In this document: positions 1-64,000 of the stretch, piece by piece | How positions within the stretch are numbered: position 1 is the first letter of the stretch | How the letters are laid out: every line of letters starts with the position of its first letter | Assembly: GCF_002237555.1 (NCBI RefSeq) | Contig: NZ_CP022540.1 | Coordinates: forward strand, 3,973,001 to 4,037,000 | Origin: Antarctobacter heliothermus | GTDB taxonomy: Bacteria > Pseudomonadota > Alphaproteobacteria > Rhodobacterales > Rhodobacteraceae | Direction: 5' to 3' | Length of the DNA stretch: 64,000 bases | The notes under the pieces: generated by a model | What the model was told of the DNA's origin: nothing | Databases searched by the model: none | Seen by the model: only the letters and a program-made list of their open reading frames with translations | Translations under genes and position numbers: made by a program

Positions 1-227
1 TCCACATCGGCCCAATCATCGTCCGATGTCGACAGCATCGCGACCTTTGTGGTCACCGCCGCCCCGCCGCCGATCCCGTCGATATTCAGCGGGTGGCCAG
101 AACCCACGACAGCGATCAGCACCTCTGCCAGAGTATCGAGATCCTCGGGCAGATCGGCGCGGCGAAAATATGGCCCGCGCGACGTGCCGCCGCGCAGGAA
201 CAGGAAGGGCATGGCTGTTTGTGTCAT
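1..227 (-). CDS. PrpF/GalD-like isomerase-tautomerase, N-terminal part (cut by window edge)
   Basis: The first 75 residues of a protein that runs off the left edge. It begins MTQTAMPFLFLRGGTSRG and contains IDGIGGGAAVTTKVAM. These are the N-terminal signatures of the PrpF / 4-oxalomesaconate tautomerase (GalD) fold, related to diaminopimelate epimerase, which isomerises unsaturated tricarboxylates such as aconitate or oxalomesaconate. The start at 227 has a GGAG-like ribosome site and lies 16 nt behind the stop of the transporter gene, so it is the last visible gene of the tctC-tctAB transcription unit. The context suggests that the imported tricarboxylate is isomerised by this enzyme. The exact substrate cannot be told from 75 residues. 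Confidence 0.8.
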   Translation of the reverse strand, partial: MTQTAMPFLFLRGGTSRGPYFRRADLPEDLDTLAEVLIAVVGSGHPLNIDGIGGGAAVTTKVAMLSTSDDDWADV

Positions 228-243
228 CTTTAGAACTCCACGA

Positions 244-2277
244 TCAGTTCAGGGGCCAAGGCAGATCGACTACATCCTGAAGCAGTCCGGGCGGGAAATC
301 GCGGTTCAGCGCCCCCGCCATCACACACATCAGCGCGATGCCACAGGCCGTCAGGATCAGCGTCTTGGGCCACGCGGTCTGCGCCCGCACCCGCAGGAAC
401 GAAACCAGAAAGCCAAACAGCGCCAAAATGAAGCCCAGAACATAGGTGGCCGCAATCAGGCCCACGAACCACGCCAGCGTCCCCCAGAGATTATAGGGTG
501 CGTCCGCGTCCTCTCCGGCGACTTCCTTGTCGGCAAAGATCGGATCGGTTTCCGGGCGGATGATCATCTGCACCAACAGGATCAGCAACGCCGTCAGCGT
601 GATGCCCCCCACCACCAGCGGGACGATCTTGTCTGTCATGTTGTAGTCGGGGATCAGGTTGGCATTGATCAGCGCCGCCACGACGTAGGCCATGATGACC
701 AGCAGGAACACCAGCGGCGCGCGCTTGGTGCCGGACTTTACGTCTCCCTCGGCCATGATGCTTTTGGCCTGACGGATTCCCAGCACCACAGACACGACGG
801 TGATGATCAGCAACACTATGACGATGGGCGAAAAGATGTATTCCATGCCCTCTTCAAACGACTTGCGGAACCGGAACGATGCGATCTGGAACGCCTGGTT
901 AGAGAATTTCTCGACCGGGTTGGACAGCACAAAGCCAATCAGGAAAGCCGGGCGCGACCAGTCGAACCGGCGCAGGAAGATACCGATCAGACCGATCAGG
1001 AACAGCGCGAGGATGTCCTCGAAATTCTGTCCCGACTGGAACGCCGCAAAAGAGATCAGCATGAACAGGAAAGGTGCGAGATAGGTAAAACGGATCGTGG
1101 TCAACCGGGCGATCCCGCCCGAGGCCGCGATGCACAGGATCGTGCCCACGACGTTGGCCAGCGCCAACAGCCAGACGATGGAATAGGTGATGTCCAGATT
1201 GTCGCGCAGCATGTTCGGCCCGACCTCAATGTCGCCCGACCCCAATAGTGCGATGGCACCGATAAAGATCGCCATGGACCCGGACCCCGGAATGCCGAAC
1301 AGCAGCGTCGGCACAAGGCCGCCACCTTCCTTGGCGTTGTTCGAACTTTCCGGCCCGATCACACCGCGGATCTCGCCCTTGCCGAACTGCGACTTGTCCT
1401 TGGTGGTCTGCACCGCGTGGCCATAGGCGATCCAGTCGACAACCGACCCGCCAAGGCCGGGGATCACGCCGACAACGACACCGATCAGCGAGCAACGCAC
1501 CGACAGCCACTTGTTGGCAACCCAGTCACGCACCCCGTCACCCCAACCAGAGCCCAGCGCCGCGTCCTTGGCGATGGACCGGTCCTGCCGCAGCAGGCTG
1601 ACGATTTCCGGCACAGCAAAGATGCCAAGACCCACGATCACCAGCATCAGCCCGTCGGTGAGATAGGGAATGTCATAGCTCGCCATGCGCAGCGACCCGC
1701 CGGCATCGGCCTCACCTATGGTGCCGATCAACATGCCAAGGCCCGCCGCCGCCACACCCTTAAGCGCGACACGGCCCGCCAGCACCGCGACCATCGACAG
1801 GCCGAGGATCGAGATCATCAGCATCTCTGGCAGGCCAAAGGCGAGCACCAGCGGCCGCGCCGCAAGGATGAACAAGGTCAGAAAGGTCGCGCCCACCAGT
1901 CCGCCGAACAGCGACGAGGTGAACGCCGCCGACAGTGCCCGCGCCGCCTGCCCTTTCTTGGCCAGCGGAAACCCGTCCAGCACCGTCGCTTGTGACGCGG
2001 ACGATCCGGGAATGCCCATCAGCACCGAGGCAAAGGTGTCCGACGTCGGCACCACGGCGACCATGCCGACCATCAGCGCCAGGCCAAGCACCGGGTCCAT
2101 GCCGAACATGAAAGGCAGGAGCAGCGATAGCCCCGCAATCCCGCCAAGGCCCGGAAACACGCCCACGGCCAGCCCCATGACAACGCCAAGCACAAGATAA
2201 CCCAGCACCATGGGTTGCAAAATCAAAGCCCATGCATCGGCAAGTGCCGGCAGAGCGGTCGCAAAGACGTCCATCAC
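244..2277 (-). CDS. tctA: Tripartite tricarboxylate transporter, fused TctA-TctB membrane subunit
   Basis: A 677-residue inner-membrane protein. Residues 1 to about 500 are a TctA-type permease with the family's internal repeat: PGLGG at 42-46 and again at 273-277, and GIPGS at 88-92 and 328-332. TctA proteins are usually about 500 residues. The extra C-terminal 170 residues contain further hydrophobic helices resembling the small TctB subunit, so TctA and TctB appear to be fused here. The gene lies 68 nt downstream of tctC with a hairpin in between, and just upstream of the PrpF-like gene. With TctC it should import a citrate- or aconitate-like tricarboxylate by secondary transport. The TctB assignment rests on hydrophobicity and position, not on a clear motif. 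Confidence 0.9.
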   Translation of the reverse strand: MMDVFATALPALADAWALILQPMVLGYLVLGVVMGLAVGVFPGLGGIAGLSLLLPFMFGMDPVLGLALMVGMVAVVPTSDTFASVLMGIPGSSASQATVLDGFPLAKKGQAARALSAAFTSSLFGGLVGATFLTLFILAARPLVLAFGLPEMLMISILGLSMVAVLAGRVALKGVAAAGLGMLIGTIGEADAGGSLRMASYDIPYLTDGLMLVIVGLGIFAVPEIVSLLRQDRSIAKDAALGSGWGDGVRDWVANKWLSVRCSLIGVVVGVIPGLGGSVVDWIAYGHAVQTTKDKSQFGKGEIRGVIGPESSNNAKEGGGLVPTLLFGIPGSGSMAIFIGAIALLGSGDIEVGPNMLRDNLDITYSIVWLLALANVVGTILCIAASGGIARLTTIRFTYLAPFLFMLISFAAFQSGQNFEDILALFLIGLIGIFLRRFDWSRPAFLIGFVLSNPVEKFSNQAFQIASFRFRKSFEEGMEYIFSPIVIVLLIITVVSVVLGIRQAKSIMAEGDVKSGTKRAPLVFLLVIMAYVVAALINANLIPDYNMTDKIVPLVVGGITLTALLILLVQMIIRPETDPIFADKEVAGEDADAPYNLWGTLAWFVGLIAATYVLGFILALFGFLVSFLRVRAQTAWPKTLILTACGIALMCVMAGALNRDFPPGLLQDVVDLPWPLN

Positions 2278-2307
2278 GCCACCTCAGTGTGTTCAAAGAA
2301 AGGAAAA

Positions 2308-2334
2308 CGGCCCCGGACTCTCTATCCGGGGCCG
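2308..2334 (-). terminator. Intercistronic hairpin between tctC and tctA-tctB
   Basis: A 10-bp perfect stem (CGGCCCCGGA at 2308-2317 with TCCGGGGCCG at 2325-2334) and a 7-nt loop. In the minus-strand direction it is followed by TTTTCC. It lies just after the tctC stop and before the tctA start. It probably acts as a partial terminator or mRNA-stabilising stem that keeps the binding protein more abundant than the membrane subunit. Confidence 0.75.
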
Positions 2335-2345
2335 CGTCACGCCGT

Positions 2346-3425
2346 TTACTTCAGCGAGACGCCATAGGCTTCCTGAAGCCAGTTGGTGACAAAGGCCTTG
2401 GCTTCGGCGGACACCGTGGTGCCCTCGACCGTCGCACGGGCAGCGCCCTGTCCGACAAAGACCGGGTACTTGCCGACCTGCTGGGCCGCACGCTCGGCAA
2501 AGCCGTCCGTTTTGCGGACCGCGTCGAAGGCCGCGACATAGGCGTCGGTCACGTCTTGCGGCGTGCCTGCGGGCAGAAAGGCGATCTTCTGCACCGGGAA
2601 ACCGGCGATGAAAAAGGCTTTCCATGCGTCCCAAGCCTCGCCCGAGGTTTCGCAGCCATCGGTGGCCTCGCAGACTTCCTTGAAGGTCGGCATGTCCGGG
2701 AAGGTCGGATCACGCACGATGTTGCCATCATCGTCCAGCGCGCCCCAAGACATCATTGGCACGGCCTTGCCGCTGGCAACCAAATCAGCCGACGCGCCCA
2801 GATAGGCCGACGAGGTTTGATAGTCGATGGTGGCTTCGCCGCGTTCGAACATCAGGCGGCCATCGCCGCGACCCTTGATGCCGAACACCGGCTCTACGTT
2901 CATGCCCAGCATTTCCCATGCCAGCAACGGCACCAGATCCAGACGCGTCGCGCCTTGCGAACCGTAGATAAAGTCGATGTCTTTAAGCGCGTTGGCCGAT
3001 CCGTCGAACTTGGCCCCGTCTTCGGGGTTCAGATAGGCCACGCCGCCGGTGCCCGAGGCCATGACCGGAATCCAGTCGCTGTATTCATAGCGCACACGGG
3101 GATCGCCCAGCAAAAAGGGGAACTGTGTCGACCCGGAGGTGCCGAACAGCAGTGTGCCGTCCTCGTGTTCCTGCTCCTGGAACCAGTTTGCGCCCTTGGT
3201 CGAGCCTGCGCCCGGCATGAATTTCACCACAACGGTCGGGTTGCCCGGAAGCTGTTCGGACAACAGCGGCGCGAAAAAGTTGGCCCATTTGGCCGAACCG
3301 CCGGTTTCCGAGAACGGGATCACCCATTCGATTGTCTCGCCGGACAGATCGACTTCGGCCACGGCCGGGGCCGCGATGAGGATGGCGGATGCTGCAACGG
3401 ATGCTGCGAGGTGCTTGATGGTCAT
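2346..3425 (-). CDS. tctC: Tripartite tricarboxylate transporter substrate-binding protein (TctC/Bug family)
   Basis: A 359-residue periplasmic protein, a little longer than the usual 320-330. A Sec signal peptide covers about residues 1-23 (hydrophobic AASVAASAILIAAPAVA, cleaved after AVA). The mature part starts with the family-typical strand containing IEWVIPF and SETGGSAKWA, and later has GAGSTKGANWF, matching the PGGG.D..AR and GAGG..GA regions of Bug proteins. It captures the carboxylate ligand for the TctA-TctB permease. First gene of the minus-strand operon, divergent from tctD. The start at 3425 follows AGGGAGGATACCA, a strong ribosome site. Confidence 0.92.
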   Translation of the reverse strand: MTIKHLAASVAASAILIAAPAVAEVDLSGETIEWVIPFSETGGSAKWANFFAPLLSEQLPGNPTVVVKFMPGAGSTKGANWFQEQEHEDGTLLFGTSGSTQFPFLLGDPRVRYEYSDWIPVMASGTGGVAYLNPEDGAKFDGSANALKDIDFIYGSQGATRLDLVPLLAWEMLGMNVEPVFGIKGRGDGRLMFERGEATIDYQTSSAYLGASADLVASGKAVPMMSWGALDDDGNIVRDPTFPDMPTFKEVCEATDGCETSGEAWDAWKAFFIAGFPVQKIAFLPAGTPQDVTDAYVAAFDAVRKTDGFAERAAQQVGKYPVFVGQGAARATVEGTTVSAEAKAFVTNWLQEAYGVSLK

Positions 3426-3486
3426 TGGTATCCTCCCTTAGACCTATGGGACCGGTCAGGAGTTGCCTGCCGGTGCGACTTGATTC

Positions 3487-3556
3487 TGTGCAAGGGATAC
3501 AATCCCTCCTCCATAGCACCCACTTTGCTGTTCCAACCTTGCACGAAACTTGTGCA
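3487..3556. promoter_or_regulatory. Putative TctD-binding region between tctC and tctD
   Basis: The 150-bp divergent intergenic space has TGTGCAAG at 3487-3494 and an inverted pair TGCAC (3540-3544) / GTGCA (3552-3556). Repeated TGTGCA half-sites between divergent transporter and response-regulator genes are what an OmpR-type operator would look like. This is pattern-based inference. Confidence 0.4.
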
Positions 3557-3575
3557 GCCTGAGAAAAGTTCAAAA

Positions 3576-4244
3576 ATGCGGATCGCCGTCATAGAGGACA
3601 ACGCCGAACTGGCCGAGGGCATCGCCTACCGGCTTCGCGACCGTGGCCACTCGGTCGACGTGCTGCACGACGGACAGGAAGCGGCGGATTTCCTGTCTCA
3701 CGAAGGGGCCGACCTTGTGGTGCTGGACATCAACCTGCCGGGCAAGGACGGGCTTGCGGTGCTGCGCGGTCTGCGCGATCGGGGCGACAACACGCCGGTG
3801 ATCCTGCTGACGGCGCGCTCGGACACGCAGGACCGCGTGACCGGGCTGGACGCAGGGGCCGACGACTACCTTGTCAAACCGTTCGAGATGGATGAGCTGG
3901 AGGCACGCCTGCGCGCGCTGGCCCGCCGCAAGGAACTTGTCTTTACCGCGCGCAACGCGCTTGGCCCACTGGTCTTTGACCGCGACAGCCGCCAGTTGAT
4001 GGATGGCGAAACGCCACTCAACCTGCCGCGCCGCGAGGTGGCGGTTCTGGAATGCCTGCTGGACCGAAGCGGGCGGCTGGTGTCGAAATCCCAGCTGATC
4101 GCCCATGTCTATGGCACGGGCGCGGATGTGGATGACAGCGCGGTAGAGCCGCATGTCTCACGTCTGCGCCGCCGCCTTCAGGGCTACGGCATCCGCATCA
4201 AGACAGCACGCGGGCTGGGCTACATGCTGGACGTCGAGACATGA
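3576..4244 (+). CDS. tctD: OmpR-family response regulator TctD
   Basis: A 222-residue response regulator. The receiver domain (1-115) has acidic residues in IEDN at 6-9, the phospho-acceptor Asp51 in VLDINLPG, a conserved Thr in LLTAR, and Lys in YLVKPF. The C-terminal winged helix (about 125-220) ends with the usual RGLGYML. The start at ATG 3576 was chosen because it gives a standard receiver N-terminus. The same frame is open far upstream, but that part lies opposite tctC and is not coding. It overlaps tctE by 4 nt. The pair faces the tctC operon, so it most likely activates the transporter genes when the tricarboxylate is present. Confidence 0.93.
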   Translation: MRIAVIEDNAELAEGIAYRLRDRGHSVDVLHDGQEAADFLSHEGADLVVLDINLPGKDGLAVLRGLRDRGDNTPVILLTARSDTQDRVTGLDAGADDYLVKPFEMDELEARLRALARRKELVFTARNALGPLVFDRDSRQLMDGETPLNLPRREVAVLECLLDRSGRLVSKSQLIAHVYGTGADVDDSAVEPHVSRLRRRLQGYGIRIKTARGLGYMLDVET

Positions 4245-5608
4245 TCGGCTATGTCCGATCGCTCCGCCTGCGCCTCTTCCTGCTGATCCTTGCGCCCTTG
4301 CTGGTGGTGGCGGTGCTGTTGGGCATCTGGCGCTTCACGGTCGCGCAAACCACCGCCGAGGCGCTTTTTGACAGGGGGCTACTGGCAGCGGCGCTTGCGA
4401 TTTCGCGCGATGTGGCCATCTCCGAGGGCGACGCCCTGTCGCCGCGCACCCGCGCGCTGATCTCGGATGCCGGCGGGGGTGAGGTGTTCTACCATGTGAC
4501 CGGTCCCGGCGGGATCTATGTGACGGGCTACGCCTACCCGCCGTCCTTTCGCGGCACGTCAGCTATCGGAGTGCCGGAATACCGTCTGGCCACCTATCGC
4601 GGCGAAGGAGTCCGTGTCCTGCGCATGGCCGAAACAACCACCATCGGCACCATGACCGGCCTGACCGTCGTCACCGTCTGGCAGCGGCTCGCCGACCGCG
4701 ACGCCTTTGCCGCGTCGCTGGCGTGGCGTGCCTTTGCGCTGATCGGCGGGTTGATGGCGACGCTGGCATTGGTCGTCTGGTTCGGGGTGCAATGGGGCCT
4801 GCGCCCCCTCAACGATTTGCAGGAAGCGATTGAGCAGCGCACGCCTGACGATCTTGGCCTGATCCGCCGCCCCGTTCCCAAAGAGGTCACTGGCATCGTG
4901 TCGACGCTCAATCGACTGTTCCAGCAGCTGGATCACAGCATCCAGTCGCATCAGGCGTTCATCTCCGACGCCGCGCACCAATTGCGCAACCCGGCCTCGG
5001 CGCTGCTATCACTGGCAGAGACCCTGCCCGGCGTGACCGACCCCAAGGAACGCCGCCGCCGCGAACGCGCGCTGATCGGGGCTGCACGCAAATCCGCGCG
5101 GCTGGCGGAACAGCTGCTCTCGATGGAGCGGTTGCGCCACGGCTACACTGTGCCCGACAGCCCCTTCGACCCGGTCGAAATGGCCAAAGAGGTCTGCGCC
5201 GATCTCGCGCCACTGGCGCTTGAACGCGACATCGACTTCTCGTTTTCCACTCAGGTCGGTGAGGGCCCCGTCACCCTGCGCGGCGACCGCGTGCTTGTGA
5301 CCGAGGCGCTTGGCAACCTCGTCGACAACGCCTTGCAGCACGGTGGGCCGGGCTTGACCCAGATCGCTGTCACGCTGGAAAAAGTCGACGATATGCTGCG
5401 CTTTGCCGTGTCGGACAACGGCCCGGGCCTTCCGATCGACAAGGCCGCCGTTGCACTAAGCCGCTTTGGTCAGCTACAGCCCGGCGCGGGCAGCGGGCTT
5501 GGCCTTGCCATCGTGGATGAGGTCGCGCGCCTGCACGGCGGCACCGTGCGGTTCGATCCGGTCCAGACAGGGACGCGCGTCGTGATGGAGCTTCCCCTGA
5601 GTAGATGA
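4241..5608 (+). CDS. tctE: Sensor histidine kinase TctE
   Basis: A 455-residue inner-membrane sensor kinase. Transmembrane segments at about 10-28 and 163-184 flank a periplasmic sensor region of about 130 residues (Tctn-type extracellular domain). The phospho-acceptor His246 lies in DAAHQLRNP. The catalytic domain has NLVDNALQHG (N box), DNGPGLP (G1) and GSGLGLAIV (G2). The ATG overlaps the tctD stop (ATGA), so the two are translationally coupled. Expected role: sense external tricarboxylates and phosphorylate TctD. Confidence 0.92.
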   Translation: MIGYVRSLRLRLFLLILAPLLVVAVLLGIWRFTVAQTTAEALFDRGLLAAALAISRDVAISEGDALSPRTRALISDAGGGEVFYHVTGPGGIYVTGYAYPPSFRGTSAIGVPEYRLATYRGEGVRVLRMAETTTIGTMTGLTVVTVWQRLADRDAFAASLAWRAFALIGGLMATLALVVWFGVQWGLRPLNDLQEAIEQRTPDDLGLIRRPVPKEVTGIVSTLNRLFQQLDHSIQSHQAFISDAAHQLRNPASALLSLAETLPGVTDPKERRRRERALIGAARKSARLAEQLLSMERLRHGYTVPDSPFDPVEMAKEVCADLAPLALERDIDFSFSTQVGEGPVTLRGDRVLVTEALGNLVDNALQHGGPGLTQIAVTLEKVDDMLRFAVSDNGPGLPIDKAAVALSRFGQLQPGAGSGLGLAIVDEVARLHGGTVRFDPVQTGTRVVMELPLSR

Positions 5609-5681
5609 CAGGCTTAGGAGATCACGATTGCCCGTCTCCGACATATCCGCTGCCCGGCTCTGCCCAACTTCTGAGCACCGA

Positions 5682-6587
5682 TCAACCGGACCAATCATCA
5701 CGCCGCCCGATCCGTTCCAGCAGGAAATCCATGAAAACGCGGGTCTTCGTGGTCAGCACGTTTGAGCGTGGATAGACCAGCCAAAGCACCGACCGGTCAT
5801 CGAGTTTCCAGTCAGGCAGCACACGGATCAACTGTCCGGTTTCCAATTCCTGTGTCACATTCCAAAGTGAGTTGATCGAGATCCCGGCCCCGGCCATCGT
5901 GGCGATGCGCTGTGACGCGCCGTCGTCGATCACCATCCGACATTGGCACCGTCTGGGGTCCAGAATCCATGACACGCCGTCTTTCTTGACCAGCCTCCGC
6001 TCTGACAGGTCTGACCAAATGACCAACTGATGCCGGTGCAAATCTTCGGGGCCCTCCGGCAGACCGTGCCGGTCAATGTACTCCGGCGCGGCGCAAAGCA
6101 CCCGCGTGTCCTCGGACAGCTTGCGCCCCTTGAGCGAACTGTCGGCAAGCGGCGCGCTGCGCAGCGCAAGATCGAAACTGCCCTCGATCAAATCGAACCG
6201 CGTGTCCGAAAGTCGAAGGTCGAGCGTCAGTTTAGGATAGCGTTGGGTGAACTCAGTCAGGATCGGCATGATGTGGCGTTGCGCAAAACTCGACGGCGCG
6301 GCAAAGCGCAAGGTGCCCGTGGGCTCGGCCCCGCCGTGGCCCAGCGCGGCCAATGCTGCCTCTTCCTGTGCCAGCATTTCCTGCGCATACGGCAGGAATT
6401 CCGCCCCCTCCAACGACAGCGATACCTTGCGGGTGGTGCGATGCAGCAATTCGACCCCAAGCGCCTGTTCGAGCTTTGCCAGCCATGCGCTCGCCACCGC
6501 AGGCGCAAGGCCAAGCTGCCGACCGGCGGCACTGATATTCAGCCGCTCGGCGGCGATAACAAAAAGGCGCAGGCTGTCGGTATCCAT
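5682..6587 (-). CDS. LysR-family transcriptional regulator
   Basis: A 301-residue LysR regulator. The N-terminal winged helix-turn-helix is clear (LRLFVIAAERLNISAAG, RQLGLAPAVASAWLAKLE, then LLHRTTRKVSLSLEG). It is followed by a type 2 periplasmic-binding-protein-like effector domain of the CrgA-like subgroup (LRFAAPSSFAQRHIMPIL). The start at 6587 is preferred to the longer frame from 6626 because it begins directly at the DNA-binding domain (MDTDSLRLF). Divergent from the quinone-reductase-like gene at 6696 with 108 bp between them, the usual arrangement for a LysR protein controlling its neighbour and itself. Confidence 0.9.
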   Translation of the reverse strand: MDTDSLRLFVIAAERLNISAAGRQLGLAPAVASAWLAKLEQALGVELLHRTTRKVSLSLEGAEFLPYAQEMLAQEEAALAALGHGGAEPTGTLRFAAPSSFAQRHIMPILTEFTQRYPKLTLDLRLSDTRFDLIEGSFDLALRSAPLADSSLKGRKLSEDTRVLCAAPEYIDRHGLPEGPEDLHRHQLVIWSDLSERRLVKKDGVSWILDPRRCQCRMVIDDGASQRIATMAGAGISINSLWNVTQELETGQLIRVLPDWKLDDRSVLWLVYPRSNVLTTKTRVFMDFLLERIGRRDDWSG

Positions 6588-6652
6588 GTTTATATCCAAA
6601 ATCCGAATACTGAACTCTGAAATCAACCGTTTCTATATTTTTTTCAAGGTGT

Positions 6653-6668
6653 ATCTCTGGCCACAGAT
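6653..6668. promoter_or_regulatory. Imperfect palindrome, candidate LysR box
   Basis: ATCTCTGG/CCACAGAT, a dyad with 7 of 8 matched positions and the T-N11-A layout expected of LysR operators. It lies between the divergent LysR (6587) and oxidoreductase (6696) genes. Confidence 0.45.
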
Positions 6669-6695
6669 GCAGTGACACCAATAAGGACACGACGG

Positions 6696-7700
6696 ATGAA
6701 AGCTTTGGGATACGAAAAAAATGGCCCGATCGACGCGCCAGAGGCCTTGGTAGAGTTCGACGCCCCCCGCCCCCAGATCGGCCCGCGCGACCTGCTGGTC
6801 GAGGTGCGCGGCGTGTCTGTAAACCCGGTCGACGTCAAGCTGCGCGCCGCCGTGGCGCCCGAGGCAGGTCACAAGATCCTCGGCTTTGACGCCGCTGGCG
6901 TGGTGGTCGAGACGGGCGCAGACGTCACCGATTACACACCCGGCGACGCGGTGTTCTATGCGGGCGACGTGACCCGCCCCGGCACCAATGCCGCGCTGCA
7001 CGCGGTCGATGGGCGCATCGTAGGCCGCAAGCCCGCAACCCTCGACTTCGACGAGGCCGCAGGTCTGCCGCTGACCGCGATCACAGCCTGGGAAATGCTG
7101 TTCGACAGTTTCCGCATCCCCGAGGGCGGCGGCGCGGGTGACACGCTTTTGGTGATTGGCGGAGCCGGCGGCGTCGGCTCGATCCTGATCCAGCTTGCGA
7201 AGCAGCTCACCAACTTGACGGTCATCGCCACCGCCTCGCGCACAGAGACCCGCGACTGGGTGACAAAGATGGGGGCCGATCATGTGATCGACCACCGTCA
7301 GCCGCTGGCCGCGCAGGTCGCCGACCTTGGCCTTACCCCGCGCTATGTTGCCGCCCTCACCGCGACCGACCAGCATTGGGACCAGATCGTCGAACTGATC
7401 GCGCCGCGCGGGCATGTCACGCTGATCGACGACCCCAACGGGCTCGATATCGCACCAGCCAAGACCAAGGCGCTGACGATAAGTTGGGAGTTCATGTTCA
7501 CCCGGTCGATGTATCAGACCGCCGACATCACCGCGCAGCGCGACCTTCTGAACCGCGTCTCGGCAATGATCGACGACGGCACGCTCATCTCGACCGTGAC
7601 CGAGCGTCTGGGTCCGCTTGATGTGGAAACCCTGAAAGCCGCCCATGCCCGGCAGGAAAGCGGGCGGGTGATCGGCAAGCAGGTTCTGAGCGGCGTCTGA
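6696..7700 (+). CDS. Zinc-independent MDR-family NADPH:quinone reductase-like oxidoreductase
   Basis: A 334-residue medium-chain dehydrogenase/reductase. The N-terminal GroES-like domain ([23 protein letters not shown]) lacks the zinc-binding cysteine cluster. The Rossmann domain has the nucleotide motif [17 protein letters not shown]. This is the ZADH/quinone oxidoreductase group, which reduces quinones or activated alkenes with NADPH. The ATG at 6696 has an AAGGA site upstream and gives the canonical MKALGY start. Divergent from a LysR regulator, which probably controls it. The substrate is unknown. Confidence 0.9.
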
Positions 7701-7907
7701 ACACTCCACCGTGAGCGGACACTGACATGACCTGTTTGTTCCGCTCACGACGTGCGCCCCGAAAGCCAGGACTGGATCTCTGGCCAGAACGACCTCACCT
7801 GACCCGCGTCGCCCTGAACCCGCGCTTCAACCGGGCCGACACCGGGGACATACTTGAACGGCTGGCGCGCGATGCCCCTTCGCATTCCGCCAACTGAGGA
7901 GACCGAC

Positions 7908-8729
7908 ATGAAGACCATCCTGATCACCGGAGCGACCGACGGTATCGGCCGCGAGACCGCCCGCCGCCTCGCCATCCTTGGGCACCATTTGCTGATACAT
8001 GGTCGCAGCACCGACAAGCTGAATACGACCGCCGCAGAGCTGCGCAGCCTCGAAGGGGCGGGACAGGTCGAGACCTTCCGCGCTGACCTTTCACGGCTCG
8101 ACGATGTGGCCAGCCTTGCCAAGGAAATCACTGCGCGGCATGACCGGCTCGATGTGCTGATCAACAACGCAGGCGTGCTCAAGACGGACGACCCGGTGAC
8201 GCCGGGCGGGCTGGATCTGCGGTTTGTGGTCAACACCCTTGCCCCCGCGCTGCTGACCCGTCGCCTGTTGCCCATCATCCCGCAGGACGGACGGATCGTG
8301 CATCTGTCCTCGGCGGCGCAGGCCCCGGTCGATCTAGAGGCGCTAGCAGGCCACCGCCGGCTCGAAGCAATGCCAGCCTATGCCCAAAGCAAGCTCGCCC
8401 TGACGATCTGGTCGCAGGCGCTGGCCGACGTACTTGGCCCTGATGGCCCGGTTACCGTCGCGGTGAATCCCGGATCTCTACTGGCCACGCGGATGGTCAA
8501 GGAAGGCTTCGGTGTTGCGGGCAATGACATCGGCATCGGCGCGGACATCCTGACGCGCGCCGCCCTGTCAGAGGAATTTGCGCAGGCTTCGGGTCAGTAC
8601 TTCGACAACGATTCCAGACGCTTCGCGCCACCACAGGCAGAGGCCGACAATCCGCAGCGGATAGGCGCAATAGTCGACGCAATTGAGGCGCTCATCGCCG
8701 ATCATGTCGCGTCAACGGGCGGTGCCTAA
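7908..8729 (+). CDS. Short-chain dehydrogenase/reductase (retinol dehydrogenase-like)
   Basis: A 273-residue classical SDR. It has the cofactor motif TGATDGIGRETA near the start, NNAG in the second half of the Rossmann fold, the catalytic Ser in HLSSAAQ and the YAQSK catalytic Tyr/Lys pair. The C-terminal NPGSLLATRMV is usual in this group. The start at ATG 7908 (MKTILITGA) is preferred over an upstream TTG at 7854. Same direction as the MDR gene with about 200 bp between, so probably co-regulated but not necessarily in one operon. Cytosolic; substrate unknown. Confidence 0.9.
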   Translation: MKTILITGATDGIGRETARRLAILGHHLLIHGRSTDKLNTTAAELRSLEGAGQVETFRADLSRLDDVASLAKEITARHDRLDVLINNAGVLKTDDPVTPGGLDLRFVVNTLAPALLTRRLLPIIPQDGRIVHLSSAAQAPVDLEALAGHRRLEAMPAYAQSKLALTIWSQALADVLGPDGPVTVAVNPGSLLATRMVKEGFGVAGNDIGIGADILTRAALSEEFAQASGQYFDNDSRRFAPPQAEADNPQRIGAIVDAIEALIADHVASTGGA

Positions 8730-8917
8730 CGCCGGCGTCGCGGTGGTGTCAGTGCTTGACACCATCGCGAAGACCGCGCCTCAGCAGTTGGTCCCCTGAA
8801 TGCGCAGGACATTCAGGTCGATGGACCGGGCTGAACCGGCAACCGAGGAACATCACACTTCTCGGCCACTTCCGACCACCGATCAGCGTTATCCGGGCGT
8901 TTGTTCACGGCGCTCCA

Positions 8918-9517
8918 TCACGCCAACCGCAGGCTGCGCCGCTGCATGTTGGACCACAGGCGATACCCTTCAAGCGCCGCCAGCGGCACGAAATGCACCA
9001 TCGCGGCCCCGATCCCACCCCAATCGTGCAGCGCCGCCCAGTGGACCAGCGTCAACACTGCGGCACCGTACACAAACCGCTGAAGCGTCTTCCAGCGCGG
9101 CCCCAGTTGCCGCACCCAACCGTCGGTCGAGGTCACCGCCAGCGGCACAAAGATCGCAAAGGCCAGCCAGCCGGTCCAGATATAGGTCTGGGCCAGTTCA
9201 CCCCCGGCAAAGGCCCCTGCCCCTTCGTCGATCAGGTAAAGCACCGTGTGCAGCGCGGCATAGCCAAAGGCCGCGACGCCCAGATACCGCCGCCGCTTCA
9301 TCAGCCAGCGCGGCCCGCGCCAGCCCTTCAGCAACATCATCAGCGGTGTGATCATCATGGCGATGATCATAAAGCGCGCCGCGAATTCGCCGGTGGGATG
9401 CAACAGTTGATGCACGGCCTTGGGATCGCCAGAGGTCAGACCCGCCACCATCGGGATCGCGGGCAGGCACAGCACTGCCCAGAACGTGTAGGGGTGATTA
9501 AGAAAGGATTTTAGCAT
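8918..9517 (-). CDS. MsrQ/YedZ-like ferric reductase-type haem membrane protein
   Basis: A 199-residue polytopic protein with five to six hydrophobic helices and the histidines expected to bind haem b (HPTGEFAARF, YAALHTVLYL, LVHWAALHDW). Arrangement and length match the MsrQ/YedZ branch of the ferric-reductase-like transmembrane family, which passes quinol electrons to the periplasmic methionine sulfoxide reductase MsrP. No msrP gene is next to it, so it may be a stand-alone paralogue. The start at 9517 follows AGGACACGAAT. Confidence 0.8.
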   Translation of the reverse strand: MLKSFLNHPYTFWAVLCLPAIPMVAGLTSGDPKAVHQLLHPTGEFAARFMIIAMMITPLMMLLKGWRGPRWLMKRRRYLGVAAFGYAALHTVLYLIDEGAGAFAGGELAQTYIWTGWLAFAIFVPLAVTSTDGWVRQLGPRWKTLQRFVYGAAVLTLVHWAALHDWGGIGAAMVHFVPLAALEGYRLWSNMQRRSLRLA

Positions 9518-9574
9518 ATTCGTGTCCTGTATGGGTCGCGTCTGATACGTCCCGCAGTGCCGGTTCCGTCGCGG

Positions 9575-10420
9575 TCAATCGGCGAGGTGTGAAAAATAAT
9601 CGCCCCAGCTTTGATGCGGACGGCCGGTCACCGCCTCGAAATCGCCGGGCGTGTCGTATGCGCCCTGTCGGATACCGTCATAGATCCCGCCGATGATCGG
9701 ACCGATGAACGGCCCCAACTCGGCCGTTCGGTCGGCAACATAGGCGTCGGGCGACATCGCCCGATAGGACAGGTCGATCCCGAAGGTGGCATTGAGGTGC
9801 TGTGCCAGTTCCGCTTGTGTAATTGGCACGCCGTTCAGATTGGCGATCGTTCCGTTCATCTCGGCGCGGATGAGAAGTGCTGCATAGGCACAGGCCAGCT
9901 CTGACCGGGTGGTGTAGCCGCACCTGCCGTCACCCGCGCTATTGGCGATCTCGCCACGGGCGCGGTAGCTGTCAAGATAGGCGATGTCCGGTTCGATGTA
10001 GATCCCGTTGCGGCCGATGGCCCAGTCCAACCCGCTAGCGCGAATGTCGGCCTCGGTCTGGCGGTTGCTCTGGACGATCGGCGAAAACGGCGTGCCCGCC
10101 TCGGGCCCCTGGATACTGGTATAGACGATCTTTGCCACGCCAGCCGCCTTTGCCGCCGCGATCACGTTGCGGTGCTGCCCGATGCGTTCGTCGGGTGGGG
10201 CCATCCCCGAAACAAGAACCAACGCATCCACACCCGCGAGCGATGAACGGAGCTGATCCGGTTGGTCATAGTCACCGGGACGTACCGCGATGCCCAGCCC
10301 GCTTGCCTTTTCCGGCGACCGGGCAAGGCCAATCACGCGTTCCGGCCCGACTTGCCGCGCAAGGGTCAGGGCAATCTCGCGGCCCAGTTGTCCGGAAACG
10401 GCGGTCACAGCATACGTCAT
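9575..10420 (-). CDS. NmrA-like/QorB-type NAD(P)H-dependent oxidoreductase
   Basis: A 281-residue atypical SDR. It starts MTYAVTAVSGQLGREIA, a variant of the GxxGxxG nucleotide-binding loop, followed by VIGLARSPEK (second strand, Arg for NADP). The middle region (VYTSIQGPEAGTPF, GLDWAIGRNGIYIE) resembles QorB quinone oxidoreductase 2 and NmrA proteins. The start at 10420 was chosen because it begins the Rossmann strand and has GAGCCTGCC upstream. Divergent from the LysR gene at 10611, which probably regulates it. Confidence 0.88.
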   Translation of the reverse strand: MTYAVTAVSGQLGREIALTLARQVGPERVIGLARSPEKASGLGIAVRPGDYDQPDQLRSSLAGVDALVLVSGMAPPDERIGQHRNVIAAAKAAGVAKIVYTSIQGPEAGTPFSPIVQSNRQTEADIRASGLDWAIGRNGIYIEPDIAYLDSYRARGEIANSAGDGRCGYTTRSELACAYAALLIRAEMNGTIANLNGVPITQAELAQHLNATFGIDLSYRAMSPDAYVADRTAELGPFIGPIIGGIYDGIRQGAYDTPGDFEAVTGRPHQSWGDYFSHLAD

Positions 10421-10577
10421 TGGCAGGCTCCTAATGTATCGGCAGCGGCAGCGAAGGCTTTGACCGTCATGCGGGATCTCCCGGATTGGACTGTGTCTGG
10501 TGCGCGCGGCGGCCTTCAATGTGACCTGCCCGCTGCACAAACAGATATACCAACGCCGGCTTTTCGATTATCCACCC

Positions 10578-10593
10578 ATATGTGAAATCATAT
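10578..10593. promoter_or_regulatory. Small dyad, candidate LysR box
   Basis: ATATG-N6-CATAT lies between the divergent NmrA-like and LysR genes, 18 bp before the LysR start. The T-N11-A form fits a LysR autoregulatory site. Weak, motif-only evidence. Confidence 0.35.
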
Positions 10594-10610
10594 TTCCAAA
10601 AATTGAAAAG

Positions 10611-11516
10611 ATGATCGAAGACTACCGAAGCCTCGCCGTTTTTGTCGCCATCGCCGATGCCGGCAGCCTGAGCGCTGCGGGACGGCAGTTAAAGCTGTCC
10701 ACCTCGGTGGTCAGCCACCATTTGTCGCGGCTCGAGAACAAGATGGGCGCGACGCTGTTCTTTCGGTCGACGCGGTCCATGTCCCTCACACCCGAAGGCC
10801 GGATCGCGCTGGACCCGGCCCGCCGGATGGTCACGGCGGGCGAAGAGGCGCTCGACCTGCTCGGCAGCGGTCAGGATGAACCGGTTGGCGCATTGCGTGT
10901 CACCATGCCCGCCTTCGGGGATCAATCCCACCTGCGCCAGACCCTGTGGCGGTTCGCCAACGCGCATCCGCAGGTGGCCCTTTCGCTGCATAGCAGCGAT
11001 ACGCATGTCGATCTGGTCAAAGGCGGCTTCGATCTTGCGATCCGGCTGGGACGACTGGCGGACAGCAATTTGAAAAGCCGCCGCATCGGGTCATTCGATC
11101 GCGTACTCGTCGCAGCGCCAAGCTATCTGTCGCAACGCGCGCCAATCACCCGCATCGAGGATCTGGCGCATTGCGACTTTGTCGGGGTGAACGCCTTGCC
11201 GGACGCACTGACGTTGCAATCGAAAACCCAAAGCGTGACATTCGAACCCGAGCGTATTCGCATCGAGGTGGACAGCATCACCTCTGCGATCTCCGCCGTG
11301 CGCGCCGGTCTCGGGCTTCGCGCCCTGCCTCTGAGCGAGATCGCCGACGACCTCGCGACAGAAACCCTCGTCCGCATCCTGCCCGATTGGTCGCTGCCCG
11401 ATATGGGCATCTACGCCGTCTGGCCAGACATCGGCCCGCAGAAAAAGCTGACCCGGCGGTTGATCGATTTCTTCGCTAACAGCGGGGACAGGTCCGGGAC
11501 GGAACTCCAGCCGTAA
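10611..11516 (+). CDS. LysR-family transcriptional regulator
   Basis: A 301-residue LysR protein. The winged helix begins at residue 1 (MIEDYRSLAVFVAIADAGSL) with the recognition helix STSVVSHHLSRLE and the wing FFRSTRSMSLTPEG. The effector domain starts about residue 90 (LRVTMPAFGDQSHL). The ATG at 10611 is used although a longer open frame exists upstream, because it coincides with the DNA-binding domain start. It is divergent from the QorB-like gene and probably responds to electrophiles or quinones, by analogy with similar pairs. The effector is unknown. Confidence 0.9.
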   Translation: MIEDYRSLAVFVAIADAGSLSAAGRQLKLSTSVVSHHLSRLENKMGATLFFRSTRSMSLTPEGRIALDPARRMVTAGEEALDLLGSGQDEPVGALRVTMPAFGDQSHLRQTLWRFANAHPQVALSLHSSDTHVDLVKGGFDLAIRLGRLADSNLKSRRIGSFDRVLVAAPSYLSQRAPITRIEDLAHCDFVGVNALPDALTLQSKTQSVTFEPERIRIEVDSITSAISAVRAGLGLRALPLSEIADDLATETLVRILPDWSLPDMGIYAVWPDIGPQKKLTRRLIDFFANSGDRSGTELQP

Positions 11517-11668
11517 CACTCAGGCGGTCAATTACACATGAGACCATTGGATCAACTGGACCTGCCGGCGCGGCACGTCGGCCGCTCCTATCCGTTGGGT
11601 CAATGGCTTTTACCCGGAACTGAGTTTGCACATCCGCCCGCATGGCCAAACGGGACGCGCGCCTATCG

Positions 11669-12397
11669 TCACGCGCCGCGCCCGGTTCCGTCCGCCTGCA
11701 ATGCATCCGACCGTGTCGGTGACAACACGTTTGCCAACCCGTCAAGCGTGATCCGGTAATGGCTTTCAAGCAACTGGCAGGCCAGATCGGCATCGTGGTT
11801 CAGGACCGCGTCCAGAATGGACTGATGCTCCGCCGCCGCCCCTTCGCGCCTCAGTTTGTTGGGGTTCGCGTTCATCGACAGGTTTCTGTACCGGACCGCC
11901 TGATCCATGAGGTTCGAACAGAACTCCAACAACAACGACGACCCGCACCGGTCGATCAGCAGCATGTGAAAGGTCTTGTGCAAACGCTCCCACTCTTCGG
12001 ACTCGTCTTTTCCGGCGTCTACGGGCATCTGCCGTTGTGTCTTGGCCAGCCGGTGACAACTGATGATCAACGCCTCTTCCTGCGCCTCGTCAATGTTCGC
12101 AATCGACTGTCGCAACGCCAGCGTCTCGACCCAGATGCGGGTCTGAACCAGCTCTGACAGATCGGCAAGTGAGATGGGGGCGACGCAGAAACCGCGATGG
12201 CTTCGCCGTTCAACAAGACCTTCTGTCGAAAGCCTGTTCAGCGCCTCCCGTATCGGGACGGCGCCGATGGCGTAGCGCTGGGACACCGTGTCGATCTGCA
12301 ACCGCTCGTCGGGAAACAGGACACCATTCAGGATATCCCGACGAATGCGATCATAGGCTTGATCAGACAGGTTGCGAATTTCCGACGTCCCCGCCAT
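11669..12397 (-). CDS. GntR-family regulator with FCD effector domain
   Basis: A 242-residue FadR-type repressor. The N-terminal winged helix (AYDRIRRDILNG, PIREALNRLSTEGLV) is followed by an all-helical FCD ligand domain from about residue 90 (ETLALRQSI, FHMLLIDRCG, EHQSILDAVL, HYRITLDGL) with spaced histidines and acids that usually bind a metal and an organic acid. It is the last gene of the minus-strand NitT/TauT-type ABC operon, 1-2 nt behind the permease stop, so it probably autoregulates that operon and perhaps the divergent FAH gene. Confidence 0.9.
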   Translation of the reverse strand: MAGTSEIRNLSDQAYDRIRRDILNGVLFPDERLQIDTVSQRYAIGAVPIREALNRLSTEGLVERRSHRGFCVAPISLADLSELVQTRIWVETLALRQSIANIDEAQEEALIISCHRLAKTQRQMPVDAGKDESEEWERLHKTFHMLLIDRCGSSLLLEFCSNLMDQAVRYRNLSMNANPNKLRREGAAAEHQSILDAVLNHDADLACQLLESHYRITLDGLANVLSPTRSDALQADGTGRGA

Positions 12398-12398
12398 G

Positions 12399-13265
12399 TC
12401 ACATCACTCCGCCACCGGGCCCACCTGTCTTGTTCCAAAAGACAAGACGACGCTGCAACCAGACAACCAGCGAATACAGCGCAAGTCCCAGCAGGCTAAG
12501 ATACAGGATCAGGGAAAAGACCCGCGGCGTGTCCAACTGGCTCGCCGATTGCCGGATCAAGGCCCCAAAGCCCGATCCACCGCCCAGAAATTCCCCGGTG
12601 ATCGCACCCGCCATGACACCCACGGCAGCGATTTTCAGTCCGGTAAAGAAATAGGGCAGCCCGGTGGGCAGTTTCAGCCGCAACAGGATCTGCATCCGGC
12701 TGGCACCAACGGACTTGAACAACATACGTTCATTTTCGCTTGCGGCGTACAGGCCCGCAGCGGTCGCCACCACAATCGGAAACGTGGCGATAAAGGCCGC
12801 CAGTGCCACCTTCGACGCAATATCGAACCCAAGCCATGCGATGAACAGCGGCGCAAAGGCGACCTTGGGCATGGTGTCGATGGCGACAAGGTAAGGCATG
12901 ACCGCACGTTCTCCGAACTTCGTTTCACCAACAAGGACACCCAGCGAAAAGCCGATACTGATCGCGATCATAAAGCCGTACAGAACGGTCAGGGTCGTCG
13001 TCCACAACGCCTCAAGCATGTAGCCGCCGCTGAGGAGGTTTCTACCGACAAAACCAAGATCCTCAAGTGTTTCCGCCGGTGTGGGCAGAATGATCGCCGA
13101 AACCCAGCCCATCCGCGTCACCAGATCCCAGATCCCGACAACCGCGACAAACAGAAACGTCATCGCCACCCAGCGCGGGATGCGGTCGATAAAGGCTTCG
13201 TGCTCGACCCAGACGGTATCTTCCTCGGTCGAGGCGTGCAAAACGGGGTTCGTGGCATCGGTCAT
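12399..13265 (-). CDS. ABC transporter permease, NitT/TauT (SsuC-like) family
   Basis: A 288-residue inner-membrane permease with about six helices and a cytoplasmic coupling region of the EAA type (GASRMQILLRLKLPTGLPY). Layout and hydrophobic pattern match SsuC/TauC and related nitrate, sulfonate and thiamine-precursor importers. Its ATG overlaps the ATPase stop by 4 nt (ATGA), so the two are made together. The substrate is unknown; the neighbourhood suggests an organic acid rather than a sulfonate. Confidence 0.9.
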   Translation of the reverse strand: MTDATNPVLHASTEEDTVWVEHEAFIDRIPRWVAMTFLFVAVVGIWDLVTRMGWVSAIILPTPAETLEDLGFVGRNLLSGGYMLEALWTTTLTVLYGFMIAISIGFSLGVLVGETKFGERAVMPYLVAIDTMPKVAFAPLFIAWLGFDIASKVALAAFIATFPIVVATAAGLYAASENERMLFKSVGASRMQILLRLKLPTGLPYFFTGLKIAAVGVMAGAITGEFLGGGSGFGALIRQSASQLDTPRVFSLILYLSLLGLALYSLVVWLQRRLVFWNKTGGPGGGVM

Positions 13266-14077
13266 TGGTGTGCCTCCTTTCCCAGAAGGTCGCGGATGTG
13301 GCTGACGATCTCGCCGAAATAGGGGGTGTTGATCATGTCCAGCGACCGGGGTCGCGGCAGGTCAATGGTGATGTCCTCGACGACATGTCCGGGCCGCGCC
13401 TTCATCACAAGGATACGGTCGGACAGGATCACCGCCTCGGCCAGCGAGTGCGTGACCAGAAACGCCGTCGCGCCACGTTCCAGACAGATCCGCTGAAGCT
13501 CCATGTTCATAAAATCTCGGGTCAGCTCATCCAGCGCCGAAAACGGCTCATCCAAAAGCAGCATCGCAGGGTCGGACACCAGCATTCGGCAAATCGACGC
13601 GCGCTGCGCCATGCCGCCGGACAACTCCCCCGGATAGACATTGGAGAAATCCCCCAGACCCACCAGTTGCAGCAGGTCCATCGCCTTGTCCCGCGATCGC
13701 CGCGCCGCCGCGCGCCCCTCACGGATTTCAATCGGCATCAGGACGTTTTCAAGCGTGGTTTTCCAAGGCAACAGCGTTGCCTGCTGGAACATCATTCCGA
13801 TGTCGGGTCGAGGGCCAACCACCGGCTTGCCCTCCAGGACCACCCGACCCGTGGTCGGCGGCATCAGCCCCGCCATGATCTTGAGCAAGGTCGATTTTCC
13901 GCAGCCTGACGAGCCGATGACCGACACGAACTCTCCATGCCGGATGTCGAGATTGACGTCCTGAAGCGCAACAAGGTTGTTTCGGGCATAGGTCTTGGAC
14001 AGGCGTTCGATCTTGTAGACAGTCCGCGCCTGTGGCGCGGACTGCTCGACGGGTGTCTGTTCGGGCAAAGACATCAT
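13262..14077 (-). CDS. ABC transporter ATP-binding protein, NitT/TauT (SsuB-like) family
   Basis: A 271-residue ATPase. Walker A GSSGCGKST, Q-loop MMFQQATLLPW, signature LSGGMAQR, Walker B LLLLDEPFSALD and the switch His in VTHSLAEA are all present. The ATG at 14077 is preferred to an in-frame TTG at 14095 that would overlap the preceding gene. It energises the permease for uptake of whatever the binding protein captures. Six nt behind the substrate-binding-protein gene. Confidence 0.93.
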   Translation of the reverse strand: MMSLPEQTPVEQSAPQARTVYKIERLSKTYARNNLVALQDVNLDIRHGEFVSVIGSSGCGKSTLLKIMAGLMPPTTGRVVLEGKPVVGPRPDIGMMFQQATLLPWKTTLENVLMPIEIREGRAAARRSRDKAMDLLQLVGLGDFSNVYPGELSGGMAQRASICRMLVSDPAMLLLDEPFSALDELTRDFMNMELQRICLERGATAFLVTHSLAEAVILSDRILVMKARPGHVVEDITIDLPRPRSLDMINTPYFGEIVSHIRDLLGKEAHQ

Positions 14078-14082
14078 CGTCT

Positions 14083-15117
14083 TCAGGCGTTCCAACCGGA
14101 CACGAACTCGTTCGTGTAGGCCGCAGACAGATCATCCAGAGGCGCGGACAATGCACCCGAGGCGACAGCGGAATCGTGGATCGCCTGCCAGTGCTCGGGC
14201 GGTTGATAACCATAGCCCTTGTCCATAAAGGCCTCTGTCGGCGTCATCCGCCCCACAACACCGTCAAAGAGCGCCGCCGCATAGTCCTGCTCACCTTCTT
14301 GCGGGTTGCCGGCCGCGCAATGCGCAAGGCAGGCTTCCTTGTTGGCGGGGTCGCTGGCAAAGCGCGTCGCGCGAACCAAGGCACGGCCAAAGGCCGGAGC
14401 CAATTCGGGCATTGCGGCGATGCCGCTTTCCAGCATTGCGATGCCGTTGCCAAAGAAGCCCAGATAGGCGTCCGGTGTGATCTCTTTCAGGTCGATCCCG
14501 CGCGAGGCAAGGATCGCGGCGTCCGAAACCGCGCCGGAGTAGGAACTGACCTCATCCCGCAGAAAGGCCACCGCAGCGGTGCCGCCATCGCCAACCGGCA
14601 GATACTCGAAATCCTCACCCGCCGTCAGACCGGCATCGGACAGGATCGCATTGGCAAAGGACACCTCTGCCCCGTCCGCCGTACCGACACCGACCACCGT
14701 GCCCGCCAGCTGGTCGGGCGCATCAATGCCGCTGTCCGCCTTCACCAGAATACCAAACACCGATTTGGGATACAGGTTGTAGAGGAACTTTACGTCGACC
14801 CCGCGCGCCCGTGCGCCCAGCGTCGGCCCCGGTCCGGGTGCACCGATATGCGCCTGGCCCGCCGTCATCGCCTGAAGCACCGCAGACGACCCGTCGATGG
14901 CCTGAAGCGTCGGCTCATACCCTTCTTCGCCGAAATACCCCTCACCCACAGCGACCCAGTAGGGCAGCCATGTCAGCGCCGAGGGGTTCGGCACCGCAAA
15001 GGTGATCGCGGTCTGGGCGCGGACCAGCGCCGGGGCACCGATCACCGCAGCGGCGGCAACACCGCCAACACTCAAGGCACCAAACTGCCGACGTGAAATC
15101 CTTGTCCGAGTAGTCAT
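14083..15117 (-). CDS. ABC transporter substrate-binding protein, NMT1/NitT-TauT family, Tat-type signal
   Basis: A 344-residue periplasmic binding protein. The N-terminus has a twin-arginine motif (ISRRQFGAL) and a hydrophobic stretch ending APALVRAQ, so export by the Tat route is likely. The mature part (ALTWLPYWVAVGEGYF, GTVVGVGTADGAEV) is of the NMT1/SsuA type. The start at 15117 is supported by GGGAGGAGAATCAA; the open frame continues upstream but without a signal peptide. First gene of the importer operon, divergent from the FAH-family hydrolase. Confidence 0.9.
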   Translation of the reverse strand: MTTRTRISRRQFGALSVGGVAAAAVIGAPALVRAQTAITFAVPNPSALTWLPYWVAVGEGYFGEEGYEPTLQAIDGSSAVLQAMTAGQAHIGAPGPGPTLGARARGVDVKFLYNLYPKSVFGILVKADSGIDAPDQLAGTVVGVGTADGAEVSFANAILSDAGLTAGEDFEYLPVGDGGTAAVAFLRDEVSSYSGAVSDAAILASRGIDLKEITPDAYLGFFGNGIAMLESGIAAMPELAPAFGRALVRATRFASDPANKEACLAHCAAGNPQEGEQDYAAALFDGVVGRMTPTEAFMDKGYGYQPPEHWQAIHDSAVASGALSAPLDDLSAAYTNEFVSGWNA

Positions 15118-15358
15118 TTGATTCTCCTCCCAATTTTCATCGTTCAGGGGCGTGATGCCCGTCTCTTCGAGATCTCCGACACACCCTGAAATTGAGGCTA
15201 TACGATTCGCGACGATACGCAAAATAATATATGAAAGAGCGATTCCAGCCATTTTATATCTTGATCCAATACACAATCCGCGACACCATCAGGCGTCGCT
15301 CGGGCCGCCTCTGCCGGTCCGTGCTGTTTGTCAGAATGTCACTTCAAGGAATGCTGCC

Positions 15359-16057
15359 ATGGTCGCCTACGCTGTTTCTCCGCCCAATCCGTCCTATCTC
15401 GACATCGTTGGATCGGATGAAAAATTCCCTGTCCGGCGGATCTATTGCATCGGAAAGAACTACCTCGCCCATGTGCGCGAAATGGAGCAGGACGAACGCG
15501 ATCCTCCGGTCATCTTCATGAAGCCGGCCGATGCCCTTGTCCGCAACGGCGGAGAGATCCCCTACCCCGTGTTCACCAAAAACTTTCACTATGAATGCGA
15601 ACTGGTCGTCGCGATGAAATCCGGCGGCTACAACATCTCCGTAGGCGACGCGTCCAAACATATCTTCGGCTATGCCGTGGGCCTCGACATGACCCGCCGC
15701 GACCATCAGGCCGGTGTGCTGGAAAAGGGCCTGCCGTGGGAAGTCACCAAATCCTTTGATCAGTCCGCCCCCGTCGGCCCCATCACCCCCGTCGACCAGA
15801 CCGGGATCATGACCACCGGCCACGTCAAGTTGCAGGTCAATGGTGAGACAAAGCAGGATGACGACATCTCGCTGTTGATCTGGAAGATCGACGAGATCAT
15901 CACAAAACTGTCCGAACAGCACGCCTTGATGCCGGGCGACATCATCATGACCGGCACCCCAGCGGGTGTTGGTGCCGTGGTGTCGGGCGATGTGCTGGAC
16001 TGTTCGGTCGACGGGCTGGAACCGATGCAGGTGCGCATCGGCGCAACCGCGACCTGA
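15359..16057 (+). CDS. Fumarylacetoacetate hydrolase-family protein (acylpyruvate hydrolase-like)
   Basis: A 232-residue FAH-fold enzyme. It shows YCIGKNYLAHV, FMKPADALV, metal ligands in HYECELVVAM and GLDMTRRD, and the C-terminal GDIIMTGTPAGVGAV. Short members like this hydrolyse fumarylpyruvate, maleylpyruvate or acylpyruvates in aromatic-acid degradation. The start at 15359 follows AAGGA. Divergent from the ABC importer and followed by a beta-hydroxyacid dehydrogenase-like gene, so the imported compound may be broken down to an acylpyruvate. The precise substrate is inferred only from the family. Confidence 0.9.
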   Translation: MVAYAVSPPNPSYLDIVGSDEKFPVRRIYCIGKNYLAHVREMEQDERDPPVIFMKPADALVRNGGEIPYPVFTKNFHYECELVVAMKSGGYNISVGDASKHIFGYAVGLDMTRRDHQAGVLEKGLPWEVTKSFDQSAPVGPITPVDQTGIMTTGHVKLQVNGETKQDDDISLLIWKIDEIITKLSEQHALMPGDIIMTGTPAGVGAVVSGDVLDCSVDGLEPMQVRIGATAT

Positions 16058-16233
16058 CCTCTGCGCGGCACCTGCACCAGCAGGATGCCGCGACGCCCCC
16101 CCGGCCGCGCCGCATCACGCGGGCAGCCGACAGACATAGAGGATGGACCAGCAACAGGTCTCCAAGACCCGGGTGCGGACCATCAACCAGGACCAACGGC
16201 CAAGGCAATCGGCCAGCACGAGGAGAACACATC

Positions 16234-17100
16234 ATGATGACGGTTGCGATCGCGGGAACCGGCCGCATGGGAACGGCCTTTGCAAAGCGCCTTGTCGATC
16301 AGGGCCACACGGTCACGGTCTGGAACCGAACACCGGACCGGACCAAGGACGCCGCCGCCGCAGGGGCCGCCGTTGCGCCGGACCTCGCCGGTCTGATCGA
16401 CGCTGACATCCTTCTCCTTTCGCTTACCAATGCCAGCGCGGTCGATGAGGTCGCAGGCGGGCTGATTGCCGCCGGGATCGCGGGCAAACTTGTGGTCGAC
16501 ATGTCGACCCTGTTGCCGGAAGAAACCCGCGCTATCGCAACCAGATTGACCGAGGCCGGGGCCGACTTTGTAGATTGCCCCGTCGGGGGCACAGTTGGCC
16601 CCGCGCTCAAGGGCCAGTTGCTGGGCATGGCCGGCGGTGACGCGGCGGCGGTGGATCGCGCCCGCCCAGTTCTGGACCTGCTGTGCAAACGGGTCGAACA
16701 TCTTGGCCCGGTCGGAAGCGGCGCCAGCATGAAATTGGCGGTGAACCTGCCGCTTGCGCTTTACTGGCAAAGCCTTGCAGAGGCGTTGACGCTGCTCAAG
16801 GGCTCCGGCATCGCACCAGAGACCGCAATTTCGGTCATTGCCGACAGTTCCGCCGGACCGGCGGTGCTAAAGAACCGCGCTCAGGTGGTGATCGACACCC
16901 TCAACGGCACCGATCAGCCCGGCACATTCGACATTGACGGGCTGGCCAAGGATCTTGACCTCGCCCTGCGCCATGCTGCCGCTTCGGGACACGACCTGCC
17001 GATGTCCAGCGATGTCCAGAAAAGCTATGCACAGGCCATCGCCAAGGGGCTGGGCGGTTTCGACGGTGCCAGCCTGACACGCCATCTGATCGGCGAGTAA
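16234..17100 (+). CDS. Beta-hydroxyacid dehydrogenase-family NAD(P)-dependent oxidoreductase
   Basis: A 288-residue protein of the 3-hydroxyisobutyrate dehydrogenase / tartronate semialdehyde reductase family. It has the N-terminal Rossmann motif IAGTGRMGTAF, the substrate-binding segment DCPVGGTVGPALKG and the catalytic Lys in GASMKLAVN. AGGAGAACA precedes the ATG by 6 nt. It lies between the FAH-like and TauE-like genes, the latter starting 1 nt after its stop. It probably oxidises or reduces a small hydroxyacid, or acts as an imine reductase-like enzyme; which one cannot be told here. Confidence 0.88.
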   Translation: MMTVAIAGTGRMGTAFAKRLVDQGHTVTVWNRTPDRTKDAAAAGAAVAPDLAGLIDADILLLSLTNASAVDEVAGGLIAAGIAGKLVVDMSTLLPEETRAIATRLTEAGADFVDCPVGGTVGPALKGQLLGMAGGDAAAVDRARPVLDLLCKRVEHLGPVGSGASMKLAVNLPLALYWQSLAEALTLLKGSGIAPETAISVIADSSAGPAVLKNRAQVVIDTLNGTDQPGTFDIDGLAKDLDLALRHAAASGHDLPMSSDVQKSYAQAIAKGLGGFDGASLTRHLIGE

Positions 17101-17101
17101 C

Positions 17102-17932
17102 GTGGAGATCCTGTCCGACCCGCTGACTCTTGCCACGCTTCTTGCCGCCTTTGCCGTCGCGGGGGCGGCCATTGGCGTCCTCGCCGGGCTGTTCGGGGTC
17201 GGCGGCGGGGCGATTTCCGTCCCTGTCTTCTTTGAGATCTTCGGGTTGCTGGGCTACCCGCCAGAGATTGCCATGCCGCTGGCTGTCGGCACGTCTCTTG
17301 CGGTCATCGTTCCGACCTCCATCAGTTCCGCGCGCGGCCACCACAGAAAAGGCACGCTAGAGGTTGGGGTTCTGCGGGCTTGGGCCGCTCCTATTCTGGT
17401 CGGCGTCATGATCGGGGCCGTGGTCGCAAGGTATGCGCCGCCGCTGGTGTTTCAGGCGGTGTTCGTCGTCGTGGCAACCCTAAACGCGGTCAAACTGTTG
17501 ACCGGCGGTCGCGGCTGGCATCTGGGCGACACGCTGCCCGGCAAGGTCGGCATGAACCTTGGGGGCGGCGTTATCGGTCTTGCCTCGGCGATCATGGGGA
17601 TTGGCGGCGGCGCGCTGTCGAACCTGTTCCTGACGCTGTACGGCCTGCCCATTCACCGCGCCATCGGCACCTCTGCCGGTGTGGGTGTGCTGATCGCCAT
17701 TCCCGGTTCGATCGGCTATGTGCTTGCGGGTCTGGGTCAGGACGGACTGCCGCCCGGCTCTCTTGGGTTCGTGTCCCTTATTGCTTTTGCGCTGACCATC
17801 CCGACTTCGATGCTGACGACTAGGTTCGGGGTGGCACTGGCACACAAGATGACCCGCCGCGCGCTGGAGATCGCGTTTGGCAGTTTCCTCTTGCTTGTCG
17901 CCGTGCGTTTTCTGCTGGCCATCTTAACCTGA
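17102..17932 (+). CDS. TauE/SafE-family membrane transporter
   Basis: A 276-residue, roughly eight-helix inner-membrane protein. It carries the family's repeated glycine-rich motif (LAGLFGVGGGAISVPVFF in the first half, AIMGIGGGALSNLFL in the second). GTG start at 17102, 1 nt after the stop of the dehydrogenase gene, so it is translationally coupled. TauE/SafE proteins export sulfite, sulfoacetate or organic acids, so here it may release an acid end-product of the pathway or exchange substrate. Confidence 0.9.
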   Translation: MEILSDPLTLATLLAAFAVAGAAIGVLAGLFGVGGGAISVPVFFEIFGLLGYPPEIAMPLAVGTSLAVIVPTSISSARGHHRKGTLEVGVLRAWAAPILVGVMIGAVVARYAPPLVFQAVFVVVATLNAVKLLTGGRGWHLGDTLPGKVGMNLGGGVIGLASAIMGIGGGALSNLFLTLYGLPIHRAIGTSAGVGVLIAIPGSIGYVLAGLGQDGLPPGSLGFVSLIAFALTIPTSMLTTRFGVALAHKMTRRALEIAFGSFLLLVAVRFLLAILT

Positions 17933-18461
17933 CCCGCCGCAGGGGCCGGGGTGCTCTGGACCTGCGGCGCGCCTGAGCAAACAGACGGCCGCCCTCCCCT
18001 CGCCGCTTGATCGGCCCTCGGCCAAGGAACCACCCGGCGTCACGCACATCCTTGGTCACAATCGTCTGCTGCAGACCGATGCGATCCCAAGACAGCTTGC
18101 CAAAGGCCATGTGGGGCCGTGTACCCATTCAATCCACAGCCGGTGGAGACCTCCGGCAATGCACTGAAAACGCCACAGCCGGCGCACCTGCGCGTATGGA
18201 TTTTGCCATGCTCTGGGGTTGGCCAAACAGGTTCAATCAGCCCGGCAGCGGCTCGTCACAGCGGATATCTCAGGACGCACCCACCCGGATTTTTGCAGCC
18301 TCAAAATCAGCCCAAAGTATGAAGAGTCCGTAAAAACGCCTCTGTAACCCATTGATTTTTATAATTCGAACTCTTGTCCACGCGTGGACACCCAATCCGC
18401 ACGGCCCCTCACCTCACAGCAAAGACCCCTTCAATGTCGGCAAGTCACAGGCCACACCGCC
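17933..18461. other. Intergenic, no gene recognised
   Basis: 529 bp between the convergent TauE/SafE and rimK genes. A 9-bp stem (CGCCGCAGG at 17935 with CCTGCGGCG at 17961) follows the transporter stop but lacks a U-tract. Short open frames on both strands have no recognisable product. Confidence 0.5.
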
Positions 18462-19367
18462 TCACCCTTTTCCCTTCGTCTTGGTCGCGTTGGGTCTGGC
18501 GTGCTTTTCGATGTATTCGATAATATTGCCCGCAATATCCAGCCCGGTCGCCTTCTCAACGCCCTCCAGCCCCGGCGAAGAGTTCACCTCCATCACGACC
18601 GGCCCATGATTGGCCCGCAACATATCGACCCCACACACGTTCAGCCCCAGCGTCTTGGCCGACCGCACCGCTGTGGACCGCTCCTCAGGGGACAGCTTGA
18701 CCAATTGCGCCGACCCGCCCCGGTGCAGGTTGGAGCGAAACTCTCCCTCGGCCCCCGTCCGCTTCATCGCCGCCACAACCCGTCCCCCTACGACGATGGC
18801 GCGAATGTCCATACCTCCGGCCTCCTTGATGAACTCCTGCAACAGAATATTGACCCCAGCGCCGCGAAACGCCTCGACCACCGATTTGGCCGAACGATCA
18901 GTGTCCGCCAAGACCACGCCGATCCCTTGCGTGCCCTCCAGCAGCTTGACGACAATCGGCGCGCCCCCCGCAAGTTGAAGCACCTCTTCGGTTTGCTTGG
19001 GATCATGCGCGAAGGTCGTGACAGGCAATCCGATGCCTTCCCGAGACAACAGCTGCATCGACCGCAACTTGTCCCGCGACCGACCGATCGCAACGCTTTC
19101 GTTCAACGGATAGACCCCCTGCATTTCAAACTGGCGCAGAACGGCCATACCGTAAAAGGTGACAGAGGCCCCGATCCGCGGGATCACCGCATCATAGCCT
19201 TCCAGCTTTTCTCCGTTGTAATAGACCTCGGGGCGACGCGCGGCGATGTTCATGTAACACCGCAACGTGTTGATGATGTCGAGCCGGTGACCACGGGTTT
19301 CTGCCGCCTCCTTCAGTCGCTGGTGCGAGTAGAGATCAGGGTTGCGTGCAAGCATGGCAATTTTCAT
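18462..19367 (-). CDS. rimK: RimK-family ATP-grasp ligase (ribosomal protein S6 glutamate ligase-like)
   Basis: A 301-residue ATP-grasp enzyme. [18 protein letters not shown] and [15 protein letters not shown] are typical RimK N-terminal motifs. The grasp domain has [24 protein letters not shown] and the metal-binding [15 protein letters not shown]. RimK adds glutamates to the C-terminus of S6; relatives modify other carboxylates. In many bacteria it sits beside a retropepsin-like zinc protease, but none is seen in the 644 bp upstream. The start at 19367 follows AAAGGATACCTGA. Confidence 0.92.
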
Positions 19368-20011
19368 TCAGGTATCCTTTGTCTGTGGAGGGCGCGGTCC
19401 CATGGCCGACCGACCAGTAGGGAAAGGAACAGATACGGACGGTCGACGATACCGAACTGGAGAAGCGTTCATGATCTACAAGTCTGCATTCCTTCCAGAC
19501 TAGCCGAAATTTCGAGTGTGCCAAATCTGTTCTTCCGAACGCCAGAACGCTGCCGCGAGTGGGAGCAGCTTCACCTGGCCTGAGCACAGGCCCACTTTGG
19601 CGCTGGCGGATCGCCGTAATGCACCATTCCAAGGCTTTGCAGTGACTGGTGCGGGCGTGACGCTGCGCAATCAGCGCTGCACGACCTCCGCCTCCAACCG
19701 TCCCGCGGCACGGGTCAGGTCTCGCAAACGCAGAAAGCGTCTGGCACCGAGAGGCATCTGTTGTCGGCGTGAGTTGGTCACAAAGGAAACGTTTCGGGGG
19801 CAGGAAATGACTCAGCGCGAAACGTCTATTTCACTGCCCCACTGCATCGTCCGCCGGGGGTCAAGTGAAGGCAAAACAGAACCCGCAGAGAACGAGGCAA
19901 CGTAGAGAACAGCCGAACTAGACGCCCGACATCACGCTCATGGGTTCAGCGAACCACCAGCCCCCGTCTACGGATCTTGGCAATGGGGGCTGCCCTGTTC
20001 GGAACGCGGGC
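19368..20011. other. Intergenic, no gene recognised
   Basis: 644 bp between rimK and the SPOR gene, both on the minus strand. It must hold the rimK promoter. Small open frames of about 100-130 codons lack plausible starts or recognisable domains. Confidence 0.5.
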
Positions 20012-20929
20012 TTAGTCCGTAACTGCGTAAGCGTCGGTAAAGCCATTGCCCTTGATGGTTTTCAGCAAGGTTGCCAGCTCCGCCTTGGACTGTGCCGGAC
20101 CAACGACGACACGCCAGAAGGTTTTGCCCTTCGATGAGTGAGTCTTGACCGTCGGCACCATGCCGGCCTGCCGCATCGACGTCGCGGTGTTCTTGGCGTT
20201 CTGTTCGACGCTGAAAATGCCGATCTGAATAAAGGGCTTGCCCAGCTTCGACGGGCCCGCCGCAGGTTTGGCCGGGGCCGCTGCGGGTTTTGCAATAACG
20301 TCCGGACGGGTCTTAGGCGGTGTTGGTGTCGCCCCGTCGATCGCGGCGGCGGCGCCACCAATGACAGGGTCAAGGGCTGTCGCGCTCACGTCAGGGGCCG
20401 GAGGCATGGCACCAGGTGCCAGCGCGGCAGTGGTGTCGGCCAAAGGATCAGCCGTCTCGGGTTCCGGAGCCTCTTCGCGGCGCAAGGCCACCACGTCCAG
20501 ATTGGTCGGTTGTCCCGCCAGCAGACCAAGAGCGGCAGCGGCATCGGACGAGACTTGCAGGCGTGGACCCGGGGTTTCGCGCTCCTTTCGGAACAGCGCG
20601 CCGATCACAAACTTGCCGTTTTGTTGGTTGCGGATAATGACACGTTCAGGGTCCTTGGCATCAGGATGTGCCACCCAGACCCCGCCCAGCGAAGGACGAC
20701 CATCCCAAAGACCGGCTTCCTTTGCCTCAAAGACCTCCGGCGCTTCGACATCGCGTGGCGTGCCGCGTGTGTCCGTGGTGCTGGCGCGAGAAACCACCTC
20801 TTCGCCGCCGGACTTGGGTTTGAGAAAACCGGGCATCTGACTGTCGGCACAGCCAGAGGCGAGAAGAAGCGCCACGCCCACTGTGGACAGACGAATCGTC
20901 CGGGAAGGATGGAAGAAGAAACCGCTCAT
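20012..20929 (-). CDS. SPOR-domain lipoprotein
   Basis: A 305-residue cell-envelope protein. A lipoprotein signal (VGVALLLASGC, lipid-modified Cys27) is followed by a segment with GLWDGRPSLGGVWVAHP and then a Pro/Ala-rich linker (about 150-220). The C-terminal 75 residues form a SPOR domain (FIQIGIFSVEQNAKNTA, FWRVVVGPAQSKAEL). SPOR domains bind denuded peptidoglycan glycans at the septum, so the protein likely works in cell division or wall remodelling, as RlpA-like proteins do. No RlpA catalytic domain is obvious. Confidence 0.88.
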   Translation of the reverse strand: MSGFFFHPSRTIRLSTVGVALLLASGCADSQMPGFLKPKSGGEEVVSRASTTDTRGTPRDVEAPEVFEAKEAGLWDGRPSLGGVWVAHPDAKDPERVIIRNQQNGKFVIGALFRKERETPGPRLQVSSDAAAALGLLAGQPTNLDVVALRREEAPEPETADPLADTTAALAPGAMPPAPDVSATALDPVIGGAAAAIDGATPTPPKTRPDVIAKPAAAPAKPAAGPSKLGKPFIQIGIFSVEQNAKNTATSMRQAGMVPTVKTHSSKGKTFWRVVVGPAQSKAELATLLKTIKGNGFTDAYAVTD

Positions 20930-21141
20930 GTCTTGCCTCTTGCCCTTGTGGTGTCACGGGCGAACCCGGACGAGCGCCGGGTTTTCCCGGTCGCGCACTG
21001 CCTCATATGGGCTCTGACGGCCCGATTGTGAACAAAGATACCCTTTCGGGGCTCACATGAAAAGCCTGCAATGGGAGTCGGCAAGGATTTTCAGCGAAGT
21101 GCTTTCAGAATCACACGCGGCGGGCTATCGGTCTTCGCGAC

Positions 21142-21231
21142 GGAGGTTTGGCAGAGTGGTCGAATGCGGCGGTCTTGAAAACCGTTGGGCGTGAGAGCGT
21201 CCCCAGGGTTCGAATCCCTGAGCCTCCGCCA
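21142..21231 (+). tRNA. tRNA-Ser (anticodon UGA)
   Basis: A 90-nt class II tRNA. The acceptor stem GGAGGTT pairs with AGCCTCC (one G-T), followed by G and an encoded CCA. Anticodon loop CTTGAAA gives anticodon TGA. A long variable arm (GCGTGAGAGCGT region) and the T loop GTTCGAATC are present. Its 3' end is the insertion site of the adjacent integrative element. Confidence 0.96.
21208..21231 (+). repeat. attL-like sequence, 3' end of tRNA-Ser
   Basis: These 24 bases (T arm to CCA) match 25906-25929 at 19 positions, including 13 of the last 14 (CTGAGCCTCCGCCA against CTGAGGCTCCGCCA). Confidence 0.65.
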
Positions 21232-21275
21232 GCCAGACATTTCACACGTTTTCACCCAATGACCTGAGATAGCGC

Positions 21276-21300
21276 AAAGCCCTGCAAACGCGGGGCTTTT
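21276..21300 (+). terminator. Rho-independent terminator after tRNA-Ser
   Basis: AAAGCCCTGC, loop AAAC, then GCGGGGCTTTT followed by more T (TTCTTTG). It lies 45 bp downstream of the tRNA, and on the integrase side of it. Confidence 0.75.
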
Positions 21301-21365
21301 TCTTTGTCTGCGGTTTGTCTGGATTTCATTCGGTTTCACCTGTACGCTTTCCTTGCGTGGTATGA

Positions 21366-22559
21366 ATGGTGGTACGAATGGCGGCGCTGGGCGGCAAGCT
21401 GACAAAGAAGCTGGTGGAGAACCTGAGCGCGGGCCGTCATGGCGATGGCGCGGGGCTGTATCTGGTGGTCGACCCCTCCGGGGCGCGGCGGTGGGTCGTG
21501 CGTGTCACAGTGAAGGGCCAGAAGAACGCCAAGGGCGCGCCATTGCGCACTGACTTCGGTTTGGGCGGGGCGGATGTCGTCACACTGAACCAAGCACGCG
21601 AGCGGGCGCTGGAATATCGGCGCATGGCGAAGTCTGGCCTGAACCCGCGTTTCAATGCGTCGCGCGAAGTGCCAACCTTTGAGGAACTGAGTCGGCAGGT
21701 TCACATTGACCGGATGCCAACTTGGAAGAACCCCAAGCACGGGCAACAGTGGATGAACACGCTGCGCGACTATGCCTTTCCCAAGATTGGCCGGATGCCG
21801 GTCGATGCCATAGGGCAACCCGAAGTGATGATGTGTCTGGCCCCCATCTGGACGGACAAGCACGAAACCGCGCGGCGGCTGGCCCAGCGCATCAAGACGG
21901 TTCTGGACGTGGGCCGGTCGCGCGGGTTCCGCGATGGTGAAAACCCGGTCACGGCGGTGAAAGAGGCCGGGGTGCTGCCCAAGGTCAAAGCCAAGGTCGT
22001 GCATCATGACGCGATGCCGTGGCGCGATGTTCCGGCCTTCTATGCCGAACTGGAGGGGCGCAGCGCGACGGCGGCAAAGGCGCTGCAATTCACGATCTTG
22101 ACCGCCTGCCGCACGTCTGAGGTGCTGGGCATGACATGGGATGAGGTGGATCTGGACGCGCGGCTATGGACGATCCCGGCGGCGCGGATGAAAGGCGGCG
22201 TTCAGCATCGCGTGCCGTTGACCGGTGAAATGCTGCGTGTGCTGGAGCCGATGAAGGCGCTGGCGTCTGTCTATGTGTTCGAGGGGCAGAAGCGGCACCG
22301 GCCTTTGTCCAATATGTCGATGCTGATGCTACTGCGGCGCATGGGGCGCGGTGATTTCACGGTGCATGGGTTCCGCAGCACCTTCCGCGATTGGGCCGCA
22401 GAGGAAGCGGGCGCGCCGCGCGAGGTCGCAGAGGCGGCGCTGGCGCATCAAGTTGGGTCTGATGTGGAACGGGCCTATGCGCGGTCGGATTTGCTGGAGC
22501 GGCGGCGGGAGTTGATGGTGGCATGGATTATTATTTGTACTCAGAGAATGGGGGAATAG
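21366..22559 (+). CDS. int: Tyrosine-type integrase (P4-like)
   Basis: A 397-residue site-specific recombinase. The N-terminal DUF4102-like arm-binding domain (LTKKLVENLSAG, GLYLVVDPSGARRWV) is followed by a core-binding region and a catalytic domain with Arg in TACRTSEVLGMTW, the His-x-x-Arg box HGFRSTFRDWAAE and the nucleophile region VERAYARSD. ATG at 21366; a second in-frame ATG at 21378 is equally possible. It sits 135 bp from the tRNA-Ser 3' end and reads away from it, as expected for an element that uses this tRNA as its attachment site. Confidence 0.93.
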   Translation: MVVRMAALGGKLTKKLVENLSAGRHGDGAGLYLVVDPSGARRWVVRVTVKGQKNAKGAPLRTDFGLGGADVVTLNQARERALEYRRMAKSGLNPRFNASREVPTFEELSRQVHIDRMPTWKNPKHGQQWMNTLRDYAFPKIGRMPVDAIGQPEVMMCLAPIWTDKHETARRLAQRIKTVLDVGRSRGFRDGENPVTAVKEAGVLPKVKAKVVHHDAMPWRDVPAFYAELEGRSATAAKALQFTILTACRTSEVLGMTWDEVDLDARLWTIPAARMKGGVQHRVPLTGEMLRVLEPMKALASVYVFEGQKRHRPLSNMSMLMLLRRMGRGDFTVHGFRSTFRDWAAEEAGAPREVAEAALAHQVGSDVERAYARSDLLERRRELMVAWIIICTQRMGE

Positions 22560-22563
22560 CTTG

Positions 22564-23445
22564 ATGTTTTGTCCGGAAGGCTTCGTTCCGATGTCGTCTA
22601 TCTTTGGGAATATGTCGCTGGATTTTAAGGACTTTCGCGAAGCCGCTGTATCTTGGGTCGGGCAAATCGAGGAACCCGGCTGCGTGCCAGATAGGTTCTT
22701 CGTTGTTGGGCCGATGGATTGGGCGGAATTTAGTGTCTTCGGTGCGTTTTCCAGAGAGTTGTTCTTGGCATCGCCAAATGGGCAGTTGATGAGATTCGAA
22801 CTCGCATCAATTAGGACGATTTTTGATTTCATTGAGTTCAATGTTCTCGATGCTTTTTCCTACGAAGATTTCCCTTCAGGGATTCTGAAGCAGCAGCAGT
22901 TGTTTGATTTGCCGCCGCAAGATTTCAGACACCAGTACAAGCTGGCTTGTAGCAAGGGGCCAGCACACCCATGGACGTTCGCACATGAGCGAGGGCTAGA
23001 CACGATGCATTTCATCATTTCAATGTGGCATGAAAGGCAAGCATATACCGTAAATCTAGATGCGTTTCGATATTTCCAAAGCAAAAATGCCGTGGAGTTG
23101 GCAGACCTAGAGGGCATATACCGACTGCTGAAAAACTTCGAGGGTTGGTCATTCTGCGTCCGTGAAAATGATGTCGAGCGCGGAATGAAGCAGATTCCGC
23201 AGAGGTATGCAGGCTCGGACGAACAAAGCCTAGCTCCCAGTAACGTTGCGGCGGAGGCACGCGCCACCAAGTTTTTGCTCGAATTTCTTAATGGTGACGA
23301 ATGGCGTGGGACGCAGGACGAATTAAGGGAGAAGCTTCCTGTTCGCCTAGGGTCGAGGGCGTGGCGTCGTGTTCTAGACGAAGTCCGCAGACATTACCCT
23401 GAAATCTCAACGCCGGGGCGACGTCCCAAGAAATCCCAACCCTGA
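22564..23445 (+). CDS. Hypothetical protein, cargo of the tRNA-Ser element
   Basis: A 293-residue soluble protein that I do not recognise. It starts 4 nt after the integrase stop, behind GGGGGAATAG. It is rich in aromatic residues (DRFFVVGPMDWAEF, IRTIFDFIEFNV), has no membrane segment and ends with a basic tail (TPGRRPKKSQP). Residues 215-285 are charged and helical (FLLEFLNGDEWRG, RAWRRVLDEVRRHYPEIS). GC content is visibly lower than in its neighbours, suggesting separate acquisition. Its position next to int is where satellites and islands often carry defence or interference genes, but no known defence motif is visible. Confidence 0.75.
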   Translation: MFCPEGFVPMSSIFGNMSLDFKDFREAAVSWVGQIEEPGCVPDRFFVVGPMDWAEFSVFGAFSRELFLASPNGQLMRFELASIRTIFDFIEFNVLDAFSYEDFPSGILKQQQLFDLPPQDFRHQYKLACSKGPAHPWTFAHERGLDTMHFIISMWHERQAYTVNLDAFRYFQSKNAVELADLEGIYRLLKNFEGWSFCVRENDVERGMKQIPQRYAGSDEQSLAPSNVAAEARATKFLLEFLNGDEWRGTQDELREKLPVRLGSRAWRRVLDEVRRHYPEISTPGRRPKKSQP

Positions 23446-23532
23446 AACGATACGCCAATTAATCTTGACGGAGTTTTTTCCTATGCGGCCTTGAGCAAGG
23501 CTAAGCCATCGCAACCAATTAGAGGAAAGCCG

Positions 23533-23739
23533 ATGGCAATATTCGACCAAGACCGCATCTTCTTCTCAGAAGACCCGGAAATGCGCATCTTCGGGAGCGT
23601 CGAGAAACTGGCGCAATGGCGGCACCGCAGTCGCGGTCCAGCTTTCATTCGCATCGGGCGGCGCATCGCCTATCACGGCACCGACCTGAACGCCTATCTC
23701 AGCGCCCAGCGCACCGACCCGAATGGGGAGGCCGCATAA
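23533..23739 (+). CDS. AlpA/excisionase-like helix-turn-helix protein
   Basis: 68 residues. EKLAQWRHRSRGPAFIRIG and RRIAYHGTDLNAYLS match the HTH_17/AlpA pattern (helix, turn with GPxFxxxGRRxxY, then a helix that contacts DNA). Such proteins act as excisionases or activate the integrase gene of integrative elements. ATG 23533 follows AGAGGAAAGCC. The stop overlaps the next start (TAATG), so it heads a coupled gene string. Confidence 0.82.
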   Translation: MAIFDQDRIFFSEDPEMRIFGSVEKLAQWRHRSRGPAFIRIGRRIAYHGTDLNAYLSAQRTDPNGEAA

Positions 23740-23927
23740 TGGAAAACCCCAACTCCGCACGCGGGGCCGGGGCCTTCCGTGTGACATCAACTGCCACCTT
23801 CACAAGTCCAGTTGATGACACACGCGGCACCTTCCACGCAAGCAATTCCGACGCCCGTTTCTATTGGGATCGGGGCAGCAACTCTTATGAGCGCCTGTCG
23901 CGCCAGTTTGGGGAGAGACTGCTATGA
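23739..23927 (+). CDS. Small hypothetical protein
   Basis: 62 residues, polar, Ser/Thr-rich, with no recognised domain (MENPNSARGAGAFRV...). Supported mainly by tight coupling: its ATG overlaps the stop of the AlpA-like gene and its own stop overlaps the next start (ATGA). It could be a small accessory or regulatory peptide of the element. Confidence 0.6.
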   Translation: MENPNSARGAGAFRVTSTATFTSPVDDTRGTFHASNSDARFYWDRGSNSYERLSRQFGERLL

Positions 23928-24259
23928 ATGACCATTGGTTCAGCAACCCGACCCAGATTTACTTTGCCTGTCGTGCGCTGGCGCAGGGCCAGACCCTAAA
24001 CCACATGGACGTAATCCGGGGCGTTCGCGGCTGGCGTCTCAGCGCCATCGTGAACACCCTGCGCAGCGAATATGACTGGCCCATCGTGACCGAATATAGA
24101 GGGCCGGAACGCATCGGGCATTATCATCTGTCCAAGTCCTGCGACCTGACAAAACTAGACTTTCCACCATCGGCACGGCGTCTGGAGGAGGAACTGGTGG
24201 CGCTGCGCAAGGACGATCCCGACACTGGCAACAGCGTGGCGGGTGGCGTCGATGGCTAG
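23924..24259 (+). CDS. Winged-helix protein (HTH_39-like), element-borne
   Basis: 111 residues. The N-terminal half (PTQIYFACRALAQGQTLNHM, GWRLSAIVNTLRSEYDWPI, HYHLS) looks like the short helix-turn-helix domain (HTH_39 type) found in small phage-like elements. The C-terminus is acidic. It overlaps the preceding gene by 4 nt and the following one by 8 nt. Probably a DNA-binding regulator or replication accessory. Confidence 0.68.
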   Translation: MNDHWFSNPTQIYFACRALAQGQTLNHMDVIRGVRGWRLSAIVNTLRSEYDWPIVTEYRGPERIGHYHLSKSCDLTKLDFPPSARRLEEELVALRKDDPDTGNSVAGGVDG

Positions 24260-24770
24260 ACGCGGCAGCAAGAAAAGGGGAGAGGGGCAATACGCCCCCC
24301 TCCCCTACCCGATGCTGAAAAGCGATGCGTGGCGGCACCTGTCGGGCGCGGCGGTGAAGGTGTTCCTTGAACTGCACACGCGGTTCAACGGCAGCAACAA
24401 TGGCGAAGTGCGCCTGTCCTATGCGGAGGCGGCGCAGTCGCTGGGCATGGGCAAGGCGACAGTGCAGCGAGCCTTTGACGACCTACAGGCCAAGGGGTTC
24501 GTTGTGCTGGAGTGCAAGGGCAACTGGTATCACCGGCAAGCCCATGAATGGCGGCTGACAACCAAGCCCGTGCAGAAGGTCAAAGGCAATGAGCCGCCAT
24601 CGCAAGATTGGCGCAATTGGAGGCCGGAAAATTCTGGGCGCGGTTCTGATTTGGAACGGTCAGGGGGGTCTGTGGTTCCATTCCAGAACCCAAGCAAGGC
24701 CGATGGTTCCAAATTGGAACCCGTCAGGGCGGATTTGGAGGGGTCGCACGGTTCTGGATCGGAACACTAA
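24252..24770 (+). CDS. Winged-helix replication/regulatory protein of the element
   Basis: 173 residues from ATG 24252. A basic N-terminus (MARRGSKKRGEG) is followed by a winged-helix region (AAVKVFLELHTRFN, SYAEAAQSLGMGKATVQRAF, DDLQAKGFVVLECKG), as in phage replication-initiator and RepA-like N-domains. The tail (about 110-173) is low-complexity and polar. A role as DNA-binding initiator or repressor of the element is inferred from fold pattern and position only. Confidence 0.7.
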   Translation: MARRGSKKRGEGQYAPLPYPMLKSDAWRHLSGAAVKVFLELHTRFNGSNNGEVRLSYAEAAQSLGMGKATVQRAFDDLQAKGFVVLECKGNWYHRQAHEWRLTTKPVQKVKGNEPPSQDWRNWRPENSGRGSDLERSGGSVVPFQNPSKADGSKLEPVRADLEGSHGSGSEH

Positions 24771-24958
24771 TAGTTACCACTCCCAGCAAGGATCGGGGCA
24801 TGGGGGCCGAACAATAGGCACCCCCCTTTCCCGGCGGAGAAATTTCGCACGCAGGGGCGCGACGGGTTTCCCCAGCAACACGCGGGAAGTTTTGTCACCC
24901 CCCATCGTCAACAAGCGGCGCTAGCGTGCCGCCACACCGGCCATAGGAGGCCAGGACC

Positions 24959-25477
24959 ATGAAGACATCGAAAACGGATTTGGAGGCCGCGACCGGGACG
25001 CGCGCATATCCTTCTATGCAATTCGACGACAAAGGCGCGCTAAACGCCCATGTGGGCGCGCCGGGGGAGATTGCAGCCCTTTTGGGCATGAAGACGCCAG
25101 ACGCGGCTCAGGGCGTGTTCTACAGCGCGCTGGAGGCGCTGGGCGCATCGGCCAAGAGCAAGGCGCAACTGGTGGCCGCGATGTTTGCGGAGATAGAGCC
25201 GCGCGACGGAATCGAGGCAATGCTGGTGGCGCAGATGACGGCAACGCATGTGGCGATGGCAGTGGTGTCAGAGAAGATGTCCCATGCCAGCATGTTCACG
25301 GTTCGGGAAAGCTATGAACGGTCGATGACGCGCCTCAGTCGCACCTATCTGGCCCAGATGGATGCGCTCAAGAAATACCGAGCGAAGGCGCAGCAGGTTG
25401 TTCGGGTCGAACGCGTGACAGTCCATGAGGGCGGGCAAGCCATCGTGGGCGATGTCCGACACGGCGGGGACGGGTGA
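24959..25477 (+). CDS. Conserved phage-like hypothetical protein
   Basis: 172 residues, mostly helical, behind a strong AGGAGG site. The C-terminus (QQVVRVERVTVHEGGQAIVGDV) is a recurrent ending in alphaproteobacterial small-element proteins that sit just before HGG-motif peptides, as here. Function unknown; no enzyme motif. It overlaps the next gene at TGATG. Confidence 0.7.
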   Translation: MKTSKTDLEAATGTRAYPSMQFDDKGALNAHVGAPGEIAALLGMKTPDAAQGVFYSALEALGASAKSKAQLVAAMFAEIEPRDGIEAMLVAQMTATHVAMAVVSEKMSHASMFTVRESYERSMTRLSRTYLAQMDALKKYRAKAQQVVRVERVTVHEGGQAIVGDVRHGGDG

Positions 25478-25728
25478 TGTCAGAAAACGACGATAACCCT
25501 ATGAACCCTGTTCTGCGCCTTAGATCTGCGCCGCGATGCAGTGCAACGGCTAAGAGTACAGGGCGGCGGTGCCAATGCCCTTCTAAGCAAGGATGGAACG
25601 TTTGCCGCTTGCACGGCGCTGGTGGTGGCGCGCCGTCCGGTCCAGCGCATCCCAACTTCCGGCACGGTCTGCGGACCAAGGAAATGCAAGCTGTCAGGGC
25701 AATGGCGCGTGTGCTAAGTTTCCGGTGA
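25477..25728 (+). CDS. Small Cys-His protein with HGxGxGxxxG-type motif
   Basis: 83 residues. Cysteines in APRCSATAKSTGRRCQCPS and WNVCRLHGAGGGAPSGPAH plus HGLRTKE give the pattern of the HGG(X)TG family of small proteins common in phages and islands, sometimes beside terminase-like genes. The cysteines and His may bind zinc. Start at ATG 25477, overlapping the previous stop. Last gene of the tRNA-Ser element. Confidence 0.72.
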   Translation: MSENDDNPMNPVLRLRSAPRCSATAKSTGRRCQCPSKQGWNVCRLHGAGGGAPSGPAHPNFRHGLRTKEMQAVRAMARVLSFR

Positions 25729-26083
25729 GTTCCGGTTTTGTGGATGTGTGAAATTGGCATCCCCTTGCCGGTCCCGCTCCAAGAGGTCTGGAACTTGTGA
25801 GCACCCCCCATAAGCCACAAATTCTGAACCTTGTGTGGTATTTTGTGTGGTATGATTTTTTGAAAGCTTCATAAATATACTTATTACCAATGACTTGCCG
25901 TGAAAGTGCGAAAGACTGAGGCTCCGCCACCTTCTACAAACACACGCAAAATACTGTTTTTAAACAATATTTAGCGGCGGAGAAAAACTTTACCACACCA
26001 CTTTACCACACCTTTTTTCCATACCTTCTGGCCGTAAAGGTGGCGCTAGAGACCTAGACAGCCTCCAGCACAATAACCGGGCT
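25729..26083. other. AT-richer non-coding end of the element and flank
   Basis: 355 bp containing the att-like repeat (25906-25929). Around it are AT-rich stretches with repeated ACCACAC(T/C)TT-type words (25991-26015), unlike the GC-rich surroundings. No gene seen. Confidence 0.5.
25906..25929 (+). repeat. attR-like sequence
   Basis: An imperfect copy (19 of 24) of the tRNA-Ser 3' end, with GCGAA and CTGAGGCTCCGCCA in register. It marks the probable far end of the integrated element. Confidence 0.6.
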
Positions 26084-26621
26084 TCAGGTAATCCGGTGAA
26101 CTGACCGTTCCGAGATCCCCAAAGTTGCGGCAATGTCACGCTTGCTCATACCGCTCCTGAGAAGCTCCTGTGCCTCTTCCTTGGCGCTGGGCAGTTGGTG
26201 CTCGTCCCTTGTACTTGCCCTCTCTCCGGGCCTTCTGAATGCCCTCACGCTGCCTTTCCAGCATCATCTCTCGTTCGAACTGAGCGACAGAGCCAAGCAC
26301 ATTCAGCATGAGCTTGCCGGTGGCCGTGGTTGTGTCCAAACCCAAGCTCAAGACACGAAGGCCAACCCCCTTGGCTTCTAGTTCCTCAATCAACTCTCCA
26401 AGGTGCCTTACCGAACGGGCCAAGCGGTCAAGTTTCGTCACCACAAAGATGTCGCCTTCCCGGCAGAACTCGATTGCCTCAGCAAGCTTGTCTCTCTTCG
26501 AAACTGAACTTGTCTGTTCCGCCCAGATCCTTTCGCATCCGGTTCCCTCAAGTTCCTTGGTCTGAGCCTCTAGCCCGGCTTTCTGTTCCAGTGTCGATGT
26601 ACGTGCATAGCCAAAAAGCAT
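26084..26621 (-). pseudogene. Serine recombinase (resolvase/invertase), frameshifted before its HTH
   Basis: The catalytic domain (MLFGYARTSTLEQ with the nucleophile Ser, DIFVVTKLDRLARS, GKLMLNVLGSVAQFERE) reads to about GKYKGRAPT. The frame then slides into a stop at 26136. One frame over, the sequence continues SAKEEAQELLRSGMSK and RDIAATLGISERSVHRIT, the expected C-terminal helix-turn-helix, ending at 26084. A single-base loss (or two-base gain) near 26195 separates the two halves. Start at 26621 behind GGAGGCTAAC. It resembles Tn3-type or invertase-type resolvases. The truncated form would lack DNA binding and is probably inactive. Confidence 0.85.
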
Positions 26622-26688
26622 GTTAGCCTCCTTCTGTGCCAATGATGTCTAAGGGTCTGAGGCAGAGTGTCTGCCAAAAGCCGAAACC

Positions 26689-26931
26689 GAGATATGCGCA
26701 GAAGTTGGTGACGCGTGATCAGGCGGCGTTTTGAAGTTGGCGGACGCCGTCGCGGAACTCAACCCCGCTGATGACCTCCGGGAGGCGATTCCGCCCGTCG
26801 AGTTTTCGCCATTTCGTCTGAGCAGACATCATCAGCCGGAAAGCCATGGCGAGCCCAGTCTTGCGGCTGAGGCAGCCCTTGGTGCGTTTCGTCCTGTGTC
26901 TGACGGTGGCGAACGTGCTCTCGATCGGATT
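26689..26931 (-). mobile_element. IS256-family remnant (transposase 3' end plus terminal repeat)
   Basis: 243 bp corresponding base for base in length to 54927-55169 of the complete IS256 element at 54.9 kb, starting at the same terminal GAGATATGCGCAGAAG and breaking off after CTCGATCGGATT. It encodes only the last 70 or so residues of the transposase, so it is a relic of an earlier insertion or a recombination product. Confidence 0.9.
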
Positions 26932-27070
26932 CGGCGCGTCGCATTGGTAGCGGATCGTAAATAGTTAGTGCAGAAGATGCCCAAAATGCATTGATCTAAC
27001 GCAAGAAACGCTCACGCAAAGAATGGTAAAGCGGACGAATTCCGATTCGTTCAAACCGGGGGCGATTCCA

Positions 27071-27904
27071 ATGCCGATCTCTATCGAAATTCCTACTCAA
27101 AAACTGCCATTCACTGCGCTCTTTTTCTTCTTAGGGACCACCTTTTTGATCACTTGGGGCGTCATCGGCGGCTACATCTTCTCGCCCGACGCTATGATCA
27201 AGGCTTTCGGCGCAATCAGCGGATCGCATCCGCTTTTTTTCCTCGCGACGTGGGCCCCTGCCATCGCGGCATTCACCGTGGTAATGTTGTATGGTGGCTC
27301 GGCCGGGCTAAAAGGATTCCTGTCGCGGCTCTTACTTTGGCGCTGCCCCGCTTCGTGGTGGCTATTCATCCTGATCTTGATACCCTTGGTTTTTATGGCA
27401 GGCTCGCTCATCAAAGGTGGGCAGCTCCTCGCACCGCTTCCACCTGAAGGCATGGTCCCAGTCTTCGGCCTGATGTTCATGATGCTTTTGCTGGGGCCTA
27501 TTGAAGAATTCGGCTGGCGTGGCCTTGCACAGCCACTTCTCCAGCGGTACATGGCACCGATCTGGGCCGGTGCCTTGATTGGCACGGTCTGGGGTATCTG
27601 GCACCTGCCCGCTTTCTTTCTTTCCGGCGTTGTCTTCGCAGAATGGAGCTTCCTGCCCTTCTTCATCGGGAATATCACTCTAGCGATCCTTGTGACCCCA
27701 ATCTTCAACGCATCGCACGGCAGCCTAGCATTACCTGTGCTGTTCCACTGGCAACTGATCAACCCTTTCTGGCCCGATGCACAGCCCTGGGATACCTGGC
27801 TTCTTGTTTTCGTCGCCGCAGTCGTTGTCTGGTGGAAGCGCTACACAATGTTCTCGCGCGAGGGTGCGGTTACAGAAGTGATCCCCCAAGAGGCCCAGCT
27901 ATGA
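27071..27904 (+). CDS. CPBP-family intramembrane metalloprotease
   Basis: 277 residues with about eight hydrophobic helices. It carries the CPBP (CAAX protease / bacteriocin-processing) motifs: the Glu-Glu box in GPIEEFGWRGLAQPLL, then WGIWHLPAF (His) and a distal GSLALPVLFHW. These residues bind the metal within the membrane. ATG 27071 gives the natural membrane-protein start; upstream codons in frame are ignored. Members process prenylated or bacteriocin-like peptides or give self-immunity. A second CPBP gene lies 1.3 kb downstream. Confidence 0.88.
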   Translation: MPISIEIPTQKLPFTALFFFLGTTFLITWGVIGGYIFSPDAMIKAFGAISGSHPLFFLATWAPAIAAFTVVMLYGGSAGLKGFLSRLLLWRCPASWWLFILILIPLVFMAGSLIKGGQLLAPLPPEGMVPVFGLMFMMLLLGPIEEFGWRGLAQPLLQRYMAPIWAGALIGTVWGIWHLPAFFLSGVVFAEWSFLPFFIGNITLAILVTPIFNASHGSLALPVLFHWQLINPFWPDAQPWDTWLLVFVAAVVVWWKRYTMFSREGAVTEVIPQEAQL

Positions 27905-28086
27905 AACAGTATCTGGTCGGCGCTGTGCTTACAGCATTTACGACATTCACGGGTCCGGCACGAGCCGAGACGATGGAGCGTCAGATGTAGGCTCTGTTGG
28001 ATGGTTTTCACACGGACTACAACTTTCCAGATGCGACTGCGTTGGAAGTAACTCTTGCAGATTTGGCGATAGGCGCAGTGCAATGA
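27901..28086 (+). pseudogene. Stub of an exported serine hydrolase (beta-lactamase-like), with in-frame stop
   Basis: The ATG overlaps the CPBP stop. The first 21-22 residues form a signal peptide (MKQYLVGAVLTAFTTFTGPA, then RAE). After TMERQM there is a TAG at 27988, and reading through it gives ALLDGFHTDYNFPDATA, like the opening of class-C beta-lactamase-type serine hydrolases, before a final stop at 28086. The catalytic part is missing, so this is a decayed gene. The family assignment is tentative because so little is left. Confidence 0.5.
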
Positions 28087-28123
28087 CACCCGCCCACGAA
28101 GGGTAATCGCACGACTTTGGGGT

Positions 28124-28960
28124 TCAATGCGGAAAGTTGATGTCGGAAACATCGACAACGAAAAATGGGAAATACTCATTGGTGTCAAAGAAGTTTCCGG
28201 CCTCAATATGTGTTGGAAGCATGAAACCTTCGAACTCCCGAAACTCAGAGAGAAAGCCGCCAAAGGGCTGCAACTGATGGGTCTTTTGGGGGTTGGCGTC
28301 GCTCCAACGCATGAACATCACATGGAGCGGCTGGCCGTCCTCGCCCACAGTGATATCAACCGCCTGTTCAAGATCGCCGTGGCGCATCGTCATACGCGCA
28401 ACGTTTTCAGAAACAGGCTCCCAAGTGACGTTGGGGCTTGGCAGAACCGCTGCAGGTGTCCAGAAAACAGCCTCGGCCACATATCGCCCGAAAGCAGAGC
28501 GGGTGTGGTCCGGGGTGCCACCGAACCGCGCCACTGGGGCAAGACCGGCAAGCCAGAACCGGGTCCACGATCTGCTATCGGAGCCTGCCATGCGCATCGC
28601 GCCCTCGCCGCCAGACATCGCCCAAACGAACCCATGAGGAGCAGCGAGCAGTTGCGTCGCGCGCATGGGCATGTAACTCGGCTTTGTCTTGTCACCCATG
28701 CTAAACTGCCCCTCCATCTCCAACCGGGCCACTGTATAAAGCGGTGTGTCCTCAGCGATGGCGAATGCGAAAAAGCGACGTGCAGGGGCGGGCAGATCTG
28801 CGACCATCTTTGGCGCGAACCTACCCGGATTGGTAGGCTGGAATCCGATCAGGCGATCCATTTCCGCGCGGTCGGCACGATGATCCAACTGCCGCCACGC
28901 CAAAAGGCCGGTCAAACAGAATCCGACGATCACCAGTATTGCGATAACGATCATACGCAT
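28124..28960 (-). CDS. DUF6544-like membrane-anchored protein
   Basis: 278 residues. One N-terminal transmembrane helix (MRMIVIAILVIVGFCLTGLL) leads into a soluble domain with LPAPARRFFAFAIAEDTPLY, LEMEGQFSMGDK, WLAGLAPVARFGG, YVAEAVFWTPAAVLPS and MRWSDANPQKTH. This matches the outline of the DUF6544 (formerly DUF6920) family, whose function is unknown. ATG 28960 is used because it begins at the helix. It lies convergently between the hydrolase stub and oppositely placed CPBP genes; a shared role is unproven. Confidence 0.75.
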   Translation of the reverse strand: MRMIVIAILVIVGFCLTGLLAWRQLDHRADRAEMDRLIGFQPTNPGRFAPKMVADLPAPARRFFAFAIAEDTPLYTVARLEMEGQFSMGDKTKPSYMPMRATQLLAAPHGFVWAMSGGEGAMRMAGSDSRSWTRFWLAGLAPVARFGGTPDHTRSAFGRYVAEAVFWTPAAVLPSPNVTWEPVSENVARMTMRHGDLEQAVDITVGEDGQPLHVMFMRWSDANPQKTHQLQPFGGFLSEFREFEGFMLPTHIEAGNFFDTNEYFPFFVVDVSDINFPH

Positions 28961-29150
28961 TTTCCGTCCAATCTCAGCTTCACTCCTCAGGCACGTCACC
29001 CCTTATCGGTTTGGTGCCGTCTCAAGCCGATCAAGAAGTGCAAGCTGCATAGCAATCGACCGAATCCGATGTTAGAATATATGACTTGGCAGGCGTTTTT
29101 GTTGACCCAAATCAAATCCGTATTGATATCCACTATGAGATGGTTTGAGA

Positions 29151-29942
29151 ATGGATATCTTCGATCGGCAAAATCAGGTCGGGCGCTTTCTTGCTCTGGC
29201 CTTCGGGATTTCGTGGACATCTTGGCTATTGGCAGCGACCATGCCGAGCCTTGAGGCTCCTCTAAAGATTGCAGGCACTTTCGGGCCAAGCTCGGCTGCC
29301 CTAATTCTAGTATGGCCTCATCTGCAAGAACGTCGCGAGTTGCTAAGCCGCCTCGTTCGTTGGCGCATACCGATCAACGTCTTGTTATACGCCAGCGCAC
29401 TGCCCGTAGCGGGCATCCTCCTCGCGCTTCTAACGGTGCGTGCGATAACGGGAAATGGGGCGGTATGGCCTGAACCGATGCTGATCTGGCTCCCGGTGGT
29501 CGTCTTCGCCTACATTATGGTGTTTAGCGTCGTGGGCGAGGAACTAGGGTGGCGTGGCCTAGCGCTTCCGCCGCTCATTGCTCGGCATGGTCCTATTAAG
29601 GCTAGCCTCGGCCTTGGGCTGGTATGGGCGATATGGCATGCACCGCTCTTTCTGCTGCCTGGAGATTTTCATAGTGCCATCCCGCCATTTCTGTTTGCCA
29701 TACAAATCGTCGCGTCCAGTGTCATCTATACGCACCTGCATCTCGCCAGCGGCGGATCGCTCGTCCCGGCACATCTGTTTCATGCCTCGTTCAATGCCTC
29801 TGCCGGGCTGTTTCCAGTATTGCCGCAGACCCGTAGCGGCGATCTTACCGCGCTTTGGTTCGCCGTGGGGACACTCTGCGTAATTGCGGTGGCGACGGTT
29901 TTCGTCATTCGAAGGCGCGTGCGATTAAGCGCCAGCCAGTAA
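29151..29942 (+). CDS. Second CPBP-family intramembrane metalloprotease
   Basis: 263 residues and about eight helices. Motifs are GEELGWRGLALPPLI (Glu-Glu box), VWAIWHAPLFLLPGD (His) and LVPAHLFHASFNAS (second His). It differs enough from the gene at 27071 that recent tandem duplication is unlikely. ATG 29151. With the first CPBP gene and the DUF6544-like gene it forms a small membrane-protein island in otherwise eroded DNA. Confidence 0.88.
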   Translation: MDIFDRQNQVGRFLALAFGISWTSWLLAATMPSLEAPLKIAGTFGPSSAALILVWPHLQERRELLSRLVRWRIPINVLLYASALPVAGILLALLTVRAITGNGAVWPEPMLIWLPVVVFAYIMVFSVVGEELGWRGLALPPLIARHGPIKASLGLGLVWAIWHAPLFLLPGDFHSAIPPFLFAIQIVASSVIYTHLHLASGGSLVPAHLFHASFNASAGLFPVLPQTRSGDLTALWFAVGTLCVIAVATVFVIRRRVRLSASQ

Positions 29943-30227
29943 TCGTGAAGGCGCATTTTTACGAATACACTCCGCACCACTTACTTTGGCACGGCAACTC
30001 AGAGGGCTAACGTGGAGGCGAGTTATCGCAGGAAGATAACTGTAAGACCCTTCTAGCGGCTGCATTTAATGAAACTCTGAGACCGTAGCAGACGTTGGTG
30101 CAATCCGCAGCATCGGTAAAATGGGCTCTCACCCGACCTTCTCCGGAAGCGCACATTTCCATGCTAAGCTGAGTTGCCAACGTCTGGTTGGCGCTGTGGT
30201 GGATCGTGGCGGATGGAAGGAACCATC

Positions 30228-30680
30228 ATGACCATAGCAAACTTACCAGCCATTCGCGCTTGTCGCCCTGCCTGGAACAAGGGGCGAGTCATAGGGCAGA
30301 AGCGCCCTTTGATGCCAAAACACGTGTGGGCTATCCGTGTGCGTCTCGAAATAGCTGAGAACCATCGTGATCTGGCGCTATTCAACCTCGCAATCGACAG
30401 CAAGCTTCGCGGTTGCGACTTGGTGAAGTTGAAGGTCGCGGACATCTACGCCTCAGGTCAGGTAAAGGAACGGGCCTCAATCATCCAAAGTAAAACCAAG
30501 CGACCGGTGAGGTTCGAAATCACCGAGGGCACACGCAAATCAATCTTGAGATGGATGGAGGAGCCTTTGATGGTCGGTTCCGAACACCTATGGCCGGGGC
30601 GTTTTCATGAACGTCTGCACATTTCGACCCGTCAATACGCTCGCTTGGTTCGCGAATGGGTCAAATCCATCGGATTTTGC
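30228..30680 (+). pseudogene. Truncated tyrosine recombinase/integrase
   Basis: From ATG 30228 (behind GGAAGGAACC) about 150 residues read as a phage-integrase catalytic domain start: LALFNLAIDSKLRGCDLVKL (catalytic Arg region), KVADIYASGQVKERA, IIQSKTKRPVRFEI and EHLWPGRFHERLHIS. The match ends near VKSIGF, before the His-x-x-Arg and Tyr boxes. The frame stays open by chance through the end of the adjacent IS3 element. It is the remains of another recombinase, not connected to the tRNA-Ser element. Confidence 0.8.
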
Positions 30681-30865
30681 TGCGGCGCAGCTTCAGCGAA
30701 ACGGCCATTCATACGATGCGCGGCATTTTGGAGCGGCCAATTGCTGCGGTTTGGACCTTTTCGGGATTGGCAATGGTTGTTCAGTCGCCGCCGCGGCAGT
30801 GAAGAGAGGTGGTCCTGCTTTTTTGGCCAGTTTGCAGCCCTGCTAAGATGGATCAGGGTTTCACA

Positions 30866-32077
30866 TCAGGCTGCCATTCTCATTGGTTCGGTTTTGCTGG
30901 CATGGACCTCGTCAGGGGTCAAGATGCCGTGGGTCGAGTGCGGCCGCTCAGCGCTGTAGTACGCCAGCCATTTTCGGATACCGGCCTTCGCCTCTGTTCC
31001 CGTTTCAAAAGCGTGCAGATAAACGCATTCGTACTTCAGAGTCCGCCACAGGCGCTCGATCATCCTGTTGTCGATCCAGCGTCCTTTGCCGTCCATGCTG
31101 ATCTTGATCTTTGCGTCGCTCAGGACCTCGATCCAGTCTGCGCTGGTGAACTGGCTGCCCTGGTCGGTATAGAAGATTTCCGGCTTGCGGTGTTTGGCTA
31201 ACGCTTCCTCTAAGGCATCCACAAAAAAGTCTGCCTCCAGCGTGTTTGACAGCCGCCACGCCAGCACCTTACGGCTGTACCAGCCCATGATCGCCACCAA
31301 ATTCAGGAAGCCTCGGCGCATCGGAATGTAGGTAATGTCGGCACACCAGACTTGGTTTGGCCGGTCGATCACCATTCCCCTCAGCAGATACGGCCAGATC
31401 TCGTCCTGAGGGTGTTTCTTACTGGTGTTGGGTTCCTGGTAGATCGGCACCAGCCGCATGAGGCGCATCAACCGCCGCACCCGAGGCCGCCCGCACTTGT
31501 GACCTTGGCACTGCATATACCGGGCCATTCACTGACCGACAGGGTATTTCCGCAGCAAATGTCCCGAAAGGTTTCCGGGATCCGTACCACGGCGTTTCCA
31601 GGAACTGTCGATCAAAAATTGCCATGAACTGCAAGTTCTCGGTGCTCTCGCCCTTCGGCTGATAATACAGGTTAGACCGCGTCAACGTCAGCAACGCACA
31701 CAGATGTCGAACGCTCAGATTGTGATCCGTGCTCACCATTTTTTGCCCCGCGTCCCGAGCAGTTGAACCGAGGCATCCATTGCCCGGCAATGCATGCTAG
31801 CATGCATGAGACGGGACCAAAAATTCCGCTCGACAACAAGCTGCCCGATCTTGGAGTACAACTTCTCGATCTCGACCGTATTAGCAGGAGCCGGATCGGC
31901 CCCTCGCCGTTTAAACGCAGACACCATGTTTTGAATCGCCGCTCGTTTTCACGTGCTGATCTGGGTCGCGTGTACGCCGTATTTCTTCGAGAGCTCCGCC
32001 AGCATCATCTCCTCGTGGATCGCCTCAAGCGCAACTTTGGCCTCGAACTCGGGCGAATAGTTCTTTCTCTTCGTCAT
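30866..32077 (-). pseudogene. IS3-family transposase (OrfA/OrfB), broken
   Basis: OrfA starts at ATG 32077 (MTKRKNYSPEFEAKVALEAI, helix-turn-helix) but reads TGA where HATQIST is normally followed by Trp. It then resumes with KRAAIQNMVSAFKRRGADP. A short palindromic insert lies near the OrfA/OrfB junction. OrfB (MVSTDHNLSVRHLCALLTL onward) shifts frame after FLETPWYGSR and resumes at MARYMQCQGHKCGR. The DDE core is recognisable (CADITYIPM, FYTDQGSQF, NRMIERLWRTLKYE). With one stop and at least one frameshift this copy cannot make an active enzyme. Confidence 0.88.
31778..31815 (-). repeat. 38-nt double-hairpin mini-element inside the IS3 transposase
   Basis: On the plus strand CATTGC-CCG-GCAATG (31778-31792) overlaps an 18-bp perfect palindrome ATGCATGCTAGCATGCAT (31790-31807), followed by GAGACGGG. 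The first 18 bases differ from the mini-element at 53855 only by a paired T-A to C-G change in the stem. It lies at the OrfA/OrfB junction in the same sense relative to the gene as the other copies. Confidence 0.65.
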
Positions 32078-32143
32078 CTTGGATCGTGTCTCTCGTCAAG
32101 CGATCCATCTTAACAACTGGTCCGAAATCCTGCGACCACCTCT

Positions 32144-32624
32144 AAGGGCTCGGCGGGACGGCGGTGACTTGCCGTTCGCTTTGGACAGCGGAAAAACCGA
32201 AAAATGAACATTTCTGGATCGGACGACTTGAGGTGGAAATCTGCATAATCTCCTGACGAATAGCGCATTCGACAATAGGAATGATCGCGTCGTCTGGCTC
32301 TTCGCTGCGGGGTGCAAATGCGTCTATTACACACGCCTGCGCTCTGACCTGAAACACCACCGCATCGCGGGATGCCCAAGAGTCGTTCAACACACTAGCG
32401 ACTTCCAAACGGACAAGATGGCCGTCACGCTTACGCAAATGGTCTGCGGCCATCACCCCGCCCATGTATCACTCGTTCATCGTCGTCGCCACGAGGCACA
32501 TGGGCTTGTTGCCCGGGCTCAAATAAATTGGGTGCACGTCGGTAGGCACAATTTCTGCTTGATTGCCCACCGTCAGCTTCCTTGTAGGGGCCATCAGATC
32601 GTTGGCGCACACGTCTTCGCAAGG
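32144..32624. other. Eroded DNA, possible gene remnant on the minus strand
   Basis: 481 bp between the IS3 element and the regulator gene. A minus-strand frame reads VPTDVHPIYLSPGNKPM, has a stop, then continues through LVRLEVASVLNDSW and IDAFAPRSEEPDDA. This looks like coding sequence with a nonsense mutation, but I do not recognise the family. Confidence 0.35.
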
Positions 32625-34226
32625 TCAAACGATGGCAGTCACGCGACTGCACTCGATTAGGTTGGTGCGATGCACAAGCGAGGCGGGATAGGTCTTGTCC
32701 TCGAACATGCGTAGGGGCGAAAAATCAGGTTCGAGACGTTTCAGGCGGTCGGAGAAATGAACAGCAGAGTCTTCTCTGCCCTCCGTGGCGTTGAGGGCCA
32801 GGAGGTATCGCAGTGGCGGGCGGAAACTTGGCCGCACGAGTGTCACCGTCTCGAGGAGCGATTGCGCCTCTTCTTTTCTTCCGAGAACCATGGCTGTCGC
32901 GGCCAGTTGAAGATCCCAGAAAAACTGGCGTTTTGAGTGCATGACAATCCGACGGCCACGCGTGGCATCGCGATAGGCGCCGACGGCATCACCGTTATAA
33001 AGGCGCGCTGAACTGGCCGCCCAGACGGCCATTGCATTCGCTGAATTGCGCTCAAGACTGCTTTGCGCGAAATGTAGGCTGGCCGCGGGATCATTAAACA
33101 GAAACAGGCTGGCATTCCCCAAGAGAGCAAGGATCATCGAGTTTTCACCGCCCGTTTCCACCGCATATGCGGCAAAGGCTTTTCCTTCGTCGCGTAGTCT
33201 TTTTTCATCCGAGACATGGCGTTCCAGCCGCTGGATCGTGCGGATCTGAAGCCGCCATGCCAAATACAAAGGCGATGGACGCATCTCATAGGCGGAGGCA
33301 AGAAGGGCGTCCGCATCGGCGATTTCGACGGCATCCATGGAGAATATTTTGTCGATTGCAAGACGCATCAGAGCATCGGCTCTGTCCGTACTGCTTTCGG
33401 GGCGGGTTCGGTCTATCGCGACGGCATCGACAGCCCTGCTGACCAAGCGCAGGACTTCAAGCTCGTCCACCGGAGGTCCGCCATGCACGCTGGCGCGGCA
33501 GCGCCCGGACCAAATCTGTCGGCGCGACAGTCCGTCGATTGCTGCCAAGCGAATACCGATACTATCGGGACTGATATGCAGGCAGTCGAGTTCGAGGGCG
33601 ATCTGTCCAACTTCGACTGAGGGCGTTTGTCCCGGGCTATGGCGGAACACATCGATGTGGGCGCATTCGGACAGGCTCTGAAACAAGCGGTCCGAGAGGA
33701 CCTGGGCGGTCCAGTCCGCCATGTCCGTCCCATCTCCGCGACACGTCAAAATGACCCCATCGCGACCGAGGGGCGCCTGTCTCGCGCCGTTATCAATGAA
33801 TACTTCGGACACCGGTGCACGGGGGGTCCGATTGCGCCGAACACGCTGTTCGGCCAGCCATAGGTCGAACTCGGGATCACGAATATCGAGGCCTTCAGCA
33901 AATTCTAGGGACGTATCTTCCTCGAGAATGATCCTGCTGGTATCGAGCGAGACATTCCTGTGATTGGACTTCAGGATGTCCTTGTGTTGTCCGAGACTTT
34001 TGCGGATGACCGAAAGAGTTTGCCGCAGGCTGGCCGATCCCTGTCGAGCGGAACGGTCACTCCAGAGACGATCCTGAAGCCATGAACGTCCGCGTGATCC
34101 ATCGGGGCCTGATAGAAGAAGTAATAGAAGCCCCTGTGCCTTGGAAAGAGGCGGTGTCAAATCTTCTCCGCTTTCCGTCAAGATGCGGAACGATCCGTGA
34201 ATCCTAATATTCAATTCAGGTGTCAC
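32625..34226 (-). CDS. SARP-like regulator: winged helix, TolB-like region, TPR-like repeats
   Basis: 533 residues. Residues 1-100 form an OmpR/SARP-type DNA-binding domain (LNIRIHGSFRIL, LSKAQGLLLLLLSGPDGSRG, LQDRLWSDRSARQGSASLRQ). Residues about 155-270 (VLSDRLFQSLSECAHIDVFR, ALELDCLHIS, RQIWSGRCRAS) resemble the TolB/FlgO-like sensor region found between winged helices and TPRs in adenylate-cyclase-like regulators. Residues 280-510 are helical TPR-like repeats. There is no receiver domain and no membrane helix. Divergent from the PAP2/subtilase pair across 192 bp, so it most likely controls them. What it senses is unknown. Confidence 0.82.
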   Translation of the reverse strand: MTPELNIRIHGSFRILTESGEDLTPPLSKAQGLLLLLLSGPDGSRGRSWLQDRLWSDRSARQGSASLRQTLSVIRKSLGQHKDILKSNHRNVSLDTSRIILEEDTSLEFAEGLDIRDPEFDLWLAEQRVRRNRTPRAPVSEVFIDNGARQAPLGRDGVILTCRGDGTDMADWTAQVLSDRLFQSLSECAHIDVFRHSPGQTPSVEVGQIALELDCLHISPDSIGIRLAAIDGLSRRQIWSGRCRASVHGGPPVDELEVLRLVSRAVDAVAIDRTRPESSTDRADALMRLAIDKIFSMDAVEIADADALLASAYEMRPSPLYLAWRLQIRTIQRLERHVSDEKRLRDEGKAFAAYAVETGGENSMILALLGNASLFLFNDPAASLHFAQSSLERNSANAMAVWAASSARLYNGDAVGAYRDATRGRRIVMHSKRQFFWDLQLAATAMVLGRKEEAQSLLETVTLVRPSFRPPLRYLLALNATEGREDSAVHFSDRLKRLEPDFSPLRMFEDKTYPASLVHRTNLIECSRVTAIV

Positions 34227-34418
34227 AGAGATGCCTCTTGGGTCGATTAAGTCGCCAGTGAAATGTCCTTACCCGCGGGTGGCATTGGCCCCCATCTGCC
34301 TATTTTCCACAAATTATGGTAACTTAATCGTAATTTATGAGTCGTTTCGACGCAAGCTTGTTGTCAGATCTTTCGTGACGGCACTTAGCTAACGCAAATG
34401 CTTTGTTAGGAGAAAGCT

Positions 34419-35645
34419 ATGACGTCCTATGGTGGTGCAGGCGGCGGAGCCGGAGGCGGTGCTGGCGGAGGGGCCGGAGGTGGCGCAGGTGGAGGAGCCG
34501 GGGGCGGTGCCGGAGGAACGGGGTCCGATGTTGGACTCTATGGGGCCGAAACGTTTCTCAAAAGTCACGCCGGCAGCCCGCCCTCACCGCTACTCAGCAG
34601 CGCGCTGATCCTGTCGCAAGACGCGACCGTGTCGTATTGGGACGGAGAGTCCACGCTGACACCCACGGAGCATTCCGCAAGCCTAATGGCCTATCTCAAA
34701 GAGGTTCGGATGCCGACGCAGGCCCTGATCCTCGACTGCCATGTCCGCAACCTGATTGGTGTCGAATGGAGCATCGCGGAGACGATTGCCGACGATGGTA
34801 ACGGCGACGACGAAGAAGCGGCTGCAGAGGATGATTTCGACGGCAATTGCGAATCCATTGTATCTCCCGTCATAAAAATGACCGTCAGAAAACCGAAAGA
34901 TTCGGCATCCGGACAAGCGGACATCCTGACCGTCGCGACGGTCACCAAGCCGGATCCCGATTACTTCGAGAAAGACCTGCATTGGCTGCGGAACTATAGC
35001 GACCTGCGCAGCGACAGACTTGCCGAGATCTACCACCAGACCGGGGACATCATTTCCTTCTTCGGGGCCTTGGGCTTTCTGGACAATGGTCGCCGGAAGT
35101 ATACGCTTTTGTTGCTGGAAGCCGTGCGGTCAGTGGCGGTTCATGTGGAAACGCTCGCCAAGTTTATCGGGCGCCAGAAACGCCCCATCGATTACGCCAT
35201 GGAGGTACAGCCGATGATCCAGACGCCGGATCATTCGTCTTTCCCCTCCGGTCACGCGCTGGAGGCCTTTGCCATTGCGACAGTGCTACATCGTCTGTCC
35301 GACACAGGCAGTGCAGTCGACGGCATCCGTGACAACGCGCGACCCTTTCTCCTCGCGCATCGGATTTCCACGAACCGCACGGTGGCCGGAGTGCATTTCC
35401 CGGTGGATTCGCTTGCCGGAGCGTTCCTTGGCCTGCATTTGGGCGAGCTGATCCACTCAATAGCGACGGGGACGAACATCCAACTCGGGGAACTGGGCAA
35501 GCCGACTACGCCGGTCGACGAGGAGAAGACGGAAGACTTCCTGCTGTCGAGCTTCTTAACCCATCTGGGAAGCCCGGTCGACGGCGGCACCCAATCTGAC
35601 GAACTGGTGGCTTGGTTCTGGGACAAGGCCCGACAGGAATGGTGA
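34419..35645 (+). CDS. Soluble PAP2/vanadium-haloperoxidase-like protein with Gly/Ala repeat N-terminus
   Basis: 408 residues behind AGGAGAAAGCT. Residues 5-33 are repeats of Gly-Gly-Ala-Gly. The C-terminal half has the complete acid phosphatase / vanadium haloperoxidase site: Lys248-x6-Arg255-Pro256, Pro276-Ser277-Gly278-His279 and Arg320-x5-His326-x3-Asp330. No signal peptide or convincing transmembrane helix is seen, which favours a soluble vanadium-haloperoxidase-like enzyme over a membrane lipid phosphatase. An acidic stretch (125-143) separates the halves. The subtilase gene follows 51 bp later on the same strand. The actual reaction (haloperoxidation or phosphate hydrolysis) is unknown. 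Confidence 0.85.
   Translation: MTSYGGAGGGAGGGAGGGAGGGAGGGAGGGAGGTGSDVGLYGAETFLKSHAGSPPSPLLSSALILSQDATVSYWDGESTLTPTEHSASLMAYLKEVRMPTQALILDCHVRNLIGVEWSIAETIADDGNGDDEEAAAEDDFDGNCESIVSPVIKMTVRKPKDSASGQADILTVATVTKPDPDYFEKDLHWLRNYSDLRSDRLAEIYHQTGDIISFFGALGFLDNGRRKYTLLLLEAVRSVAVHVETLAKFIGRQKRPIDYAMEVQPMIQTPDHSSFPSGHALEAFAIATVLHRLSDTGSAVDGIRDNARPFLLAHRISTNRTVAGVHFPVDSLAGAFLGLHLGELIHSIATGTNIQLGELGKPTTPVDEEKTEDFLLSSFLTHLGSPVDGGTQSDELVAWFWDKARQEW
34431..34517 (+). repeat. 12-bp coding tandem repeat (Gly-Gly-Ala-Gly)n
   Basis: About seven units encode GGAG with varied synonymous codons (GGC, GGA, GGT, GGG; GCA, GCC, GCT). The codon diversity suggests selection at the protein level rather than recent slippage. 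It forms a flexible or adhesive N-terminal tail on the PAP2-like protein. Confidence 0.85.
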
Positions 35646-35696
35646 TCGCCAACACTTCGTTTGGGGATGGCCGGGTCGAAAGCAAAGGATGCAAGC

Positions 35697-37793
35697 ATGT
35701 CTGAATTCAAGAAGGATAATGGTTGGAATGCCACGCGGGAGACGCCCTATGTCAACTGGTGGGGTATCGTGGACGGACAGCTTCCGGCGAATTTCAGGGA
35801 TTTCGACGAAGCGGGGGAGGGAATCTTCTTCGACCCCGGCAGGCTGGTCGACCGGATCGAGAGGCTGCGCTCGCCGGATCGCGAAACCTTCAGGTTCTCA
35901 AAAGAAATGAAACAGATACTTGAGAAATTCGGCCGAGGTTCTCTGGTGCCACTGCCCAAGGACAGCAAGAACCCCCACTGGCCCAATGATCCTGACAAAC
36001 TTCCCGACTGGATCACACCAGAGGTGATGGACCGCCTGCCGGACGACGTGCCAAACGATGCCGTCATCGTCGGCGTGATCGATACCGGAGTGGCACTCGG
36101 GCATCGGGCCTTTCGTCTGGGCAATGGCGAAACCCGCGTCATATCCGCGTGGCAGCAGACCGCTGAATTCCATCACCAGTCGGCGGTCTACCTGCCGTTC
36201 GGCGACGAATGGTTCGCCGGTGATATCAATGGAAAGCTGCGTGACCACTCCCTCAATCGCAACCTTTACGACAGGCTGGACGAAGACGCATTCAATCGCG
36301 CCTTGCGGCTGGTCGAACCGCAACGCATCCGGGGACACCGCGATCTGGATCATCGCGCCGCCCATGGCACCCACATCATGGACATTGCCGCCGGAGGCGA
36401 TCCAGCCAGCTTTGCGGATGCCGAAAGGCTACGCATGATCGTGGTCAACCTGCCCACACAGTATCTGCACGGATATGCTGGCAATTTCCTTGAATTCTTC
36501 GCAGGTTACGCCGTCGTGCGCGTATTTCACCTCGCCGAGGCGCTTTGGAGAAAGAACAATCCCGAACGTTCGGGCGGCTACCCGGTGGCGCTGAACTTCG
36601 CCTATGGAATGATGGGGGGTCCCAAGGACGGATCGCGGATGCTTGAGAAGCTGATGGACCTCTTTGTGACCAAGCGGAAGGAAGCTGGTCTGCCGACCAG
36701 CATCTGCATGCCGGCCGGGAATGAGAACCTTGCAAAGTCGGTTGCGCGCGTCCAAACCGAGCCAGACTGTTGGTCCGATCCGATCCCCTGGCGCATCCTG
36801 CCCTCTGACCGAACGTCAAACCATCTGGAGTTCTGGTTCACCGCAACGACAAACTCTCTAAAGGACGATTTGGACCAATACGCGTTCAAGATCACGACAC
36901 CTACGGGCGACCATTCCGAAATCTCCGCGCCCCGGCATGGTGCCTATGCCGACCTGCCCGGGGGATTTGCGCGGCTCTACTGCCTTCTTCATCCAACTGA
37001 AGATGATGCCACCCATGTCCATTTCATGCTTGCGATATCACCGACGCTGATCATCGAACGCGATGCAGAGCGCGGCGCACAGGTCGTGGCGGCACCTGCG
37101 GGCATCTGGACGATCGAGGTCCGCTCGCCGCGCCCGTCAGAGCTGACCGTGTATGTCCAGTCCGATCAATCGGCAAAGGTCCAGAGCAATGCCGGATTGC
37201 GATCCTACCTGGATCACTCATGCTACAAGCCTTACCTTCCCAATGGACGCATTCGCGATACATATTCCTACCAACTTGGGTCTTCCGAAATGCCAGTGGA
37301 TCAGGAAGAGCCTGACGCCTTTGTGACCCGGAAAGGCTCGCACAACGCTCTGGCGACGACCACGTCGATTAGCGCGCTTGCAGGTTTTCGGCGCAGCGAT
37401 GGAAGGCCTGCGGCGTATTCGGCCACATCGTTTCCGCCGCGCTGTCCGTGTGTCCACGAAATACAGGCGGCTTATCCGACGGATGACAGCCCGGCGCTGT
37501 ACGGGGTACTGGCCGCCGGCGCGCGAGACGGTTCTTCGGTTGCCTTTCGCGGAACCAGCATGGCGGCCGCCATGGCGACAAGGGCAGCCGCAAACGCAAT
37601 GCTGGATTGGACGCAGGCGGGAAATTGCGCTCACTTGGGAAACAGCGACTGGCACGACCGGGAAGGGGCTGCCGGGGAACTCGACATTGCAAGAACACAT
37701 CCATATTTCGGCATGACGATGGCCGACAAGACCGGCAGAGGCCGGGTCCTTTCACAGGAACATCATCGCCTCTGGCGCAAGGCGCCGCGCTGA
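35697..37793 (+). CDS. S8-family subtilisin-like serine protease, no visible signal peptide
   Basis: 698 residues from ATG 35697 (AAAGGA upstream). The catalytic triad is clear: Asp129 in VIVGVIDTGVALGHR, His223 in DHRAAHGTHIMDIAAGG and Ser621 in SSVAFRGTSMAAAMA; the oxyanion Asn342 is in MPAGNEN. The Ser lies nearly 400 residues after the His because of a large insert (about 360-600) with beta-rich segments. The first 120 residues are not a signal peptide or a typical inhibitor prodomain. Second gene of the PAP2-subtilase pair, whose product may be its substrate or partner (inference). A terminator follows. Confidence 0.9.
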   Translation: MSEFKKDNGWNATRETPYVNWWGIVDGQLPANFRDFDEAGEGIFFDPGRLVDRIERLRSPDRETFRFSKEMKQILEKFGRGSLVPLPKDSKNPHWPNDPDKLPDWITPEVMDRLPDDVPNDAVIVGVIDTGVALGHRAFRLGNGETRVISAWQQTAEFHHQSAVYLPFGDEWFAGDINGKLRDHSLNRNLYDRLDEDAFNRALRLVEPQRIRGHRDLDHRAAHGTHIMDIAAGGDPASFADAERLRMIVVNLPTQYLHGYAGNFLEFFAGYAVVRVFHLAEALWRKNNPERSGGYPVALNFAYGMMGGPKDGSRMLEKLMDLFVTKRKEAGLPTSICMPAGNENLAKSVARVQTEPDCWSDPIPWRILPSDRTSNHLEFWFTATTNSLKDDLDQYAFKITTPTGDHSEISAPRHGAYADLPGGFARLYCLLHPTEDDATHVHFMLAISPTLIIERDAERGAQVVAAPAGIWTIEVRSPRPSELTVYVQSDQSAKVQSNAGLRSYLDHSCYKPYLPNGRIRDTYSYQLGSSEMPVDQEEPDAFVTRKGSHNALATTTSISALAGFRRSDGRPAAYSATSFPPRCPCVHEIQAAYPTDDSPALYGVLAAGARDGSSVAFRGTSMAAAMATRAAANAMLDWTQAGNCAHLGNSDWHDREGAAGELDIARTHPYFGMTMADKTGRGRVLSQEHHRLWRKAPR

Positions 37794-37823
37794 ACGCAAT
37801 CCGGCCTCATAAGGCCCATGTCG

Positions 37824-37845
37824 AAGGGGGCCGTGCGGCCCCCTT
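37824..37845. terminator. Bidirectional terminator hairpin
   Basis: AAGGGGGCC, loop GTGC, GGCCCCCTT: a 9-bp perfect stem with A/T ends on both sides, between the convergent subtilase and small periplasmic-protein genes. Confidence 0.8.
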
Positions 37846-37869
37846 CCGTGATCATGCCATTTCGAACGG

Positions 37870-38139
37870 TCACTGACTCGACTTGGTTACGGTGTCGAGC
37901 GTGCCCAAGCGACGCGCCTCTGTCTGTATTTTCCGCCAGAAATCTGCTTTCTGGCGATCAATCAGTTCGATGCGAACCGCGGCGTCGTCCCCAGCATGCT
38001 GGATTTGAACGAGTTCGCCCAGCGTATAGACACCCGGCTCGACCTTAAGCTCTTTCTCCATGAACTCGATGGTCGGGTTTGCGCTTGCCGGAATGGCCAT
38101 CCAGGTTACTAATGTGAAAATTGCAGCAGTCTTTAACAT
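37870..38139 (-). CDS. Small periplasmic hypothetical protein
   Basis: 89 residues from ATG 38139, behind TGGAGGATGCAAG. A Sec signal peptide (MLKTAAIFTLVTWMAIPASA) is followed by a 69-residue mature part with KVEPGVYTLGELVQIQHAGD and a basic C-terminus. The family is not recognised; similar small exported proteins occur in Rhodobacterales. Convergent with the subtilase gene. It may be unrelated to that locus. Confidence 0.72.
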   Translation of the reverse strand: MLKTAAIFTLVTWMAIPASANPTIEFMEKELKVEPGVYTLGELVQIQHAGDDAAVRIELIDRQKADFWRKIQTEARRLGTLDTVTKSSQ

Positions 38140-38884
38140 CTTGCATCCTCCAAAATTATCGATGTCCCGGAACAGCCCGGGATGAATCCAAACTACTGCC
38201 ATGTCGCAATCGAACCGTGATGCACGAGCAATTTTATTGTAACTTCTGGGTCTTGGAGGAACTATTGGTAAACATTGGCAGGTGCCCAACACTGGAGTGG
38301 AGACCGCACCCCTTGGCCCGCTCGCACCCAGACAACATTGGTGTCGAATGCCCGAACCGCCGAACGTGGTTGTGAACTGACAAATGTGCCGCAATGGACA
38401 GCCAAGCAACACCCGCTTTTTGCGACGGTCAGCTTTCAGAACGTTCGAGCGCGGGCCTGACTGTTCAGTTTGCAGGGCTTGGGTCGCGCAGCTGTCTCGA
38501 ACTGCGCAGTGCTAAAGTGATTGTCATGTTGCGGGACAGCGACATCCGCTGAATCATCTCCGACCGGGGAAGCATGATGTAAAAACGACGCCAACGAGTA
38601 TCTCGGCTACGCGCCCTCCATTGGGATGAACTCTGCCCAACTGCTTGTCAGCTTCCAACTATTTCGTTCGATTACTTCGCATCCACAGCGAGCGACCGTT
38701 TTCCGAACGGATTTTCGATGCGGGCCGTAGCGCACTTGTGGCGATCCTGCGGTGGCGGTCACAGATTGAGCTCTTTGTTGCCGTTCGCTGCCGTTTAAAG
38801 TGTCACGTGCTGCCGGACGTCCGCTTTCTCATACGGTGAATCTAAACTTCGCGCCCGCAGTGAATGACTGCCTCCCGCCGATGC
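38140..38884. other. Intergenic, no intact gene
   Basis: 745 bp between the small exported-protein gene and the truncated IS1182 copy. It contains that gene's promoter and short open frames such as the one near 38590 (NEYLGYAPSIGMNSAQLL) that I cannot assign. Base composition is lower in GC than the flanks, so this is likely eroded accessory DNA. Confidence 0.4.
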
Positions 38885-38959
38885 TGTTGAAAAAGTCTTT
38901 GTTGCAGTGCGGCAAGTCCTTTGATTCACTGGATTATGAGGGGATTGGAGGATTTCGTC

Positions 38960-40201
38960 ATGATGGGCATCCAAACGGCACCGGCACAGTTGTTCTATGT
39001 CTTCGATCTGGAGCGTCATGTTCCTTCCGGTCATATGCTTCGCGAGATCGACCGGTTCCTCGACGTGGATGGCATGCGGGAAGTCGTGCGCCCGTTCTAC
39101 AGCCACATGGGGCGTCCCTCGATCGATCCTGAGCTGATCATCCGGATGCTGGTCATCGGTTATGTCATGGGAATCCGTTCAGAGCGGCGCCTTTGCGATG
39201 AGGTCCATCTGAACCTTGCATACCGCTGGTTTTGCCGTTTGGGTCTGGAAGGGAAGGTGCCGGATCATTCGACCTTTTCCCGGTATCGTCATGGCAAGTT
39301 CCGTGACAGTGATCTGCTCCGGAAGGTATTCGAGGCAACTGTCGAACGCTGCCTGAGAGAGGATCTGGTCGCGGGTGAAGGATTGGCCGTCGACGCAAGC
39401 CTGATCCCGGCTGACGCCAATAAGGTCCGGTCTATTGCGGCCGAAGACTGGAGCCCGGAGGTCGCGCGCGAGGCCGGAAACCGGGCGGCACGCGAATATC
39501 TGGAAACACTCGACGATGCCGCCTTCGGAGCCGCATCACCGGTCCAGCCGAAGTCGTGACCAGGTCCGATCCGGCTGCGCAATGGACCCGCGCCTAGGAA
39601 AGCCGCCCGTATTTTGCCTATGCGACCAACTACCTGATCGACACCAAGAGCTCGGTCATCATGGATGTTGAGGCGACACGGGCAATCCGGCAGGCTGAGG
39701 TTGGGGCGTCGCGCACGATGCTCGACAGAACCGAGAAACGGTTCGGGATCAGACCGGATTGGCTGACTGCCCCTCTCGTGACATCGCTGCGCGATGCACT
39801 GCCGGGCAGTGGACACCGCCTACGGCAATGCCGAGAACCTTGGATGGCTGGTCGAGAAGCGCAGCATCATCCCCTTCATCCCTGTCATCGACAAATCAGA
39901 GCGGACCGATGGCACCTGGTCCAGGTCCGACTTCGAATGGGACGAGGCGAATGATCAATACATCTGCCCCGAGGGTCACGCCCTCAAGCAATATCGCCGG
40001 AACTACTCCGATCCGAACCGGGGGCAGGACACCGGAGGGCGGAAGAAATATCGTGCCTTGAAGGCGACATGCCAAGCCTGTCCATCCAAAGAAATCTGCT
40101 GCCCGAAAGCGGAGGCCCGATACGTCACCCGAGAACCCCACGAGGAAGCACGCGAGTTCGCCCGCGAATGCCGCAAGACCAAGGCCTACAAGGTATCCCG
40201 A
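38960..40201 (+). pseudogene. IS1182-family transposase, multiply broken, copy A1
   Basis: Reads from ATG 38960 (MMGIQTAPAQLFYVFDLERH) through the DUF772 domain (RMLVIGYVMGIRSERRLCDE, PDHSTFSRYRHGKFRDS). It then meets a frameshift at PVQPKS (39558), a TAG at about 39596, and a 40-nt insert at 39772 that breaks WLTA from DTAYGN. DDE-domain parts (YATNYLIDTKSSVIMDVEA, DFEWDEANDQYICPEGH) are visible in other frames. The 3' end is missing. It has the same defects as copy A2. Confidence 0.88.
39772..39811 (+). repeat. 40-nt double-hairpin mini-element in IS1182 copy A1
   Basis: Starts CCTCTCGTGA, contains CATCGC-TGC-GCGATG and then CACTGC-CGG-GCAGTG. It sits exactly between the codons for Ala and Asp of WLTA/DTAYG, as judged from the uninterrupted paralogue at 52.5 kb. 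Its 40-nt length shifts the frame by one. Confidence 0.75.
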
Positions 40202-40277
40202 CCGGACATGTCGGGAAGTGGAAAAACACGGGGAGTCCTGTCCACCACCTTAGATCCCGGCAGCGCGCGTGTTCAGA

Positions 40278-40817
40278 TTAGTCGCGAATGACCCACTGCT
40301 TGAAGGCCGGCTCCAACTCGTCGCAGGCCGCGACAAGAAGATCGCGCGATTGGAAGGGGCCGGCGTCGTCGATGGTTGGCGCGACGGTCACGCATTGCGC
40401 CGCGGCCGCGGCCAGACGGATCTCCAACGTGGTCTCGTCATAGGTGAACAGTTGCGTCTCATCGGCAGCGTCGCAGGCGATCAGGCCAAAGGGATTCTCT
40501 GCATCGTCTGGCGCATTGTAGGCCATGCATTTGTCGGCATAGGTCGCCGATTTGATCATGCCGGTCTCGGGCGCAAAGGAAAACAGCACGTCGTCTCCGG
40601 TCGGCTTGCAGGAATGGGTGTGCAGCCGGTCGCTTTCGCCGCGCCCTTCAGTGTCGATGCACCAGCCGAGACTGGCCTCTTCACCCAGGTTATCGGCAAG
40701 GTGGATAATCGGCCCGACGGTCTGGATGCTCGGCGCTTCGGCCAGAAGGGTTTGCGGTAGGGCAAAGCTCAACGCTGCGGCGAATGATACAGTGTAAACA
40801 GAAGTTCTATTTTTCAT
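40278..40817 (-). CDS. Exported ricin-B-lectin-like protein
   Basis: 179 residues from ATG 40817 (AAAGGACTACTC upstream). Signal peptide MKNRTSVYTVSFAAALSFAL ending before AEAPS. The mature domain has paired cysteines (GWCIDTEG, HSCKPT, KCMAYNAP, IACDAADET, QCVTVAP, AACDE) and a Q-x-W-like ending (KQWVIRD), suggesting a beta-trefoil carbohydrate-binding module. Secreted or periplasmic; binding target unknown. The truncated IS1182 copy ends 76 bp past its stop, so the neighbourhood has been rearranged. Confidence 0.7.
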   Translation of the reverse strand: MKNRTSVYTVSFAAALSFALPQTLLAEAPSIQTVGPIIHLADNLGEEASLGWCIDTEGRGESDRLHTHSCKPTGDDVLFSFAPETGMIKSATYADKCMAYNAPDDAENPFGLIACDAADETQLFTYDETTLEIRLAAAAAQCVTVAPTIDDAGPFQSRDLLVAACDELEPAFKQWVIRD

Positions 40818-41124
40818 GAGTAGTCCTTTCTTGATGGGGCTCGGGTGCACTTTCAATCCGGAGGGTCATGCTTGCGCCTCATCGACAGGGATTTTCCAGA
40901 TGGACACCAAAAGCGATGAGGCCGTACCCTGTCCTATCTGGCAGTTTAGGATCGCCAGAAGGGTCCATTTGTATTGCAAGGCCCTGTTGCGCCAGCCCGC
41001 CTTACCGGTACGGCAGCGAATATTGGCCATTTTTGGTGTCTCAGCGATGGGCCGTTTTCAAGCTCGTATCCGCAATCTCCGCGGCCCGTGAGCGGGCCGC
41101 AGAATTTTCGCTCTGCCTCTTGGT
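40818..41124. other. Intergenic with palindrome 41081-41100
   Basis: 307 bp. GCGGCCCGTGAGCGGGCCGC (8-bp stem, 4-nt loop) lies 25 bp past the DUF1499 gene stop and is probably its terminator, though no U-run follows. No gene seen. Confidence 0.5.
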
Positions 41125-41850
41125 CTATGCGCCAAAGCGTTGTTGGAAATCCCGGATGCGCGCTGCGTTCACACCTTGGTCGCTGCGGCCCACTCGCGAT
41201 ACGCTACGCATGTCGACCCGGCTTCCGTCGCCTTGGGCTGTCACGACAACAACAACGTCATCGGCAAAGTAAAAGACAGACGTCCGGGCAGTGGCCTCAA
41301 ACCGAAGACGCTCCGCGTCAGAGGCAACAATTTCCCACCCCATGTCCTGTGCAACTTCCAGCGCGCGCTGAAATGCAGCATCCGCAGGCAACACTGTCTC
41401 GAGGGGCGCAATATCAGGATAAGCATTGGCCTGCATCTCGGCCACTTCCGCCCCGCCGTAGTCGAGCGTATTGCTGGCACCTTCGCGCGTTTCATCCAGC
41501 ACCTCGAACAAGGGCGGACTTGCGGTATTGGTCGAAATGTCGTGGATCGGTGCGGCGCGCGGCGTCGGGTTGAGCGTGGAGGAGGCCAACGGCGCAAGAA
41601 GAGCGAGGCCGACAACCGCCGCAATCCCGCCCGCCAGCATTCCACCACGTTCCTTACGCACAATATGGATGACCAACGCGATCAAACCGACCGCGGCGAT
41701 GATCATCGCCAGCGGGTTGAAGTAGCTGCGATAGAGCCCGAAGCCGGTGACCGGCAGCCACAGCCCCAGACGTCCGCCAAACAGTATCAGTGCCGCACAA
41801 AGGCCGCCGATGACGGCAACCAAAAGAGCGACTTTTCCAGTATGTTTCAT
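41125..41850 (-). CDS. DUF1499-family membrane protein
   Basis: 241 residues. Three N-terminal hydrophobic helices (to about residue 92) are followed by a soluble DUF1499-like domain (YPDIAPLETVLPADAAFQRA, DMGWEIVASDAERLRFEATA, VFYFADDVVVVVTAQGDGSR, MRSVSRVGRSDQGVNAARIR). The family is of unknown function, often near stress or envelope genes. It lies 76 bp downstream of the outer-membrane factor gene on the same strand, so it may be read from the efflux operon. Confidence 0.85.
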   Translation of the reverse strand: MKHTGKVALLVAVIGGLCAALILFGGRLGLWLPVTGFGLYRSYFNPLAMIIAAVGLIALVIHIVRKERGGMLAGGIAAVVGLALLAPLASSTLNPTPRAAPIHDISTNTASPPLFEVLDETREGASNTLDYGGAEVAEMQANAYPDIAPLETVLPADAAFQRALEVAQDMGWEIVASDAERLRFEATARTSVFYFADDVVVVVTAQGDGSRVDMRSVSRVGRSDQGVNAARIRDFQQRFGA

Positions 41851-41926
41851 AGGTTATCAGGTCCTTCACTACCCAAGTTCGTTGTCTGGCCAGTCTACCA
41901 TCCGATCAGGCGTTATCGCGGGCCGG

Positions 41927-43285
41927 TCAATTGCTCAATTGTTCAGGAGCGGCAGAGCCCGCGCCTGTGGCGATCTTTAGTGTGGCCCAGGCTTTCGCGG
42001 CGTCATTTACCGCCGCCGCTGCTGAAATCCTTGCCGTATTGGCGTTGCGATCGGTTTCGAGCAGGTTCAATAGCGTGATCGCCCCGCTTCGATAGTTTTG
42101 CCGCGCCAGATCAAGCGCGCGGTCGTAATCGCGGGCCGCCGTCTGCAATAAAGACGCGCGCTGCCGATAGCGGGTCAGGTTGGATTGCGCGACCTGCACA
42201 TCCTCGACAGCCGAAGCGACCGCGCCACGCCATGCGATCTCGGCCTGTCTGGCGGCAGAAATCTGGGCATCGCGGCCTGCCCGTAGTGCCCCTTGGTTGA
42301 ACACCGGCAGTGACAATTGCGGCCCAAAGCTCCAGCTGTCGGTGATTTCAGAGCGGCTGACCGTGCCGGTCAGCGACAGCGACGGATAGAGCGCGGCCTC
42401 GGCCACACCAACCTCGGCCACCGCAGCGGCAAGATCGGCCTCGGCACTGCGCACATCGGGGCGGTTGCGCAACAGATCCGCAGGCACGCCGGTCTTTGCG
42501 CCGCCGGGGGTGGTGAGTTGCGGCGCGCCTTTTTGCAACTGCGTCAGGATCGGCGCCGCAGGTTCGTTGAGCAGCGTAGCAATTGCATAAATATTGGCGT
42601 CGAACAGCGCCGCATATTGCGGCAGGCTGGCGCGCGCGGCCGAAAGCAGCGCTTGCGCCTCGGCCAGCTCATATTCGGTCGCCGCCCCGGCGTCGTACTG
42701 ACCGCGCGTAATCTCGACCGTTTCTTCGCGCGTTTTGACCGTCGTGCGGGTCAGCGCCAACACCTCTTGGTAATAGCGCGCGTCGGAATAGGCTGACAGC
42801 AGTTCGGCAAGCCACGCCAGACGGACTGTTTCCGCCTCGGCCCGCGCGGCTGTCAATGACGCCTTTGCCGCCTCGCGTTCACGCTGGAGACCGCCAAAGA
42901 AGTCGAGCACCAAAGCGGCCCCCAATGAGCTGCTGTTGGTGGTGACAGTGCCATCAATGGCATCGCCGCCGGATGTCGTGCGCTGTGCTGTCAACGCGCC
43001 GTCGACGGCAGAGTTGACCCCGGTCATGCGCAGGTTCGCCTGCGCCTGGCGGATCGCCTCTGTCGCGGCCATCACGTCAAGGTTCTGCGCCAGACCGCGC
43101 GACACCAGCCCGGTCAGCACCGGATCCTTGTAGTCCAGCCACCATTGCTGTGTCGCGACCGCACCGATGGAGGCGGCGTTGCCCTCGACAAAGCGGGTTT
43201 GCAGGGCGACTTCGGGTCGTTGATAGTCCGGTCCGACCGCACAGCCGGCCAGAAGCAGGCTCAGGATGAGATATTGCGGTTTCAT
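41927..43285 (-). CDS. RND efflux outer-membrane factor (NodT/OprM family)
   Basis: 452 residues. Lipoprotein signal (LILSLLLAGCAVGPDYQRPE, lipid Cys15) and the family's duplicated coiled-coil/beta-barrel region (LDVMAATEAIRQAQANLRM, YPSLSLTGTVSRSEI, NYRSGAITLLNLLETDRN). It forms the TolC-like trimeric duct for the pump encoded upstream. The ATG overlaps the pump gene by 4 nt, so the three components are co-translated. Confidence 0.93.
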   Translation of the reverse strand: MKPQYLILSLLLAGCAVGPDYQRPEVALQTRFVEGNAASIGAVATQQWWLDYKDPVLTGLVSRGLAQNLDVMAATEAIRQAQANLRMTGVNSAVDGALTAQRTTSGGDAIDGTVTTNSSSLGAALVLDFFGGLQREREAAKASLTAARAEAETVRLAWLAELLSAYSDARYYQEVLALTRTTVKTREETVEITRGQYDAGAATEYELAEAQALLSAARASLPQYAALFDANIYAIATLLNEPAAPILTQLQKGAPQLTTPGGAKTGVPADLLRNRPDVRSAEADLAAAVAEVGVAEAALYPSLSLTGTVSRSEITDSWSFGPQLSLPVFNQGALRAGRDAQISAARQAEIAWRGAVASAVEDVQVAQSNLTRYRQRASLLQTAARDYDRALDLARQNYRSGAITLLNLLETDRNANTARISAAAAVNDAAKAWATLKIATGAGSAAPEQLSN

Positions 43286-46200
43286 TGCACGGCTTCCTTT
43301 CGAATACGGAACATCTCCGTGGTTCTGATGACTGCGACATAGAAGACCGGAACCATCACGATGCCGATGACCGCTGAAAAGATGATCCCGCCAAGCATCC
43401 CCGTGCCGATGGATTTTTGCGCATTGGCCCCCGCGCCAGAGGCTAGCACCAACGGCAGGATGCCAAAGCCAAAGGCCAGCGAAGTCATCAGGATCGGACG
43501 CAGACGCAGACGCGCCGCCGTGGTTGTCGCCTCCATCAGGCTCTGACCCTTGGCGCGCAAGGATTCCGCAAATTCAACGATCAGGATGGCGTTTCGTGCG
43601 GCCAGGCCGATTGTGGTCAGCAAGCCCACCTTGAAATAGACGTCATTCGCCTGGCCAAAGTACCAAGTCGTCACCAATGCGCCCAGAATGCCGACCGGAA
43701 CTGACAGCATCACCGCGAAGGGCACCGCCCAGCTTTCATAGAGCGCGGCAAGGCAAAGAAAGACCACCAGCGCCGAAATCGCGTAGAGGACGGCCTCTTG
43801 ATCGCCGGACAAACGCTCCTGATAGCTGAGGCCGGTCCACGCGGCAGCATAGGAACCGTCGAGTTGCGAGGCCAATTCTTCCATCAGGTCCATGGCGTCG
43901 CCAGAGCTGACGCCTGCTGCCGCTTCGCCCGAGATTTCCAGCGCGCGGGTGCCGCCGTAACGGGCCAACTGCGGGGTGATCATTCTCCATTCCTGGCTCA
44001 TAAAGGCAGAAAGCGGCACCATTTCCGACGTGGCATTGCGCACATACCAGTGATCAATATCCGAAGGCTGCATCCGCCATTCTGCGCCGCCCTGAACGAT
44101 CACCTCGCGCAGGGCGTTGCCGAGCGGAAAGTCGTTTACATAAGAGCCCGAAAAAACCGTGGACAGCATGGTGTTCACATCGGAGAGCGAAACGCCCAAG
44201 GCCTCGGCCCTTTGCTGGTCTATCCGCAGTTTTAGGGCGGGCTCGGTCGCCGCATCATTGCCGCGCAGGTTGGTCACCCGCCCGTCCTGATTTCCCAGCG
44301 CCACAAGTTGATCTGCCGCCGCGCTCAACGCATCCTGTCCGCCGCCGGATTGATCCACCAGATACATCGAGAACCCAGACGTGGTGCCCAGCCCCTGAAT
44401 GGCGGGCGGCTGCAGCACAAAGATGCTGCCAAGGCGAGATTGGAAGAACCGGCCATTCGCTCGCGCCAACAGATCAGCAGCATCGTCGTCCGGGCGTTCT
44501 TCGTAATCCTTGAGCTTGATGAACATGACGCCATAATTTTGGCCCGACCCGGCGAAGCTGAACCCGACGTTGGCGAAAACCCCATCCACAACCGCGGATT
44601 CTTCGGTCAACAGGTAGTCTTCGATTTGCTCGATCGTGTATTGCGTCTGCTGAACGGTCGAACCTTGCGGCAGTTCAACCATCGCCATCAGAACGCCCTG
44701 ATCCTCGGTCGGCAGAAACGAGCTGGGTAGGCGGTCATAGACCCAATAAGCACTGGCCCCCACCAACCCCAAAACCAAAACCATGCGAAAGGGGCGCAGC
44801 GCGAGCCGTCCGACCGTGGCGCCATAGCCGCCGGTCAGCCGGTCCAGCCCCGTGTTGAACCAGCGCAGCGGCGCCACCGGGGCCTTGCCATGATTGGGTT
44901 TGAGAAGCTGCGCGCACATCGCGGGCGTCAGGATCAGTGCCACAAACAGCGACAGCACCATCGCCGAGATGATCGTGACCGAGAACTGCTTGTAGATCAC
45001 CCCGGTCGATCCGCTCAGGAAGGCCATCGGCAGAAACACCGCGGACAGCACCATGACAATGCCGACCAGCGCGGTCGAAATCTCGCCCATGCTCTTTTCC
45101 GTGGCGGCCTTTGCGTCCAGACCCTCTTCCTCCATCACCCGCTCGACATTCTCGACCACGACGATGGCGTCATCGACCAGCAAGCCGATGGCCAGTACCA
45201 GCGCGAACATCGTCAGGGTATTGATCGACATGCCAAAGGCCGAGATCACGCCGAAAGTACCCAGCAGCACCACCGGCACGGCAATCGTCGGGATGAGCGT
45301 TGCGCGCCAGCTTTGCAGGAAAACGAAGATGACGAGGAACACGAGGACAATGGCCTCGATCAGCGTCTCATATACCTGGTCGATGGAATCCTCGACAAAA
45401 GGCGAGGTGTCATAGGGGTATTCGATGCTCACCCCTTCAGGCAAAGCCGACGCCAGCCCGTCCATCACCGCACGGACCCGCTCTGCGGTGTCGACCGCAT
45501 TGGCCCCGGTGGACAGGTTGACAGCAAAGCCCGCTGCCGAATGACCATTGAAACGGCTGATGCTGCCAAAATCCTCTGCTGCCAGTTCGACCGTGGCCAC
45601 ATCGCCGAGGTAGATCGCCGAGCCGTCTGCTGCGGTCTTTAGCAGGATCGACTGGAAATCCTCGACCGTCCCAAGCTGCGACTGTGCCGACAACGAGACG
45701 GTGAATTGCTGCCCCTTGATGACCGGTTGATCGCCCAGACTGCCAACGGTGACATTTGTGTTCTGCTGCGCAACAGCCGAGGTCACATCGGCGGAGGTCA
45801 GTTGATATTGATACAACCGCTCCGGATCCAGCCAGATCCGCATGGCGTATTCAGTGCCGAAAATGTTGATCGACCCGACACCTTCGGTGCGTTGAACCGC
45901 ATCCTGAATGGTGCTGCTCAGAATATCACCCAGTTCAAGCGTGGTATAAGTGTCATCCTCGCTGACCAAGGCACCGACCAATAGGATGGAACTGGTCGAG
46001 CGGGTGACGGACACACCCCGGCTGGTGACCGCGTCCGGCAGTTGCGACTCGACGAGTTGCAGCTTGTTTTGCACTTGGACCTGCGCCAAGTCGGGGTCGA
46101 TGGTATCATCAAACGTGAGCGAGACGCTGGCGGCCCCCTCGCTGGACGAAGAGGTCATATAGGTCAGCCCATCCAGCCCAGTCAGCCCGTCTTCGATCAC

Positions 46201-46389
46201 CGCGGTGACCGAGTGTTCAACCGTCTCGGCTGAGGCGCCGCTGTAGGTGGCAGAGATCCGCACCGTTGTCGGCGCGATGTCTGGATATTGCGAAATCGGC
46301 AGGCTGGTCATGCTGTAGGCACCCAGCAGCATGGTCGCGATGGCAAGCACCCAGGCGAAGACCGGGCGGTGAATAAAGAACGCGGCCAT
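43282..46389 (-). CDS. RND multidrug efflux pump, HAE1 (AcrB-like) family
   Basis: 1035 residues, the usual HAE1 length. N-terminal FFIHRPVFAWVLAIATML helix, proton-relay Asp pair in GLLVDDAIVVVENVERVM, porter domains, and C-terminal helices. At the position of AcrB Lys940 (GLSAKNAILIVEF in AcrB) this protein has GLAARNAILIVEF, so Arg replaces the relay Lys. It sits 3 nt behind the adaptor gene and overlaps the outer-membrane factor gene, forming a complete tripartite pump that expels lipophilic compounds from periplasm and inner membrane. Confidence 0.95.
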   Translation of the reverse strand: MAAFFIHRPVFAWVLAIATMLLGAYSMTSLPISQYPDIAPTTVRISATYSGASAETVEHSVTAVIEDGLTGLDGLTYMTSSSSEGAASVSLTFDDTIDPDLAQVQVQNKLQLVESQLPDAVTSRGVSVTRSTSSILLVGALVSEDDTYTTLELGDILSSTIQDAVQRTEGVGSINIFGTEYAMRIWLDPERLYQYQLTSADVTSAVAQQNTNVTVGSLGDQPVIKGQQFTVSLSAQSQLGTVEDFQSILLKTAADGSAIYLGDVATVELAAEDFGSISRFNGHSAAGFAVNLSTGANAVDTAERVRAVMDGLASALPEGVSIEYPYDTSPFVEDSIDQVYETLIEAIVLVFLVIFVFLQSWRATLIPTIAVPVVLLGTFGVISAFGMSINTLTMFALVLAIGLLVDDAIVVVENVERVMEEEGLDAKAATEKSMGEISTALVGIVMVLSAVFLPMAFLSGSTGVIYKQFSVTIISAMVLSLFVALILTPAMCAQLLKPNHGKAPVAPLRWFNTGLDRLTGGYGATVGRLALRPFRMVLVLGLVGASAYWVYDRLPSSFLPTEDQGVLMAMVELPQGSTVQQTQYTIEQIEDYLLTEESAVVDGVFANVGFSFAGSGQNYGVMFIKLKDYEERPDDDAADLLARANGRFFQSRLGSIFVLQPPAIQGLGTTSGFSMYLVDQSGGGQDALSAAADQLVALGNQDGRVTNLRGNDAATEPALKLRIDQQRAEALGVSLSDVNTMLSTVFSGSYVNDFPLGNALREVIVQGGAEWRMQPSDIDHWYVRNATSEMVPLSAFMSQEWRMITPQLARYGGTRALEISGEAAAGVSSGDAMDLMEELASQLDGSYAAAWTGLSYQERLSGDQEAVLYAISALVVFLCLAALYESWAVPFAVMLSVPVGILGALVTTWYFGQANDVYFKVGLLTTIGLAARNAILIVEFAESLRAKGQSLMEATTTAARLRLRPILMTSLAFGFGILPLVLASGAGANAQKSIGTGMLGGIIFSAVIGIVMVPVFYVAVIRTTEMFRIRKEAVQ

Positions 46390-46392
46390 GTA

Positions 46393-47571
46393 TCAGTCCT
46401 CCACGGCGGGAGTGTCGGCGTTGCGCGCGATGCCGTTGTCATCAATGATCGCGGCGACCGGCGTCACGGCCTGTCCCGGCCGGAGCGAGGACAGCCCATC
46501 CACGATCAGCCGATCGCCCTCGCTCAACCCCGAGCGCACGATCCATGCGTTTTCATAGCTTCCGTCGTCTTCCAGTGTGACCTGCTGCGCGGTGCCGTCT
46601 TCACCCACGATATAGGCCGTCAACTTGCCCGAGTTTCCCCGCGTGGCCGCCCGTTGCGGTACGAGAAAAGCCTGCATCGTGCCGATCACAACCTCCCCCC
46701 GCACGAACATCCCTGGGATGACCACATGATCGGGATTGTCAAATTTGAACCGGATGGTCACGGTGCCGGTCGTGGTCGAGACCGTGTTGCCGGCGGTGAC
46801 CAACTTGCCAACACCTCGAAACACCTCTTCGTTTTCAAGCATCAAGGTCGCCTCAAGTGCGTCGTTCTGCTTGAGCGCACCTTCGGCAATGCCCTTGCGG
46901 ACCGACAGAATGCGCGCGCTGGCCTCTACCGTGTCCACATAGATCGGATCGGCCTGTACGATAGTGGTCAAGGCGTCAGCCTGCCCCGCAGTCACAAGAT
47001 CACCAACAGACACGGTCGCAACATCGGCACGCCCGGCAATCGGGCTTTTCACCGTGGTCCATGACAGTTCGATTTGTGCATAGTCCAGCGCAGCCTGCGC
47101 CGCGTCCAGCGTCGCCTTGGCCTCGGCCAGACTTGCGCGCGCGGCTTCAACCTCGGCCTCTGTATAGCCGCGACCGGCCAACTGCTCAGCGCGATCATAG
47201 GCGGACTGCGTCACCGCGAGGTTCGCCTCGGCCATCGCCACATTCGCCCGCGCCGTGGCCTCTGCCGCAACATAAGCGGAATCGTCGATCCGGAACAGCG
47301 GGTCGCCAACCTGAAGAAGCTGATCCGGCGTATAAAGAACCTCTTCGATAACGCCGCCCACACGCGGGCGCACCGCAACTTCCTGAAACGCGACAGCTCG
47401 ACCCGGCGAGGTCACAACACGCGGAACATCTTGCAGTGTCAGTTCAACGACACCGACCTCGAGCGGCCCCATGTCCATGCCACCCGGCGGACCGAATTGC
47501 GCATTTGCAATCGTCGCAGACCCCGTCAGCGCGAGAACCGCACCCATCATTTTCCAAACGCTGACTTTCAT
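46393..47571 (-). CDS. RND periplasmic adaptor (membrane fusion protein, AcrA-like)
   Basis: 392 residues with a cleavable signal peptide (ending ATIANAQ) rather than a lipobox. Lipoyl half-motifs (VRPRVGGVIEEVLYTPDQLL and TVKSPIAGRADVATVSVGDL) flank a helical hairpin (about 100-160, ANVAMAEANLAVTQSAYDRA). A beta-barrel and membrane-proximal domain follow (NSGKLTAYIVGEDGTAQQVT). First gene of the efflux operon, divergent from a TetR gene 69 bp away. Confidence 0.94.
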   Translation of the reverse strand: MKVSVWKMMGAVLALTGSATIANAQFGPPGGMDMGPLEVGVVELTLQDVPRVVTSPGRAVAFQEVAVRPRVGGVIEEVLYTPDQLLQVGDPLFRIDDSAYVAAEATARANVAMAEANLAVTQSAYDRAEQLAGRGYTEAEVEAARASLAEAKATLDAAQAALDYAQIELSWTTVKSPIAGRADVATVSVGDLVTAGQADALTTIVQADPIYVDTVEASARILSVRKGIAEGALKQNDALEATLMLENEEVFRGVGKLVTAGNTVSTTTGTVTIRFKFDNPDHVVIPGMFVRGEVVIGTMQAFLVPQRAATRGNSGKLTAYIVGEDGTAQQVTLEDDGSYENAWIVRSGLSEGDRLIVDGLSSLRPGQAVTPVAAIIDDNGIARNADTPAVED

Positions 47572-47623
47572 TCGATTCTCGATCCTTGACTATCCGGCGA
47601 TTTTGATGCCTGATACGCAAACA

Positions 47624-47638
47624 TTGCACACTATGCAA
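47624..47638. promoter_or_regulatory. Inverted repeat, candidate TetR operator
   Basis: TTGCA-CACTA-TGCAA, a perfect 5-bp dyad in the 69-bp space between the adaptor and TetR genes. A TTGACT-N19-TGATAC element just upstream may be the tetR promoter, placing the dyad near +1. It would let the regulator repress both directions. Confidence 0.55.
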
Positions 47639-47640
47639 GA

Positions 47641-48240
47641 ATGTGGAAAATGACAGTTTCGTTACGAGAGAGACGAAGGCAACAGACCGCCCGCGATATT
47701 CAGATGGCAACACTGGAACTGGCGGTTCAGCACGGGCTGGATAAGGTCACCACCGAAGAGATCGCCGAGTTGGCAGGCGTCAGCACGCGAACCTTCTTCA
47801 ATTATTACACAAACAAGGAAGCCGCCGCTGTTGGCGCTCCGCCGCCCTTCCGGGAGACGGACAAGGAGGCGTTATGCGCAGGCGTCGGCACCCTGGCGGA
47901 AGATGCCAAACGGTTTCTGGACCGCTACATGGAGTATTTGGTCAGGGATGAGCCCATCATCAGGAAGATTGGGGGCGTTCTGCAATCAAACGAGAAGGCG
48001 CGCGGCATCCTCGATGGAATCCTGATGATGCAACGCAGAGAACTCACGGATTGTTTGTGCAAGCGCGTTCACGATCGTCAAGCCGCTGGCGCGCTCGCCA
48101 GTGCAATGACTGGTGCGATAGGGCGGGCGATTTTCCTGTGGAACAATGAGGAAAACCTCTCACTTAATGCGGCGCTGGACATCGTATGGGACGGCCTGAT
48201 CGAAGCCTCGAACATTTTGGCGTCGACTTGGAGGGACTGA
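47641..48240 (+). CDS. TetR-family transcriptional regulator
   Basis: 199 residues (196 if ATG 47650 is used). N-terminal helix-turn-helix (RDIQMATLELAVQHGLDKVT, TEEIAELAGVSTRTFFNYYT, NKEAA) is typical. The C-terminal ligand domain is unassigned. The ATG at 47641 lies only 3 bp from the proposed operator, so 47650 may be the real start. It is divergent from the RND operon and probably represses it, releasing on binding of a pump substrate. Confidence 0.92.
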   Translation: MWKMTVSLRERRRQQTARDIQMATLELAVQHGLDKVTTEEIAELAGVSTRTFFNYYTNKEAAAVGAPPPFRETDKEALCAGVGTLAEDAKRFLDRYMEYLVRDEPIIRKIGGVLQSNEKARGILDGILMMQRRELTDCLCKRVHDRQAAGALASAMTGAIGRAIFLWNNEENLSLNAALDIVWDGLIEASNILASTWRD

Positions 48241-49027
48241 TAAATCGGCCGACGCGCCCTTGTCTGGATGACATTATGGTTGTTGATCAACCTCTGGGTG
48301 CCGGAAAGCATGAACGACCGGTCTGGTGACGCTGCGCTGCGGCGAGAACCGTCACTCTCTTAGGCCGCTGAGGGCCGTTCCGCAACGACGTGACGTGGGT
48401 AGACCGGTCATGCTATTGCGAAACGGAGAAGGGTAGCAGAGAGCCCAATTCGACGAATGCTGCACTTGAAAGTCTGTTGCTTGCTTTTGACCTGAACCCG
48501 AAGTCTGATCCAGCTTTGCGCGCAGGCTTTGGGGTTGTGCTGAGCTACCTAAATCGTCCCCGTTCGGGGCTGGGCTGTCCGGACTTTTGGACGGGCTCTG
48601 CACAAATTTGGACGAGATTTAGGGGCTTTGAGCACAGTAAATCTTTGAAACGATTTAGGAGGCACAAGGCCAAGCTACAGAATGGCTCTGGACTTACAAA
48701 AACGAGCAACCAGCATGGGCATTGGCGGCTTCACACCCGCAATGAAGCTGAAAATGGCTGCGTAAGTTCTACGACCAAATCCCGTTAAAATCGGGAGGAT
48801 TACCACCCCTGGAAGGTCGATCATGGTCTCGGACATCGTGCTCTCCTTCATTGTCATCGGTCTTTGAACAACCTCAGACTACGAAGAAGCGCGGTGGCCG
48901 CCAGCCGCGCCGCGCGCTGCGCCAATGGCTTCGCGCGCGGCCTGCTACACCATCCCCCGAGGCACCACCCTTTCCTGCAGGGCCTTCATGGTATAGGAGG
49001 CCAGTCGGCATTGAGAAAAGCAGGTTT
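48241..49027. other. Intergenic, no gene recognised
   Basis: 787 bp between the TetR and desaturase genes. The desaturase frame is open upstream to 48851, but that stretch reads as arginine/proline-rich noise. No tRNA, repeat or clear promoter stands out. Confidence 0.45.
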
Positions 49028-50062
49028 ATGTTCGACAATTCTGAGAATTCTGAGCAACCCCAAGAAACGCGCGCGTCGAAAGACTGGGTCAAGGTACTTT
49101 CAAACTACCGCGAACCCAGCTCTTATCGCAGCGCGTACGAACTTGTAGTCACCGTCGGACCTTTCCTTCTTTTGTGGAGCATCGCGTGGTGGTCTTTGTC
49201 GGTCAGCTACTGGCTTACCTTCGCAATTTCCCTGGTCAACGCAGCCTTTCTTTTACGCCTTTTTGCCATCCAGCACGACTGCGGGCACGGGGCGTTTTTC
49301 AAGAATCGGACTGTCGGCGATTGGCTCGGGCGGGTGCTGGGCGTGCTGACCCTGACGCCCTATGATGTCTGGCGGCGAACGCATTCAATTCACCACAGCT
49401 CCTCCGGGAACCTCGGGCGGCGCGGGATTGGCGATATTCACACATTGACGGTCGCGGAGTACCAGGATCTGACGCCGCTCAACCGCTTGATGTACCGGCT
49501 TTACCGAAACCCCATAGTGTTATTTGGTTTCGGCCCGGGATACCTGTTCCTTTTTCAAAATCGCTTGCCTTTGGGCCTCATGGCCAGTGCCCGGTATTGG
49601 GTCAGTGCCATGGCCACCAATGCAGCTATCCTTGTTGGGTTGCTGATCATCATGTATTTTGGCGGCTTGATGCCGATCCTGCTGATCTTCCTGCCCACGA
49701 CACTTCTGGCGGCAACCGCGGGGATGTGGCTCTTTTACGTGCAGCATCAATTTGAGGACACGCATTGGGACGTCGAAGACGACTGGCAACTGCATGACGC
49801 CGCTCTTCGAGGCAGTTCGCATTACGTGCTTCCGCCGTTGCTGCAATGGCTGAGCGCCAATATCGGAATTCACCATGTCCATCACCTTTATAGCCGTATT
49901 CCGTTCTATCGACTGACCGAGGTGCTGCGCGATCACGCGGAACTTGCCGACGGCAATCGGATGACGATCAGGGAAAGCCTTGGGAACGCACGACTGCATC
50001 TCTGGGATGAAAGGACTCAACGTCTGCTGTCGTTTTCGCAGGCTCAAGCTCGTTATCGCTAA
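49028..50062 (+). CDS. Membrane fatty acid desaturase
   Basis: 344 residues from ATG 49028. The three histidine boxes of acyl-lipid desaturases are present: HDCGHG, HSIHHSS and HHVHHL. Two pairs of membrane helices (FLLLWSIAWWSLSVSYWLTF; VGLLIIMYFGGLMPILLIFL) hold the di-iron site on the cytoplasmic face. It is closest in outline to DesA-like delta-12/omega-type desaturases. It introduces a double bond into membrane acyl chains, useful in cold or solvent stress. Its location between the efflux operon and an IS110 element suggests mobile-element-associated cargo, but it is intact. Confidence 0.92.
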   Translation: MFDNSENSEQPQETRASKDWVKVLSNYREPSSYRSAYELVVTVGPFLLLWSIAWWSLSVSYWLTFAISLVNAAFLLRLFAIQHDCGHGAFFKNRTVGDWLGRVLGVLTLTPYDVWRRTHSIHHSSSGNLGRRGIGDIHTLTVAEYQDLTPLNRLMYRLYRNPIVLFGFGPGYLFLFQNRLPLGLMASARYWVSAMATNAAILVGLLIIMYFGGLMPILLIFLPTTLLAATAGMWLFYVQHQFEDTHWDVEDDWQLHDAALRGSSHYVLPPLLQWLSANIGIHHVHHLYSRIPFYRLTEVLRDHAELADGNRMTIRESLGNARLHLWDERTQRLLSFSQAQARYR

Positions 50063-50266
50063 GTCAGAGAAGGTCAGGCGCCAGATTCGTGAGATGCCCT
50101 TCGAAGCCAATATTTTCCATTGGGATGAAGGATGGCGCGCGATGCAAGAAAGTCAGTAATATATCGGACACTTCCTGTTCACAAGCAGCTCAAAATTGCT
50201 GCTGCGGCGAATGGCCGGTCTGGTGAAGCTGCACCGCAGCGCTCGGCCACGAGGCGAACGGCATCT

Positions 50267-51607
50267 GTGGGTGGCTCCTGCATTGCAAGAGTTTTCTGGT
50301 GATTTTTGCGGTCGTTTTTGTCAGTACTGTCGTCTGTTCGGCCTGTTTATGCGGTGGTGTTCCGCTGGCCTTGATGAATTCCGCGAGCGAGGTTCCAATC
50401 GGCTCATCGGCCTCGAAGGGCCGCTGCCATTCCCGGAGTGTCCTTGCTCTTGGTTGACTTACTTCCGCATCATCACTTCAACGTCTTGCATCTCTTGGCG
50501 GCTGGCGCGGTCAGAACGCGGGCTGCCGGTATTCCTGTTTCTTTGTCAGCATCGCCCAGATGCCCCGTGCCGCTTTGTTCGCCATGGCGGTCGTTGCCAA
50601 TCGAAATGGCTTGTCTGCAATGATCTTCGCCGTCCACAGATCAACCTTTTCCGGCGCACGTTTCGCCATCACCGCGCGCGATGTCATGCCGACGACCAGA
50701 AGCTTGCGAATGTAGCGGTCACCCTGCTTGGTGATCTTGCCAAGACGTTCCTTGCCGCCGCTGGATTTGTTGAGCGGGGTGAGCCCAAGCCACGCCGCCA
50801 GGTCACGTCCGGTTCGGAACTGTTTTGCATCGCCAATCGTTGCGACAATCGCTGACGCCGTGATCGGCCCGATGCCAGGCATGCGCATCAATCGGCGTGC
50901 GTCTGCACTCAGCAGGGCATGTTGCTCGATCATCTTCGAATAGCCTTCGATGCGTTCGTTCAGGCCAATGAACTGATAGCATTGGATACCGAGCATGCCG
51001 TTGGCGATCTCGGGCATGTCCGGGTGATCGCCAGCCAGGTGACGCTTCGCGAAAGCTGTCACCGCTTCGATCCCGATCGGCAGGATATGCCCAAACTCGC
51101 GCAAGAGGCTGCGTAACATATTGGCCAGTTGGGTGCGCTGCCGGACGGCCAGGTCGCGGGTCCGATGGAGTGAAAGGATAGCCTGCTGTTCCTCCGTTTT
51201 GATCTCGACGAAGCGCATGGTCGGGCGGCGGACCGCTTCACAGATCGCCTCCGCATCCACGGCGTCGTTCTTGCCGCGCTTCACATAGGGTTTGACGTAT
51301 CCGGCGGGCATGAGCTTTACGTCGTGACCAAGCTTGCGCAGCTGGCGTCCCCAGTGATGGGACGATCCGCAGGCTTCCATTCCGACCGTGCAAGGTGGCA
51401 GCGTCTCAAAGAATGCGAGCAACTTCGCGCGTTTGATGGCCTTATTGAAGATCACGCGGCCGTTCTCCGAAATGCCGTGCACCTGAAAAACGTCCTTGGC
51501 CAGATCGAGGCCGACTGTCTTTACTGTCATTGGGTGGCTCCTTTCCTTGCAGTCGTTGACAACTGCACTTTGGCACATTCGATGCCGGTGGAGCAGGAGC
51601 CACCCAC
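50267..51607 (-). mobile_element. IS110-family element, IS1111 group
   Basis: A 15-bp perfect inverted repeat GTGGGTGGCTCCTGC (50267-50281) and GCAGGAGCCACCCAC (51593-51607) brackets one intact transposase gene. Inverted repeats near the ends identify the IS1111 subgroup. True ends may lie a few bases outside. Confidence 0.85.
50511..51530 (-). CDS. IS110-family transposase (IS1111 group)
   Basis: 339 residues from ATG 51530 (GGAGCCACCCA upstream). The N-terminal DEDD RuvC-like domain starts VGLDLAKDVFQVHGI and has GKNDAVDAEAICEA. The C-terminal helix-hairpin-helix Transposase_20 domain has MRMPGIGPITASAIVATIGD, AAWLGLTPLNKSSGGKERLG and GDRYIRKLL. Intact, so probably still able to move its own copies. 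Confidence 0.93.
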   Translation of the reverse strand: MTVKTVGLDLAKDVFQVHGISENGRVIFNKAIKRAKLLAFFETLPPCTVGMEACGSSHHWGRQLRKLGHDVKLMPAGYVKPYVKRGKNDAVDAEAICEAVRRPTMRFVEIKTEEQQAILSLHRTRDLAVRQRTQLANMLRSLLREFGHILPIGIEAVTAFAKRHLAGDHPDMPEIANGMLGIQCYQFIGLNERIEGYSKMIEQHALLSADARRLMRMPGIGPITASAIVATIGDAKQFRTGRDLAAWLGLTPLNKSSGGKERLGKITKQGDRYIRKLLVVGMTSRAVMAKRAPEKVDLWTAKIIADKPFRLATTAMANKAARGIWAMLTKKQEYRQPAF

Positions 51608-51701
51608 CTCATCCGCTTCGGGCGGATTTTATTGAAAAGCTCTTTCTTGATCGAAGTCTGAACTGCTGATTCAATTCCTGTAATCGAGGGGGGGACCGGC
51701 G

Positions 51702-53085
51702 ATGATGGGGCCGAGGCAGGAAGCGCAACCGGCGCTGTTCTACGAGTTCTCGCTTGAGGACCATGTCCCACGGGATCATCTGCTGCGCTCCATCGACCGG
51801 TTCGTCGATCTTGGCGGCATCCGCAGGCATTTTGCGGAGTTCTACAGCCACACGGGCCGCCCCACCGTCGATCCCGACCTGCTAATCCGCATGCTCCTGG
51901 TCGGCTATTGCTTCGGCATCCGGTCGGAACGGCGGCTATGCGAAGAGGTGCATCTGAACCTGGCGTATCGTTGGTTTTGCCGTCTCGATCTGGGCGACCG
52001 TGTCCCGGACCATTCCACCTTCTCGAAGAACCGGCATGGCCGCTTCCGCGACAGCGAATTGCTGCGCCACCTGTTCGAGATGACCGTCGCACGCTGCATT
52101 GAAGAGGGATTGGTCAGCGGTCAGCGCATGGCGATTGATGCGAGCTTGATCGAGGCGGATGCCAACAAGCAGAACTCGACGTCGAAGGAGGACTGGGACG
52201 TCTCGCAGATTGATCCAGCCGATGCGCCCCGCGCCGTGCGCGAGTATCTTGACACACTGGACGAGGCCGCCTTCGGCGCCGGCAAGCCAGTGCCTCTCGT
52301 GGCATTGCTTTGCAATGCACTGCCGGTAACAGACGGCAGCGCGCAAGGGACCGGCATTCTTCAGCTATTCCGACAACTACCTGATCGACACGGATCACGG
52401 CGTGATCGTCGATGTCGAGGCGACAAGATCAATCCGGCAAGCAGAACTCGGCTCGACCAAGACCATGCTGGATCGGGTGAGGACCAGGTTCGACCTGCAT
52501 CCCGAACGCCTGATCGCCGACACCGCGTATGGCACCGGCTCGATGCTGGGCTGGCGGGTCGACCGCAAGATCGCCCCGCACATCCCGGTCCTCGACAAGT
52601 CTGGCCGCAGCGATGGCACCTGGAGCCGGGCGGACTTCGAGTGGGACGCCGAGAAAGACCAATACGTCTGCCCTGAGGGCCAGACACTAAAGCAGATTCG
52701 TAGGAACTATTCCGACCCAAACCGGGGGCCAACCAATGGAGGTCGGGCCAAATACCGTGCCCTGAAACTGACCTGCCAGGCCTGCCCGTCGAAACAGAAA
52801 TGCTGCCCGAACGCCGATGCCAGATCCATCACCCGCGAGGAACACGAAGACGCCCGCCAAGTCGCGCGCGACATCGCCAAAACCAAGCAATACGACATCT
52901 CGATGAAGCTCCGAAAGAAGGTCGAGATGCTCGTCACACACCTCAAGCGCGTCCTCGGCCTCGGACGGCTCAGATTGCGCGGCCCATGCGGCGCAAATGA
53001 CGAATTCCTGCTCGCCGCCACCGCCCAGAACCTCCGCAAATTGGCGAAGATCTTTCCTGCACCGCAGCAAACGCGCCAAGCCTGA
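51702..53085 (+). pseudogene. IS1182-family transposase, copy B, interrupted by a 40-nt insert
   Basis: DUF772 region (RMLLVGYCFGIRSERRLCEE, PDHSTFSKNRHGRFRDSELL) in the first frame to GAGKPV at 52292. After removal of 52293-52332 the frame continues TAARKGPAFFSYSDNYLIDT, then DVEATRSIRQAELG, ADTAYGTGSM, DFEWDAEKDQYVCPEG and the C-terminal GRLRLRGPCGANDEFLLAAT. No other defect is seen, so this copy was active until the small insertion, or is still expressed if the insert is bypassed. Confidence 0.88.
52293..52332 (+). repeat. 40-nt double-hairpin mini-element in IS1182 copy B
   Basis: Starts CCTCTCGTGG, then CATTGC-TTT-GCAATG and CACTGCCGG. Compared with the A1 copy, the first stem has T-A where A1 has C-G. 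The second stem here is CTGCCG (52320) with CGGCAG (52334). Insertion position differs from A1/A2. Confidence 0.75.
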
Positions 53086-53281
53086 CGGAAAGGCACTCGC
53101 GCCGCTGTCGGATGCCAGGTTTCTGCGAAAGCGAACGAGTGCTTTTTCGCATAACCGGCGGATTTTGTTGAAAAAGTCGGCCTGAGAACGTGTTTTGGGC
53201 TGCCCTCATCCTCGAGTGTCACCGTTTGGTTCGGGCAATCGCCCGTCGCGCCGCCTTTTGGCGTTTATCTGGCCGCTTAGA

Positions 53282-54706
53282 TCATGCCGCGGCCTCCGAG
53301 TTGGCGCACTGCTGCCGCAGCTTCGCGAGTTTTCGGAGGTTCTGGGCGATGGCGGCGAGCAGGAATTCGTCCTTGGCGCCATTGGGGCCGCGCAGGCGTA
53401 GCCGGTTTAGGCCGAGGATGCGCTTCAGATGGGCGAAGAGCATCTCTACTTTCTTCCGCTTGTCTCGGGATACCTTGTAGGCCTTGGTCTTGCGGCATTC
53501 GCGGGCGAACTCGCGTGCTTCCTCGTGGGGTTCTCGGGTGACGTATCGGGCCTCCGCTTTCGGGCAGCAGATTTCTTTGGATGGACAGGCTTGGCATGTC
53601 GCCTTCAAGGCACGATATTTCTTCCGCCCTCCGGTGTCCTGCCCCCGGTTCGGATCGGAGTAGTTCCGGCGATATTGCTTGAGGGCGTGACCCTCGGGGC
53701 AGATGTATTGATCATTCGCCTCGTCCCATTCGAAGTCGGACCTGGACCAGGTGCCATCGGTCCGCTCTGATTTGTCGATGACAGGGATGAAGGGGATGAT
53801 GCTGCGCTTCTCGACCAGCCATCCAAGGTTCTCGGCATTGCCGTAGGCGGTGTCCACTGCCCGGCAGTGCATCGCGCAGCGATGTCACGAGAGGGGCAGT
53901 CAGCCAATCCGGTCTGATCCCGAACCGTTTCTCGGTTCTGTCGAGCATCGTGCGCGACGCCCCAACCTCAGCCTGCCGGATTGCCCGTGTCGCCTCAACA
54001 TCCATGATGACCGAGCTCTTGGTGTCGATCAGGTAGTTGGTCGCATAGGCAAAATACGGGCGGCTTTCCTAGGCGCGGGTCCATTGCGCAGCCGGATCGG
54101 ACCTGGTCACGACTTCGGCTGGACCGGTGATGCGGCTCCGAAGGCGGCATCGTCGAGTGTTTCCAGATATTCGCGTGCCGCCCGGTTTCCGGCCTCGCGC
54201 GCGACCTCCGGGCTCCAGTCTTCGGCCGCAATAGACCGGACCTTATTGGCGTCAGCCGGGATCAGGCTTGCGTCGACGGCCAATCCTTCACCCGCGACCA
54301 GATCCTCTCTCAGGCAGCGTTCGACAGTTGCCTCGAATACCTTCCGGAGCAGATCACTGTCACGGAACTTGCCATGACGATACCGGGAAAAGGTCGAATG
54401 ATCCGGCACCTTCCCTTCCAGACCCAAACGGCAAAACCAGCGGTATGCAAGGTTCAGATGGACCTCATCGCAAAGGCGCCGCTCTGAACGGATTCCCATG
54501 ACATAACCGATGACCAGCATCCGGATGATCAGCTCAGGATCGATCGAGGGACGCCCCATGTGGCTGTAGAACGGGCGCACGACTTCCCGCATGCCATCCA
54601 CGTCGAGGAACCGGTCGATCTCGCGAAGCATATGACCGGAAGGAACATGACGCTCCAGATCGAAGACATAGAACAACTGTGCCGGTGCCGTTTGGATGCC
54701 CATCAT
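53282..54706 (-). pseudogene. IS1182-family transposase, multiply broken, copy A2
   Basis: Translated segments are identical to copy A1: start MMGIQTAPAQLFYVFDLERH, frameshift after PVQPKS, a TAG downstream, and the 40-nt insert at 53855-53894. Unlike A1 it keeps the C-terminus (KKVEMLFAHLKRILGLNRLR, GPNGAKDEFLLAAIAQNLRK). It cannot encode a full enzyme, so the duplication needed another transposase or recombination. Confidence 0.88.
53855..53894 (-). repeat. 40-nt double-hairpin mini-element in IS1182 copy A2
   Basis: The same sequence as at 39772-39811, on the minus strand. Read on the plus strand it begins CACTGCCCGGCAGTGCAT, directly comparable with CATTGCCCGGCAATGCAT of the IS3 copy. 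Confidence 0.75.
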
Positions 54707-54926
54707 GACGAAATCCTCCAATCCCCTCATAATCCAGTGAATCAAAGGACTTGCCGCACTGCAACAAAGACTTTTTCAACATGGTGTAATCTGAATCCGG
54801 CACTGCAAATCAGCTGGTAGACTGTACCGGCAACCAATTGGAGGAGCAGATAAATGGAATATTTTGCTGGTTTGGATGTCTCGATGGAAGAGACGCATAT
54901 TTGTGTGCTGGATCGCGATGGCACCT

Positions 54927-56302
54927 GAGATATGCGCAGAAGTTGGTGACGCGTGATCAGGCGGCGTTTTGAAGTTGGCGGACGCCGTCGCGGAACTCAA
55001 CCCCGCTGATGACCTCCGGGAGGCGATTCCGCCCGTCGAGTTTTCGCCATTTCGTCTGAGCAGACATCATCAGCCGGAAAGCCATGGCGAGCCCAGTCTT
55101 GCGGCTGAGGCAGCCCTTGGTGCGTTTCGTCCTGTGTCTGACGGTGGCGAACGTGCTCTCGATCGGATTTGACGTCCGGATGTGTTTCCAGTGTTCGGCC
55201 GGGTAGTCGTAGAAGGTCAGTAGTGCATCCCGATCCTTGACCAACTTGGCGACTGCCTTGTCCCATTTCACGCCGTAGGCATCGACGAAGAAGTCGAAGG
55301 CGGCCGACGCCGCGGCTCGGGTTTCGGCCTGCCAGATGTCGTGCAGGTGCGCCTTGGCCTTGGCTTGCACCGATTTCGGCAGCGCGTTGAGCACGTTCAT
55401 GGTTTTGTGGAGCCAGCACCGCTGCTCCTGTGTCGAGGGGAAGACCTCGCGCAGTGCCGCCCAGAACCCCAGGGCGCCGTCGCCTATGGCGAGCTTGGGA
55501 TCCTGCTTCAGTCCGCGGCGTTTGAGATCGAGCAGAACCTCGCGCCAACTCTGAGTGCTTTCGCGGAAGCCGTCGGTCATGGCCAGCAGCTCCTTGCGGC
55601 CGTATTCATCCGCACCCACGATCACCAAAACGCATTGTTTTTCCTCGGCCCTTCGCGGCTTGAAATAGACGCCGTCGGCCCAGATGTAGAGAAACCGCCG
55701 GGTGCCGAGGTCACGCTTTTCCCAGGCCTCGTACTCGGACCACCAGTCCGCTTTCAGCCGCGTGATCGTAGTGGCCGAGAGGCCCTTGGCGTGTGGCCCC
55801 AGCAGGGCGGCAAGCGCCTCACTGAAATCGCCGGTGGACACGCCCTTCAGGTAAAGCCAGGGCAGCAGCTCTTCGACCGACTTTGCCTTGCGCAGATACC
55901 GCGGCAGGATGCTGGGCGTGAACGCGATCTTGTCCGTGCCCGGCTTGCGGTCCCGCACACGCGGCACCGTCACGGCAACAGGCCCGACACCGGTCAAAAT
56001 CTCACGCTCGGGCAGGTGCCCATGACGAACCAGTCTTGCGCGACCATCCTCAAGCTTGTGATCGGCAAAGGCGCCAAGCAGCGTGGACAGTTCCGCCTCA
56101 ATCGCCTGCTCGATCAGCTTGCGCGCGCCGTCCCGGATGAGGTCGGTCAGCGGGTCCGGCGAAATCCCGGATGGATCAGATAGCTGGGTGATGGTATTCT
56201 CTTGCATGTGGCATATCCCTTTCTCGGTTGAGAATTGACGGCGCTTCGACACCGCCATGATATGTCGCCCCTCAGGGCATCACCAACTTTCGCGCATATC
56301 TC
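54927..56302 (-). mobile_element. Complete IS256-family element with 9-bp target duplication
   Basis: Terminal inverted repeats GAGATATGCGCAGAAGTTGG (left) and, reversed, GAGATATGCGCGAAAGTTGG (right). ATGGCACCT flanks both sides (54918-54926 and 56303-56311), the 8-9-bp duplication typical of IS256. It contains one intact transposase gene and lies inside the IS110 transposase gene. Confidence 0.96.
54957..56207 (-). CDS. IS256-family transposase (Mutator type)
   Basis: 416 residues from ATG 56207 (MQENTITQLSDPSG). DDE residues fall in YIWADGVYFKPR (Asp), LAIGDGALGFWAAL (Asp) and NPIESTFATVRHRTKRTKG (Glu). CWLHKTMNVLNALPKSVQ is the family's insertion domain. Intact. A 243-bp piece of the same gene's 3' end is at 26.7 kb. 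Confidence 0.95.
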   Translation of the reverse strand: MQENTITQLSDPSGISPDPLTDLIRDGARKLIEQAIEAELSTLLGAFADHKLEDGRARLVRHGHLPEREILTGVGPVAVTVPRVRDRKPGTDKIAFTPSILPRYLRKAKSVEELLPWLYLKGVSTGDFSEALAALLGPHAKGLSATTITRLKADWWSEYEAWEKRDLGTRRFLYIWADGVYFKPRRAEEKQCVLVIVGADEYGRKELLAMTDGFRESTQSWREVLLDLKRRGLKQDPKLAIGDGALGFWAALREVFPSTQEQRCWLHKTMNVLNALPKSVQAKAKAHLHDIWQAETRAAASAAFDFFVDAYGVKWDKAVAKLVKDRDALLTFYDYPAEHWKHIRTSNPIESTFATVRHRTKRTKGCLSRKTGLAMAFRLMMSAQTKWRKLDGRNRLPEVISGVEFRDGVRQLQNAA

Positions 56303-57252
56303 ATGGCACCTTGATCCGAGAAGGTAAGGCGCGTTCCTCGCCAGATGCGATTAGTGATTTTCTCGCGGCCGGTCCAACTTGTGTAGGCGTTGTGTTTGAG
56401 ACCGGCAGGATGGCACCGATGCTATACCATGGACTTACTGAACGCGGCATTCCAGTCCAGTGCATTGAAAGCAGGCAAGCCTATCAAGCCCTTAAATCTC
56501 TGGCGGGACACAAGTCTGATCGCAATGACGCGCGCGGCCTGGCCCATCTGGCGCGGACCGGGTTCTACAAACCTACCCATGTCAAATCGCTGTCTGCTCA
56601 TGCGATACGGTCACTGATCGCAGCACGCAAGAAACTGGTCGGGCAGCGCGTGACGATCGACAATCAGATCCGTGGGCTGGTGGTCGTATTTGGTGTACGG
56701 TTGCCACGGGCACTGTCGCCTGCATTCAAAGATGCCGCTCTGAAAGTGAGTAATGGGGTTCCAGGTCTTCATGCTGCATTGAACGGATTGTTTGCAGCGC
56801 GTGAAGCAATATTGGCGGCCGTTGCTGCAATTGATGCCGATGTTAAAAAGACGGCCCGTAAATCCAAAACCTGCTCACGTCTTATGACCGTCCCAGGTGT
56901 CGGGCCGATCACGGCACTGGCTTTTGCGGCCGCAGTAGATGATCCGTCGAGGTTCCGACGATCGCGCGATGTCGGGCCGTACCTTGGGCTTGTCCCAAGG
57001 CGGCATCAGTCCGGAGAAGTAGACTATGTCGGCAGCATCTCGAAACGGGGTGATACCAGGGTCCGAACGCTCCTGTACGAGGCGGCCAATGTCATGCTGA
57101 CGAGGTATGCTGGCCCGCTCAAATTGAAGGAATGGGCGCTTGCGACTGGTGCGCGCTCAACAATGAGGAAGGCACGTGTGGCCCTGGCCGGACGACTCGC
57201 TATTGTCCTGCACGCGATGATGCGCGACCAAACCGAATTCCAGTTCGTGTAA

Positions 57253-57816
57253 GGATCACCAGAGAGACAATCACGAGGATTCCAATATCAAAGTTCCCAT
57301 CTGGGACGATGCCCGAGGGAGGGCGTGAGACACGGCGTCGATTCTGTAGCAACAACCAAGACCAACGGTATGATTGCGGTTTCCACCTAGCCGACCCACA
57401 CCCAGCCAACCCCATTATGAACCCAAGAGTTCGAAGAGAACAAAGGCAACCTCTGACATTACAGTACGATATTAGGAAACTCGCATTGACGGATTAGAGA
57501 ACAGAACCGGCGGGAGGCCGCCGTTCGCTGCGGGCGCAAGCCCGTAGTGATGATTTCGTCAAAGCGGGCCTTTGTTTTACTTCAGCAATCGCAGACCAGC
57601 TCAAATGCTCCACGGCGATGATGACCTGCTCCACTGCTCCACTACTCAAAAAACTGCGACATCTCGAGGACGAAGCGAGAAGACACGGATCAGTTCTTTC
57701 CGGAGCGGATGTTGGTGTGAGCAGGCAATTCTGGATGACAGTGTCGACCGACCCTGCCCGCAGAGCCCCATGATGAAGTATAGCGAAGACAGCGCTGTCT
57801 CTCGGCCCAGGTTATC
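57253..57816. other. Intergenic, no gene recognised
   Basis: 564 bp between the split IS110 transposase gene and the end of the catabolic operon. It marks the border between the IS pile and metabolic DNA. Short open frames show no family resemblance. Confidence 0.5.
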
Positions 57817-58461
57817 TCAGCGACAGGCTAAAGCCTGAGAGATGAATGCGGACGCCACGACGCCATCAATCAGCAGCGAACCTGTCCGAGCCGAAAGCCT
57901 ACGACGAAGGCGGGACATTCCGGCGCAACCAAGAACGACGGCGTCGGCACCAGCAACTTCCGCATTGGCAATGGCCATCGCAAGGCGGTCTTCCACATCC
58001 TGCCCGCCCCGTTCGACCTCCAAGACCGGAAGACCGGAGGCAAATACCCCGACACAGGCCCGGCGAAAGCCATAGCAGTCCACGTTCGTCTCGATCACCG
58101 GCACAGAGACGTCGAGTGTCGTCACGATTCCGAAGCGGTCACTTTGCAGCGACGCAAGCGACATTGCGGCCTGTCCGATGCCGATAACCGGGCAATGCGC
58201 TGCGGCCTGAAGTGGACCCAGACCGGTATCATCGAAACAGCCGATGACAATTGCATCCGCTGCAGCTGCCCGTGCTTCCGGAAGCAATGCCAACAGACCT
58301 TCAACAGCAGCCTCTCCATCCTCCGGCCCCTGAATCGACGGCGGCCCGAGATGGTTGGTCCACCCCAAAACTTCGTCGCCCCGTGCGGTTTCGCGCGCGA
58401 CCGATACCATGCTATCGGTCATCGCCTCGGTGGAATTCGGGTTCATGTAGAGCAGGCGCAC
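57817..58461 (-). CDS. Hydantoin/Asp-Glu racemase-family protein
   Basis: 214 residues. MNPNSTEAMTDSM is the family's substrate-binding N-terminus. The two catalytic cysteines are in DAIVIGCFDDTGLGP and VVLGCAGMS. This group racemises hydantoins, allantoin or related compounds by two-base catalysis. The GTG at 58461, 2 nt after the deaminase stop, is preferred; an upstream in-frame TTG at 58494 would overlap. Last gene of the operon, fitting breakdown of a heterocyclic amide. Confidence 0.85.
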   Translation of the reverse strand: MRLLYMNPNSTEAMTDSMVSVARETARGDEVLGWTNHLGPPSIQGPEDGEAAVEGLLALLPEARAAAADAIVIGCFDDTGLGPLQAAAHCPVIGIGQAAMSLASLQSDRFGIVTTLDVSVPVIETNVDCYGFRRACVGVFASGLPVLEVERGGQDVEDRLAMAIANAEVAGADAVVLGCAGMSRLRRRLSARTGSLLIDGVVASAFISQALACR

Positions 58462-58463
58462 GT

Positions 58464-58961
58464 TCAGGCCTGCGACCGTGCATGGCAGGCCCAATCATGC
58501 AGGATCTTTGTGGCCTCGGCGTCCAAGTGTTGCTCGGCTGGCATGATCCGGTCCGCAACCGCGAGTCCGCATTCGTGAGTCAATCGTTCGACATCCACCG
58601 GAAAGCGGGCGGCCTCGGGCAGATCGGCAATGGCGTCACCGGCCTGCGCCATGTCGGCGGCAAAATACAGCGCAGCAATCCCGGCGATGTTCATGGCCGC
58701 CACGCAGAGCGCGCAGGGCTCGCAACTGGAGTACAGGTCACAGCCACGCAGGTCGACCGTTTCAAGGTTGCGACAGGCGTCGCGGATCGCTTCGGTTTCG
58801 CCATGCGAGGTCGGGTCGTGGTTCATCACCGAACGGTTGATCCCCTCGCCGACGATCTTGCCGTCTTTGACGATGACCGCGCCGAAGGGTTCGGTGCCCG
58901 GGGTGTCGAGCGCCTGTGTCGAAATCTCGATGGCGCGGCGCAGGAAGGTTTCATTGTACAT
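58464..58961 (-). CDS. Nucleoside/guanine-type deaminase (CDA superfamily)
   Basis: 165 residues. Zinc site His-x-Glu in SHGETEAIRDA and Cys pair in SSCEPCALCVAA. N-terminal EPFGAVIVKDGKIVGEG is shared by guanine deaminases, TadA-like enzymes and related purine/pterin deaminases. ATG 58961 overlaps the end of the preceding ATPase gene by 11 nt. In this operon it probably removes an exocyclic amino group from the imported heterocycle. The true base specificity is not determinable. Confidence 0.88.
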   Translation of the reverse strand: MYNETFLRRAIEISTQALDTPGTEPFGAVIVKDGKIVGEGINRSVMNHDPTSHGETEAIRDACRNLETVDLRGCDLYSSCEPCALCVAAMNIAGIAALYFAADMAQAGDAIADLPEAARFPVDVERLTHECGLAVADRIMPAEQHLDAEATKILHDWACHARSQA

Positions 58962-59925
58962 CGGGGGATCCTTCTTCGGCAGCGAAACAGGCAACGCGGC
59001 GATTGTGGACATGGGCGCGCCGCTGCGGGCGTTCCGACTTGCAGCGGTCAAAGGCCAGCGGGCAACGCGGGTGAAAGCTGCAACCCGAGGGCGGCGAGAC
59101 CGGCGACGGCACCTCGCCTCCCATAGGGGACCGGTCGCGCTTTGGCGCTTCGAGGTCAGGGATCGTGTCGAGCAGCAGGCGCGTATAGGGGTGCAGCGGG
59201 TTGGAAAAGAGATCGGCGGTCGGCTGGATCTCGACGATGCGGCCAAGGTACATCACCGCAATCACATCGGCCATGTGGCGCACGACGCTCAGGTCGTGGC
59301 TGATGAAGAGATAGGTCAGGTCCATCTCCGTCTGCAGTCGCTTCATCAGGTTCAGCACCTGCGCCTGAACCGAGACGTCCAACGCCGAGGTGGGTTCGTC
59401 GCAGACCAGAAACTCCGGCTCGCCTGCCAGCGCGCGGGCGATGGAGATGCGCTGACGCTGGCCGCCGGAGAACTCGTGCGGGAACTTCAGACCGTCGGCG
59501 GGGGCCAGCCCTACGGTGCGCAAAAGTTCATCCACACGGGCCGACACCTCGGCCTCGGGCGTATCCGGCTTCAGGGTGCGCAGCGGCTCCGCGATGATCC
59601 GGGCCACGCGCCAGCGCGGGTTGAGGCTGGCAAAGGGGTCCTGAAAGATCATCTGCAGCCGGTCGCGGTCGCCGTGGAACCGGATGCTGCCACCCGAAGG
59701 CGGATGAAGCCCGGTGACCAGCTTGGCGATGGTGCTCTTGCCACAGCCGGACTCCCCCACCAGCGCGAGGGTCTGACCACGCTGGATGATGAAATCGACG
59801 CCGTCGACGGCGCGCAGGGTCTTGCGCGGCTTGCGTTCGATCAGACGGTTGAGCCAGGGGGCGGAGACGTCGAAGCGGCGCTCCAGCGCGTCGACCTCGA
59901 GGATGGCATTGGGGCGGAGGGTCAT
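58951..59925 (-). CDS. Dpp/Opp-type ABC transporter ATP-binding protein (DppF-like)
   Basis: 324 residues. Walker A GESGCGKST, signature FSGGQRQRISIARAL, Walker B FLVCDEPTSALDVS, switch His FISHDLSVV. The C-terminal oligopeptide-transporter domain (GCSFHPRCPLAFDRCKSERP) carries the conserved cysteines of this subfamily. Its ATG overlaps the DppD-like stop by 4 nt. One of two ATPases that drive the importer whose permease lies at the right window edge. Confidence 0.94.
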   Translation of the reverse strand: MTLRPNAILEVDALERRFDVSAPWLNRLIERKPRKTLRAVDGVDFIIQRGQTLALVGESGCGKSTIAKLVTGLHPPSGGSIRFHGDRDRLQMIFQDPFASLNPRWRVARIIAEPLRTLKPDTPEAEVSARVDELLRTVGLAPADGLKFPHEFSGGQRQRISIARALAGEPEFLVCDEPTSALDVSVQAQVLNLMKRLQTEMDLTYLFISHDLSVVRHMADVIAVMYLGRIVEIQPTADLFSNPLHPYTRLLLDTIPDLEAPKRDRSPMGGEVPSPVSPPSGCSFHPRCPLAFDRCKSERPQRRAHVHNRRVACFAAEEGSPDVQ

Positions 59926-60914
59926 GCGGCTTCTCCCTGGTCGACGGTGCCGGTCTGCGCCAGCCAGCAGGCGGCGTCGGAGCTTTCGCCACTCGCAATG
60001 CGCGGCACGTCCTTGCGGCAGCGCGGCCCGGCATGGGCGCAGCGCGGATTGAAGGCGCAGCCCGGCGGAATGGCGTTGAGCCGGGGCATCGCGCCGGGGA
60101 TCATCTGAAGTTCCTCAACCTCCCGGCGCAGCGAAGGGATCGAACCCATCAGCCCGGTGGTATAAGGGTGGCGCGGGCGGCGCACGAGGTCATCGACGCT
60201 GCCGATCTCGGCCAGCCGCCCGGCATACATCACCGCCACGCGGTCGGCGGTCTCGGCGATTACGCCCATGTCGTGAGTCACCAGCATCACCGCCGTGCCC
60301 CGTTCGCGGCAGAGCCGTTTGAGCAGCGCGGTGATCTGCGCCTGAATCGAAACATCCAGCGCTGTGGTGGGTTCATCCGCGACGATCAGTTCTGGCTCCG
60401 CGCACAGCGCCAGCGCGATCACGATGCGCTGCCGCATGCCGCCCGAGAACTGATGCGGATAGCTGTCGATGCGCTCTTCCACCGCCGGGATGCCGACTTC
60501 GCGCATCAGTTCCTTGGCGCGTTCGCGGGCCTGCGGTTTCGTCAGGTCGGTGTGCAGGCGGATGGTTTCCACCAGTTGGTCGCCGACGCGGAACAGCGGG
60601 TTGAGCGAGGTCAGCGGATCTTGAAAGATCGCACCGATGCGACGGCCACGCACGGCCTGCATGGCGCGGTCGTCGAGGGCGTCGATCCGGTCGCCTGACA
60701 GATGAATGGTGCCAGCGGCAATGCGGCCAGGCGGCTCGAGCAGCCCGAGGATCGACATTCCGGTCATCGACTTTCCGGCACCGGATTCACCAACCACGCC
60801 GAGGATTTCGCCGCGGCGGATTTGCAGCGAGATATCGTCGACGGCGGTCAGCACGCCCTTTCGGGTGGGAAATTCGACGCGCAGGTTCTGCACATCAAGA
60901 ACGACATCGCTCAT
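59922..60914 (-). CDS. Dpp/Opp-type ABC transporter ATP-binding protein (DppD-like)
   Basis: 330 residues. Walker A GESGAGKSM (Met in place of the usual Thr/Ser after Ser-like position), signature FSGGMRQRIVIALAL, Walker B LIVADEPTTALDVS, switch LVTHDMGVI, and Cys-containing C-terminal GCAFNPRCAHAGPRCRKDVP. Overlaps both neighbours by ATGA. It pairs with the DppF-like ATPase. Confidence 0.94.
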   Translation of the reverse strand: MSDVVLDVQNLRVEFPTRKGVLTAVDDISLQIRRGEILGVVGESGAGKSMTGMSILGLLEPPGRIAAGTIHLSGDRIDALDDRAMQAVRGRRIGAIFQDPLTSLNPLFRVGDQLVETIRLHTDLTKPQARERAKELMREVGIPAVEERIDSYPHQFSGGMRQRIVIALALCAEPELIVADEPTTALDVSIQAQITALLKRLCRERGTAVMLVTHDMGVIAETADRVAVMYAGRLAEIGSVDDLVRRPRHPYTTGLMGSIPSLRREVEELQMIPGAMPRLNAIPPGCAFNPRCAHAGPRCRKDVPRIASGESSDAACWLAQTGTVDQGEAA

Positions 60915-62362
60915 GGCGCGGCCCTCTCGTAGCTGGGGGTAAAGATTTCGGACACCGGCGGGTGGCCGGTGGTGCGGTCGGAATACTTGGCGATCAGCCC
61001 GTCGAATTGCGCCTGCGCGCGGGCAGCATCGGCGGTCTCATCAATGCCGGGGATCACCCCATCGGCCATCACCTGCCGCCCGTCGATCCAGACATCGCGC
61101 ACGTCGCGCCCCGAGGCGGCGGTCATCAGCGTCTGCACTGGATCGGGCGTCTGCAAGCTATGGCGCAGGTCGATCACGGCGATATCGGCCTTGGTTCCGG
61201 GGGCAAGGCGGCCCAGATCGGGCCGGTTCAGCGCGTCAGCACCGCCCAGCGTGGCGGCGTCGAACATGTCTTCGGAGCGGATCGCCTCCATACCCTCGGC
61301 CAGCCGCGCGGTCATCATTCCGACCTGCATGTTGAGGATCATGTCGGCGGGGTGCGTGTCGGTGCCAAGGCCGATATTGATGCCCTTGGCGCGGACCTTG
61401 GGGAAACTCTTCAGCATCCCGCCATGGCGCGCGGCGACAAGGGGGCAATGGACAAGCGTGGCCCCTGCCCCGGCGATCAGGTCGAATTCTGCCTCCGTCG
61501 CCTGCGTGCCATGCGGCAACAGCCAGTTCCGGCGCAGCGCACCGATGCGCTGGAGCCATTCGATCGGCGCGCAGTCGTGCTGTTCACGCACCAGCTGCAG
61601 TTCGATGGGCGACTGGCTGCAATGCTGGCGCACGGGCGCCCCCATGTCCGTGGCGATCCCGGCGGTGCGTTGCAGCAGCGTCTTGGTGCAGGTCTCGATC
61701 CGGTCGGGGGCGAACATCGCGCGGATGCGGCCCCCCGCGATACCGTCGATGCGCCGCGCAAAATCGGCCGCTGCCGCCAGCCCCTCCAACCCGCGCGCCT
61801 CATCAAAGACCGCGCGGATGTTACCGGCCTCATCCGTCACCTGCCCGCCGGTGCGATAGGCGGGGCCGAGGTAGACCCGCAGCCCGAGGTCTTCGGCCGC
61901 TGCTGCCGCCGCTTCGAACTCCGCGACAGTCTCGCCCCATTCGCGGTAGAACAGTGAGGCGATGGGCAGCGCCGTGGTGATGCCGTTTCGGATCAACTGC
62001 GCGAAAGCATGGCGTTTTTGAAAGGCCAGTTCCTCGGGGTCATACATCTCGTATGGCCCACGTTCGATGTAGCTCTCGGGCCAGACCCGGCCCTTCTTCC
62101 ACGCGGGTCCGTTGTCATAGCCCAGGATCGTGGTGTCGAGATCGGACAGCGCGTCGAGATCGATGAACCCGGGCGAGATCACCGCCGCGCCATAGTCTAT
62201 CCGCCGTGCGACTTCGCCTTCGAAAGAGGCGCCAACATGCAGCACCTCGGTCCCCTCGATCACTGCCACGCCGTTTTCATGCACGACGTGGCGGCCATCG
62301 TGGTGACCGATCACCCATTGGGCGGAAAGGAGCGTCCGACCCTGCATCGCGCTGTCCATCAT
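60911..62362 (-). CDS. Amidohydrolase-family protein (AtzB/ATZ-TRZ-like) with altered first metal motif
   Basis: 483 residues. The scaffold is that of chlorohydrolase/deaminase amidohydrolases: PGFID at 64-68, His247 in RQHCSQSPIELQ, His284 in LPHGTQAT and Asp335 in GLGTDTHP. The usual His-x-His after PGF(I/N) is replaced by Asp68-Leu69-Asp70 (PGFIDLDALSDLD). Either metal binding differs or this subgroup uses Asp ligands. Coupled by ATGA to both neighbours, in an operon with a second amidohydrolase. It probably hydrolyses or deaminates an s-triazine-, pyrimidine- or pterin-like ring. Confidence 0.82.
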   Translation of the reverse strand: MMDSAMQGRTLLSAQWVIGHHDGRHVVHENGVAVIEGTEVLHVGASFEGEVARRIDYGAAVISPGFIDLDALSDLDTTILGYDNGPAWKKGRVWPESYIERGPYEMYDPEELAFQKRHAFAQLIRNGITTALPIASLFYREWGETVAEFEAAAAAAEDLGLRVYLGPAYRTGGQVTDEAGNIRAVFDEARGLEGLAAAADFARRIDGIAGGRIRAMFAPDRIETCTKTLLQRTAGIATDMGAPVRQHCSQSPIELQLVREQHDCAPIEWLQRIGALRRNWLLPHGTQATEAEFDLIAGAGATLVHCPLVAARHGGMLKSFPKVRAKGINIGLGTDTHPADMILNMQVGMMTARLAEGMEAIRSEDMFDAATLGGADALNRPDLGRLAPGTKADIAVIDLRHSLQTPDPVQTLMTAASGRDVRDVWIDGRQVMADGVIPGIDETADAARAQAQFDGLIAKYSDRTTGHPPVSEIFTPSYERAAP

Positions 62363-63549
62363 GGTGCCTCGATCACGCAGGCGCCGTCACGGGCGATAAC
62401 TGCGCCGCCCTTGAGCACCAGCTTGCGCGGCGCGTGAGTGACCACAGCCTCTGCCAGGGTCTCGCCCTCGACCAGCAGGCAGTCGGCGCGACATCCCACG
62501 TCCAGACCGTAGCCCTCGACCCCCATGATCGCGGCCCCGCCAAAGGTGCAGATCTCCAGCGCCAGTTCCACCTCGTCATCACGGCGCAGGTTGTTGCGCA
62601 TCCCGATCTGCATCGCCTTTTCCAGCATGTCCGAGTTGCCATATGGCCCCCAGGTGTCGCGGATACCGTCACAGCCCGCGCCGGTAAGGATGCCAAGCGC
62701 CTTCAGCTCTTTGACCGCAGGCACCGGGGCCGAGGCGGGCGCGGTTGTCAGGATGTGAATGCGGTTTTCGGCCAACGTCTCCTGCAGACCCGCCACATAG
62801 GCGCGATCCACCGCGCCGAGGCAGAAGGCATGGGAAACCGACACCTTGCCCTGCATCCCCAGTGCCACGGTGCGGTCGATGATTTCCTCCATCGAGAACC
62901 AGCCAAGCGCGTCACGTTCGTGCAGGTGAATGTCCACCGGCTTGCCGTGTTTCTCGGCCAGCGCAAAGACCGTATCGAGATGCCCCTTTGGGTCATGCTC
63001 CATACCGCAGGGATCGATACCGCCCACCAGGTCCGCGCCCAGCGCCAGCGCCTCATCCATCAGCTCGGCGGTGCCGGGGCGGGTCATCATTCCGGACTGC
63101 GGGAAGGCCACGATTTGGATGTCGACCATCCCGGCCAGTTTTTCGCGCGTGGCCAAAACGCCTTCGATCCCGGCCAGCCCGTGGTGCGTATCGACATCGA
63201 CATGGCTGCGGATGTGGGTGCAACCGTGCGACATGGCCAGGATGGCGTGGCGCTCGCTCTGCACCTGCGGATCAAGGCCAAGCGAAACCTTCACCTCGCG
63301 CTCGTTGTTGATTTTGTCGATCAGGCGCGGGCCGACCTCGTTGCGATACCACGGCAGGCCCAGCAGCGACTTGTCGAGATGGGTATGCGCCTCGATCAGG
63401 CCGGGGATCAGGATGCGCCCGCCGCCGTCGATCACCTCGGCACCCTCGGGCGGGTCGGCCACGAACGCGCCATTGGCGATATACAGGTCAGTAGCGGGGC
63501 CGCCCATCGGGCGCACGTTCTTGAGAGTCTTCGAAGTCACTTTGGTCAC
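62359..63549 (-). CDS. Cytosine deaminase-like amidohydrolase (CodA/AtzC group)
   Basis: 396 residues from GTG 63549, overlapping the permease stop as GTGA. Full metal set: His-x-His in GLIEAHTHLDKS, His in DIHLHERDALGW, His in VSHAFCLGAV and Asp in GAGCDGIRDTWGPYGN. The last motif is typical of cytosine/isoguanine deaminases and N-isopropylammelide hydrolase. Cytosolic; likely performs a hydrolytic deamination in the pathway fed by the Dpp-type importer. Confidence 0.9.
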   Translation of the reverse strand: MTKVTSKTLKNVRPMGGPATDLYIANGAFVADPPEGAEVIDGGGRILIPGLIEAHTHLDKSLLGLPWYRNEVGPRLIDKINNEREVKVSLGLDPQVQSERHAILAMSHGCTHIRSHVDVDTHHGLAGIEGVLATREKLAGMVDIQIVAFPQSGMMTRPGTAELMDEALALGADLVGGIDPCGMEHDPKGHLDTVFALAEKHGKPVDIHLHERDALGWFSMEEIIDRTVALGMQGKVSVSHAFCLGAVDRAYVAGLQETLAENRIHILTTAPASAPVPAVKELKALGILTGAGCDGIRDTWGPYGNSDMLEKAMQIGMRNNLRRDDEVELALEICTFGGAAIMGVEGYGLDVGCRADCLLVEGETLAEAVVTHAPRKLVLKGGAVIARDGACVIEAP

Positions 63550-64000
63550 CGCAGTTTGGGGTTGAGCGCATCGCGCAGCCAGTCGCCGATCATGTTGACC
63601 GAGAGCACGATCAGGCAGAGCTGGATCGAGGGGAAAACGACAATCCACCACAGGCCCGAAAAGAGGTATTGGTTGCCGATCCGGATCAGCGTGCCAAGCG
63701 AGGGCTGATCGGGCGGCATGCCCACGCCGAGAAAGGACAGCGTCGCCTCGGACAGGATCGCAAGACCGAAGTTCAGCGTCGCCGCCACCATGATCGGCGT
63801 CAGGCAGTTGGGCAGGATGTGGTGCAGCATGATGCGCCAGGGTTTCACCCGGATCAGCTTGGCCGCCTGAACGTATTCTTTCTTCGCCTCGACCATGGCT
63901 GAGGCGCGCACCGTGCGGGCGTATTGCACCCAGGACGGAACGGCGATGGCCACAATCAGGATCGGCGCGGCCAGCACGTCCTTCAGGCCCGTGGGCAGCG
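63546..64000 (-). CDS. Dpp/Opp-type ABC transporter permease (DppC-like), C-terminal part
   Basis: The last 150 residues of an inner-membrane permease whose start lies beyond the right edge. The EAA loop is recognisable (YVQAAKLIRVKPWRIMLHHI, LPN), followed by LSFLGVGMPPDQPSLGTLI and the C-terminal NMIGDWLRDALNPKLR, all usual for DppC. First visible gene of the operon; a DppB-like permease and the binding protein are presumably further right. Confidence 0.92.
   Translation of the reverse strand, partial: LPTGLKDVLAAPILIVAIAVPSWVQYARTVRASAMVEAKKEYVQAAKLIRVKPWRIMLHHILPNCLTPIMVAATLNFGLAILSEATLSFLGVGMPPDQPSLGTLIRIGNQYLFSGLWWIVVFPSIQLCLIVLSVNMIGDWLRDALNPKLR

Follow-up and report, generated by a model that had tools for sequence, protein, structure and literature searches.

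A family of tiny hairpin inserts found mainly in insertion sequences of Rhodobacteraceae

The window, a 64,000-nt stretch of Antarctobacter heliothermus DNA, carries an IS3 transposase region (31000..32080, minus strand; approximate bounds, corresponding to the stretch compared) and IS1182 units of two kinds. Unit A is present as a 1625-bp copy (53157..54781, minus strand), which also occurs alone elsewhere in the genome, and as a truncated copy (38885..40201, plus strand; the L003 match in window coordinates). Unit B (51612..53156, plus strand) adjoins A in a repeated B–A composite. These genes are interrupted by short hairpin inserts, designated here F1. The initial annotation had reported four of them, which were found at exactly the coordinates claimed; its count was one short, the IS3 gene holding a fifth.

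The insert in the truncated copy A (39772..39811, plus strand; sense; 69.3 bits) sits between GCC and the ADTAYG motif's GAC codon and has an uninterrupted relative (L177); the other A copy carries an identical element (53855..53894, minus strand). Copy A is further damaged elsewhere, by the loss of 1 nt and by a nonsense codon. In copy B, the 3′ end of the insert (52293..52332, plus strand; sense; 59.1 bits) departs from the consensus (GGTAACAG), a 42-nt in-frame deletion lies beside it, and the insertion site is apparently shared with Sulfitobacter indolifex (L180). The IS3 gene harbors a 38-nt element with a divergent hairpin (31778..31815, minus strand; sense; 22.6 bits, covariance-model match 31778–31813) and the fifth element (31530..31571, minus strand; sense; 29.3 bits), both missing from L178, the IS3 relative. 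All four inserts reported at first are confirmed as genuine members of a large family.

F1 elements are 33–44 nt long and consist of a CCTCTC 5′ end, a sequence-variable hairpin, frequently with a single bulged A, and a CTGCCGGGCARNG 3′ end, both ends being almost invariant. Among 364 collected instances, which include some single genomic copies counted from two loci, 248 are 40 nt long, and the full range covers all three reading frames. The covariance model R1 was built from eight copies, all IS-borne, and may favor that subfamily. False or composite R1 matches (L063, L071, L093, L095 and L106_1497) were left out of the counts; L071 and L093 adjoin rRNA or tRNA genes. Rfam at gathering cut-offs recognized only a tRNA in the window, with no match to F1.

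The paired compensatory changes proposed earlier hold up across 171 distinct 40-mers. The nine pairs of stem 1 are formed in 96% of cells, compared with 76% when one strand is shuffled among sequences and 29–49% when it is slid by 1–2 bases; 219 cells contain double changes that still pair, 21 contain single changes that still pair, and 65 are broken. Of the two stems described as sharing a CAY arm, stem 1 does hold it in its outer three pairs (formed in 98%), but the second stem pairs in its outer half in just 60%, in competition with stem 1, and its inner half is nearly invariant and therefore uninformative for covariation. Since the folding energies of single copies are ordinary relative to shuffles (z from −1.04 to 0.05 for four copies), the structural argument rests on covariation. 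F1 is probably a mobile DNA element, about 40 nt long, non-coding and non-autonomous, in which the hairpin structure is kept and its sequence is not.

In the host genome (5.33 Mb), R1 yields at least 37 matches up to E 1 (best 150 candidates scored) and at least 33 up to E 0.01 (best ~108 candidates scored). At E 0.01, again with the best ~108 candidates per genome scored, matches occur in 19 of 61 genomes, comprising 17 of the 37 from the family and, weakly, two outside it. With one genome per genus and a stricter cut, F1 is found in at least 78 of 295 Rhodobacteraceae genomes (best 22 candidates per genome scored). These copy numbers are lower bounds because only the best candidates of each genome were scored. 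The element is neither confined to the loci first described nor without covariation beyond them. An exact-pattern scan of named genomes returned at least 119 stretches. Among the matches listed, 79 of 80 belong by name to Rhodobacterales or Alphaproteobacteria, and one comes from Ignavibacteriales (L337), where the flanks read as a flagellar gene; the latter was taken for a chance match and left out of the F1 instances. Three viral contigs match F1, and a 42-nt F1 query matched 110 plasmid records, whose names are mostly those of roseobacters. Dinoroseobacter shibae DFL 12 and Ruegeria pomeroyi DSS-3 are among the F1 carriers.

Comparison with uninterrupted relatives reveals clean insertion. 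IS5 relatives lack 41 nt at the F1 site (an empty site), relatives in another IS5 group lack 39 nt there, the window's IS3 shows two such insertions against L178, and in an IS3 group inserts of about 37–42 nt recur against uninterrupted relatives. No target duplication was seen at the empty sites of these 41-nt IS5, 39-nt IS5 and IS3 cases. The relatives examined are without the segment, which rules out, for them, that it represents ancestral coding sequence. At 123 distinct sites, a set from which F1 sites with flanks shorter than 30 nt were left out, target composition departs clearly from the background only at a left C-run and at a right GAYGR motif adjoining the F1 3′ end. At two loci (L068 and L111), F1 lies, as judged by eye, at an apparent deletion junction.

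Some sites have been used repeatedly. In three IS5 genes (L019, L021 and L049), identical F1 40-mers occupy the same codon, two of these genes being 78% alike at the DNA level. From one IS3 group, thirty loci were retrieved through orfA, blind to inserts; at site 1, the orfA/orfB junction, antisense F1 is present in five of the 23 readable loci (L300, L312, L314, L316 and L328), and 18 are empty, one of them a relative 92% identical in orfA. The same junction is occupied in five loci found through their inserts (L065, L100, L230, L249 and L244), the last coming from the same genome as L328, and the F1 hairpins at this site differ among lineages. The single IS3 gene of L244 carries five F1 inserts and one insert of another hairpin family, F2; several IS genes contain 2–6 inserts each.

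The earlier suggestion of an IS-targeting element is supported by the habitat of these sites: in raw counts, 114 of the 123 lie in IS, three elsewhere, and six are undecided (L089, L094, L123, L188, L196 and L266). IS labels were assigned mostly by eye from translations, with annotated IS5 and IS1182 references and Pfam on ten pieces; 103 of the 114 rest on similarity to transposase fragments or translation-based labels, and 11 more were recognized by eye. The families concerned are IS3, IS5, IS6, IS21, IS30, IS66, IS91, IS110, IS256, IS481, IS630 and IS1182. The three non-IS sites fall in a RelE-like gene (by eye), a DUF3768 gene and a region that weakly matches ABC-transporter and LysR families. 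Among the listed matches of the named scan plus the viral ones, 120 of 129 lie in IS or at an IS end (96 match the library of transposase fragments, and a further 24 were judged by eye to be IS). Of the rest, six are part of a longer repeat described below, and three are other (L337, L399 and L449). Together with the empty sites in relatives and the presence in many genomes, this IS share bears out a mobile family concentrated in transposase genes. The concentration is the unusual part of the picture.

An ordinary REP- or MITE-like repeat could produce such a distribution by inserting anywhere, if insertions into working genes were lost while IS copies multiplied and spread. The interrupted IS are frequently multicopy, sites outside IS exist (L057, L203/L248 and L218), and the longer F1-bearing repeat seems intergenic, all of which fit. 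However, young copies with the exact consensus occupy many separate sites, nearly all in IS; few F1 elements are intergenic, where toleration would be expected; and the accumulation of 2–6 inserts in several IS genes also argues against it. We consider this explanation unlikely. Still less probable is that a host or plasmid system disables transposons by hairpin insertion: such insertional silencing would agree with the concentration in numerous unrelated IS families, the use of both orientations, the repeated sites and the multiple inserts in single genes, but some sites lie at the IS110 end that is non-coding (L349, L378, L437, L444 and L451) or outside IS.

Several interrupted IS are multicopy. 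In genome G018, an IS3 with four inserts and five open coding pieces is present in six copies of at least 99% identity, three of them with 3-bp duplications; an uninterrupted copy was not found in that search, where a 310-nt fragment ranked next. The A copies (six) and B copies (three) of G000 are all interrupted, two B copies contain an internal TAA, and no other match to them was detected up to E 1e-10 except a 46% relative. In Dinoroseobacter shibae, an IS5 with two inserts is present in three identical copies, whose apparently uninterrupted relatives are only 73–75% alike. Many other interrupted IS are open except for the inserts, and others have decayed further. Taken at face value, these multicopy IS could point to silent inserts, the F1 segment being removed from the transposase message, as an intron would be, or skipped by the ribosome.

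Such bypass, one of the options raised by the initial annotation, does not survive inspection of the inserts. Orientation could be assigned at 100 sites, 58 of them sense (the RelE-like site included) and 42 antisense, and in G018 it switches from each of the four inserts to the next; lengths of 33–44 nt span all three frames; and no matching take-off and landing codons were seen in the F1 junctions looked at. Constraint among copies is also missing: amino-acid changes occur at 12 of the 15 variable coding sites of the six G018 copies, one of them in the first ATG, and the A copies have multiplied despite a common frameshift and nonsense codon. Bypass and splicing were rejected on these grounds of orientation, length and lack of constraint, and we regard them as highly improbable. 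Because the disabled A copies multiplied, the two compared IS3 copies of G104 have a common frameshift, and the G018 copies show amino-acid changes, the simpler reading is that interrupted IS were moved in trans.

In the best reading, F1 is a REP/MITE-like mobile palindrome, non-autonomous, with IS as its chief habitat. Its insertions are precise, occur in either orientation beside GAYGR and leave no target duplication at the empty sites compared; F1 would then hitchhike on the IS in which it sits. The movement itself would be catalyzed in trans by a recombinase, probably acting on a folded single strand, and insertion may favor IS DNA as such, e.g., during IS movement. As a whole, this explanation (a mobile hairpin with GAYGR insertion, IS habitat, hitchhiking and a trans-acting recombinase) appears likely to us. 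It is supported by the covariation, the empty sites, the motif, the IS share, the re-used sites and the presence in 78 or more of the 295 genomes. F1 looks like a parasite of parasites, a hairpin repeatedly inserted, mostly in transposase genes; it is behind the frameshift in many roseobacter transposase genes and may reveal how transposons get parasitized or silenced. Given the sharp IS habitat, the short motif, the empty sites and the near-identical copies, its movement is testable in ordinary marine bacteria.

A Y1/RAYT transposase was tried as a candidate mover and rejected: Y1_Tnp (PF01797) is absent from 16 of the 17 carrier genomes of the family, with G012 having one, although an enzyme since lost may have moved F1.

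Tiny palindromic repeats are usually described as lying between genes, and for some kinds we know of no mover. GTAG REPs and REPINs are tiny non-autonomous hairpins whose mobility is attributed to RAYT (Y1) transposases acting in trans. F1 is likewise a tiny non-autonomous hairpin, but no GTAG tag was seen in it and its carriers mostly lack Y1_Tnp. MITEs resemble F1 in being non-coding, non-autonomous and repeated, whereas F1 is much shorter, has no terminal inverted repeats and, judging by the empty sites compared, duplicated no target sequence. Mitochondrial byp elements are hairpins of about 40 nt within coding genes, several per gene, and F1 shares this size, fold and multiplicity; unlike them, it occurs in both orientations, with no codon match at its ends, and the always-sense placement expected of a translational bypass element is not found.

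Also close to F1 are the CGTC-tagged REPs, among them Neisseria dRS3 and Rickettsia RPE-4 and RPE-6, defined by an 8–9 bp stem starting with complementary AT (Di Nocera et al. 2013, PMC3733652). As described there, they too are short palindromes with compensatory stems, many of them alphaproteobacterial and with no known transposase, and the other strand of F1 is preceded by CRTC, resembling their CGTC tag, which is unpaired, terminal and internal to the repeat. However, this CRTC belongs to the flanking target, is variable and forms no part of the element consensus; the F1 stem starts with G-C, its second pair being variable; and F1 has fixed ends (CCTCTC/CTGCCGGGCARNG) and resides mainly in IS genes, not in intergenic spaces. 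A term search of the article for Rhodobacterales genera by name found none. F1 behaves like a mobile, non-autonomous palindrome of REP type but lacks those defining features of CGTC REPs, GTAG REPs and MITEs that could be checked. At the level of abstracts, the literature yielded no account of hairpin inserts in transposase genes of Rhodobacteraceae.

A longer repeat of ~105–125 nt contains the F1 core flanked by two further hairpins. Its model, R2, finds at least 15 of 295 genomes at E 1e-6 (best 13 candidates per genome scored); of 15 loci inspected, about eleven have the long form, and the rest look like plain F1 in IS. The long repeat is apparently intergenic, as judged from open frames, and occurs in some genera; it may be an older form of F1 or a repeat that F1 entered. 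Rfam gave no match up to E 0.1 at five loci with it. In the host genome, no longer version with the exact F1 3′ end was seen in the 30 of 34 pattern matches looked at, where only F1 elements and unrelated-looking sequence appeared. The apparently intergenic position of the longer repeat, the absence of Y1_Tnp from 16 of 17 carriers, the IS-borne origin of R1 and the mostly by-eye IS labels, few of them confirmed with Pfam, weigh against the main reading of F1.

F1 could also belong to a guild of hyperparasites, that is, unrelated 35–57-nt hairpin families (F1 and F2–F4) specialized in IS, whose machinery recognizes DNA being transposed and not an extended sequence. We hold this broader idea to be doubtful; if true, these cells would possess a recombination route by which transposons are tagged or inactivated. 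A plasmid search with F2 gave no match. Hairpin families F2–F4 were seen in one IS3 group.

Few sites of the hairpin-insert family F1 (33–44 nt) lie outside insertion sequences (IS). Among them is a DUF3768 gene, found in two genomes, whose final codons contain the insert (L203:1501-1540 and L248:1001-1040) and which adjoins a ParB-like gene. A further location outside transposase coding sequence is the non-coding end of IS110 elements, where several records (L349, L378, L437, L444, L451) carry F1 at a single common position with the left flank CCGCTGGCCCTC.

The F1 core also forms the middle hairpin of a longer repeat of about 105–125 nt comprising three hairpins, with covarying outer stems. 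This repeat, present in L348, L350, L369, L370, L384, L452-L458, L467, L468, L470 and L473, is apparently located outside IS.

Comparison of the interrupted genes of one IS3 group revealed other insert families. The second, F2 (43–46 nt), follows the layout GAGGAYC.GGAAA-hairpin-TTTCCC and occurs at reference positions 259 and 597 in IS3 genes of L322, L324, L314 and L244/L328, the last two loci belonging to one genome. Its stems display compensatory changes, and one insertion site is common to three lineages; a search of plasmids for F2 yielded zero matches. The third, F3 (35–38 nt), is inserted at reference position 735 in L302, L314 and L230, and L313 carries it in reversed orientation; three copies at a single site seem to be bordered by 3-bp direct repeats. 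F4, a 57-nt insert containing two hairpins, occupies reference position 962 in both L322 and L324, which come from two genomes.

The F1-interrupted IS1182 units B and A adjoin as a composite at three places, one in the window (51612-54781) and two further copies; the defective A unit is found alone as well.
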